Positions 1 through 36,109 of a stretch of DNA of 36,109 nt are shown here, piece by piece. Made by a program: the position numbers and the translations under genes. Within the stretch, counting starts at the first letter, position 1. Every line of letters begins with the position of its first letter. The notes under the pieces are model-generated. The model saw only the letters and a program-made list of their open reading frames with translations. It was not told where the DNA came from and searched no databases. Source of the stretch: Acidobacteria bacterium RIFCSPLOWO2_12_FULL_67_14b (GTDB lineage Bacteria > Acidobacteriota > Vicinamibacteria > Vicinamibacterales > UBA2999); NCBI GenBank assembly GCA_001768615.1, contig MELE01000041.1, positions 1-36,109 of the forward strand, read 5' to 3'.

Positions 1-95
1 TGATGAGCGCGGGTAATCCGAGTGTCTGAAGGGTCATGTGTCCTGACCGCGAAATGATCGCATTCCGGTTCGAAGACGTTGCCTTCGTTTGCAAC

Positions 96-632
96 TCAGG
101 TGCCGGTGGGCGCGGTGTTGAGCACGGCCGCCAGCATCGCGTAGTAGCCGCAGAGGCCAACGGCATCGATGACGCCTCTCTCACCAACCGCCTGCAGTGC
201 GCGGCCATACACGGCATTCGGGACAATCTGACGGTCGTGCACAGCCCGGCACAGCTCGAAGAGGGCCGCTTCGTCTTCGCCCAATTCCGGCGGCCGCCGG
301 CCCGCCGCGAGCGCGTCGATGGTGGACGGCTGCACGCCCGAATTCAGGGCGATCGGCGCGTGCACATCCCACTCGTACTGCTGCCGCCAATGCGCGGCCG
401 TGATCAGAATCACGAGCTCGCTCAGGCGCGGCGCGAGCGCGCTGCGGAACCGCAGGTACTCGCCGAGCGCGCTCACGCGCGTCAGGAGTTCAGGGCTGTG
501 AAGAAGCGGAATAAAGGGACCGAACGGCTCGGTCCCCCGGAGTCGCTTGAACTCCTCGATGGCCTGGCGCTGCTCGAGTGTCGCAGGCGGGTCTAAAGAC
601 CCGCCTTTACGCGGTGGCGGCCGGTAACCCAT
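96..632 (-). CDS. Carboxymuconolactone decarboxylase / AhpD-like protein
   Basis: The 178-residue protein resembles the all-helical carboxymuconolactone decarboxylase (AhpD-like) family. The central stretch LSELVILITAAHWRQQYEW followed by DVH matches the conserved helix of that family. The CxxC pair of peroxidase-type AhpD proteins is absent, so a decarboxylase or lactone-type role, or an unknown one, is likelier than peroxidase. The only usable start is the ATG at 632, which overlaps the aminotransferase gene upstream by 26 bp, so the two are probably translationally coupled. Residues 10-16 (GGSLDPP) are encoded by a perfect palindrome at 585-606, so the N-terminus looks like a late addition. 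The substrate is not deducible. Confidence 0.75.
   Translation of the reverse strand: MGYRPPPRKGGSLDPPATLEQRQAIEEFKRLRGTEPFGPFIPLLHSPELLTRVSALGEYLRFRSALAPRLSELVILITAAHWRQQYEWDVHAPIALNSGVQPSTIDALAAGRRPPELGEDEAALFELCRAVHDRQIVPNAVYGRALQAVGERGVIDAVGLCGYYAMLAAVLNTAPTGT
585..606. repeat. Hairpin-family element (TAAA loop, 9-bp stem)
   Basis: Perfect inverted repeat with 9-bp arms aggcgggtc / gacccgcct around TAAA. It begins directly after the stop codon of the aminotransferase gene (607-609, minus strand) and is read in frame by the next gene. It is a member of the dispersed C-TTTA-G hairpin family seen at 10963, 13166, 15567, 27404 and 33372. Confidence 0.85.
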
Positions 633-1902
633 TCTTCAGCAGGTCTTCCATCGCCATGATGAACGTGTCGATCTCCTCGAGCGGCGTGTAGATGTTCGGC
701 GTCACGCGGATGCCGTTGTACTCGGGCCGGTTGATCGCCGTCGTCACGATGCGGTACTTGTCCCACATGAAGGCGTTGATCCGCGGCGCCGGGATGTCCT
801 TGATGCCGACGCAGGCCACGCCGTAGACCTGATCGAGGCCCGTGTGGATCACCACGCGCGGGTTGGTCTTGAGCTTGTTGGCCCAGCGGAGCGTCAGGTA
901 ACGGAGCCGCGCGGCCACACGCTCGGTGCCGATGGCCTGGTGGAACGCGAGCGCCTCGTTGATCGCGGCCTTGGTGGCGGCCGGCGAGGTGCCGATTTCC
1001 TCGAACTTACGGATGTCGTTCTCGCTCCGGAGGGGCGCGGCCTGCAGCGGCCACGTCTTCGCGATCCGGTCCCGCCGCACGTAGAGGAACCCGGTGCCGG
1101 TCGGCGCCAGCAGCCACTTGTGGAGGCTGGTGCCGTAGTAATCCATCTCGAGGTCGCGCAGCTTGAACGGGAAATGCGCCACGGCATGTGCGCCGTCGAC
1201 GATGGTGATGATGTTGCGCGAGCGCGCCATGCGCGAGATGTTCTGCACCGGGAAGATCTGGCCGGTGAGGTTGGTGATGTGGCAGAAGTGCAGCACTTTC
1301 GTGCGCGGCGTGATCGCGCCCTCGAGGCGCGCAAAGAGATCCTCGCCGGTGGTCGGCACCGGGAAATTGATCTTCGTGATCTTGATCTTGTCGCGGCGGG
1401 CGCGCTGGTCCCACGTGGTGAGCATGCGGCCGTAGTCCTGCTCGGTGGTCAGCACCTCATCGCCGGGCTCGAGGTCGAGGCCGTTCTGCGCGATCTGCAG
1501 CGACTCGCTCGAATTGCGCGTGATCGCCATTTCCTCCGGGTCGCAGCCGAACTCGGCGGCCAGCCGGCGGCGGGCCACCTCGATGTTCCGCTCGATGATC
1601 CCGCGGTGAAACACCGGCGCCTGGTTCGAGTAGTCGAGGTAGCGCTTGTAGGCTTCGTGAACCACCGTCGGACTTGGGCAGCTGTTGCCATTGTTGAGGT
1701 TGATCAACGAGCGATCGAGCGAGAAGGCGCTCTGAATCTCGCGCCAGTAGAATTCGTCGCGCGCCACGTCATCAGCCGAACGGTCGCCGAGCGCCCGCGA
1801 CGCCTGCGCCACCAGCTCGATACTGTTGTCGCCGATGACAAACGCGCCGGCGCCCAGGGCCCCGGTCATTCGCAAAAACGCACGTCGATTCGTCTTCATC
1901 AT
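607..1902 (-). CDS. Tat-exported class V aminotransferase (isopenicillin-N-epimerase-like)
   Basis: A 431-residue PLP-dependent fold-type I enzyme of aminotransferase class V, closest in look to the isopenicillin N epimerase / CefD-like group. The PLP-binding aspartate lies in VDGAHA (D236) and the Schiff-base lysine in TSLHKWLLAPTG (K262). The N-terminus carries a twin-arginine signal (NRRAFLRM, residues 5-12) followed by a hydrophobic stretch, so the enzyme is probably folded with its cofactor and exported by Tat. A Shine-Dalgarno GGGAGGG precedes the ATG and a perfect TATAAT lies at 1926-1921. It is divergent from the M28 peptidase gene and first of a two-gene unit with the AhpD-like gene. 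Substrate unknown; a racemase, desulfurase or lyase activity is equally possible. Confidence 0.88.
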   Translation of the reverse strand: MMKTNRRAFLRMTGALGAGAFVIGDNSIELVAQASRALGDRSADDVARDEFYWREIQSAFSLDRSLINLNNGNSCPSPTVVHEAYKRYLDYSNQAPVFHRGIIERNIEVARRRLAAEFGCDPEEMAITRNSSESLQIAQNGLDLEPGDEVLTTEQDYGRMLTTWDQRARRDKIKITKINFPVPTTGEDLFARLEGAITPRTKVLHFCHITNLTGQIFPVQNISRMARSRNIITIVDGAHAVAHFPFKLRDLEMDYYGTSLHKWLLAPTGTGFLYVRRDRIAKTWPLQAAPLRSENDIRKFEEIGTSPAATKAAINEALAFHQAIGTERVAARLRYLTLRWANKLKTNPRVVIHTGLDQVYGVACVGIKDIPAPRINAFMWDKYRIVTTAINRPEYNGIRVTPNIYTPLEEIDTFIMAMEDLLKNGLPAATA

Positions 1903-1920
1903 TCCCTCCCGATCGCGGGA

Positions 1921-1946
1921 ATTATACCCGCGTTGAGGAGTAGAAT
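1921..1946. promoter_or_regulatory. Divergent -10 elements between aminotransferase and peptidase genes
   Basis: The 50-bp gap holds TATAAT on the minus strand (1926-1921), 18 nt from the aminotransferase start with a Shine-Dalgarno between. On the plus strand TAGAAT at 1941-1946 ends 6 nt before the peptidase ATG, while GGAG at 1937-1940 is about 12 nt from it. The plus-strand arrangement would give a nearly leaderless message. No convincing -35 box is visible for either. Confidence 0.45.
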
Positions 1947-1952
1947 CGCGCC

Positions 1953-3416
1953 ATGCGAAAGACCTATCTCGCCATCGTCGCTGTCGTGCTCGTGGTCGTG
2001 GCTCCCGGCGCTGCCCAGGACATCGCCATGGTCGAGAAAATCAAGGCGGAGGGCATGGAGCGGTCGAAGGTGCTCGAGACCTTCGATCAGCTCACGACGG
2101 TGATCGGCCCGCGGCTGACCAATTCCCCTGCACACAAACGCGCCGTGGCGTGGACGCAGGAGACGCTGAAGGCCTGGGGCATGAGCGAGGTGCACGCCGA
2201 GCCGTTCCCGTTCGGCCGTGGCTGGACGCTCGACAAGGTCTCGATCGAAATGATCGAACCGCGCTACATGCCGATGATCGGCTACCCGAAAGGCTGGTCG
2301 CCGTCCACCGCGGGCAGGCTGACGGCGGCGCCGGTGTGGCTGCCCGGCCTGGACGAGACCGCCCTCAAGGCGCAGGCCGGCAAGCTGAAGGGCGCGATCC
2401 TGATGACCAGCCCGATCGTGAACTACGCGATCAAGGCGGATCGCCCCGTGGCCTCAGGCGATCTGAAGCCGCCGCAGCCGGCGCCGGTGCGTCCGCCCCA
2501 GCTGAACGCCGAGCGGCTCGCGGTGCTGAAGGCCGAGGGCGTCGGCGTGACGATCGAGCCGAACATCGGCGAGCACGGCACCGTGTTCGTGACCGGCCGC
2601 GACATGGGCGCCAACTCGGTGCCGTCGATCGTGCTCGCCACCGAGCACTACAACCTGATTGCGAAGATGCTGCAGCAGAAGATCCCGGTCAAGCTGGCGG
2701 TCGAGGTGCAGGGCCGCTTCACCGAGGAGGATCGGAACACGCACAACGTGATCGCCGAGATCCCAGGCACCGATAACGCCCTCAAAGACGAGGTCGTGAT
2801 GCTCGGCGCCCACCTCGACTCGTGGCACACCGCCACCGGCGCCACCGACAACGCCGACGGCACCGCCACGACCATGGAGGCGATGCGAATTCTGAAGGTG
2901 CTCGGCGTGCGGCCGAAACGGACGATCCGGCTGGCGCTGTGGGCCGGCGAAGAGCAGGGCCTGCTGGGGTCGCGGGCCTACGTCGAACAGCACTTTGCCG
3001 GCAACAGGAACAAGGCCGCACGCGACAAGCTCTCCGTCTACTTCAACTTCGACAATGGCTACCCGCCGGTGACCGGGTTCTACATGGAAGGCAACGATCC
3101 CGCGAGGAAGATCATGGAAGAGTGGCTGAAGCCGCTCGCCGGGCTGGGCGCGATCATTCCGTCGCCGGGACACATCGGCGCGACCGATCATCTCTCGTTC
3201 CTCGACGCCGGCATGCCCGGCTTCCAGGCCGTACAGGAATACGTGAACTACGACGTCCGCACGCATCACACCAACGTCGACTTTGCCGAACGGATCGATC
3301 CGGCCGCGCTCAAGCAGGCCTCGGTCGTGATCGCGTCGGTGATCTACAACGCGGCGATGCGCGAGGGCTCGTTCCCGCGGCCCGCGCCGCCGAAGCCGGC
3401 GCCGACGAAGGAGTAA
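1953..3416 (+). CDS. Secreted M28-family zinc aminopeptidase/carboxypeptidase
   Basis: A 487-residue secreted metallopeptidase. Residues 1-21 form a Sec signal peptide ending APGAAQ. The middle region (about 120-240) fits a protease-associated insert. The M28 core follows: GAHLDSWH (H287, D289), the bridging aspartate in ATDNADG (D299), the catalytic and metal-binding glutamates in WAGEEQG (E333, E334), a ligand aspartate in NFDNG (D367) and the C-terminal histidine in RTHHTNVD (438-439). The set of di-zinc ligands looks complete. It resembles the carboxypeptidase Q / aminopeptidase group that trims oligopeptides outside the cytoplasm. The proline- and alanine-rich tail is probably unstructured. 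Confidence 0.93.
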   Translation: MRKTYLAIVAVVLVVVAPGAAQDIAMVEKIKAEGMERSKVLETFDQLTTVIGPRLTNSPAHKRAVAWTQETLKAWGMSEVHAEPFPFGRGWTLDKVSIEMIEPRYMPMIGYPKGWSPSTAGRLTAAPVWLPGLDETALKAQAGKLKGAILMTSPIVNYAIKADRPVASGDLKPPQPAPVRPPQLNAERLAVLKAEGVGVTIEPNIGEHGTVFVTGRDMGANSVPSIVLATEHYNLIAKMLQQKIPVKLAVEVQGRFTEEDRNTHNVIAEIPGTDNALKDEVVMLGAHLDSWHTATGATDNADGTATTMEAMRILKVLGVRPKRTIRLALWAGEEQGLLGSRAYVEQHFAGNRNKAARDKLSVYFNFDNGYPPVTGFYMEGNDPARKIMEEWLKPLAGLGAIIPSPGHIGATDHLSFLDAGMPGFQAVQEYVNYDVRTHHTNVDFAERIDPAALKQASVVIASVIYNAAMREGSFPRPAPPKPAPTKE

Positions 3417-3421
3417 TAAGT

Positions 3422-3527
3422 GAAACCACGAAGAGCACGAAGAGAACCACGAAGAACACGATGACTTTTCTTGGAACACTTCAACTTCGTGATCTTCGTG
3501 TCTTGGCCTTCGTGATCTTCGTGGTTT
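3422..3527. repeat. Inverted array of 9-bp repeats overlapping a start codon
   Basis: The left arm (3422-3461) is built from units of the type cacgaagag; the right arm (3486-3527) from ttcgtgatc, ttcgtgtct, ttcgtgatc and ttcgtggtt. The arms are near reverse complements and could form a stem of roughly 40 bp. The ATG of the PQQ-like gene (3461) sits at the inner edge of the left arm, and the right arm encodes most of its signal peptide. Confidence 0.85.
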
Positions 3528-4714
3528 CCTTTGGCGGGTTGGTGGCCGCGCAGGACTGGCCGCAGATTCTCGGGCCCGGGCGAAACGGCATCTACACGGG
3601 GCCGGAGATCGTGCCGTCGTTCCCACGCTCCGGCCCGCCGCTCATCTGGAAACGCGACGTGGGCGCGGGCTTTGCCGGACCCGCGGTCGCGGGCGGACGG
3701 CTGGTGCTGTTCCATCGCGTCAACAACCGCGAAACCGTCGAGGCCATGGACGCCCTCACGGGCAAGACGATCTGGACGTTCGACTACCCCACCGGCTATC
3801 GCGACGACTTCGGGTTCGACGAAGGCCCGCGCGCCGTGCCCGTGATCGCCGGCGGACGCGTGTTCACCCACGGCGCCGACGGCATGCTGCACGGCATCGA
3901 CTTCGCCACCGGCAAGAGCCTGTGGTCGGTGGACACGCGCAAGGTGTTCCAGACGCCGAAGGGGTACTTCGGCGTGGCCTCGTCGCCCCTGGTCGACGAC
4001 GACCGCGTGATGGTCAACGTCGGCGGCAAAAGCGCGGGCATCGTCGCCTTCGACGCCGCCACGGGCAAGACGCTGTGGTCATCGCAGGCGGACGAAGCCA
4101 GTTACTCGTCGCCGATCGCCGCCGACATCGCCGGGCAGCACCTGGGCGTGTTCTTCACGCGGACGGGACTGGTGGCCCTCGACCCCTCAACCGGCGCGGC
4201 GCGCTACGTGTTTCGCTGGCGTGCGCGCATGGCGGCATCGGTGAACGCGGCCACGCCAATCGTCGTGAAGGACCAGATCTTCCTGTCGGCGAGCTACGGC
4301 ACCGGCGCGGTGCTGCTGCAGGTCGCCAACAACGCGGTGAAGCTGGTCTGGTCGGGCGACGAGTCGCTGTCGAATCACTACTCGACCAGCGTCTACAAGG
4401 ACGGCTACCTGTACGGATTCGAAGGCCGCCAGGAATTCGGGCAGAGCCTCCGCTGCATCGAGCTGGCCACCGGCAAGGTGATGTGGAACGTGGAGGGCTT
4501 CGGCGCGGGAACGCTGCTGGTGGCGGGTGAGGCGCTGGTCGTCACGCGCGAGTCCGGCGAGCTCGTGTTGGCGCCGGCTTCGCCAAGAGCTTTTCGGTAT
4601 GCATCGCGCGCGGCGCTGATCCCTGGCGTGGTGCGCGCGTACCCAGCGCTCGCCAACGGCCGTTACTACGTGCGCAACGACCGTCAGCTGACGGCGTTTG
4701 ATTTGAGGAAATGA
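3461..4714 (+). CDS. Secreted PQQ-like beta-propeller protein
   Basis: A 417-residue protein of the PQQ-binding-like (quinoprotein ADH-like) propeller superfamily, with repeated blades of the form ATGKTLWS, LTGKTIWTF and ATGKVMWNV. The length and the missing dehydrogenase active-site motifs argue against a true alcohol dehydrogenase; a binding or scaffold role is likelier. The reading frame is open far upstream, but ATG 3461 is chosen because it gives a signal peptide (hydrophobic residues 13-28, cleavage near LVAAQ) and clears the peptidase stop. There is no good Shine-Dalgarno, and the start region lies in a long inverted repeat. The first mature residues (DWPQILGPGRNG) are typical of this secreted acidobacterial/planctomycete-type family. 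Confidence 0.85.
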   Translation: MTFLGTLQLRDLRVLAFVIFVVSFGGLVAAQDWPQILGPGRNGIYTGPEIVPSFPRSGPPLIWKRDVGAGFAGPAVAGGRLVLFHRVNNRETVEAMDALTGKTIWTFDYPTGYRDDFGFDEGPRAVPVIAGGRVFTHGADGMLHGIDFATGKSLWSVDTRKVFQTPKGYFGVASSPLVDDDRVMVNVGGKSAGIVAFDAATGKTLWSSQADEASYSSPIAADIAGQHLGVFFTRTGLVALDPSTGAARYVFRWRARMAASVNAATPIVVKDQIFLSASYGTGAVLLQVANNAVKLVWSGDESLSNHYSTSVYKDGYLYGFEGRQEFGQSLRCIELATGKVMWNVEGFGAGTLLVAGEALVVTRESGELVLAPASPRAFRYASRAALIPGVVRAYPALANGRYYVRNDRQLTAFDLRK

Positions 4715-4722
4715 GAACAGTT

Positions 4723-4757
4723 GGCTGAAAGCCGACAGCTGAAGGCCGACGGCTGAA
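4723..4757. repeat. Heptamer tandem repeat in a convergent spacer
   Basis: Five 7-bp units alternate between two versions: ggctgaa, agccgac, agctgaa, ggccgac, ggctgaa. They fill nearly all of the gap between the convergent PQQ-like and phosphoesterase genes. No poly-T tract follows, so a conventional terminator is not evident. Confidence 0.8.
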
Positions 4758-5735
4758 TCAGTGGCAGATGTTCAGCCCGCGGTCCAGGACCGCGCCGTTC
4801 ACGTTCCGGAACTCCCACTCGTAGAGCGCCGGTTCCAGCTTGAGGCGCAGCAAGCCGTGCCCGGTAATCAGCACCTCCGAGTTTCCGGCCGCGCGCGCCC
4901 GTCCGTACGGCGGCGCTCCGCCAGTACCCGCGATGAAGAGCCGGATGCCCCTGACGGGGTCGGGCCGCTGGTTGGCGTCCTGGGGCGCGTGGCGTTCGTA
5001 CAGGTGATCGTGTCCCGTCACCACGACATCGACCCCGAGGCTGTACATCACGTCCCAGAGGTCCCGCTGCTGCGGGTTCGGACCGTTCGGTCCCGAGCTG
5101 TCGAAAGGGTGGTGCATGACGGCCAGCGTGCAGCGCGCGGTGCTCGACCGGAGCTGTTGGCGGACCCACTCGATCTGCACCGAGTTGCGGCCATTGGCCA
5201 CGTTCGAGTTGAGCATGAGCACCTGCCACGTGGAGGATCCGATGGCATAGTAGCCGCTCCGATCGGGGCCGGCCCGCTCGCCGAAGTAGGTGAAGTAGCC
5301 CGCGGCGCCCGCGGTCTGGTAGTCGTGGTTGCCCGGAGCGGCCCAGAAGCGTGACCTGAAGCGCCCGAGCTCGGGGTCGAAACAGCGCCGGAATTCTTCG
5401 AGCGTGCCGTTCGGGTACGCCAGGTCGCCGGCCAGGAAGACGTCGCCCCCCAGGTCGGTCATCAACCGGGCCAACGACGCCATGACCGGCGACCCGCACC
5501 AGCCGGTGTCGCCGAAGATATTTACCCACGTGGTGGCCGCGCCGGTCGGGGGCAACGTGGGCGCGGTCGGGGCCGCCGGCGATTCGTTGACGGGCACCTC
5601 GACCGGCGGCGCGGGCGTGGCCACCACCTGCGGCGTGGGTGACGGCGAGATCGGGGAACCACTGCACCATGCGGATGCCACCGCACACACAAAGAGCGTT
5701 ACCAGCCCGAGCGTCCTGGGCGGAGGGGGCCACAT
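4758..5735 (-). CDS. Secreted purple-acid-phosphatase-like metallophosphoesterase
   Basis: A 325-residue calcineurin-like phosphoesterase. The metal-binding motifs appear in order: GDTGWCG, GDLAYPNG, GNHDYQ, MHHP and GHDHLYER. The last is typical of purple acid phosphatases, which use an Fe-metal centre to hydrolyse phosphomonoesters. The N-terminus has a signal peptide (hydrophobic residues 8-22) with a cysteine at 24, possibly a lipoprotein site though the lipobox is poor. A proline/threonine/valine-rich linker (about 27-66) probably spans the cell surface. The open frame continues upstream to 6176, but ATG 5735 gives the signal peptide and avoids overlap with the divergent CotH gene. The substrate is not deducible. 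Confidence 0.87.
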   Translation of the reverse strand: MWPPPPRTLGLVTLFVCAVASAWCSGSPISPSPTPQVVATPAPPVEVPVNESPAAPTAPTLPPTGAATTWVNIFGDTGWCGSPVMASLARLMTDLGGDVFLAGDLAYPNGTLEEFRRCFDPELGRFRSRFWAAPGNHDYQTAGAAGYFTYFGERAGPDRSGYYAIGSSTWQVLMLNSNVANGRNSVQIEWVRQQLRSSTARCTLAVMHHPFDSSGPNGPNPQQRDLWDVMYSLGVDVVVTGHDHLYERHAPQDANQRPDPVRGIRLFIAGTGGAPPYGRARAAGNSEVLITGHGLLRLKLEPALYEWEFRNVNGAVLDRGLNICH

Positions 5736-5762
5736 GCTGCTTTTTCGTGACCGGCGACGGGG

Positions 5763-5794
5763 TTGAACCGGCGACCGGAGACCTCGTCTATATT
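5763..5794 (+). promoter_or_regulatory. Candidate promoter for the CotH gene
   Basis: TTGAAC at 5763-5768 and TATATT at 5789-5794 resemble -35 and -10 boxes, with a rather long 20-bp spacer. The -10 ends 7 nt before the chosen GTG at 5802 and no Shine-Dalgarno lies between, so transcription would start at or next to the start codon. Confidence 0.4.
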
Positions 5795-5801
5795 GTGTAC
5801 C

Positions 5802-7037
5802 GTGGGCAAACACATCGCAACACTGGCCTGCGCCGCCTTGGCGGCCCTCTGCCTGGGGGCCGCCCCGGCATCTGCCCAGTCCGCCAACGACCTTTTCAGC
5901 AGCACGGACCTGCAGCGCGTGGATCTGTGGCTGAATTCGGCCGACTGGGCCAAGCTCAAGGCTGAGTTCCAGACCAGTACCTACTATCCGGCTGACCTCA
6001 CGTGGAACGGCCAGACCGTCCGCAACACCGGCATCCGCTCGCGCGGACGCGGGTCGCGCAGCGGTACCAAACCCGGGCTTCGCGTCGACTTCGACCGCTA
6101 TGCCACCGGCCAGACGTTTCTCGGCCTCAAGTCGTTCATCCTCGACAACGGCACGCAGGATGCGTCGGGGATCCATGAACCCGTGGCCGCGGCGTTCTAC
6201 GCCCGCCTGGGCATTCCCGTGTCACGCGAGATCCACACCCGGCTCTACGTCAACAACGAGTACGCAGGCGTCTACGTCATCGTCGAGTCGGTGGACAAGG
6301 ACCTGCTCGCGCGCGTCTTCGGCGCCATCGGCGACGACACGCAGAACGACGGGCATCTCTACGAATACAAATGGAACGACGACTGGCGGTTCACGAACCT
6401 CGGCACCAGCCTCGAGCCGTACAAGCTGCGCTTCGAAGCGACCACGCACGAAACGGAGAACGACGAGCAGCTCTACCGCCGGATCGAAACGCTGGTGCGC
6501 CTGACCAACGAGTCAACCGCAAGCGGCCTGGCCGGCGCGATCGGCAGCATCTTCGACATCCCGGCGTTCATCCGCTACGTCGCGGCGCAGAATTTCCTCG
6601 CCGACACGGACGGCTTTCTCGGCGCGTTCGGCCTGAACAACTTCTACCTCTATCGCCTCGAGAACAGCGAGGTCCACACCCTGATTTCGTGGGACTCGGA
6701 CAACACGTTCTACAGCACGGACCTCTCGATCAACGAAGGCTGGTCGGGCAACCCGCTGATGGAAAAACTGATGTCGGTGTCCGAATATCAGTCACTCTAT
6801 CTGACGGAGGTGGCGCGCACCGCACAACTGGCGGAGGCTGATGACTGGCTCAATACCGAGATCATCCGGCAGGTGCAGCGCATCGATACCGCGATGAAGG
6901 AAGACCCGGCGAAGCCCTTCTCGAACTCGAGTTACGAAGGCAAGGCGGGCGACATGTTGAACTTCGCCCGCGCGCGCATTGCCTTCGTGAAGTGCGAGCT
7001 CGAACGCGGCGCCGGCAACACGAGCTGCCGGCAGTAG
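5802..7037 (+). CDS. CotH kinase family protein, secreted
   Basis: A 411-residue protein of the CotH family, first known as a spore-coat protein kinase and also found as secreted or surface proteins in non-sporulating bacteria. Diagnostic stretches are TGIRSRGRGS, the KSFILDN block, LYVNNEYAGVYVIVESVDK and the metal/ATP-binding motif SWDSDNTF (W297, D298, D300). GTG 5802 is preferred to an upstream TTG (5763) because it directly opens a signal peptide (K3, hydrophobic 5-20, cleavage after ASAQ). The catalytic residues look intact, so an extracytoplasmic kinase or AMPylase-like activity is possible; the target is unknown. The stop is 1 bp from the convergent gene at 7039. Confidence 0.88.
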   Translation: MGKHIATLACAALAALCLGAAPASAQSANDLFSSTDLQRVDLWLNSADWAKLKAEFQTSTYYPADLTWNGQTVRNTGIRSRGRGSRSGTKPGLRVDFDRYATGQTFLGLKSFILDNGTQDASGIHEPVAAAFYARLGIPVSREIHTRLYVNNEYAGVYVIVESVDKDLLARVFGAIGDDTQNDGHLYEYKWNDDWRFTNLGTSLEPYKLRFEATTHETENDEQLYRRIETLVRLTNESTASGLAGAIGSIFDIPAFIRYVAAQNFLADTDGFLGAFGLNNFYLYRLENSEVHTLISWDSDNTFYSTDLSINEGWSGNPLMEKLMSVSEYQSLYLTEVARTAQLAEADDWLNTEIIRQVQRIDTAMKEDPAKPFSNSSYEGKAGDMLNFARARIAFVKCELERGAGNTSCRQ

Positions 7038-7038
7038 C

Positions 7039-8040
7039 TTATTTCGTGACGGTGACGACGATGTCCTTCGTCGTGTTGAGCGCGCCGTCGGAGGCCAGGC
7101 AGCGGATCGTGTACTCGCCCGGATCCTCGAACGTCATCGACACGGTGTACTTGCCGTCTTCCGGAACCGCCGGCGCCATCCAGCGCGGCGCCCACGGCGA
7201 GTTGGCGCCCGCGCGCGTGTCTTCCCAGACCTTCGCCTGCCGGGGCGTGAACGTCACGCGGCCGGCGCCGCGGTAGACAAAGCACGAGTGACGCAGGCCC
7301 GTCTGGCTGCCGACGGTGATCGCCGAGGGCGGCCGCTGCGCCGCGGGATCGAACGCCATGGTGCCCCGTGGTGTCGGCGCGGGCGGCGTGGCATTGCCGG
7401 ACGCCCGGGCGCGGGCCGCGGCGACCAGGCGAGCTTCGCGGGAATCGGGGCCGTAGCGCGGCCGCGGCACGCCGTCGTCTTTCGCGATCGCAATCAGCGT
7501 GAGCGGCTGGCCGACCTGCGCCCGCCGATCGCCGCCGTCCATGCTCAGCGCCGGCGGCTGGTTGGCGCGAATCTCCGGGCTGCTGATGCCGGCGCCAAGC
7601 GCGCCCTGCTCCGAGGCCTGCACCAGGTTGTCGACGAGGGAGTCTTCGCGGAGCGTGCCGAAGGCGCGCTCGGTCTTGCCACGCGTGGTCAGCGTCCAGA
7701 CCAGCTCCTTCTTGCCCCAGTCTTTCGGCACGCGCACCCTGAACACGAACCGGTTCCGGCGCGGCAGGAAGTGCGTCGGCTGGCCCTGGTCGGGCAACCC
7801 GGGCGACAGGTTGTTGTCGGGGCCGATGGGCACGTCGACTTCCTCTTCCCAGTTGCGGTTCATGTAGCCGAACATCATGTTGAACGACCCGTCGTCGTTC
7901 TTTTCCCAGCCTTCGAAGGCGGGCGAAACGTTCTGGCCGCGGGAGTACGACAGCATCTGCCCGCTGGCGGTTTGATACGCGAGCGCTACCGTGAGCGCGC
8001 CCAGTAACAGGCGCGCGCGTCCTGATCGAATCATTGCCAT
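7039..8040 (-). CDS. Secreted protein of unknown function (partner of cytochrome gene)
   Basis: A 333-residue protein with a Sec signal peptide (hydrophobic residues 10-24, cleavage near TASGQ). I do not assign it to a named family. The N-terminal half has a beta-rich region with NMMFGYMNRNWEEEVDVP and RRNRFVFRVRVPKDWG. The last 90 residues look like an immunoglobulin/PKD-type beta-sandwich (GKYTVSMTFEDPGEYTIRC, ending DIVVTVTK). A variable alanine- and proline-rich linker joins them. It starts 2 bp after the stop of the cytochrome/monooxygenase-like gene, so the two are very probably co-transcribed and may work in the same periplasmic complex. Gene confidence is high; function is open. Confidence 0.8.
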   Translation of the reverse strand: MAMIRSGRARLLLGALTVALAYQTASGQMLSYSRGQNVSPAFEGWEKNDDGSFNMMFGYMNRNWEEEVDVPIGPDNNLSPGLPDQGQPTHFLPRRNRFVFRVRVPKDWGKKELVWTLTTRGKTERAFGTLREDSLVDNLVQASEQGALGAGISSPEIRANQPPALSMDGGDRRAQVGQPLTLIAIAKDDGVPRPRYGPDSREARLVAAARARASGNATPPAPTPRGTMAFDPAAQRPPSAITVGSQTGLRHSCFVYRGAGRVTFTPRQAKVWEDTRAGANSPWAPRWMAPAVPEDGKYTVSMTFEDPGEYTIRCLASDGALNTTKDIVVTVTK

Positions 8041-8042
8041 TC

Positions 8043-9497
8043 CTACTGTTGCGGGCTCGCCGTCGGTTTGGCCGGCGGCGGGATGACGTTACACAGCGGG
8101 CAGCCGACGATCACGTCGGGCCGGTTCGGGCCGAGCTTTCGGCGGCGTTCCGCCATCTCCTGCTGGAACTCGTCGTCGGTGAGCGGCACCGACTGGCCGA
8201 GGTCGATGAACATGTTCGCGATCGAGCGGTTGCCCGAGCCCTGCCAGTTGCGCGGGTCGGGGATGTTCTTGTTGTTCGGCGTGTTATCCATGTAGCCGAT
8301 GATGTGGAGGATCGTGCCGCGCGGCAGCAGCGGCGCGTGGTCGTCCTCGTACTCGTACTGGCGGACCCAGTTGTGGTCGTAGCCGGCGCAGGTCAGCGTC
8401 TGGATGTTGATGCCCCAGATGGCCTCGAGGCACATGCGCTGGCCCGGCGCGTGCAGGTGCGGCTCGAAGGTCGCGATCTTGGTCGGCTGCTGCAGCACGA
8501 GGTAGGCGTGCAGCTGCTGGTTGGCCTCGTTGGGCTTGATGTCGATGTCGAGCCCGTTGCCGAGGTTGCGCAGCGTGCTGCGGCGCGCCGGCTTGTAGCC
8601 CTTCGGATGGAACCGGAAGCCGAACAGCAGCTTCGACTTCACGTCGGCGCCGCCCGAGTGCAAGTGCGCCGACTGGTAGATGATGCTGGAGTTGGCCTTC
8701 AGCAGGCGGCCGGCGTTCGGGTCGAAGATGTCGGCGTTACGGCCGACTTCGTGCACGGGCCAGCCCACCGCGCCCTCGGAGATCGAGGCGTCGATGGGAT
8801 CGCCGTCACCGCTGAATTCGGCCGTGGCCCAGATCAGGTGGTGCCACACGTACCGCTGTCCGACCGTCTCGCGGCCCGAGTCGTTCGAGAAGTTGTTGAC
8901 CTCGCGAATCTCGACGGATGAAACGTAGCGATCCTCGGTGAGCGGGATCTTCGTGGGCTCGAACTCGCCCCACCAGTCGGGGGCGTTCGCCTTGACGGTG
9001 ATCTCGGGGCTTTCGACGATCAGGTCGGGCTGGCCCGAGTGCCACGACGCACCATCCGGGAACACCCGCGGCGCCGGCATGTCGGCCACGTTGCCGCGGG
9101 CCGCGCCGGTGTCGGCCCACTTCGCGATCTTGGCGACCTCTTCGTCGCTGAGCGACGGGTCGTTCTTGTAATGCTGGATGCCGATGTTCTTCTCGATGTA
9201 CCACGGCGGCATGGCGCCGAACTTGTCGCGAATCGCCGTGCGCTGCTTCATGGCACGCGCCCAGGGCCGCGCCTCTTCGTAGGTCTGAAGCGACATCGGC
9301 GCGACCTGTCCGGGCCGATGGCAATTCTGGCAGCTGCGCTGCAGGATCGGCGCGATGTCCCTGGTGAAGGTCACCTCGGGCGCCGGCGCGGCCTGTTGGG
9401 CGTCGAGGCCCAAGGGCGCCACCAGGCCGATGACGCCCGCGGTCAGGATCGCGGTGCCCATCGTCAGGCCCAGACCGAAGTTCTTTCCAACCGACAT
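8043..9497 (-). CDS. c-type cytochrome with copper-monooxygenase-like body
   Basis: A 484-residue exported protein. After a signal anchor (about 9-32) comes a mono-heme cytochrome c domain with CQNCH (56-60) and a distal-methionine candidate in MPPWY. From about 140 on, the body carries histidine motifs HLHSGG and FEPHLHAPGQ and the stretch DHNWVRQYEY. These recall the copper sites of ascorbate-dependent type II monooxygenases (PHM/DBM fold), but this is a motif-level comparison. The C-terminus has a CPLC pair. ATG 9497 is chosen over a longer frame because AAGGAG lies 7 nt upstream and the signal follows. A periplasmic redox enzyme fed by its own heme domain is plausible. Confidence 0.82.
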   Translation of the reverse strand: MSVGKNFGLGLTMGTAILTAGVIGLVAPLGLDAQQAAPAPEVTFTRDIAPILQRSCQNCHRPGQVAPMSLQTYEEARPWARAMKQRTAIRDKFGAMPPWYIEKNIGIQHYKNDPSLSDEEVAKIAKWADTGAARGNVADMPAPRVFPDGASWHSGQPDLIVESPEITVKANAPDWWGEFEPTKIPLTEDRYVSSVEIREVNNFSNDSGRETVGQRYVWHHLIWATAEFSGDGDPIDASISEGAVGWPVHEVGRNADIFDPNAGRLLKANSSIIYQSAHLHSGGADVKSKLLFGFRFHPKGYKPARRSTLRNLGNGLDIDIKPNEANQQLHAYLVLQQPTKIATFEPHLHAPGQRMCLEAIWGINIQTLTCAGYDHNWVRQYEYEDDHAPLLPRGTILHIIGYMDNTPNNKNIPDPRNWQGSGNRSIANMFIDLGQSVPLTDDEFQQEMAERRRKLGPNRPDVIVGCPLCNVIPPPAKPTASPQQ

Positions 9498-9540
9498 ACA
9501 CACTCTCCTTGAATGCGCCAATTGTAGCAGGGCTGCAGAG

Positions 9541-9551
9541 GGGTCAGACCC
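9541..9551. repeat. Short palindrome at a stop codon
   Basis: gggtc-a-gaccc, an 11-bp perfect palindrome. Its last base is the first base (plus coordinates) of the stop codon of the downstream minus-strand gene (9551-9553). It resembles the C-TTTA-G hairpins in position but not in core sequence. Confidence 0.55.
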
Positions 9552-10942
9552 TACCGTCGGAGCATGGCCGTGCCGTTCCGTTTTGGCACCTGTCCTACTG
9601 GAATACGAGCGATTTCCTTCAGAGTTGCAATATTCACTACCGAAACCGCATTGTCCCCGGCCGCAGCCACATAGACGAACTTGCCGTCTGGCGAGAACGT
9701 CACCCATTCCGGATGTTGTCCCACGTGGACGGTCCCGATCGGCTTCAGGTCCGGCAGCGAGTAGGCGTACAGCTGGCTGAACACCTTGCTCGTCGCGATG
9801 AGGGTCTTTCCATCGGGCGTGACGCCCAATCCATGCGCCGGGGCACCCTGCAGACCCTGCGTGTGCTTCTCCTCGCCTGGAATGTCCGCCATGGGGAACC
9901 GGGACACCTCCTTGCGCGAGGCAAAATCCACCACGGCGATGCCGTGATAGTCCGACAGCTGGACGAAGATCCTGGACGTCGAGCCGTCTTTCGCCTGCTC
10001 GAACGTCATGGGACGCACCCCGGCCGACATCTGCAGCTCCCAGGCCACGGTCTCGGTGGCGGCATCGATCACCGTCAGCATGCGGCCGGGAATCGAGCCT
10101 GACACCACGTACTTGCCGTCAGGGGTCACGTAGACGTTGTGGATCGCACCCTTGACGGGAATCGACTTCGCGTTGGTCAGCGTCACGGTGTCGATCACGT
10201 CGACGGCGCCGGGCGCCTGGGCAATCCCGACGTAAACGCGCTTGCCGTCCTTCCCCACGAAGACGTTGTTGGGGCGGCCGCTGAGCGGGATCCGCGCGGT
10301 CACGGCCAGCGTGATGGCATCCACGACGTCGAGCGTGTGGAGGGCTTCGTTGGAGAAGTAGAGCCGCGTGCCGTCGGGTGCGCTCGTGACGCCGTGCGGC
10401 ACCTCGATGTCATGGATGACGCCCACGACCGTGTTGGTCGCGGGGTCGATCAGGTGGATATTGTCGCCGGCGGCGTTGGTCTGGATGATGCGCGCCACGC
10501 GGGCGTCGGTGCCGGCCGTGAGCGTCGCGCCGTTGACCCAGGCCGACAGCACCCGCCAGTCCGGATCGTCCTTGGTGGTCCAGTGCTGCCCGCCGCCATG
10601 GAACACGTCGCCGCCGGCGGCGCGGGCCAGCGGATGCCGCAACAGACGGCTCGCGCCCGGGCTGCCGGGCACGACCATCGCCCTGGCGGCCTCGAAATTC
10701 TGGCGCGTCTGCTCCTCGTTCCAAGCGGTGGCGCCCGGCGCGAAGCGTTGCAGGCGAAGCGTGGTGCTGCCGGCGTGGCAGGTCACGCACCGCGCGTGAT
10801 CCACACGCTTCTCGGTGAACAACGGCTGCACGCGGGCTTTGAAGAACTCGTAGTCGAGCGTCGGACCGGATGCCGGCGGTGCGGGCGGCGGCGTGGCGGG
10901 CTGCTGTCCCAGCAGCGCGGCCATAAGCAGTTCGAGCAGCAT
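9551..10942 (-). CDS. Cytochrome c domain fused to YVTN beta-propeller
   Basis: A 463-residue exported protein. A short signal peptide (about 1-12) and a proline-rich linker are followed by a c-type heme site CVTCH (52-56). From about residue 145 a seven-bladed propeller of the YVTN/SMP-30-like type follows, with repeated signatures IDPATNTVVG, TPDGKYVVSG, SPDGKFVYVAAAGDNAVSV and ATLKEIARIPVG. Such fusions act as periplasmic redox or binding proteins; electron transfer to or from a partner held by the propeller is a reasonable guess. It is transcribed away from the mxa-like operon, whose first gene begins 159 bp upstream. The same strand continues after 53 bp with the second cytochrome gene. 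Confidence 0.85.
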   Translation of the reverse strand: MLLELLMAALLGQQPATPPPAPPASGPTLDYEFFKARVQPLFTEKRVDHARCVTCHAGSTTLRLQRFAPGATAWNEEQTRQNFEAARAMVVPGSPGASRLLRHPLARAAGGDVFHGGGQHWTTKDDPDWRVLSAWVNGATLTAGTDARVARIIQTNAAGDNIHLIDPATNTVVGVIHDIEVPHGVTSAPDGTRLYFSNEALHTLDVVDAITLAVTARIPLSGRPNNVFVGKDGKRVYVGIAQAPGAVDVIDTVTLTNAKSIPVKGAIHNVYVTPDGKYVVSGSIPGRMLTVIDAATETVAWELQMSAGVRPMTFEQAKDGSTSRIFVQLSDYHGIAVVDFASRKEVSRFPMADIPGEEKHTQGLQGAPAHGLGVTPDGKTLIATSKVFSQLYAYSLPDLKPIGTVHVGQHPEWVTFSPDGKFVYVAAAGDNAVSVVNIATLKEIARIPVGQVPKRNGTAMLRR

Positions 10943-10962
10943 GGCAAGACCTCCCTGTCTCT

Positions 10963-10984
10963 GGACAAACCTGAAGGTTTGTCC
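10963..10984. repeat. Hairpin-family element (TGAA loop) with tandem flank
   Basis: Perfect inverted repeat with 9-bp arms ggacaaacc / ggtttgtcc around TGAA. Directly behind it, gtccctacc recurs at 10981-10989 and 10998-11006, each followed by gtcgtc, giving a 16-17 bp period up to about 11019. The element lies in the divergent gap between the YVTN cytochrome and moxR genes. The same arm sequence occurs at 33359-33393. Confidence 0.85.
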
Positions 10985-11101
10985 CTACCCGTCGTCTGTC
11001 CCTACCGTCGTCCGTCCCCGGACAGGACGCTCGCAGGTTTTGGGGAATTCTAGCGCCATTCGTCACGCATCGGATACGATTGGCGTTTTCAAGGCGGACA
11101 C

Positions 11102-12142
11102 GTGCATCCTGACCTCCAAGACGCGATCGCCTTCCACGAAGCCATTCTCGCGGAAGGCAGCAAGGCCCTCGTCGGTTATACCCAGCCAAAGATCCTGGCC
11201 AACGTCGTGCTGCTGTCGGAGATTCCGACCACCTACGACAAGAAGGAGCAGCGGCAGGTCAACTCAGGCAACCTGCTCTTGCGAGGGGTCCCGGGCGTCG
11301 GCAAGACGTTTTTCGGCGTGATTCTCGCGGCCATCAGCAACGCGAAGTTCGCCCGCATCCAGGGCCGCGCCGACCTGCAGCCCACCGAGGTGGTGGGCTT
11401 CCAGATGATCAACCCGGCCACGGGCGTGCTCACCACCGAAATGGGTCCGCTCGCCGAAGCCGAAGTGATCCTGCTCGACGAGATCAACCGCATTCCCCTC
11501 AAGTCGCAGAGCGCGTTCCTCGAAGGCTTGCAGGACCGCACCGTCACGGTCGGCAAGACGACCTACGAATTGCCGGCCTTCAACTTCGCCATCGCGACGA
11601 TGAACCCGGTGGAGCTCGGCCAGGGCACGTTCCCGCTGTCGGAAGCGGCCACGGATCGCTTCGCGATCATGGTGAACATCGGCTACCTGCCGCCCGAGGA
11701 AGAGCGCAAGCTGGTGAACTTCGACTTCAAGCAGGTGCGGCTCAACCCGCTGATGAGGAAGGAACGGATCATCGAGTTGCGCTCGGCGATCAGCGAACAC
11801 GTGTTCCTCCACGAGCGGCTGGGGGACTACATCCAGCGGCTGGTCTCGAACACGCGGCCCTACAACCCCGACACCGACTGGCTGCGGCACTCGCCGTCGG
11901 AGCTGGTCGAGACCGGCGTCGACCTCGGCGCCTCGCCGCGCGCGATCATCGTGTGGGGCCGTCTCGCGAAGGTGTGGGCGATTCTCGTCCGCCGCCGCGA
12001 CGAGGTCTACCCGGAAGACATCCAGGACCTGGCGACCTACGTCCTGGCCCACCGCCTCTGGCTGGGGCCGCACGCCGCCAGCCATGGCCTCACCACCGAC
12101 GCGGTGATCAAAGACATCATCGAGCGCACGCCTATCCCATGA
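11102..12142 (+). CDS. moxR: MoxR-family AAA+ ATPase (MxaR-like)
   Basis: A 346-residue cytoplasmic AAA+ ATPase of the MoxR family, a chaperone type that works with VWA proteins to mature or activate enzymes. Walker A is GVPGVGKT (62-69), Walker B VILLDE (122-127), sensor-1 asparagine in ATMNP (165-169), and an arginine finger candidate in EAATDRF. The start is GTG 11102, preceded by AAGGCGG. The stop overlaps the start of the DUF58 gene as ATGA. Position and length fit MxaR, the first gene of the mxaRSACKL cluster needed for calcium loading of methanol dehydrogenase in methylotrophs. Whether it does that here is unknown because no dehydrogenase gene is in view. Confidence 0.92.
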   Translation: MHPDLQDAIAFHEAILAEGSKALVGYTQPKILANVVLLSEIPTTYDKKEQRQVNSGNLLLRGVPGVGKTFFGVILAAISNAKFARIQGRADLQPTEVVGFQMINPATGVLTTEMGPLAEAEVILLDEINRIPLKSQSAFLEGLQDRTVTVGKTTYELPAFNFAIATMNPVELGQGTFPLSEAATDRFAIMVNIGYLPPEEERKLVNFDFKQVRLNPLMRKERIIELRSAISEHVFLHERLGDYIQRLVSNTRPYNPDTDWLRHSPSELVETGVDLGASPRAIIVWGRLAKVWAILVRRRDEVYPEDIQDLATYVLAHRLWLGPHAASHGLTTDAVIKDIIERTPIP

Positions 12143-13104
12143 GGACGCGGCCGTCTTCGATTGTCACGCCCGAAGAGCGCGCCGATCCGCTCATCGACCT
12201 GTCCGAGATCACGGAAGTCGAGCTGCTCATCCTCAAGCGGATGCGCGAGTTCACCATCGGCGAGCACTCGAGCCTGTTCCACGGGACCGGCTTTGATTTC
12301 GTCGGCCTCCGCGACTGGCAGTCGGGCGATCGGTTCGAGGCCATCGACTGGGCGCAGTCGTCGCTCACCAACTTCAGCCCGCTGATCGTCCGCGAGTTCG
12401 AGCAGCCGACGACCTCCGGCGTCGTGATCGTGGCGGATCGCTCCGCGTCGACGCGCTGCGGCGTCGACACGGGCGGGGCCGACCGCGCCGGCATGCAGAT
12501 CGCGACGCTGATCGCGCGGGCGATCGCCACCGTCGGCATGTCGGCGGTGTTCTTCCAGGACTCGATCGGCCTGATCACGTTCGACGAGGGATTCCGCGAC
12601 CTCCGCGCCGTCCGCCCCCGGATCGGCAAGGGCCAGGTGATCCACTGCCTCGAGGCCTACCAGCACGGCTACGGGCTGCAGGACCTGCGGCACACCGGCA
12701 ACCTCAGCGCCACGCTCAGCGGCTTCTCGCGCAAGACGTCGATGATGCCGGTGATCTCGGACTTCCTGTTCGACGACGCGGAGGAGTTCCTGCGGGAGCT
12801 GGCGCAGGTCAACAACGTGCACGACGTGTTCGTGATGATGGTGGACGCGTCGTTCGCGTTCGAGCTGCCCAAGGTCTCGGCGGGGTGGATCGAGGTCTAC
12901 GACGTCGAGACGGGCAAGACCCGGATGATGTCGCGCGGCGAGCTCAGCCATCAGAGCGAGCGGATCCGCCTGTGGCAGGACGAAGTGACGCGCCAGGCGA
13001 AGCAGCTCGACCTGGATGTCGTGCGCCTCACGCTCGATCAGGTGAAGTTCGACGTCGCGCTCATCGAGTGGGTCGCGGAGCGCCGCCTTCGGCGCCGCAA
13101 GTAG
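12139..13104 (+). CDS. DUF58 protein with VWA-like fold (MxaS-like)
   Basis: A 321-residue protein of the DUF58 family, the standard partner of MoxR ATPases. Family marks are FHGTGFDFVGLRDWQSGD (about 48-63), RFEAIDWAQSS and a degenerate metal-ion-dependent adhesion site VADRSAST (98-105). No signal peptide or membrane segment is seen, so it is cytoplasmic like other DUF58 proteins. ATG 12139 is chosen over a longer open frame because it makes the 4-bp ATGA overlap with moxR, a sign of translational coupling. By order it corresponds to mxaS. Confidence 0.9.
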   Translation: MRTRPSSIVTPEERADPLIDLSEITEVELLILKRMREFTIGEHSSLFHGTGFDFVGLRDWQSGDRFEAIDWAQSSLTNFSPLIVREFEQPTTSGVVIVADRSASTRCGVDTGGADRAGMQIATLIARAIATVGMSAVFFQDSIGLITFDEGFRDLRAVRPRIGKGQVIHCLEAYQHGYGLQDLRHTGNLSATLSGFSRKTSMMPVISDFLFDDAEEFLRELAQVNNVHDVFVMMVDASFAFELPKVSAGWIEVYDVETGKTRMMSRGELSHQSERIRLWQDEVTRQAKQLDLDVVRLTLDQVKFDVALIEWVAERRLRRRK

Positions 13105-13116
13105 AGTCAAGAGTGC

Positions 13117-13158
13117 AGAGTTCAGAGTTCAGAGTTCAGAGTTCAGAGTTCAGAGTTG
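13117..13158. repeat. Heptamer tandem repeat (agagttc)x6
   Basis: Five perfect copies of agagttc and a sixth ending in g. It lies in the 101-bp spacer between the DUF58 and MxaA-like genes, directly upstream of a hairpin-family element. Confidence 0.92.
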
Positions 13159-13165
13159 CAGGGAG

Positions 13166-13185
13166 GGCGGAACTTTAGTTCCGCC
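13166..13185. repeat. Hairpin-family element (TTTA loop, 8-bp stem)
   Basis: Perfect inverted repeat with arms ggcggaac / gttccgcc around TTTA, 20 bp before the ATG of the MxaA-like gene. It may affect translation or RNA stability within the operon; nothing in the sequence proves this. Confidence 0.85.
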
Positions 13186-13205
13186 GGGATCCGCCGAGAG
13201 CCGTT

Positions 13206-14360
13206 ATGAAGACACACACACTCATCGTTGCCCTGCTGGCAGGCCTGATCGTTCCCGCGGCCGCGGGCGCGCAGACCGGGACCGACATGGTCGAGGTCGA
13301 GCCGATCACCTGCTGGTGGCGGACGAGCACCAGCGCGGTGCGCACCGGCGAGCCGTTCGGGCTCACCCTGACGTGCGCCGTGCTCGAAACCGAGTCGACG
13401 AAGATCGTCCCGGACTTCTCCAAGCTGGAAGCCAACGTGGTGCAGCTACCGCCCTTCGAGGTCCTCGGCGGGACCCACCCGTCGGACCTGGTCACCGTCG
13501 GCAAGCGGTTCTTCCAGTACGACTACCGCCTTCGGCTGCTCGCCGAGGACGCCTTCGGCGCCGACGTCGCGGTGCCGCCGCTCGAGGTCACCTATCGGGT
13601 CGAGAGCAAGGTGTCGGGCGGCGAGTCGGTGCAAGGCCGCGACCAGAGCTACGCCCTGCCACGCGCGGCGATTCGCCTGATCTCGCTCGTGCCCGACGAC
13701 ACGACCGACATTCGCGAAGCGCCGGCGGCGCCGTTTTCGGCCATCGAGTCGCGGGTGTCGCGCGCGAACCTGTTTCAGACCATCGCCGGCGTGCTGTTCA
13801 CGCTCGCCGGTCTCGTCGCGCTGCTCGTGCTCGTCAGCCTGTTCCGCCGCAAGACGCCGGCCGGCGAGGCCGCGCGGCGGCGGGTGCCCGCGCGCCGGAT
13901 TCTCGCCGCCGCCGCCACCGAACTGGCCGAGATCCAGCGGGCCAGCCGCGGCGGATGGACCGGCGAACTGGCGGGCCGCGCGCTGGCGGCGCTCCGCCTG
14001 GCGGGCAGCTATGCGATCGGCCGCGCGGTGGGACAACGGGTGGCGAAAGCCGGGGAAACCGCGGTCGAAGGCGAACTGCTCGTCGGCGGTGGATTCGGGC
14101 GTCCGAAGGCGCTGGTGTCCGGATCGGTCACACCGGAAGCCGCGCCCGAGCGCGCCGCGCCGGGACTCGCCGGCGCGCTGCGCTCGCTCACGGTCGTCCG
14201 CTACGGGCGCCACGAGGCGTTCGGCTCCGCCGCGGATGAGGCGGTGGAAACGGCGATCCGGCTGACGACGCAACAGCAGGCGGCCCATTCGTTGCTCACG
14301 GAGTGGACCAACGCCTTCGTGCAGTCGCTGGTGGACCTGCGCAAGAAGGTCTGGGCCTGA
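13206..14360 (+). CDS. Membrane-anchored exported protein (MxaA/BatD-like)
   Basis: A 384-residue protein with a signal peptide (about 1-22, ending AAGAQ). An exported beta-rich domain (about 30-190) contains GEPFGLTLTCAVLE and YDYRLRLLAEDAFG. A transmembrane helix follows at about 196-218 (the LFTLAGLVALLVLVSLF region) and then a cytoplasmic helical tail of about 165 residues. The layout of exported domain, helix and cytoplasmic tail is that of BatD and of MxaA. I cannot place it by sequence alone; its position between a DUF58 and a VWA gene makes it the MxaA equivalent. The start is ATG 13206 with only a weak GAGAG upstream. Confidence 0.75.
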   Translation: MKTHTLIVALLAGLIVPAAAGAQTGTDMVEVEPITCWWRTSTSAVRTGEPFGLTLTCAVLETESTKIVPDFSKLEANVVQLPPFEVLGGTHPSDLVTVGKRFFQYDYRLRLLAEDAFGADVAVPPLEVTYRVESKVSGGESVQGRDQSYALPRAAIRLISLVPDDTTDIREAPAAPFSAIESRVSRANLFQTIAGVLFTLAGLVALLVLVSLFRRKTPAGEAARRRVPARRILAAAATELAEIQRASRGGWTGELAGRALAALRLAGSYAIGRAVGQRVAKAGETAVEGELLVGGGFGRPKALVSGSVTPEAAPERAAPGLAGALRSLTVVRYGRHEAFGSAADEAVETAIRLTTQQQAAHSLLTEWTNAFVQSLVDLRKKVWA

Positions 14361-14364
14361 CCAA

Positions 14365-14409
14365 GGTGCGTACGGTGCGTACGGTGCCTAGGGTGCGTAC
14401 GGTGCGAAA
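14365..14409. repeat. 9-bp tandem repeat (ggtgcgtac)
   Basis: Units ggtgcgtac, ggtgcgtac, ggtgcctag, ggtgcgtac and a partial ggtgcgaaa, in the spacer between the MxaA-like gene and the first VWA gene. The reverse complement of the same unit occurs at 32132-32167. Confidence 0.9.
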
Positions 14410-14423
14410 GACGGCATAGAGCG

Positions 14424-15527
14424 ATGCAACTCGTCCGGGATCTGGCAGCGCTGCTCGAGGCCACGTGGGCCGAACTGGGAGAGCTCCGTCTCGAACGCCT
14501 GCTCTTCGCCGAAAGCGCCACGGCACGGCAGGCGGTGATCGCGCTCATCGGGCTGGCGATCGTCTTCATCGTGATTCGATCGTTCGGCGCCAGCAACCCG
14601 GGCCACAAGCGGATGGCACTGCCGGCCATCGTGACGAGCGCCGGCTGGTCGCGCGCGTCGTTGTCGCGGCATGGCGCGCTCATCCTGGCGCTGGCGGGCC
14701 TGCCCTTCTTCGTGCTCGCGCTCGGCGACCCGCGGACCGCCCTGACCCGGTCCGAGACCACCTATCCCGGCCGCCGCATCAGCCTGCTGATCGACGCCTC
14801 GTCCAGCATGCTGTCGGCACTGCCCTCCACGCGACTGGCGAAGGGCGCGCCGAACAACGCCGCCTTCTTCACCACCGTCGGCGCCGCGCGGTTCTTCATC
14901 GAGCGCCGCATGCAGGGAAAGTACCGCGACCTGATGGCGCTGATCGAGTTCGGTGACGATGCGTACGTCATCACGCCGTTCACGACCGATTACGAGAACA
15001 TCCTGTTGAGCACGTCGCTCATCGGCGACTGGAACGAGTTCATGGCGTTTCCCGACCAGGGCACGGTCGTCGCGCGCGCGGTGGAACAGGCGGTCGGCCT
15101 GTTCCAGGCGTTCGACTACCTCGACTCGGCTGGCAACCTGCTGGTGATCTTCACCGACGGCGCCGACGCCGACGTGCTCGAGAACGGCAAGACCGTGGAT
15201 GACGTGCTGGCCGAGGCGACCCGCGCGAAGATTCCCGTCTACCTGATCAAGATCGGCGGCAACATCGCCAACAAGCGCAGCGTCGCCGACGAGCTGTGGA
15301 TCAACGCCGTGCAGAAGACCGGGGGGAAGTTCTTCTCGGGCGCCGACGAGGCGATGATCATCGAGTCGATCCGCGCCATCGATCGTTCGTCGCCGGGCAA
15401 GATAGACATCAAGCAGTACAGCACGGAGCGGCCGCGGTATGCGCCGTTCGCGCTGGCCGGTGCGGGGTTCTGGTGCCTGGCGCTGTTGTTGCGGTTTACG
15501 GTACCGACGTTCCAGACGTTTCCGTGA
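14424..15527 (+). CDS. Membrane VWA-domain protein (MxaC-like)
   Basis: A 367-residue membrane protein. Transmembrane helices lie at about 36-52 and 84-100, followed by a von Willebrand factor A domain whose metal-ion-dependent adhesion site DASSSM (124-129) is intact and is completed by FTDGADAD further on. A last helix lies at about 341-358. The layout of two N-terminal helices, VWA and C-terminal helix is shared by BatA/BatB and MxaC. Such proteins are thought to act in the membrane as the output arm of a MoxR-DUF58 chaperone system. Start ATG 14424; the ribosome-binding site is poor. Confidence 0.87.
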   Translation: MQLVRDLAALLEATWAELGELRLERLLFAESATARQAVIALIGLAIVFIVIRSFGASNPGHKRMALPAIVTSAGWSRASLSRHGALILALAGLPFFVLALGDPRTALTRSETTYPGRRISLLIDASSSMLSALPSTRLAKGAPNNAAFFTTVGAARFFIERRMQGKYRDLMALIEFGDDAYVITPFTTDYENILLSTSLIGDWNEFMAFPDQGTVVARAVEQAVGLFQAFDYLDSAGNLLVIFTDGADADVLENGKTVDDVLAEATRAKIPVYLIKIGGNIANKRSVADELWINAVQKTGGKFFSGADEAMIIESIRAIDRSSPGKIDIKQYSTERPRYAPFALAGAGFWCLALLLRFTVPTFQTFP

Positions 15528-15533
15528 AGGTCT

Positions 15534-15560
15534 CGGGCTCCGGGCTCCGGGCTCCGGGTG
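15534..15560. repeat. Heptamer tandem repeat (cgggctc)x3.5
   Basis: Three perfect 7-bp units and a partial one, in the spacer after the first VWA gene and 6 bp before a hairpin element. The same heptamer family is found at 19831-19858 inside the HAD gene. Confidence 0.85.
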
Positions 15561-15566
15561 TTGTCG

Positions 15567-15586
15567 AGCGGACCTTTAGGTCCGCT
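15567..15586. repeat. Hairpin-family element (TTTA loop, 8-bp stem)
   Basis: Perfect inverted repeat with arms agcggacc / ggtccgct around TTTA. It ends just upstream of the strong Shine-Dalgarno (gaggagaagg) of the MxaK-like gene. Confidence 0.85.
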
Positions 15587-15600
15587 ATGAGGAGAAGGAA

Positions 15601-16254
15601 ATGAAATCGTCCTCCTGGTTCGGTCAGCTGTTGATTACGGTGGTGCTCGTGGCCGGCGGCGTCGTTCTTTGGCGCGCGGGCCAACTCGAGGAACGGATGG
15701 CCGCCGCAGAGCGGGACCTCGTGACGCTGCGCTACGACAGCGCCGCGGCCGCCGCCGAGGCCCCGAGCCGGATAGCGGTGCTGCTGCCGGGCGAGGGCCG
15801 CACGGTCACTGACGCCGCGACGCTGCGCGCGACCGCCGCGTACTGGGAGGCCGACTACAACACGGTGGCGTCGAATCCGGCCGCGAAGCTGCTCGCCGCC
15901 AACGCCTCGTACCGGACGATTCGCCGCGACGGCGGGACGTGGCAGGCCGTGGTCGGCAAGCTCGATCAGCTGGTCAAGGGCTACGCCGAGATCCTGCGCG
16001 AAGAGCCCGGCAACGTCGAGGCCGCGTTCAACTACGAGTACGCGGTGCGGCTGCGGGCCGTGATCGCCGCGCGCAAGCAGCCGGTCGCGCCGGTCAACCC
16101 GGCCGACCAGACGATCACCATCCACGGATCGGCGGGCGCGCCGCCCGAAGAGTCCGACATGAAGAAGTTCAAGATGATCGTCCCGATGCGGCCCGACGAG
16201 CGGCTCGAGGCCGAGAAGGCCGGCAAGGGCACCACGAAGGTCAGAAAAGGGTAG
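15601..16254 (+). CDS. Small single-pass membrane protein (MxaK-like)
   Basis: A 217-residue protein with one N-terminal membrane helix (about 8-24) and a mainly helical extracytoplasmic region. ATAAYWEADYNTVAS and KLLAANASYRTIRR resemble degenerate helical-hairpin repeats, and the charged tail is rich in lysine and glutamate. I do not recognise it by domain; the place between two VWA genes, the size and the topology match MxaK. A strong Shine-Dalgarno (aggagaagg) precedes ATG 15601, in contrast to its neighbours. A TPR-like BatC/BatE equivalent is the alternative. Confidence 0.65.
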   Translation: MKSSSWFGQLLITVVLVAGGVVLWRAGQLEERMAAAERDLVTLRYDSAAAAAEAPSRIAVLLPGEGRTVTDAATLRATAAYWEADYNTVASNPAAKLLAANASYRTIRRDGGTWQAVVGKLDQLVKGYAEILREEPGNVEAAFNYEYAVRLRAVIAARKQPVAPVNPADQTITIHGSAGAPPEESDMKKFKMIVPMRPDERLEAEKAGKGTTKVRKG

Positions 16255-16281
16255 GCCTGGGGCTTGAGGCTTGGGACTTGA
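16254..16281. repeat. Degenerate heptamer repeat
   Basis: Units ggcctgg, ggcttga, ggcttgg, gacttga in the 34-bp spacer between the MxaK-like and second VWA genes. The repeat occupies almost the entire spacer and the first unit shares its first base with the last base of the upstream stop codon. Confidence 0.7.
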
Positions 16282-16288
16282 GTAGAAG

Positions 16289-17374
16289 ATGAAGTTCGGC
16301 GCGCCCGGATTCCTGCCGCTGCTCGTCGTCCCCGGCGTGCTGTTGCTCCTGTGGGTGTGGCAGGTGTGGCGCCGGCGGGCCGACGTGCAGGCGTTCGTTC
16401 AGCGGCGGCGCGTGCCGGTGAAGGAGCGCATCCCGTTCTTCGGCGAGCTGCTGTTCTGGCTCTTCCTGCTCTTCGCCGCCACGTCGGCGATCCTCGCGGT
16501 GGCGCGGCCCGTGGCCGTGACCTCGCTGGTGCGCACCGCCGGCGTCGACCTCGTCATCCTGCAGGACGGCTCGGCGTCGATGCACGTCCAGGATGTGCGC
16601 GGCAACCGGTGGCGGCGATCGATGCGGTTCCTGCGGACCCTGGGCGAATCGCTGCGATGGGACGACGACCGCGTGGCCATGGCGCTCTTCGCCCACATGG
16701 CCACGCCGCAGATCCGCCTGACCAAGGACCCGAACACGTACTTCTTCTTCCTCGATCACCTCGAAGACACCTCGCCGTTCCGCCTCGAAGACGACGGCAC
16801 GTGGGACACGAACACCGAGCGCGGCATCTACTGGGGGCTGCGGTTGATCGAAAAGGATGAAGAGATCCGGCGGAACACGCCCGGCCACAACCAGGCCGAG
16901 AGCGACAATTCGCGCGCGTTCATCCTGATTTCCGACGGCCAGTCGTGGAGCGGCGAGGTGGCCAAGTCGCTCGCCCTCGCGCAGGAAAAGAACGTGCCGC
17001 TGAACGTGATCGGCGTCGGCACCACGGTGGGCGGGCTCATCCCGGATCCGAAACGGGAGCCGAACCAGCCGATGCTGCGTTCCGTGCTCAACCGCGCCGA
17101 ACTGTCGCGGCTGGCCACGGTCGGCGGCGGGCGCTACTTCGAGCTCGATCGCGAGACCGATCGCGACATCGCCAATGCGATTATCGAGCAGACGCGCCGG
17201 CGCGCCGGCTCGAAGGGGCTGCAGGAGGGAACGCAGGATCTCTACTGGAACTTCCTGCTGGCGGCCGCCGGCTTCCTCGCACTCGGCGTCCTGTTCCTGC
17301 GCGATCGCGTGGCGCTGGCACTACAGTTGTCGGCCGCTGCCGCGGTGTTCGTATGGGTGACGTCCGTGTTCTGA
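16289..17374 (+). CDS. Membrane VWA-domain protein (MxaL-like)
   Basis: A 361-residue membrane protein with helices at about 9-26 and 53-71, a VWA domain with the intact adhesion-site motif DGSASM (93-98) and a matching threonine/aspartate region (ISDGQSWSG), and C-terminal helices at about 313-330 and 338-356. The metal site LQDGSASMHV differs from the first VWA protein, so the two are not a recent duplication. The tail LSRLATVGGGRYFEL is typical of Bat/Mxa VWA proteins. It is the last gene of the operon, before a long repeat-filled convergent spacer. Confidence 0.86.
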   Translation: MKFGAPGFLPLLVVPGVLLLLWVWQVWRRRADVQAFVQRRRVPVKERIPFFGELLFWLFLLFAATSAILAVARPVAVTSLVRTAGVDLVILQDGSASMHVQDVRGNRWRRSMRFLRTLGESLRWDDDRVAMALFAHMATPQIRLTKDPNTYFFFLDHLEDTSPFRLEDDGTWDTNTERGIYWGLRLIEKDEEIRRNTPGHNQAESDNSRAFILISDGQSWSGEVAKSLALAQEKNVPLNVIGVGTTVGGLIPDPKREPNQPMLRSVLNRAELSRLATVGGGRYFELDRETDRDIANAIIEQTRRRAGSKGLQEGTQDLYWNFLLAAAGFLALGVLFLRDRVALALQLSAAAAVFVWVTSVF

Positions 17375-17389
17375 TGTCTCACGGGTACA

Positions 17390-17592
17390 TTGACAATTGA
17401 CAATTGACCGATCGGGCGACTGTTTGGTGATTGGGCGATGTGAGATTGAGTGATTGGGTTTGGCGATTCACGATTGTGACGATTGGCTGCCGGTGCGGCG
17501 GCGAATCGCCAGATCGACAATCCGGATCACAATCACCCAATTGACAATTCGACAATCGCTAAACAATCGCAAAATCGGTCGATCGACGATCG
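17390..17592. repeat. Degenerate heptamer arrays in inverted orientation, convergent spacer
   Basis: The 218-bp gap between convergent genes is AT-richer than its surroundings. The left half starts with ttgacaa, ttgacaa, ttgaccg and continues with many gattg-type units; the right half repeats the complement (gacaatc, caatcac, acaattc, aatcgca). The two halves could pair over long imperfect stems. No open frame of quality or classic terminator is seen. Confidence 0.7.
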
Positions 17593-18342
17593 TCAATGTG
17601 CCGCGCGGCCGACCCGCGTCGGCGCCCACGCCACCATGTCGAGCCGCCGGGCAAAGTGCAGCAGCGGCTTGGCGTCATGGATCGACACGCCGTGGACCTC
17701 GAGCATCGCGTTGCGGCGGATCTCCGCCTCCGCCGACTGCAACGGCCACGCGCGGTGATGCACATCGCCCCGCAGCAGCCGGCCGCGGCCGTCCAGGGCG
17801 TAGAAGCAGTAACGCTCGGTGAGCCAGTGCTCGAGCGAGCCGCGCGCGGGCTCGCGAACCGGCGACGTCGGACGGAACGTCGCCTCGAACGCGGCCGGCG
17901 GCCGGCGCCTTGCGGACCAGTACTCCACCCCGGCCTGCGACAAGTCGACCTTCATCCTGGCGTGCTCGTAGGGAAGATGAAAAACCCGCCTGGCCACCCA
18001 TACGGCCACGGGATTCGAGGCGTCGAGACTGAGAAACCAGACGCCCGGCTTGCCGCCACGAGTGACATACAGGCGAACGTTCAGCTCGGGAAATGCCGAA
18101 ATCCACGGCACGTCCGGCAGCCCACGGACCATGACGCCTTCCATCCGGAACGGCACGACGCCGATCCACGTCTGGCGATCGAACGAGTCGACCTCCAGTC
18201 CGGCGGGGACCAGGTGGCGCACGCTGGCCACGGGAACCGGCCAGTGGGCGAAGAGCAGGTCGCACCACGACTGACGCCCGATCCAGGGACGACCCGGAAC
18301 CGGCCACGGCCGATGGTCAAGGTGCGCGAGCGACGGGTGCAC
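17593..18342 (-). CDS. DUF2071 family protein (YqjF-like)
   Basis: A 249-residue protein of the DUF2071 family. The characteristic start is present: QSWCDLLFAHWPVPVASVRH, followed by PAGLEVDSFDRQTWIGVVPF and FPELNVRLYVTRGGKPGVWF. The family has an acetoacetate-decarboxylase-like beta fold and no established enzymatic role. It begins 4 bp after the alpha/beta hydrolase stop, so the two form one transcription unit. No export signal is seen. Confidence 0.88.
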   Translation of the reverse strand: MHPSLAHLDHRPWPVPGRPWIGRQSWCDLLFAHWPVPVASVRHLVPAGLEVDSFDRQTWIGVVPFRMEGVMVRGLPDVPWISAFPELNVRLYVTRGGKPGVWFLSLDASNPVAVWVARRVFHLPYEHARMKVDLSQAGVEYWSARRRPPAAFEATFRPTSPVREPARGSLEHWLTERYCFYALDGRGRLLRGDVHHRAWPLQSAEAEIRRNAMLEVHGVSIHDAKPLLHFARRLDMVAWAPTRVGRAAH

Positions 18343-18346
18343 GGGT

Positions 18347-19138
18347 TCACTGTACTCCGCTCTCTTCCAGGAACTGCCTGATCAGGTACCAGGGCCGCGG
18401 GCAGTCGTTGTGGCCGCACGGGACTTCGTGGAACCTCGCCCCCGGCACGGCGGCGGCGAGCGCGCGTCCCTGGGCGATCGGCACGATGGTGTCGAGCGAT
18501 CCGTGCACTACGAGCAGCGGTCCGCGGAACGCTGAAAGGGCGCCCAGCGTATCGAACCGATCCCTGACCAGAAACGCGGGCGCGAGGAATTGCGCCGCGA
18601 AATCCGCCACGCTGGTGAAGGACGATTCGAGAATCAGCGCCGGGGTCTTGCGGTCGGCCGCCAGCCGCGCCGCGGCTCCGCCGCCGAGCGATCGCCCATA
18701 CGGCACGATCCGCTTCGCGTCGATCCGGGGATCGGCCTGGGCCCAGTCGTAGGCGGCAGCCGCTGCCTCGTTGATCGAAGGTTCCGACGGCCGGCCTGCT
18801 GAGCGGCCGTACCCCGGATACTCGAGCAGCAACGCGGCCATGCCCCACGTGGTGACCTCTTCGAACACGGGCACCCAGTCGTCGGCCAGCTCGGCGTTGC
18901 CGTGCATGAAGATCAGCAGCGGGACCGGACCCGCGGGCACCTCCGCCGGGACGAGCAGCAACGCCTGCGCTTCGCCCCCGGCGAGGGGCAGCCGCACGAT
19001 TTCCGCGCGGCCGGTGTCCGCCGGCAGCCGGTTGACCGGCGCCGGAAACAGCAGGCTGCGTTGGGCCAGGTACAGCACCGCCAGATACGCTGCGGCGATG
19101 AGCGCGATGGCGAGCGCCACGAAGCCGAACCTCGACAT
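18347..19138 (-). CDS. Membrane-anchored alpha/beta hydrolase
   Basis: A 263-residue alpha/beta hydrolase with an N-terminal signal anchor (about 4-25). The oxyanion region is FMHGNAE, the nucleophile elbow YGRSLGGG (S150), the acid D216 in HGSLD and the base H243 in CGHND, so the catalytic triad is complete. It resembles the BEM46/YfhR-like group of membrane-tethered esterases of unknown substrate. The frame stays open to 19702, but ATG 19138 directly opens the membrane anchor and clears the divergent DUF1684 gene. Confidence 0.88.
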   Translation of the reverse strand: MSRFGFVALAIALIAAAYLAVLYLAQRSLLFPAPVNRLPADTGRAEIVRLPLAGGEAQALLLVPAEVPAGPVPLLIFMHGNAELADDWVPVFEEVTTWGMAALLLEYPGYGRSAGRPSEPSINEAAAAAYDWAQADPRIDAKRIVPYGRSLGGGAAARLAADRKTPALILESSFTSVADFAAQFLAPAFLVRDRFDTLGALSAFRGPLLVVHGSLDTIVPIAQGRALAAAVPGARFHEVPCGHNDCPRPWYLIRQFLEESGVQ

Positions 19139-19197
19139 GGGTGCTGCGCTGGAGCATACCTGCAAGCGCCGGCGAAGATCCCGGGCCCGGGTCATGG

Positions 19198-19203
19198 CAT
19201 AGT
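19198..19203 (+). promoter_or_regulatory. -10-like box before DUF1684 gene
   Basis: CATAGT ends 7 nt before the GTG at 19211. No Shine-Dalgarno of quality lies in the gap. This is consistent with a leaderless transcript but is a single weak motif. Confidence 0.3.
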
Positions 19204-19210
19204 GAAGAGC

Positions 19211-19819
19211 GTGACGTTTCGGTCCCTCACCCTCATGATCACGGCCGCTCTCGCGGCGGGCGCGTGCTCGGCGCCGGAAGACTACACCACGAAGATCGCG
19301 GCGGCCCGCGCGGCGAAAGACGAAAGCTTCACGTCCAATCCCGAATCGCCGGTGCCGCCCGACAAGAAGGCCGAACTGTTGCCGCTGTCGTACTTCCCCG
19401 TTGACGAAAGCTACGCGGTGCCCGCGACGCTGGCGCCCGCCGCCGAGCGGACCCGCATCCAGGTGCCGACCTCGACCGGCAAGATCCGCGACATCGAGCG
19501 CGTCGGCACGCTGAAGTTCTCGCTCAGGGGACAGGCCCTGAAGCTCACCGCCTTCGTCGAGGTCAGCGCGCCGCAGAACCGGCTCTTCGTGCCGTTTTCC
19601 GACCTCACCAGCGGTGCGGAAACTTATGCGGCGGGCCGCTACCTCGAGCTCGATCCGACGCCAACGGGCATCTACGTCATCGACTTCAACGTCGCCTATC
19701 ACCCGTACTGCTACTACAGCCCGGAGTTCGACTGCCCGTATCCACCCGCGGAAAACCGCCTGACCACGCCGATCCGCGCGGGCGAGCGCCTGCCGAAGGC
19801 GGCGTCGAGTGTTCCATGA
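19211..19819 (+). CDS. DUF1684 lipoprotein
   Basis: A 202-residue protein of the DUF1684 family. The characteristic C-terminus is clear: VAYHPYCYYSPEFDCPYPP, then AENRLTTPIRAGERL. The N-terminus has a lipoprotein-type signal ending LAAGAC, so the mature protein would be anchored through the cysteine at about residue 19. The family is widespread in Acidobacteria and Actinobacteria without a known function. The start is uncertain: GTG 19202, GTG 19211 and ATG 19235 are all in frame; 19211 gives a good signal and lies behind a -10-like box. The stop overlaps the HAD gene as ATGA. Confidence 0.82.
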   Translation: MTFRSLTLMITAALAAGACSAPEDYTTKIAAARAAKDESFTSNPESPVPPDKKAELLPLSYFPVDESYAVPATLAPAAERTRIQVPTSTGKIRDIERVGTLKFSLRGQALKLTAFVEVSAPQNRLFVPFSDLTSGAETYAAGRYLELDPTPTGIYVIDFNVAYHPYCYYSPEFDCPYPPAENRLTTPIRAGERLPKAASSVP

Positions 19820-20550
19820 AAGCCGCTGACGGGCTCCGCGCTCCGGGCTCCGGGCTCAAACCATCCGCGCTGCAGGCCATCGTCTTCGACTTCGACGGGG
19901 TCATCGCCGACAGCGAGCGCCTGCACCTTCGCGTGTACCAGGAGATCCTTGCGCCCGAAGGCATCACCGTGTCGGAGGAGGACTACTACTCGCGCTACCT
20001 CGGCTACGACGACGTGGGCGTGTTCAAGGCGATCGGCAAGGATCACGGTCTGCCGATGGACGACGGGCGCGTGACGACGCTGGTGACGCAGAAGGGCCGC
20101 CGCTACGAGGCCTTGGCAGCCGCCGGCGAGATGCTGTTTCCGGGCGCGGCCGATTTCATCCGGGCGGCGGCGGCGGTGGTGCCCCTGGCGATCGCCTCGG
20201 GCGCGCTGACGCACGAGATCGAGGACGTGCTGGAGCGCGCCGGGCTGCGCGCGCTGTTTCCGGTGATCGTCGGGGCCGATCAGACCGCGCGCAGCAAGCC
20301 GAGCCCCGATCCGTACGTGACGGCATTTGCGAAGCTGTGTGCGCACACGGGCCGGGACCTGGTGCCATGGCGATCGGTCGCCATCGAAGACTCGAAGTGG
20401 GGACTGGTGTCGGCCCGGGGCGCCGACCTGCGCTGCGTGGCCGTGACCAACACGTATTCGGAACAGGAACTGCGTGCCGACGCCGAACTCGTCGTGCCCG
20501 GGCTGCACGCACTGACGATTGCCGCGCTGGACGCGCTGTGTGCCGACTGA
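19816..20550 (+). CDS. HAD-family phosphatase/phosphomutase
   Basis: A 244-residue HAD hydrolase of the beta-phosphoglucomutase-like subgroup. Motif I is DFDGV (D25 nucleophile, D27), motif II ASGA, motif III lysine in SKPSPDPY, and motif IV IEDSKWG. A helical cap lies between about 35 and 100, as in small-molecule phosphatases. Residues 6-14 (GLRAPGSGL) are encoded by a heptamer repeat at 19831-19858, so the first 15-18 residues are probably an acquired extension. The start overlaps the DUF1684 stop by 4 bp. The substrate is likely a sugar phosphate or similar metabolite. Confidence 0.88.
   Translation: MKAADGLRAPGSGLKPSALQAIVFDFDGVIADSERLHLRVYQEILAPEGITVSEEDYYSRYLGYDDVGVFKAIGKDHGLPMDDGRVTTLVTQKGRRYEALAAAGEMLFPGAADFIRAAAAVVPLAIASGALTHEIEDVLERAGLRALFPVIVGADQTARSKPSPDPYVTAFAKLCAHTGRDLVPWRSVAIEDSKWGLVSARGADLRCVAVTNTYSEQELRADAELVVPGLHALTIAALDALCAD
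19831..19858. repeat. Heptamer repeat inside the HAD gene
   Basis: Units gggctcc, gcgctcc, gggctcc, gggctca, in frame with the HAD gene near its N-terminus. It is the same unit family as at 15534-15560, but here it is translated. Confidence 0.85.
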
Positions 20551-20560
20551 GGCCCGGGTG

Positions 20561-21436
20561 GTGAAATCGCTCGCCGAGCAGATCGCGGATGCGGCCGACC
20601 GGCCGGGGCCGGACCTGGCGGCGCCCGCGTTCCTGGTGGCGCGCATCGAGTATCCGCGACTCGATCCGTCGCCGTATCTCGACCGGCTCGACGACATGGG
20701 CGACGCCGCCTTTCACTTCGTCGCGAAGGATCCGGGACACGACGCGCCGCTCGCCGCCCGCATCGATGCCGTCAACCGTTTTCTCTTCGGCGAGCTCGGC
20801 TTCACCGGTAACCGCGAGCAGTACGACGACCCGCGCAACAGCTGCCTCAACGAGGTGATGGATCGGAAGAAAGGGATCCCGATCACGATGGCGCTGATTT
20901 ACATCGAGGTCGCCCGGCGGGCCGGCCTGCGCGCGGAGGGCGTGAATTTTCCCGGACACTTCCTGACGCGGATCCTTCGGGATCTGCGCACCGACGATCG
21001 CGACGATGGCCTGATCGTCGATCCGTTCCATGGCGGCGCGATCCTCAACGAGGCGGACTGCCGCCAGCTGCTCAATCGCTTCATGGGCGAGGACGCGGCG
21101 TTCGAGCCGGCCCTGCTGGCGAGGGCCACGCGGCGGCAGGTGCTGGTGCGGATGCTGCTCAACCTGAAGCGGCTGTACGTGCGGATGCACTCGTTCCCGC
21201 AGGCCCGCGCCACGACCGATGCGCTGCTGGCGCTGCAGCCGACGTCGCTCGCCGACCTTCGCGACCGCGGCCTGCTCGCGTACCACATGAACGACTTCTC
21301 ACATGCGCTGCGGGATCTCGAGGAATACCTGAAGCTGGCGCGGCTGTCGGAGCAGGACGAAGACGAGCGCAAGGAAACCGAGAAGGTCTGGGAGCACGTC
21401 AAGACCCTCCGCCGCCGCGTGGCGCAGCTCAACTAG
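20561..21436 (+). CDS. SirB1-like transglutaminase-fold protein with TPR tail
   Basis: A 291-residue protein of the SirB1 / transglutaminase core 2 family. Signature stretches are NSCLNEVMDRKKGIPITMAL and GVNFPGHFL, followed by a helical, TPR-like C-terminus (about 190-290) with repeated leucine/alanine pairs. The catalytic cysteine and histidine positions (C in NSCL, H in FPGHFL) are kept. The role of the family is not settled. Starts at GTG 20540, 20558 or 20561 are possible; the last is preferred for its spacing to GAGG. The stop overlaps that of the convergent dipeptidase by 4 bp. Confidence 0.85.
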   Translation: MKSLAEQIADAADRPGPDLAAPAFLVARIEYPRLDPSPYLDRLDDMGDAAFHFVAKDPGHDAPLAARIDAVNRFLFGELGFTGNREQYDDPRNSCLNEVMDRKKGIPITMALIYIEVARRAGLRAEGVNFPGHFLTRILRDLRTDDRDDGLIVDPFHGGAILNEADCRQLLNRFMGEDAAFEPALLARATRRQVLVRMLLNLKRLYVRMHSFPQARATTDALLALQPTSLADLRDRGLLAYHMNDFSHALRDLEEYLKLARLSEQDEDERKETEKVWEHVKTLRRRVAQLN

Positions 21437-22803
21437 CGAAGCGCGGCGATTTCCTTGTAGAGGTACGCCGACGCAATCACGCCGTTGTGGAAGTTGCCGA
21501 GGTCGAGCTTCTCGTCGGGCGCGTGCGCGTTCTCGTCGGGCAGGCCGACGCCAAAGAGTACGCACGGCACCCCGAGCTCTTCCTGGAACGTCGACACCAC
21601 CGGGATCGATCCGCCTTCACGGTTGAAGACCGGCCGCTGGCCGAAGCCCTGCTCGATGGCGCGGCCGGCCGCCTGCACGAACGGGTTGTCGAATGCCGTC
21701 ATCCACGGCTTGCCGCCGTGCATGCGCGTGATCGTCAGCTCGACGGTCTTCGGCGTGACCTTGCGGACGTAGGCCTCGAACAGGTCGCCGATCTTCTGCG
21801 GGTCCTGGTTCGGTACCAGCCGCATGCTCACCTTCGCCATCGCCACGGCCGGCAGCACGGTCTTGGCGCCCTCGCCGGTGAATCCGGAGAGCAGCCCGTT
21901 GACCTCGAAGGTCGGCCGCGCCCAGGTGCGCTCGAGCGTCGTATAGCCGGTTTCGCCAAACAGCTTCGGGGCGCCCAACTCGTTCCGGTACTTCTTCTCG
22001 TTGAAGGGCAGCTTCTGCCACTCCGCCCGTTCCTCATCCCTCAGCGGCACCACGTCGTCGTAGAAGCCGTCGATCTTCACGCGCCCGCCCTTGTCTTTCA
22101 TTTGCGCGAGCACTTGCGCGAGCACCATCGCCGGGTTGGCCACGGCGCCGCCGAACGATCCCGAGTGCAGGTCCGACTTGCTGCCGCGGAGGTCGAGCTG
22201 GAAGTAGGTGAGGCCGCGAAGGCCGTAGCAGATCGACGGGATGCCGCGATCGAACATCGGCGAGTCGGAGATGACCACGACGTCGGCCTTGAGCAGGTCC
22301 TTGTGCGCGCGGATGAAGTCGTCGAGGTTGGCGCTGCCCACCTCTTCTTCGCCCTCGATCAGGAACTTCATGTTCAGGGGCAGGCCGCCGTTCTGCCGGA
22401 TGTGCGCCTCGACGGCCTTGAAGTGCATGAAGACCTGGCCCTTGTCGTCGGCCGAGCCGCGCGCGTAGATTTCGCCGTCGCGAATCGTCGCCTCGAACGG
22501 CGGCGAGGTCCACAGGTTGACCGGGTCCACGGGCTGCACGTCATAGTGGCCGTAAAAGAGAATCGTCGGCGCGCCCGCGGCGCCGAGCCATTCGCCGTAG
22601 ACCACGGGATGGCCCGGTGTGTCTTCGAGGCGCACCTGATTCAGGCCGATGCGGCGCATCTCGGCCGCGGTCCACTCGGCGCACTTGCGCACGTCGTCCT
22701 TGTGCTGGGGCAAGGCGCTGATGCTGGGGATGGCGAGGTACTGCTTCATCTCGTCGATGTAGCGGTCGCGGTTCACGTTGATGAAGTCGACAATCTTGTC
22801 CAT
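21433..22803 (-). CDS. M20-family dipeptidase
   Basis: A 456-residue cytosolic metallopeptidase of the M20 family, carnosinase/DapE-like dipeptidase group. Metal and catalytic residues are in place: FYGHYDVQP (H86, D88), GSADDKGQ (D119), EGEEEVGS (E152-E154) and the C-terminal histidine in PDENAHAPDE. The inserted dimerisation domain (about 200-310) includes RGSKSDLHSG. No signal peptide. It lies 4 bp behind the histidine kinase gene and is the last gene of the run that begins with ThyX. It would release amino acids from dipeptides. Confidence 0.93.
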   Translation of the reverse strand: MDKIVDFINVNRDRYIDEMKQYLAIPSISALPQHKDDVRKCAEWTAAEMRRIGLNQVRLEDTPGHPVVYGEWLGAAGAPTILFYGHYDVQPVDPVNLWTSPPFEATIRDGEIYARGSADDKGQVFMHFKAVEAHIRQNGGLPLNMKFLIEGEEEVGSANLDDFIRAHKDLLKADVVVISDSPMFDRGIPSICYGLRGLTYFQLDLRGSKSDLHSGSFGGAVANPAMVLAQVLAQMKDKGGRVKIDGFYDDVVPLRDEERAEWQKLPFNEKKYRNELGAPKLFGETGYTTLERTWARPTFEVNGLLSGFTGEGAKTVLPAVAMAKVSMRLVPNQDPQKIGDLFEAYVRKVTPKTVELTITRMHGGKPWMTAFDNPFVQAAGRAIEQGFGQRPVFNREGGSIPVVSTFQEELGVPCVLFGVGLPDENAHAPDEKLDLGNFHNGVIASAYLYKEIAALR

Positions 22804-22807
22804 GGGT

Positions 22808-25060
22808 CTATCCGATGGCGTCCGGCGAACCTTTGCCGGTGAGCATGTCCACGGCGGCGGTCAGCCGCTCCAGGTTAAAGGGCTTCATGAAATAACTGCA
22901 GCGTGACTGGTCCAGGAACTCGCGGGTGTCGTCGCCGTCGATGTCGCCGGTGATGAAGATGAAGCGGCGCGCCATCTCCGGCCGGATCTGGCAGACACGG
23001 CCGTAGAGTTCCTGGCCGCTGAGCTCGGGCATCTTCACGTCGGCGATCACCGCATCGTACGCCGTCCGCTCGATCATGACCAGCGCCCGGCGCGACAAGG
23101 TCGTGCTTTCGACGTCGTAGCCGGCGCCGGCCAGCACCCGGCGCACCAGCGCCGCGTTCGATTCCTCGTCGTCGACGACCAGCGCCTTCCGGCGGTGGGG
23201 CGAGGCAGCCAGCTCGTCGGCATCGGGCGGCACGACGGTGTACGAGGCCTCCCCCGAGGTGACGGCGCGGGTCTGGAAGCCCCGGGCCGGGGCCGGGGCG
23301 TGGGGGCCGGCGGCGGCCACCGACGCCAATGACTCGGCCATCACCGGCAGTTCCACCGTGAAGACGGCGCCGCCCTCCGGGTTGTTACGGGCCGTGATCT
23401 GTCCGCCGTGCTCGCGGACGATGCCGTAGCAGACCGACAGGCCGAGTCCCGAGCCCTGGCCCACTTCGCGTGTCGTGAAGAACGGATCGAAGACGCGCGT
23501 GAGGTCTTCGTTCCTGAGGCCGCTGCCGTTGTCGGCGACCTCCACGAGAATACGGTCCGGTTCGCCCCGCCACTTCGTGGTGAGCACGATCTCGCCGCGG
23601 GCCGTGGTCGGCACCTGGGTAGGCGGGCCGTCGCCGCTGCGGCGGGCGCCGATCGCATTCTCGGCGTTCTGGATCAGGTTGACGAGCACGTCTTCCAGCC
23701 GCGCGTGATCCACATACACGAGCGGCAGCCGGTCGGCGATCTCGATCCGGAGGTCGATCCCGGCCGACAGCAGGCGCGGTTCGCGCATCGCCACGGCGTC
23801 GCGCACGATCCGGTTCATCTGCTGCCACCCGCGCGCCGACGAGGTGCGGCCCGCGAAGGTCAGCAGGTTGCGGACGATGCCGGCGGCACGGTTGGCATTG
23901 TCGCGAATGGCGCGGAGTTCCTCGGTCTCGGGCGCCGAAGGCCTCGACGCCAGCATCAATTCGGCGTAACCGAGGACGCCCTGCAGCGGGTTGTTCAGCT
24001 CGTGCGCGACCCCCGACACCAGCTGGCCGACCGCCGCGAGTTTTTCCTTCTGCACGAGCTGTTCGCGCGTCGACACGAGCTGCTGTCCGGCGCGAATCAG
24101 CGCGCGGCGCGACAGGAACTCGCGCACCACCACGACGAAGCCGAACGGGATCATCATCGCCAGCGCCAGACGCGTGCGCAGCGACTCCACCTCCGGCGAG
24201 ACGTCCAGGAGCCGGCGGGCGATCTCGTCGATCGCCGGAATCGCGACAAGCAGGGCAATCGCGATCAGCGACACCACCGGCAATCGCGCCAGCGGCGGCG
24301 CCTCCTCGGACGGCTCGAAGAGCTTCTCGTCGAACGCCACCGCCGCCGCCAGCGCCATCGCGACGTACGGCGCCATCCACACCAGATCCCAGAGCCCGCC
24401 GGCCGCGTACTGACCGGACCGATCGATGACGTCGTAGGCGATGCCGCCGGCGAAGTTGAGCGTCAATCCGGCGGCGTAGACGCCCAGCATCCTGCGCCAC
24501 GCGGCCGACGACGAGGTCAGCCACACCGATCCCGCCCACGACGCCAGCAGCAGGTTGCGCGCGTTCAGCAGTTGCGTGAGGTTCCGGTTGTAGAGCTGCT
24601 CGGACCCGTTGGTCACGGCGATCGAGACGACGAAATAGATGTAGACGAACGCCGCGAAGAGCGCGATCAGGACGAGGTCGAGCAGCACGATGTCGAACAG
24701 CCATCGCGGGCGGTCGCGCTCGGGCCGGCCGTACAGCGCCGCCGCCAGCGGAATGCTCGACACGAAGAAGAGCGGATCGGTGGGCGACATCACCGGGACG
24801 CCGCCGCGCGCGAGGTCGTAATACGTCCACACGGCCTGGCCGACGGTCCACATCACGCCGTGCACCGCGTTGAGGTTCCAGAAGACGCGGACCTGGCCGC
24901 GGCACCGGCGCGCGAGCGCCAGGGTCAGCGCCGCGTAGGCCAGCGGCGGCACCAGCTGCGCCAGATCGCCGAACGCGGCCGACCGTTGGCCCGTCGCGAT
25001 CGACAGGAGGGCGTACGCCAGCAGGATGCCGCCCCCGGCCAGGCCGACTGTGCGAACCAT
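22808..25060 (-). CDS. Membrane hybrid histidine kinase with C-terminal receiver
   Basis: A 750-residue hybrid sensor kinase. Residues 1-310 form a seven- to eight-helix membrane sensor with no recognised ligand domain. The HisKA helix has H353 in GVAHELNNPLQG; the ATPase domain has N465 in NLIQNAENAI, the G1 box VADNGSGL (508-515), FDPFFTT (524-530) and the glycine-rich GQGSGLGLSV. After an alanine/proline linker the receiver (about 625-740) has acidic residues D630-D631, phospho-acceptor D674 (IADVKMPE) and K726. ATG 25060 is chosen because the first helix starts right after it and TATACT lies 9 nt upstream. No DNA-binding partner is encoded in the window. Confidence 0.9.
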   Translation of the reverse strand: MVRTVGLAGGGILLAYALLSIATGQRSAAFGDLAQLVPPLAYAALTLALARRCRGQVRVFWNLNAVHGVMWTVGQAVWTYYDLARGGVPVMSPTDPLFFVSSIPLAAALYGRPERDRPRWLFDIVLLDLVLIALFAAFVYIYFVVSIAVTNGSEQLYNRNLTQLLNARNLLLASWAGSVWLTSSSAAWRRMLGVYAAGLTLNFAGGIAYDVIDRSGQYAAGGLWDLVWMAPYVAMALAAAVAFDEKLFEPSEEAPPLARLPVVSLIAIALLVAIPAIDEIARRLLDVSPEVESLRTRLALAMMIPFGFVVVVREFLSRRALIRAGQQLVSTREQLVQKEKLAAVGQLVSGVAHELNNPLQGVLGYAELMLASRPSAPETEELRAIRDNANRAAGIVRNLLTFAGRTSSARGWQQMNRIVRDAVAMREPRLLSAGIDLRIEIADRLPLVYVDHARLEDVLVNLIQNAENAIGARRSGDGPPTQVPTTARGEIVLTTKWRGEPDRILVEVADNGSGLRNEDLTRVFDPFFTTREVGQGSGLGLSVCYGIVREHGGQITARNNPEGGAVFTVELPVMAESLASVAAAGPHAPAPARGFQTRAVTSGEASYTVVPPDADELAASPHRRKALVVDDEESNAALVRRVLAGAGYDVESTTLSRRALVMIERTAYDAVIADVKMPELSGQELYGRVCQIRPEMARRFIFITGDIDGDDTREFLDQSRCSYFMKPFNLERLTAAVDMLTGKGSPDAIG

Positions 25061-25069
25061 GGGCGCTAC

Positions 25070-25075
25070 AGTATA
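25070..25075 (-). promoter_or_regulatory. -10-like box before the histidine kinase gene
   Basis: TATACT on the minus strand ends 9 nt before ATG 25060. It may be an internal promoter of the operon that produces an almost leaderless message. Confidence 0.35.
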
Positions 25076-25086
25076 TCGTCCTGCGA

Positions 25087-25890
25087 TCACGCGACGGTCC
25101 AGCATTCGCCGTCGCGCCGCGCCCGCCCGTCCTGTTCGAGCTTGTGCAGATGCGCCAGCACGCTCTCGCGCGCCATCGGCGCGAGCGCCGGCGTGAGCCT
25201 GAAGTAGATCGCCGCCGTGATCGCGTCGGCGGTCGACACGCCCGACGCGAGCGCCGACAGCACCTGCGCTTCGCGCTGGCGTCGATGATCGAGGTACTGG
25301 CGGATCAGCGCCGCCGGATCCTCGATCACCGGCCCGTGGGCCGGCCAGGCCCGCACGGGCTCGAGCGCGAGCAGCCGCTCGAGCGATCGCAGGTAATCCG
25401 ACAGGTTGCCGCCGCTCGAGGCCGGGATGAAGACGGTGGTCCCCAGCACGAGCAGGTCGCCGACGAACACCGTGCGCGAGCCCGCATGCCAGAACGCCAG
25501 GTGATCCGGCGAGTGACCGGGTGTGTGAATCACTTCGAGATCGTCCGCGGGAGTCGCCACCCGATCGCCATCGCGGAGCGGGCGCCACGGCACCGCGAAC
25601 CTGGCGTCCTTCTCCGGCCAGGGCCACTTCCAGAACTCCGCCGCGGGCCAGCGCGAGGCAATCGCCGGTGCTCCGGTCGCATGATCCGTGTGCACGTGCG
25701 TGACCAGCACACGCCCGGGGCCGGCCGGCGCCGCTGCGGCGAGGGCGTCGAGGTGCGACGCCTGTCCGACGCCGGCGTCGATCAGCACGGGCGCGTCGCC
25801 GGGGATCAGGTAGGTCCAGTTCCCTTCACCGGTGAAGGGCCCCGGGTTGCCCGCGTGCAAGGGGATCGGGCGCAAAGACGCCAGGCTCAT
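25087..25890 (-). CDS. Metallo-beta-lactamase-fold hydrolase (LACTB2-like)
   Basis: A 267-residue MBL-fold enzyme. The di-zinc motif THVHTDH (64-70) is followed by H126 in TPGHSPDH, D145 in VGDLL and H185 in PAHG. A C-terminal winged-helix-like region (about 195-267) matches the LACTB2 / endoribonuclease-like group, so a thioester hydrolase or RNase activity is possible. The ATG at 25890 overlaps the MFS stop as ATGA. No signal peptide. Confidence 0.9.
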   Translation of the reverse strand: MSLASLRPIPLHAGNPGPFTGEGNWTYLIPGDAPVLIDAGVGQASHLDALAAAAPAGPGRVLVTHVHTDHATGAPAIASRWPAAEFWKWPWPEKDARFAVPWRPLRDGDRVATPADDLEVIHTPGHSPDHLAFWHAGSRTVFVGDLLVLGTTVFIPASSGGNLSDYLRSLERLLALEPVRAWPAHGPVIEDPAALIRQYLDHRRQREAQVLSALASGVSTADAITAAIYFRLTPALAPMARESVLAHLHKLEQDGRARRDGECWTVA

Positions 25891-27062
25891 TGTCCGGAGG
25901 ATCCTTGGGAAAATGAACCCGGCGTCCTCAGTCCTACTAACGACACGCCGAACGCCACGAGCATAATCGCCGCCGCGCTCAGATACGGCGTGGTCATCCC
26001 ATAGGCGTCGTACAGATAACCGCCCCATGCCGGACCGACGACCCGCCCGAGGCTCGCCAGCGAGGAGGCCAGGCCGAGCGTGCCGCCCTGATCGTCGGCA
26101 TCGGCCGTCTTCGACACCATCGCCGACAGCGCCGGACTGTTGAAGCCCATGCCGAGCGCGAGCACCGCGAGCGCGACCAGCAGCGTCGGCACGCTCCAGG
26201 CAAACGGCACCAGGCCGACGCCGACCGCAATCGCGAAGATGGCCACGGGAATCAGCCTCGCCTCTCCCACGCGCTTGACGACCTTGTGCACGAGCACACC
26301 CTGCACGAGCGCGAGGACGACACCGATGTACGCGAACAGGAAGCCGATCGAGGCCGCGGTGAACCCGAAGCGGCTCTCGCTGAACAGCGCGAACGTCGCC
26401 TCGAAGCCCGAGAAGGCGGCGGTGACGATGAAGTAGAGGGCCAGCAGCAGGACGAGCGTGGGCTTGGTCATCGCGTGCCGGAAGGCGTCGAGGCGGCCGA
26501 GGCCCTTGGTCTCCGGGTTCGCGGCGCGCGATTCGGGCAGGAGGAACCAGGCCGCGATGAAATTCGACAGGCACAGGGCGGAGGCGGTCCACATCGGCGC
26601 CTCCGGGCTGATCCGGCTGAGGACGCCGCCGATGGCCGGTCCGAAGATGAACCCCAGCCCGAATGCCGCGCCCACCATGCCCATGCCCTTGGCGCGGTTC
26701 TCGGGCGTGGTCACGTCCGCGATGTAGGCCTGGGCCGTCGGGATGTTCGCGCCCGCGATGCCGCCGAGAATGCGCGCCACGAACACCAGCGTCAGCGACG
26801 TGGCCAGCGCCAGCGTGAGGTACGACACGCACGACCCCATCAGGCCCAGGAGGATGATCGGCTTGCGCCCGATGCGATCCGACCAGCGCCCCCAGATCGG
26901 CGAAAACACGAACTGCATCAGCGAAAAGCTCGTGCCGAGCAGGCCGATCGCGAACGCCGAGGCGCCGAACGACTCGGCATAGAACGGCAACAGCGGGATG
27001 ATGATGCCGAACCCGAGAAGGTCGATGAACACCGTGACGAAAATGACGGCGAGCGGCGACAT
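25887..27062 (-). CDS. MFS drug/metabolite exporter (DHA1, TetA-like)
   Basis: A 391-residue major facilitator with 12 predicted helices. Motif A is GRWSDRIGRKP between helices 2 and 3, and the antiporter motif C appears in GAAFGLGFIFGPAIGG in helix 5. These are the marks of the 12-helix drug:proton antiporter family that includes TetA-type pumps. Substrate cannot be deduced. The ATG shares one base with the TGA of the preceding gene (TGATG), so translation is probably coupled. Confidence 0.9.
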   Translation of the reverse strand: MSPLAVIFVTVFIDLLGFGIIIPLLPFYAESFGASAFAIGLLGTSFSLMQFVFSPIWGRWSDRIGRKPIILLGLMGSCVSYLTLALATSLTLVFVARILGGIAGANIPTAQAYIADVTTPENRAKGMGMVGAAFGLGFIFGPAIGGVLSRISPEAPMWTASALCLSNFIAAWFLLPESRAANPETKGLGRLDAFRHAMTKPTLVLLLALYFIVTAAFSGFEATFALFSESRFGFTAASIGFLFAYIGVVLALVQGVLVHKVVKRVGEARLIPVAIFAIAVGVGLVPFAWSVPTLLVALAVLALGMGFNSPALSAMVSKTADADDQGGTLGLASSLASLGRVVGPAWGGYLYDAYGMTTPYLSAAAIMLVAFGVSLVGLRTPGSFSQGSSGQ

Positions 27063-27784
27063 CACGAGCGGGCGTGCAGCCACAACGAGACGAGCGTGTA
27101 GTAGATCGGGTACAGCAACGACACGGCGATCCAGGGCCCGTCGGTGACCGGCAGCCGCCACACGATCATCAGGACGATCAGCGCCCACGCCGACCCAAGG
27201 AGGATCGTCGGCGCTCGCAGGGTCAGGGTGCGCGAGGGATACACGTATCGAATCGGCACGAAGACGAGGACCGACAGCACGAGCAGAATCGCGGCGTTGG
27301 TCACGGGCGACAGGCCCAGCACGAAGAGGTACAGGGCGGCGATATTCCAGTACGACGGGAAGCCCGTGAAGAAGTATTCCTGCAGCGACCCCCCGTCGCG
27401 TGGCGACACACCTTTAGGTGTGTCGACCATCACCTTGTGATCGGCCTGTCCGAACCCGTACGCGCTTGCCAGCAACACCGCCCCGCCCACCCACAGCACC
27501 GAGCCCTCGGGCAGCAGTCCCGCGCGCCAGATCAGCAGGACCGGCACGAAGACGTAGGTCAGGTAATCGACGACGTCGTCGAGCCGGCTGCCGTCGTACT
27601 GGGGCAGGCGCTGCTTCACGCGCAGCGCGCGGGCGAGCATGCCGTCGGTGGCGTCGACCACCGTCGCGGCAATCAGGGCGAGGAAGGCCGTCCGGTAATC
27701 ACGCTCGACGATCGCGAGCGTGGCGGCCAGCGCCAGCACGGCGCCCAGGGCGGTGTAGAAGTGCGCGACCCAGGCCAGAGTCAC
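27062..27784 (-). CDS. pcs: CDP-alcohol phosphatidyltransferase, phosphatidylcholine-synthase-like
   Basis: A 240-residue integral membrane enzyme. The CDP-alcohol motif reads DATDGMLAR at 44-52, then twelve residues, then GSRLDDVVDYLTY. That spacing (twelve instead of eight residues before the glycine) and the VDYLTYVFVP continuation match bacterial phosphatidylcholine synthase, which joins choline to CDP-diacylglycerol in one step. FPSYWN further on is also typical. Between the third-helix region and that motif, the protein has an extra block including VDTPKGVSP that is encoded by a hairpin-family palindrome (27404-27425). It starts at GTG 27784, 1 bp after the ThyX stop. A related phosphatidylserine/phosphatidylglycerol-type activity remains possible. 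Confidence 0.8.
   Translation of the reverse strand: MTLAWVAHFYTALGAVLALAATLAIVERDYRTAFLALIAATVVDATDGMLARALRVKQRLPQYDGSRLDDVVDYLTYVFVPVLLIWRAGLLPEGSVLWVGGAVLLASAYGFGQADHKVMVDTPKGVSPRDGGSLQEYFFTGFPSYWNIAALYLFVLGLSPVTNAAILLVLSVLVFVPIRYVYPSRTLTLRAPTILLGSAWALIVLMIVWRLPVTDGPWIAVSLLYPIYYTLVSLWLHARS
27404..27425. repeat. Hairpin-family element inside a coding sequence
   Basis: Perfect inverted repeat with 9-bp arms cgacacacc / ggtgtgtcg around TTTA. It lies inside the phosphatidylcholine-synthase-like gene and is read as VDTPKGVS without breaking the frame. Confidence 0.88.
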
Positions 27785-27785
27785 C

Positions 27786-29333
27786 TCAGAGGCGGCGCTC
27801 GGCGTTGGGGAACGACTGCCAGACCGGCACGCCGCAGAAGTGCGTGCCCTCGGTGCAGCGCGGCGACACGATGCGGTTCCGCAGCACGCAGGGCGGGCCC
27901 AGGTAGCGGCCCAACTGCGGGTGGACGTCCCTCACCTGGCTGATCTCGTCCATCGACGCCAGGTAGATCTCTTCCTGCGCGTTGAAGCAGGTCCGCAGCG
28001 TCCACTTGTGCTGCAAGGCGATGAACGACCCGGACTCCACGAGGCGAAGCGCCTTGGCATTCGGGACGACATAGAGGGCGTGCTCGAGGGGCACGCCCAG
28101 CGCGAGCAGCCGGTTCTTCGCCGTCCACGCGTCGGCCATCGCCTGCTCGTAGACCGCGAGCGCTTCGCGGTTCTGCCGGATCAAACGGGGCGTGACGTAG
28201 TCGGGCGCCGCCGTGTCGGCCAGCGTCATCATCGGCCGCGACGCCGGGACCATGCGATGGCGCTGGTCCTGCGAGTCGGCGGTGTGGCTCAGGCGCTTCT
28301 CGAACACGTAGGTCGCGTGGTGCAGCGTGCGCATCATCGGCGAGTGATAGGCGACGTCCAGCATGTCGACGCGGTAGGGGTTCCTCGCCGGGTTCATCAC
28401 GCGATCGATGGCTTCCGCATCGTCCAGTTCCGCGGTGGTGAGGCCGAAGGTGGCCCGCACGGCATCGGCGACGACGCGCTCGGCGCCGGCGGACCAGTCG
28501 CGCAACCGGGAGACGCGCCCGCCCAAACGGCGATCGAATTCGGCGGCGTAGGCGTCTCCCGAGCCGCGCGTGACCGGGAAGGCCAACTCCGGCAGCGCCT
28601 CGCGTCCGAGCGTGTCGAGCCCGACCTTGTCGAAGAACATCGGGTCGACTTCCCTCACGAGGTCGACCATCGCGCCAATCACCATCGCGGCCTCGTAGGG
28701 CACGTCGCCGGCGTTCAGCATGCGGTGCAGGCGATGCAGCACGATCCCCGACACGGTGTGGACCATCGACGTGAACGCGCCGATCGGGATCACGTAGCGG
28801 GCGGTCTCGATCGCCTTCTTTTCCGCCTCGCGCTCAACCGTCTTCAGCCGCGCCGCTGTGTTGGTGGGCCGCACGTAGCGCAACTGCTTCAGGATCGCCC
28901 ACGCATCGTCCTTGAGCAGCGCCGAGAGCCGCGCGTAGGCGTCCCACGCGCGGAGGATGGCCTGCTCGTAGACGTCCAGCGCCTCGCCCGACAGCGGCGG
29001 CACGAAGGCGCGCGGCTCGCTCAGCTTCACGTATCGCTGGCTGGACTGTTCGGAGTTGTAGAAGGGATAGGAATGCAGGATGCTCCACACCAGCTGGCGT
29101 GAGATGTTCTCGAGCCCGAACTCGAAGTGCGCGTGCTGGAACACGGTGTGGTGGCCGCCCTCGAAGGTCAGCGGGCCGATGGAATCCCGCTGCTTGTCGG
29201 TAATCTCGCTGCGCTCGATGACGCGGGGCGAATAGCAGGTCCGCGCCGCGGCGATCGCGCCGTCGTAGGGCACGGCCGGCGACGAACGCAGCGTGACTTT
29301 GGGTGCAGCCGTGGCGAGCGCAAGGGCGGGCAT
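27786..29333 (-). CDS. thyX: Double-domain FAD-dependent thymidylate synthase (ThyX-like)
   Basis: A 515-residue protein with two Thy1/ThyX-type domains; ordinary ThyX has about 220-270 residues and one. ThyX makes dTMP from dUMP with FAD, NADPH and methylene-tetrahydrofolate. The N-terminal half has GGHHTVFQHAHFEF (about 59-72) and SEQSSQRYVKL (95-105), but the RHR of the ThyX motif is replaced by LHS. The C-terminal half has HSPMMRTLHHATYVFEKRLSH and an intact QRHR (RHR at 358-360). Three cysteines (482, 493, 500) close the protein and could bind metal. The start is ATG 29333; an in-frame GTG lies at 29342 but is only 3 nt from TATAAT. It heads a six-gene run. No thyA is in the window. Confidence 0.85.
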   Translation of the reverse strand: MPALALATAAPKVTLRSSPAVPYDGAIAAARTCYSPRVIERSEITDKQRDSIGPLTFEGGHHTVFQHAHFEFGLENISRQLVWSILHSYPFYNSEQSSQRYVKLSEPRAFVPPLSGEALDVYEQAILRAWDAYARLSALLKDDAWAILKQLRYVRPTNTAARLKTVEREAEKKAIETARYVIPIGAFTSMVHTVSGIVLHRLHRMLNAGDVPYEAAMVIGAMVDLVREVDPMFFDKVGLDTLGREALPELAFPVTRGSGDAYAAEFDRRLGGRVSRLRDWSAGAERVVADAVRATFGLTTAELDDAEAIDRVMNPARNPYRVDMLDVAYHSPMMRTLHHATYVFEKRLSHTADSQDQRHRMVPASRPMMTLADTAAPDYVTPRLIRQNREALAVYEQAMADAWTAKNRLLALGVPLEHALYVVPNAKALRLVESGSFIALQHKWTLRTCFNAQEEIYLASMDEISQVRDVHPQLGRYLGPPCVLRNRIVSPRCTEGTHFCGVPVWQSFPNAERRL

Positions 29334-29345
29334 GGAGTGCACGTG

Positions 29346-29378
29346 ATTATACGCCCCGGCGGCGCCCTGTGTTAGGAT
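29346..29378. promoter_or_regulatory. Divergent -10 elements, thyX and secreted-protein genes
   Basis: Minus strand: TATAAT at 29351-29346, 12 nt from ATG 29333. Plus strand: TAGGAT at 29373-29378, 8 nt from ATG 29387. Neither gene has a Shine-Dalgarno between box and start. The -35 regions are weak. Confidence 0.5.
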
Positions 29379-29386
29379 GCCCGGCT

Positions 29387-29791
29387 ATGAAAAACTTGTT
29401 TCACTCGCTCGCGTTGGCGCTCGTACTGATGCCGGCCGTCGCCTCGGCCCAGGCATCCCTGACGCCGGCTGATGCCGGCGACTTCATGGGCACGTGGACC
29501 CTCACGCTCGACAGCCCTCAGGGACCCTTCGAACAGACCCTGGTGCTGAAGGACAAGGCCGGGAAGGTCGTCGCGGAGATGACCAGCCAGATGCAGCCGG
29601 ACGTGCAGGAAGTCACCGACGTCAGCAAGGACCAGGAGAGCCTGGTCCTGAAATTCGCCGGCAATTTCCAGGGCAACCCGTTTGACGCCGTGATCACCGT
29701 GTCGCCGGATGGCGCCGACAAGGCGAAGGTGCTCTTCGACATCAACGGCGGCCAGTTTTCGATGAGCGGGACCGGCGCCAAGAAGAGGTAA
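29387..29791 (+). CDS. Small secreted protein of unknown function
   Basis: A 134-residue protein with a clear signal peptide (K2, hydrophobic 6-20, cleavage near ASAQA). The mature part has lipocalin-like alternating strands (GTWTLTLDSPQGPFEQTLVL, KVVAEMTSQM, LKFAGNFQG, FDAVITVSPDG, VLFDINGGQFSM). It resembles the small beta-sheet proteins found next to metal-dependent hydrolases in Acidobacteria, but I give it no name. It is followed directly by a heptamer repeat that starts at the last base of the stop codon. Confidence 0.75.
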   Translation: MKNLFHSLALALVLMPAVASAQASLTPADAGDFMGTWTLTLDSPQGPFEQTLVLKDKAGKVVAEMTSQMQPDVQEVTDVSKDQESLVLKFAGNFQGNPFDAVITVSPDGADKAKVLFDINGGQFSMSGTGAKKR

Positions 29792-29825
29792 GAAGGCAGA
29801 AGGCAGAAGGCAGAAGGCAGAAGGC
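29791..29825. repeat. Heptamer tandem repeat (agaaggc)x5
   Basis: Five perfect 7-bp units that begin at the final base of the stop codon of the small secreted protein gene. Confidence 0.92.
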
Positions 29826-29849
29826 AAGAAGTCTTCCACCTTCCCCCGG

Positions 29850-30077
29850 CTACCCGACCTTCGCGAGGTTCTGCGCCAGCAGCGACCCGCGCGCCGCCGA
29901 GGCGGTGGCGCGGGCGCGATGCGCCGAAGCAGCCGCGCCCTGCGTCATCAGCGACGCGGCAAACTCCATCTCCGGCTCGGGCCGGCCATCGCGATCGCCT
30001 TCTTCTTGTACGCCTCGATCAGGTAGCCGGCGTCGAATGACTACGATCTTCCGGTTCTTGATTGCGGCAGTTGCCAT
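29850..30077 (-). pseudogene. Frameshifted remnant of a small helical protein
   Basis: On the minus strand the plausible protein switches frame. One frame gives FDAGYLIEAYKKKAIAMAG (from about 30037 to 29980). The next gives PEPEMEFAASLMTQGAAASA and ends LLAQNLAKVG at a TAG (29850-29852). Adding one C to the CCC run near 29975 would join them into a coherent alanine-rich helical protein. Upstream, the FDAGYL frame meets a stop at once, so the 5' part is missing or further shifted. The family is not recognised. It may be a decayed gene or carry a consensus error. Confidence 0.5.
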
Positions 30078-30146
30078 GGTTGGATATTCAGCTGCCTAAC
30101 GGCAGCGGCGAACGTCGAACGGAGTAGCCCCCAGGGCCAGAGGCAG

Positions 30147-30646
30147 CTACTTCTGTTTCTGCGCATTCCAGGATAGTTCCTCGGCTCCCTTGCAGGTGGC
30201 TGCAATAAGTCTTGCAGTGCCAGAAATTGATCCGTCGGGTTTGGGGGTTGCGATTACACGCAGGCGAGCTTTCCCCGAGAGGTCCCGGTTCACGTCGAAC
30301 CCCTTTTCTCCAACTATGGGAGCAACCGTGGACGGATCGATTCTCGTCTCACCCTGGCTCTTAAGGAGATCGAACTCCTTCTGAGTGTACGGAAAGAACA
30401 CTGTGTCGGTACCGCCGAGGACGGTCATGGCCACCGACGAGCCTGGGCTCGTAACGCAAGGTTCGTCCAGGGAAACCCGCCATCCCAAGGTGAAGGATTT
30501 GAGAGCACCGTTCTCGATCGCGAAGGAAATGGCTTGGTCCTGCGAGGTTATTCCAACCCATTTCCGTCGAGAGACCCCTGAGCGTCCGCAGCGACCGCTA
30601 TGGCAAGCGCCAGACTGCAGCCCAGTAGTAGCGTCTTGATCTTCAT
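30147..30646 (-). pseudogene. Secreted small protein split by a one-base frameshift
   Basis: ATG 30646, behind GGAGG, opens a good signal peptide (KIKTLLLG, then a hydrophobic stretch ending AADAQG), but the frame stops at 30551-30553 shortly after. In another frame the coding reads KWVGITSQDQAISFAIENG and runs on through LGWRVSLDEPCV to the stop at 30147. Inserting one A in the AAA run at 30563-30561 would join the parts as SLDGKWVGITSQ and give about 166 residues, ending WNAQKQK. The mature part is beta-rich with two cysteines (DEPC, AATC). Either a true recent pseudogene, a sequence error, or (less likely) slippage. Confidence 0.7.
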
Positions 30647-30753
30647 CAATGGCCTCCGCGCGCCAGCGTCGGCGCCAGATTCTCCCGTCCGCGCCACGCA
30701 GCGCGGGAGACGGGGGCTGCGTGGCGTCGGGTCCATCGCGGTGTTCGACCGCT

Positions 30754-31197
30754 CTAACTACTCCCGCTGGGAACTGCGGGCAGGTGGCCGAGCTGAGCGA
30801 GTGCCGCCATGTTGTCCCAAGTCACCCACATCTCAGCAATCATGCCGTTTTCCACACGGAGGACAGCCCCGAACTCAAGCTGCATTTTTCTTCCGGATGG
30901 TGGAAAGGGCCCCATCTGCCCTCTCTGGGTGCCCTCGTACGTGGCCCAAACGGCAACGAGGTCCCCGTCCGCCAGTAGGTGCTTCGGAGTCTGGATGGAA
31001 TCAGGAAACACCGTGGCGTCCTGTCTCAAGTATTCCTTGAACCCGCGGAGGCTCCTCACATCGACCTGAGGAGTCGCCTGGCAATGGCGCACGAAGTCCG
31101 ACGCCACGATGTCGTCCAGAAGGTCGAACTGACGGGCATTCATAGCCTCGCCAAAGCGGCGAGCCAGCGCCTTGTTCTGCTCAGCAGTCGTACGCAT
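30754..31197 (-). CDS. SnoaL-like / ester cyclase family protein (NTF2 fold)
   Basis: A 147-residue protein of the SnoaL-like polyketide-cyclase / ester-cyclase group of the NTF2-like superfamily. The helical start RRFGEAMNARQFDLLDDIVA, the FVRHC strand-helix joint, GFKEYLRQDATVFPD and the final EMWVTWDNMAALAQLG are characteristic. These proteins act as small-molecule cyclases, isomerases or carriers, and the ligand cannot be told. ATG 31197 is chosen; the longer open frame up to 31269 runs into the inverted repeat upstream. A G-rich stretch (aaggggggc) serves as Shine-Dalgarno. Confidence 0.85.
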   Translation of the reverse strand: MRTTAEQNKALARRFGEAMNARQFDLLDDIVASDFVRHCQATPQVDVRSLRGFKEYLRQDATVFPDSIQTPKHLLADGDLVAVWATYEGTQRGQMGPFPPSGRKMQLEFGAVLRVENGMIAEMWVTWDNMAALAQLGHLPAVPSGSS

Positions 31198-31602
31198 TCT
31201 CAGCCCCCCTTCCGCCCCACCCGCCTTATGTCGGTCGAACGGTCCAAATGAGCCGCGCGCCTCGGCCACATCGTCGCACGCACTATTGGGCGCGTCGGCT
31301 CCATTTGGAGCTTATACAGCGCGTGCGACAGAGCCCTCTTGAGGCCAGCGGTTCGGCAGGCCGCCTGCGGTGAACGACCCGGTAGAGCGGCGTGACACCA
31401 CCGACACCCGGCCTTGGCCTTGACCCGGGCGCTGCGCCCAAAATGTGTGACGGCCCACCGTCCAACTACCCGCTTCGAACGAAGGCGGGGGCGACCTGCA
31501 ACCCAAACATCTCCACGCGCCGCTGCCCGAGACCGACCACGCTCGACCTCGATGCCCCGACATGCTCGAGTTGATCCGAGCTTCGGAGCAGCCGGTAGTC
31601 GG
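31198..31602. other. 405-bp stretch without a supported gene
   Basis: Open frames exist on both strands but show no family resemblance, no good start region, and arginine-rich composition as expected of random GC-rich frames. The only clear structure is the attC-like inverted repeat at 31244-31308. Confidence 0.6.
31244..31308. repeat. 65-bp imperfect hairpin, attC-like in shape
   Basis: The left arm (31244-31260) and the right arm (31290-31308) pair as CCAAATG-AGCCG-CGCGC with its complement, except that the right arm has two extra, unpaired bases. A 29-bp middle separates the arms. Extrahelical bases in an otherwise matching stem are a feature of integron attC sites. The R boxes are only approximate (ATTGGGC at 31285-31291) and no integrase is present, so the identity is open. 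Confidence 0.45.
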
Positions 31603-31824
31603 TCAGTGTGCCCGGCGATCGCGTCGATGAAGCGCATCGTGGGCCTTGTCAACATCCTCCGATCTCACCAGGAGCTCGGCTCCACTCATCGCCGGATACA
31701 TTCCGCCCGCATTGTCAGCCCTAATCATGGACTCGATTCCCGCCTCATCCAGAATGCCCTTGGCTATCTGCGCATCTGCGGTGGATCGGAATGTCGAGAT
31801 GGTGATCAGATCTGAGGAACTCAC
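31603..31824 (-). CDS. DUF2007 family small protein
   Basis: A 73-residue protein of the DUF2007 family (putative signal-transducing protein). The core is DLITISTFRSTADAQIAKGI, then LDEAGIESMIRAD and AELLVRSEDVDKAHDAL, as expected of this ferredoxin-like fold. GTG 31824 is chosen because GGGAGG lies 7 nt upstream; a longer frame to 31878 has no such site. The family often sits beside zinc-ribbon or PII-like genes, but not here. Confidence 0.82.
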   Translation of the reverse strand: MSSSDLITISTFRSTADAQIAKGILDEAGIESMIRADNAGGMYPAMSGAELLVRSEDVDKAHDALHRRDRRAH

Positions 31825-32173
31825 CGCGGCACCTCCCGTTCTGGTAAACCGACGACACGAGCTGAAAAGCGTCTGCAACTAACGCGAGTGAATGATCCGA
31901 GACTCTTTTCCTTGTCTGTATAACGAGTAGTCGGCTCAACTCGATAACCCATTACCCCAGCGGCGGCTGCAGTGTAGCGCGACGGTCCACGGCGATCCAA
32001 CGGGAGATAGGCCGACCTGGATAAACCGATACTCCGGCGTCGCTTCGCAAGGTTTCCGGTAGATTCGCCACGAACGCGCGTACACCACCGGGCACCCGAG
32101 CACCCCAGCACCTTCGCACCAACCCCTTTGGGCACCCCAGGCACCGTACGCACCGTACGCACCGTACACCGTC
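31825..32173. other. 349-bp gap without a gene
   Basis: No convincing coding potential. It is AT-richer around 31860-31970. Its right third carries 8-bp units (32090-32121) and 9-bp units (32132-32167) next to the deformylase stop. Confidence 0.6.
32090..32167. repeat. 8-bp then 9-bp tandem repeats
   Basis: Units gggcaccc, gagcaccc, cagcacct, tcgcacca (8 bp) at 32090-32121. Then gcaccccag followed by three gcaccgtac units (9 bp) at 32132-32167. The 9-bp unit is the reverse complement of the one at 14365; the 8-bp unit is that of 32783. Confidence 0.85.
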
Positions 32174-32713
32174 CTACTCATCCTCATCGTCCGCGCGCTT
32201 GGCGTGGTAGCGCGCGTACTCCTCGAGGTAGGTCAGCGTTTCGAGCGACCGCATGCGATCGAAGAACAGCACGCCGTCGAGATGATCGGTCTCGTGCTGG
32301 ATCACGCGCGCGGGGAAATCGACGACGTCCAGCTCGTAGCGCTTGCCTTCCCGGTCGAGCGCCGACAGCTTGATGTGATGCGCCCGTGGCACGCGGCCGC
32401 GAATGTCGGGAATGCTCAGGCAGCCTTCCCAGCCCTCGACGGTCTGGTCGTCGAGGACGAGGATCTCCGGATTGATGACGATGGTGGCGTCGCCTTCGCC
32501 GCGGCCGTCGGGGTCGAGCATGGCCACGAACAGCCGGATGCCTTCGTGCACTTGCGGCGCCGCGAGGCCGACGCCCGAGTACTCGAACATGGTATCGACC
32601 ATGTCGTCGATGAATTGCTGAAGGCCCGGCGTCTTCAGCTCGGCCTTTTCGATGGGCCGTGCCTTGGCGCGAAGGACGGGATGGCCCATCCGGGCCACTT
32701 TCAGGATCGACAT
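32174..32713 (-). CDS. def: Peptide deformylase
   Basis: A 179-residue peptide deformylase, the metalloenzyme that removes the formyl group from nascent proteins. All three motifs are present: GVGLAAPQ (47-54), EGCLS (96-100) and HETDH (140-144), giving metal ligands C98, H140 and H144 and catalytic E141. The sequence begins MSILKVARMGHPVLR as usual. A -10-like TATAAG (32727-32722) ends 8 nt before the ATG and there is no Shine-Dalgarno, so the message may be leaderless. No fmt gene lies beside it, unlike the common arrangement. Confidence 0.96.
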   Translation of the reverse strand: MSILKVARMGHPVLRAKARPIEKAELKTPGLQQFIDDMVDTMFEYSGVGLAAPQVHEGIRLFVAMLDPDGRGEGDATIVINPEILVLDDQTVEGWEGCLSIPDIRGRVPRAHHIKLSALDREGKRYELDVVDFPARVIQHETDHLDGVLFFDRMRSLETLTYLEEYARYHAKRADDEDE

Positions 32714-32721
32714 GACGCGAT

Positions 32722-32727
32722 CTTATA
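32722..32727 (-). promoter_or_regulatory. -10-like box before def
   Basis: TATAAG on the minus strand, 8 nt from the def start codon, without a ribosome-binding site in between. Confidence 0.4.
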
Positions 32728-32733
32728 CTCCCA

Positions 32734-32838
32734 GGTGCTGGGGTGCACAGGTGCTGGAGTGCTGGGGTGCAGTGGTTCACCTAAGCACCCGAGCACCCAA
32801 GCACTCAAGCACCCAAGCACTCAAGCACCCAAGCACCC
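32734..32838. repeat. Inverted arrays of 8-bp repeats
   Basis: The left part (32734-32781) has units such as ggtgctgg, ggtgcaca, ggtgctgg, agtgctgg, ggtgcagt. The right part (32783-32838) has seven 8-bp units, aagcaccc or aagcactc with one gagcaccc. The two parts are complementary in type and can form long stems. They fill the divergent gap between def and the NUDIX gene. Confidence 0.88.
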
Positions 32839-32843
32839 AAGAG

Positions 32844-33383
32844 ATGCATTCCCACGATATGAACCCGCCCTACAAGTTCTGTCCCGTTTGCGGGAGCCCG
32901 CTCGAGCCGAGGGTCCTGAAGATCACCGAGCCCAAGCGCCTGGTGTGCACGAGCGCCGCGTGCGGGTTCGTGTTCTACCTGGATCCAAAGATTGCGGCGG
33001 CCACGATCATCCGCGTGAACGAGGGGCGGCAGATCGTGCTGGTGAAGCGGGCGATCGAGCCGGGGTATGGCAAGTGGGTGTTTCCGGGCGGCTACGTCGA
33101 TCGCGGTGAGGAGATCACGCTGGCCGCCGTCCGCGAGGCCAGGGAGGAAGCCGGGCTCGACGTGCGGCTCGATCGCCTGGTCGGCATCTACTCGTACGCC
33201 GGGCGGGCGCCGGTGATTATCGTCTACGCGGCGACCAAGCTGTCTGGTGAGCTGGCCGTGGATGACGAGGGCCTGGAGGCGCGCGAGTTCGACCTCGACG
33301 CGATTCCGTGGGACGAGCTCGCGTTTCGCAGCACGAAGGAAGCGTTGCGGGATTATTTGGACAAACCTGAAGGACAAACCTAA
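32844..33383 (+). CDS. NUDIX hydrolase with N-terminal zinc ribbon
   Basis: A 179-residue NUDIX protein. A zinc ribbon is formed by C13, C16, C35 and C40 (FCPVCGSPL, CTSAACGF). The Nudix box runs from G82 to about L105 and contains GGYVDRGEE and REAREEAGL, so the magnesium-binding glutamates are intact. The ribbon recalls NudC-type NAD pyrophosphatases, but the protein is shorter; ADP-ribose or a sugar nucleotide are alternative substrates. The first six residues may be extra: a second ATG lies at 32859. The last codons and the stop are supplied by a hairpin-family element. Confidence 0.9.
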   Translation: MHSHDMNPPYKFCPVCGSPLEPRVLKITEPKRLVCTSAACGFVFYLDPKIAAATIIRVNEGRQIVLVKRAIEPGYGKWVFPGGYVDRGEEITLAAVREAREEAGLDVRLDRLVGIYSYAGRAPVIIVYAATKLSGELAVDDEGLEAREFDLDAIPWDELAFRSTKEALRDYLDKPEGQT

Positions 33384-33393
33384 AGGTTTGTCC
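33359..33393. repeat. Hairpin-family element plus half copy at a gene end
   Basis: A half element (ggacaaacctgaa, 33359-33371) precedes a complete one with arms ggacaaacc / ggtttgtcc around TAAA (33372-33393). The TAA stop of the NUDIX gene (33381-33383) is the first three bases of the loop. The arms equal those at 10963-10984. Confidence 0.9.
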
Positions 33394-33412
33394 CCACCTA
33401 GGATCCCCGGAC

Positions 33413-35860
33413 CTATGAGCCCCGCACCGCGGTGATCGGATCGACGCCGAGCGCGCGCCGCGCGGGGACGATCGACGCGACCAGCGCGGCGATCGCGAGC
33501 ACCGAACACGCCACGACGTAGGTCGTCACGTCGGTCGGCGTGACGCCGAACAGCATCGACGACACCGCCCGGGTCAGGCCGAAGGCGCCGGCGACGCCGG
33601 CGACAATCCCGAGCCCGACCGGCCGCATGGCCTCGCGCACCAGCATGATCAGCACGTCGATCGCCCGGGCGCCCAGCGCCCGGCGCACGCCGATTTCCTG
33701 GGTGCGCTGTCCGACGAGATACGACACGACTCCATAGACGCCGATCGCCGCCAGGGCCATGGCCAGCGCGGCGAACAGCCCGAGCAGCATGGCTCGCATC
33801 CGCGGCTCGGCCACGGAGTTGTCGAGGGCGGCCGTCAGCATGCCGACCTGCGACAGCGGCACTTCGCTGTCCATCCGGCTGAGCTCCGCCCGCACCTGTG
33901 GCGTCAGCCCCGCGGCATCCGCGTTGGCGCGGATGACCAGGCGCATCGTGTGGTACGACGGCTGCTGCGTGTGCGGCTCGTACATCATCGGCACTTCGCT
34001 TTCGCCGAGGCCCAAGTGCTTCACGTCGTCGACGACCCCGACGACGATGCGTGAGCCCGGGCCGCCGACTACCTGCTGGCGCTCGCGCGGGACGCCGCCG
34101 TTGTGGGTCACGCGCCTGCCGATCACGTCGGTCTCGCCGGGCCAGTACTTCCTGGCCATCGACTGGCTCACGATCACCACGAGCTGCCCGTCGTTCACGT
34201 CATGCGCGTCGAACTCGCGGCCACGGAGCAAGGGAATGCCCATGGCGCGGAAGTACCCGGGAGTAATGGAGCGCACCTGCGGCGCCTGGCCCTGCCCCGC
34301 CGGCATGGGATGGTCCTCGATCTGCACGCCCTGGCTGTCGTAGTTGGCGCTCAGCGGAAGGATGTTGACGGCCCCGACCTCCGCGACGCCGGCCAGCCCG
34401 CGGATGCGCTCTTCGAGCCGCTGGTAGAACGGCATCTGCTCGCCTTCTTCGTAGCGCGCGACCGGCAACGACACCTCCATGGTCAGGACGTTGTCGGACC
34501 GGAAACCCGGGTTCACCTGCTGCAGCTCCCGCAGGCTTCTCGCGAACAGGCCGGCGCCGACGAGCAGCACGATCGACAGCGCCACTTCGGCCACGATCAG
34601 GAGCTCGCGCGCAGCGCGGCCGGTCGAGGCGCCCTGGTGCCTGCCGCCCTCCTTCAACGATTCGTTCAGGTCGCTCCTCGACAACTGGAGAGCTGGCAGC
34701 AGGCCAAAGGCCACGCTCGTGAACAGCGCGGCCGCCACGGCAAAGCCGAGGACGACGCCGTCGAGCCGGATCTGATCCGCGCGCGGCAAGCCCGTGGCGG
34801 CGAGCACGGTGAGCGCGCGCGTGGCCCAGAACGCCAGCAGCAGCCCGCCGGCCGCGCCCAGCATGCTGAGCGCGGCGCTTTCGGTGAGCATCTGGCGCAC
34901 GAGGCGCCCGCGATCGGCGCCGATGGCCGCGCGCAGGGCCAGTTCCTTCAGGCGACCGGTCCCCCGGGCGAGCAGTAGGTTCGCGACGTTCGCGCACGCC
35001 ACCAGCAACACGAAGCCGACGGCAGCCGACAACAGCAACAGCACCGGGCGAGACTCGCCCACCATCGACTCGAGCAGCGGCGTCACAACGACGCCCTGAT
35101 CGGTGTTGTCCGACGGATGCTGCTGTTCGAGGCGCGCGGCGATTGCCTCCAGGTCGGCCCGCGCGCGCTCCACCGCCACGCCGTCCTTGAGTCGCGCGAT
35201 GCCGCGGATGTAGTGCCCGCCGCGGTTGGCGTTGGCGCGATCGAAGCCGTGCAGCATGAACACGTCGGCGGGCCGTTCGGGGTTGACTTCGATGTGCCGG
35301 TAGGTCGGCGGCAGCACCCCAATGACCGTCGCCGGCGCGGCGTTGACCGTAATGGACGACCCGACGATGCCCGGGTCCGCGCCGTAGCGCCGGCGCCAGA
35401 AGCCGTCGCTCAGCATCGCCACGCGGGCCGCGCCCGGGCGATCCTCCTCCGGAAGAAAGGCCCGGCCGATCGCCGGCTGCACCTGCAGCGTCGGGAAGAA
35501 ACCCTCGGTGACCAGTACGCCGCCCACGCGCTCGGCTTCACCACGTCCACCGGTGATGGTGAACAGTCCCACCCAGCCGTTCGCCCCGGCGCGAGCGAAC
35601 ACCGCGTTGTCACGCTCGAAATCCAGGAAGTCGGCCGGCGACAGGTTGCCGGGGGTCCCTTCGGCCTTGTCGAACCCGTGGAGCTTCAGCAACCGATCGG
35701 CCTGCGGATATTCGAGCGGCCGCAATAGGACGGCCTGGACCACGCTGAAGATGGCCGTGGTCGCCCCGATGCCGAGCGACAAGGTGATCACCGCGATCGC
35801 GGCAAAGCCCGGACGCTTGACGAATCCGCGGAAGGCGTAGCGCAGGTCCTGGAGCAGCAT
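33413..35860 (-). CDS. ADOP-type ABC transporter permease (MacB/FtsX-like)
   Basis: An 815-residue permease of the acidobacterial duplicated orphan permease type: two MacB-periplasmic-core plus FtsX units in tandem. The N-terminus ([19 protein letters not shown], then [13 protein letters not shown] at 29-41) is diagnostic. The first periplasmic region (about 45-260) is followed by helices near 275-400, a second periplasmic core (about 430-690) and a C-terminal three-helix group ending [10 protein letters not shown]. No ATPase subunit is encoded next to it, as is normal for this family. The substrate is unknown; macrolide-, lipoprotein- or peptide-export roles are proposed for MacB relatives. 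Confidence 0.93.
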
Positions 35861-35962
35861 GCCCGGTTGGACGGCCCCGTGGAGGCCAGGGTTGTAGCGC
35901 CGCGTGCCTCACCGGGGCACGCGCTGGACAGCGGACCTGTCGTTCCGGTTGCTCAGGCTTGA

Positions 35963-35985
35963 TGGTATGATGTTTTGTCATACCA
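35963..35985 (+). promoter_or_regulatory. Operator-like palindrome with -10 box before RHH gene
   Basis: Perfect 8-bp arms tggtatga (35963-35970) and tcatacca (35978-35985) separated by 7 bp. TATGAT at 35966-35971, a good -10, lies in the left arm. The right arm ends 2 bp before the ATG. This is a likely binding site for the ribbon-helix-helix protein itself. Confidence 0.65.
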
Positions 35986-35987
35986 CC

Positions 35988-36109
35988 ATGGCCAAGACCA
36001 AAGTCGCACTCACCCTTGACGCCGATCTGCTGGACCGCGTGGACCACTTGGTCGCACGCCAACGGTTCCGCAACCGGAGCCAGGCCATCGAGACCGCGCT
36101 GGCCGAGAA
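35988..36109 (+). CDS. Ribbon-helix-helix regulator/antitoxin (partial)
   Basis: The first 40 codons of a small protein run off the window end. MAKTKVALTLDADLLDRVD and the following NRSQAIETALAE match the ribbon-helix-helix (CopG/ParD/VapB-like) fold: a beta strand, then two helices with the NRS turn. Such proteins are often antitoxins that repress their own operon. The gene is divergent from the ADOP permease. Any toxin would lie outside the window, so a stand-alone regulator is equally possible. Confidence 0.8.
   Translation, partial: MAKTKVALTLDADLLDRVDHLVARQRFRNRSQAIETALAE

Follow-up and report, generated by a model that had tools for sequence, protein, structure and literature searches.

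Tagged REP elements and their RAYT transposases have been described in several accounts, which are cited here from excerpts. Nunvar et al. (2010; PMC2817692) noted that slightly modified REPs retain their palindrome and suggested that complementary mutations are selected. In the GTAG-tagged REP superfamily of Di Nocera et al. (2013; PMC3733652), most families divide into sub-families that use alternative, mutually complementary residues in the stem, and members have a 5' tetranucleotide, a stem of 6–9 bp, a short loop that is often TY, single and paired copies, and a cognate RAYT. The hosts named in that account are Proteobacteria, Cyanobacteria, Chloroflexi and the PVC group; the excerpted text mentions Acidobacteria only for transposases with unrelated terminal repeats. 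For the Marinomonas (Mb) RAYT, Corneloup et al. (2021; PMC8266576) reported that the TTTA loop requires T12, T13 and A15 while position 14 is free, and that most stem swaps are tolerated, a whole-stem swap reducing cleavage moderately, while mismatches in the stem are harmful. In the Pseudomonas/Stenotrophomonas orthoswitch (Nunvar et al., 2013; PMC3686654), related genomes hold different REP classes and related RAYTs.

The window analyzed here, a stretch of 36,109 nucleotides from an uncultured member of the Acidobacteriota, contains hairpins that resemble these systems closely. We consider it very probable that they are tagged REP elements, now or recently mobilised as folded ssDNA by stem-tolerant RAYT (TnpA-REP) HuH transposases. 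They share with the GTAG superfamily the features listed above, including alternative complementary stem residues and a cognate RAYT, and with the Group 3 REPtrons of Marinomonas and Stenotrophomonas (Sm) their perfect palindromes, the Mb loop also being TTTA (PMC8266576). There are also differences. The Mb stem is 5 bp long and lies 2 nt from its tag, whereas the stems here are of 8–9 bp and adjoin the tag, and 69 of the 74 rows of our sample have T or C at position 14, which is free in Mb. The GGAG tag of some of our elements is not among the variants that the excerpts of PMC3733652 give (GYAG, GYRG, GTRG, GTMG, GTGG). A fixed loop with changing, self-matching stems fits published RAYT enzymology, so what was observed, although genuine, belongs to a known kind. 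A literature search for GGACAAACC or GGTTTGTCC returned, among the matches listed, none that was about REPs by its title.

Tagged Hairpins in the Window and in the Genome

The first-pass annotation had reported six hairpins and a half copy, with perfect arms of 8 or 9 bp around C-G closed TTTA, TAAA or TGAA loops, and all of these were found (Table 1). Its description did not mention a tetranucleotide that lies 5' of the hairpin. Read on the TTTA/TTCA strand, an element consists of this tetranucleotide, mostly GTAG, GTGG or GGAG, followed by an 8–9 bp stem with a C-TTYA-G cap; if the T and A at the ends of TTYA are counted as paired, the stem gains one T-A pair and the loop shrinks to TY. The palindromic stem and short loop (8–9 bp, TTYA cap) are those of tagged REPs, as is a GT(A/G)G tag at the 5' base of the stem, from which GGAG departs. 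Within the window, three of the six tags are GTAG or GTGG, and GGAG, GTAA and GTCG occur once each. The half copy and the 3' half of the neighbouring REP stand in tandem, forming a 13-bp tandem repeat at 33359-33386.

Table 1. Tagged hairpins of the window, with their strand, parts and gene setting.
Feature	Position	Hairpin	Strand	Tag	Stem	Loop	Class	Setting or remarks
REP	585..610	585-606	-	GTAA	AGGCGGGTC	TTTA	B	Directly past stop of Aminotran_5 ORF 607-1902 (-); overlaps start region of CMD ORF 96-632 (-)
REP	10963..10988	10963-10984	-	GTAG	GGACAAACC	TTCA	A	Divergent ORFs either side, 9551-10942 (-, beta-propeller) and 11102-12142 (+, MoxR-type AAA)
REP	13162..13185	13166-13185	+	GGAG	GGCGGAAC	TTTA	C	ORF 11953-13104 (+, DUF58) on one side, ORF 13206-14360 (+) on the other
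REP	15563..15586	15567-15586	+	GTCG	AGCGGACC	TTTA	C	ORF 14424-15527 (+, VWA) on one side, ORF 15601-16254 (+) on the other
REP	27400..27425	27404-27425	+	GTGG	CGACACACC	TTTA	A	Within ORF 27062-27784 (-), whose sole Pfam match, CDP-OH_P_transf, is under cut-off
Half REP	33359..33371		-		right arm GGTTTGTCC	TTCA		Letters GGACAAACCTGAA
REP	33372..33397	33372-33393	-	GTGG	GGACAAACC	TTTA	A	Loop contains stop codon of NUDIX ORF 32652-33383 (+); then MacB/FtsX ORF 33413-35860 (-)

A census of perfect stems of at least 8 bp with a 4-nt loop, covering 430,005 bases of the same genome after exclusion of N runs, revealed that the elements are dispersed well beyond the window and exceed what base composition predicts. 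The caps CTGAAG/CTTCAG and CTAAAG/CTTTAG closed 20 and 19 stems, respectively, giving 39 for C-TTYA-G against 0 in a single order-3 Markov control, and every other cap closed at most two. The tags of these 39 elements were GTAG (11), GTGG (11), GGAG (7) and other letters (10), some of the last because the stem end is shifted by one base. The copy number is likewise that of REP elements: 40 contigs chosen by number (515,234 bases) yielded 20 perfect elements. Perfect hairpins of 8–10 bp with unrelated loops also exist in the window, as would be expected if the family were a chance product of a GC-rich genome. That explanation is vanishingly improbable, however, as this cap alone is enriched and the elements are absent from same-genus stretches of similar GC content (0 in 120 kb of G107 and 0 in 91 kb of G213).

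The first-pass annotation had also suggested selection on an RNA hairpin. Transcription terminators or mRNA-stabilising hairpins, whose stems drift freely, would suit the position of several elements at or just past gene ends, and Di Nocera et al. (2013; PMC3733652, excerpts) place REPs mainly downstream of genes and consider a possible action in RNA. We regard this as very unlikely. At least five T in the 8 nt past the hairpin were found in 1 of 74 elements on the tag strand and in 0 of 74 on the other, wobble pairs made up 3 of the 19 non-Watson-Crick cells, and tag conservation is limited to one strand. Orientation relative to tandem genes had no clear bias in crude gene calls (13 same, 10 opposite), and the same-genus stretches without elements also argue against a role in RNA. 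Of the 74 rows, 41 lay between ORFs and 33 inside them, according to a crude gene finder that missed three Pfam-matching ORFs in the window. An Rfam scan of the window gave no match, and a search of it for tRNA and tmRNA found none.

Stem Classes and Covariation

In a 74-row sample, in which two TTAA loci were entered on both strands, the 55 perfect rows had 25 distinct stems that cluster in a few classes. Class A (GTGG-nnACAAACC) is the commonest, its pattern having 74 matches in the whole genome, and class D is the GGAG-AGCGACGGC-TTTA-GCCGTCGCT hairpin. Tag and stem class are linked: 24 of 28 class A rows have GTGG, 17 of 21 class B rows GTAG and all nine class D rows GGAG, with class C mixed. 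Stems thus recur, the 22-mer GGACAAACCTNAAGGTTTGTCC alone having 36 genome copies, and the earlier view that only the loop is kept does not hold. The same 22-mer is also present in several other phyla. Nor do both arms always match, as had been claimed from the window: among 67 tag-anchored elements with up to three mismatches allowed (945,239 bases), 46 were perfect, 19 had one mismatch, none had two and two had three. Six scrambled or complementary tags, used as the control for this anchor, yielded three perfect 8-bp matches.

The proposal of a dispersed family that is maintained as a hairpin, with covariation, was borne out. Among 36 rows, selected for at most one mismatch, cells changed on both sides numbered 107 against a shuffled mean of 31.8, and the covariation score was 0.782 against 0.237. 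Two of the five measures were not above shuffles, namely pairs changed on both sides (7, equalled in 159 of 500 shuffles) and further pair types (16, equalled in 465 of 500).

Template switching at imperfect palindromes can rewrite one arm from the other, and the second arm had been suggested to be templated from the first. The distribution of mismatches, with 46 perfect elements, 19 with one mismatch and none with two, is also what fast correction would produce. However, half-changed stems between ACAAACC and ACACACC were found for both arms, so ordinary mutation with selection, or selective copying, suffices and arm templating is not needed; furthermore, a few stems recur across most of the copies, as copying of whole elements predicts. 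Templated copying may contribute, but it is unlikely to be the main source of matching arms.

RAYT Genes and Their Flanking Elements

The genome has five Y1_Tnp genes, and the search for a RAYT-like gene that had been advised succeeded. The C178 gene encodes a Y1 domain (Pfam Y1_Tnp, 39.6 bits, cut-off 23), exceeds the NCBIfam REP_Tyr_transpos cut-off (109.1, cut-off 80), and has the RAYT motif columns, which are invariant across six aligned proteins and which we take to be the HuH and Y-NPVR motifs. Three GGAG-AGCGACGGC-TTTA elements border it: a pair to one side, and to the opposite side a single copy in inverted orientation. Same-genus RAYTs are accompanied by a 20-copy class D array in G107, by class B elements in G167 and by flanking class C and D elements in G298. 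RAYTs flanked by like elements are therefore found for class D (this genome), class B (G167) and class C (G298). Tagged CTTYAG elements were present at 5 of 30 fetched same-genus Y1 loci; among the 30 best phylum-wide Y1 loci, 8 had such elements, 8 had other tagged hairpins and 14 had none.

Class A elements were not found directly beside any RAYT in this genome, at the same-genus loci or in genomes holding the 22-mer. Closest to class A were the Y1 genes of C48 and C47, each scoring under the NCBIfam cut-off and lying ~0.7 kb from a class A element, and one in G285 (~1.2 kb). None of 10 Y1 genes in four 22-mer-holding genomes lay directly beside the 22-mer, and a tblastn search with the five Y1 proteins against 88 foreign 22-mer loci detected a RAYT at one only, L096. 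Elsewhere, some REP classes have been retained in genomes where no RAYT was detected (Nunvar et al., 2013; PMC3686654, excerpts).

Based on the published biochemistry of other RAYTs, the enzymes here would recognize, cleave and mobilise the elements by reading tag and loop and requiring a paired stem, while accepting many stem sequences. Such reading, pairing need and tolerance would lead to a fixed cap and to stems altered in both arms. It is probable that several RAYT/REP lineages have spread in the genus and that each has a stem and tag class of its own; a new stem would come either from two ordinary mutations, one after the other, or from a variant that spread together with its RAYT. The first-pass annotation was right about a covarying family kept as hairpins and about a RAYT-like gene. 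Its contrast with RAYT-mobilised REPs, said usually to keep their stem sequence, falls away, since complementary stem changes are already published in the excerpted accounts (PMC2817692, PMC3733652) and the Marinomonas RAYT bears most stem swaps (PMC8266576). Its suggestion of selection on RNA is not favoured.

These data would extend loop-reading, stem-tolerant REP/RAYT pairs to uncultured Acidobacteriota. Relative to the excerpts of the published accounts, what goes further is the GGAG class with its own RAYT, which searches restricted to GT(A/G)G would miss, and an orthologous site with six stem types. One genus whose related RAYTs have differing flanking tags and stems is a natural set for finding the residues that read them, and a hairpin common letter for letter to several phyla raises the question of whether RAYT/REP pairs cross phyla or converge.

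Distribution among Relatives and Shared Sites

The elements are patchy among close relatives. The class A pattern, with its 74 matches here, occurred 105, 15, 4, 3 and 9 times in five same-genus genomes and was absent from three. In a comparison of orthologous loci, which had been advised as a check for precise insertion or loss, the flank alignments were ragged (70–84% identity) and gave no demonstration of an element inserted precisely at a formerly empty site. The site at 15563-15586, in the gap separating the VWA gene from its downstream neighbour, has a tagged hairpin in seven of nine same-genus genomes, with six stem types, the six relatives having stems other than that in the window, and has none in the other two. 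The orthoswitch, as excerpted from PMC3686654, concerns REPs around orthologous RAYT genes, whereas this site with different stems in seven genomes is without a RAYT.

Overall, a REP was present at the orthologous place in 60 of 188 directed genome pairs, compared to 38 of 755 for REP-free control gaps. The 15563 site supplied 42 of the 60 shared pairs; without it, 18 of 132 pairs shared a REP, compared with 38 of 755 control gaps (nominal p 0.0007), and those 18 pairs fell on nine sites, where the stems differed at six and agreed at three. As the pairs are non-independent, the gap lengths unmatched and the TTGAT-loop type added to the REP definition only after its sighting at the 15563 site, this sharing only suggests that there are insertion hot spots in the genus. 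In-place exchange, by which a REP at an intergenic site is swapped for one of another stem class, the tagged hairpin being kept with a sequence that suits the currently active RAYT, is doubtful, and a hot spot with repeated independent insertion is the simpler reading of the 15563 site.

Flanking bases, searched in redundant sets for a trace of the cleavage site, had some positional biases and no dinucleotide at one distance across all classes. Lastly, 18 coding-like frames stop within an element: nine at the tag (eight TAG, one TAA), eight in the loop read backwards and one elsewhere, several elements entering this tally in both directions. Other frames enter elements or run through them (27 sense, 34 antisense), so that the number of stops is near the random-frame expectation.

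Copy number and anatomy of the hairpin family

The six hairpins and the half copy described in the first-pass annotation were all borne out in the window sequence (see table). In 430,005 non-N bases, comprising the window and 20 stretches of same-genome contigs already known to have matches, we found 20 perfect stems of ≥8 bp with a 4-nt loop closed by CTGAAG/CTTCAG caps and 19 by CTAAAG/CTTTAG caps, with no other cap above 2. A single order-3 Markov sequence, used as the control, had 0 of either, and the perfect stems are thus more numerous than chance would give. The elements are also present in the rest of the genome, as 40 contigs picked by number alone (515,234 bases) held 20 perfect elements of ≥7 bp, which extrapolates to a genome-wide total of ~200. 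Same-genus stretches of similar GC content contained 0 elements in genomes G107 (120 kb) and G213 (91 kb).

A 5′ tag had been overlooked in the earlier annotation: GTAG, GTGG or GGAG lies directly 5′ of the hairpin in 29 of 39 cases, on the strand with the TTTA/TTCA loop. Anchoring a search of 945,239 bases on tag and cap returned 46 perfect elements, 19 with one mismatch, 0 with two and 2 with three, and the earlier statement that the arms always match perfectly therefore fails genome-wide. Six scrambled or complementary tags, used as a control, gave 3 perfect 8-bp matches and 0 with one mismatch. In a 74-row sample, the tag was associated with stem class (A–D are labels coined here). A further class, GTRG-nGTCCGGC-TTTA-GCCGGACn, was noted in syntenic stretches of G298 and G297 (L282, L280, L277, L278, L259, L271), where it is commoner than in the window's genome; inverted pairs are frequent, and in most copies one unpaired base separates tag from stem.

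Table. Coordinates, stem classes (74-row sample) and shared-site hairpins (window 15563-15586).
Feature	Location	Stem or description	Tag
Element	585-606		GTAA
Element	10963-10984		GTAG
Element	13166-13185		GGAG
Element	15567-15586		GTCG
Element	27404-27425		GTGG
Element	33372-33393		GTGG
Half copy	33359-33371		
Compound arrangement	33359-33397	One left arm, two tandem loop-plus-right-arm halves (TTTA then TTCA)	
Tandem arrays	13110-13157, 14365-14406, 15534-15558, 17389-17408, 19830-19857, 29791-29831, 32141-32167, 32778-32841	Units of 7, 8 or 9 bp: AGAGTTC, GGTGCGTAC, CGGGCTC, ATTGACA, AGAAGGC, GCACCGTAC, CACCCAAG	
G107 array	L168:893-2317	~20 copies of GGAG-AGCGACGGC, regular arrays both sides of one RAYT gene	GGAG
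Class A		nnACAmACC	GTGG 24, GTAG 4
Class B		nGGCGGGnC	GTAG 17/21
Class C		nGCGGnnC	GGAG 5, GTAG 4, GTCG 1
Class D		Stem end GGC	GGAG 9/9 rows (2 are one TTAA locus counted on both strands)
Shared site	Window's genome	AGCGGACC	GTCG
Shared site	G285, G298	AGGCGGGTC; G298 with TTGA	
Shared site	G167	AGGCGGGAC	
Shared site	G300	GGACCAACC/GGTTTGTCC, one mismatch	
Shared site	G297	GGCATCCC, TTGAT loop	
Shared site	G107	GGCCCCCC, TTGAT loop	

Covariation of the stems

The reported covariation held up among 36 distinct 26-mers: in 107 cells both sides had changed (mean of shuffles 31.8), and the covariation score was 0.782, compared to 0.237 for shuffled and ≤0.239 for slid versions, with two of five covariation measures not above shuffles. 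Paired cells made up 96.3%, a figure inflated because rows were selected for at most one mismatch. No variation was seen in the closing C-G or in the second pair of the stem. Half-changed stems between ACAAACC and ACACACC are present, with the change in either arm. Wobble pairs account for only 3 of the 19 non-Watson-Crick cells; nothing therefore points to RNA selection, which is not favoured. Nor is the contrast drawn earlier with RAYT-mobilised REPs supported, since complementary stem changes in REPs are described by Nunvar 2010 (PMC2817692) and Di Nocera 2013 (PMC3733652). Switching of REP class is described by Nunvar 2013 (PMC3686654).

In a Marinomonas group-3 RAYT described by Corneloup et al. 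2021 (PMC8266576), T12, T13 and A15 of the TTTA loop are required and position 14 is free, a whole-stem swap is tolerated with moderate loss, a stem mismatch leads to poor cleavage, and the tag helps to select the cleavage site. A similar enzyme would leave the anatomy found here, a fixed cap with a paired but variable stem, and by analogy we infer that a RAYT may recognize and cleave the elements in the window's genome. Here, 69/74 rows have T or C at position 14, which is stricter than in Marinomonas, where any base is accepted.

RAYT genes and their flanking elements

The genome carries five Y1_Tnp genes. The search for a RAYT-like gene proposed earlier was successful, as the gene on contig C178 passes the NCBIfam cut-off (109.1 vs 80). 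Scores of the remaining four run from 59.6 to 79.9. Two GGAG-AGCGACGGC-TTTA elements, adjoined by GGAG-GGCGGGGAC, border the C178 gene on one side, and an inverted one borders it on the other. RAYT genes of the same genus are accompanied by class D elements in G107 (an array of 20 copies) and G300 (one element) and by class B elements in G167; in G298, class C elements are at one RAYT gene and a single class D element is at a second. Tagged CTTYAG elements were missing at 25 of 30 Y1 loci retrieved from eight same-genus genomes. Of the best 30 loci phylum-wide, 8 had such elements, 8 had other tagged hairpins and 14 had neither. In a Zixibacteria record, GTAG-GGACAGGGC-TTTA flanks a related RAYT, and GTAG-GGACAAACC-TTCA is nearby. 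Still other stems, with cap C-TTNA-G, flank RAYT genes of other Acidobacteriota at L165, L166, L170 and L171 (same order) and L177 (phylum). Judged by the look of translated ORFs, the class D RAYT, with the same AGCGACGGC-type REP, has one and the same gene as its neighbour in L121, L168 and L224 (G000, G107, G298).

For class A, the search found no RAYT with elements directly at its flanks. The distance between a class A element and the Y1 gene is ~0.7 kb on contigs C48 and C47 and ~1.2 kb in G285, which the ±1000 nt rule of a 2018 survey (PMC6006769) would partly allow. The search tags given there are GTAG or GTGG, and the tag variants listed in the portion covered of PMC3733652 do not include GGAG. 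The five REP papers ranked first in a literature search had no word starting with GGAG, a result confined to these texts.

Distribution among genomes

The word GGACAAACCTNAAGGTTTGTCC has 36 copies in the window's genome. Other records, all metagenome-assembled, contain it in at least 88 stretches, and the matches listed are assigned to Acidobacteriota, Nitrospirae, Chloroflexi, Planctomycetes (one Brocadiales), Opitutaceae and Zixiibacteriota. Where the word is on one short contig only, the record may be misfiled, as with the Opitutaceae contig that shares JAUSDY's sample. The Nitrospirae genome MHER carries the word on numerous contigs, where it forms inverted pairs with GTAG-GGACAGACC. With GTGG as the tag, the class A pattern occurs 74 times in the window's genome and 105, 15, 4, 3 and 9 times in five same-genus genomes; three others of the genus and 51 more genomes of the family and order had 0. 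Identical Y1 places match G285, G297 and G300 to the MAGs JAUSDY, NSIL (Baikal-G1) and CAMBHC, which puts the window in a genus of uncultured Acidobacteriota. Overall, the REP/RAYT family is real and well formed; within the literature covered it is new for the genus, and it is of an already known type.

A shared intergenic site

A tagged hairpin lies between a VWA gene and the next gene in 7/9 same-genus genomes, with six stem types; G299 and G213 have none at this site. The simpler reading is a hot spot of repeated insertion. A bolder reading is that the REP was exchanged in place. Away from this site, REP site sharing was modest (18/132 vs 38/755 control gaps).

Other sequence features

Two of the window's short tandem arrays are directly 5′ of REPs, and those near 13103-13157 and 14362-14406 have dozens of other matches in this genome and its relatives. 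The compound arrangement looks as if two REPs differing in a loop base had recombined or slipped. In the 74 sampled rows, coding-like frames were observed to terminate within elements (window 585, 33372 and others), through TAG/TAA in the tag in 9 cases and TAA/TGA in the loop read backwards in 8. Each TTYA loop is a stop codon on the opposite strand.
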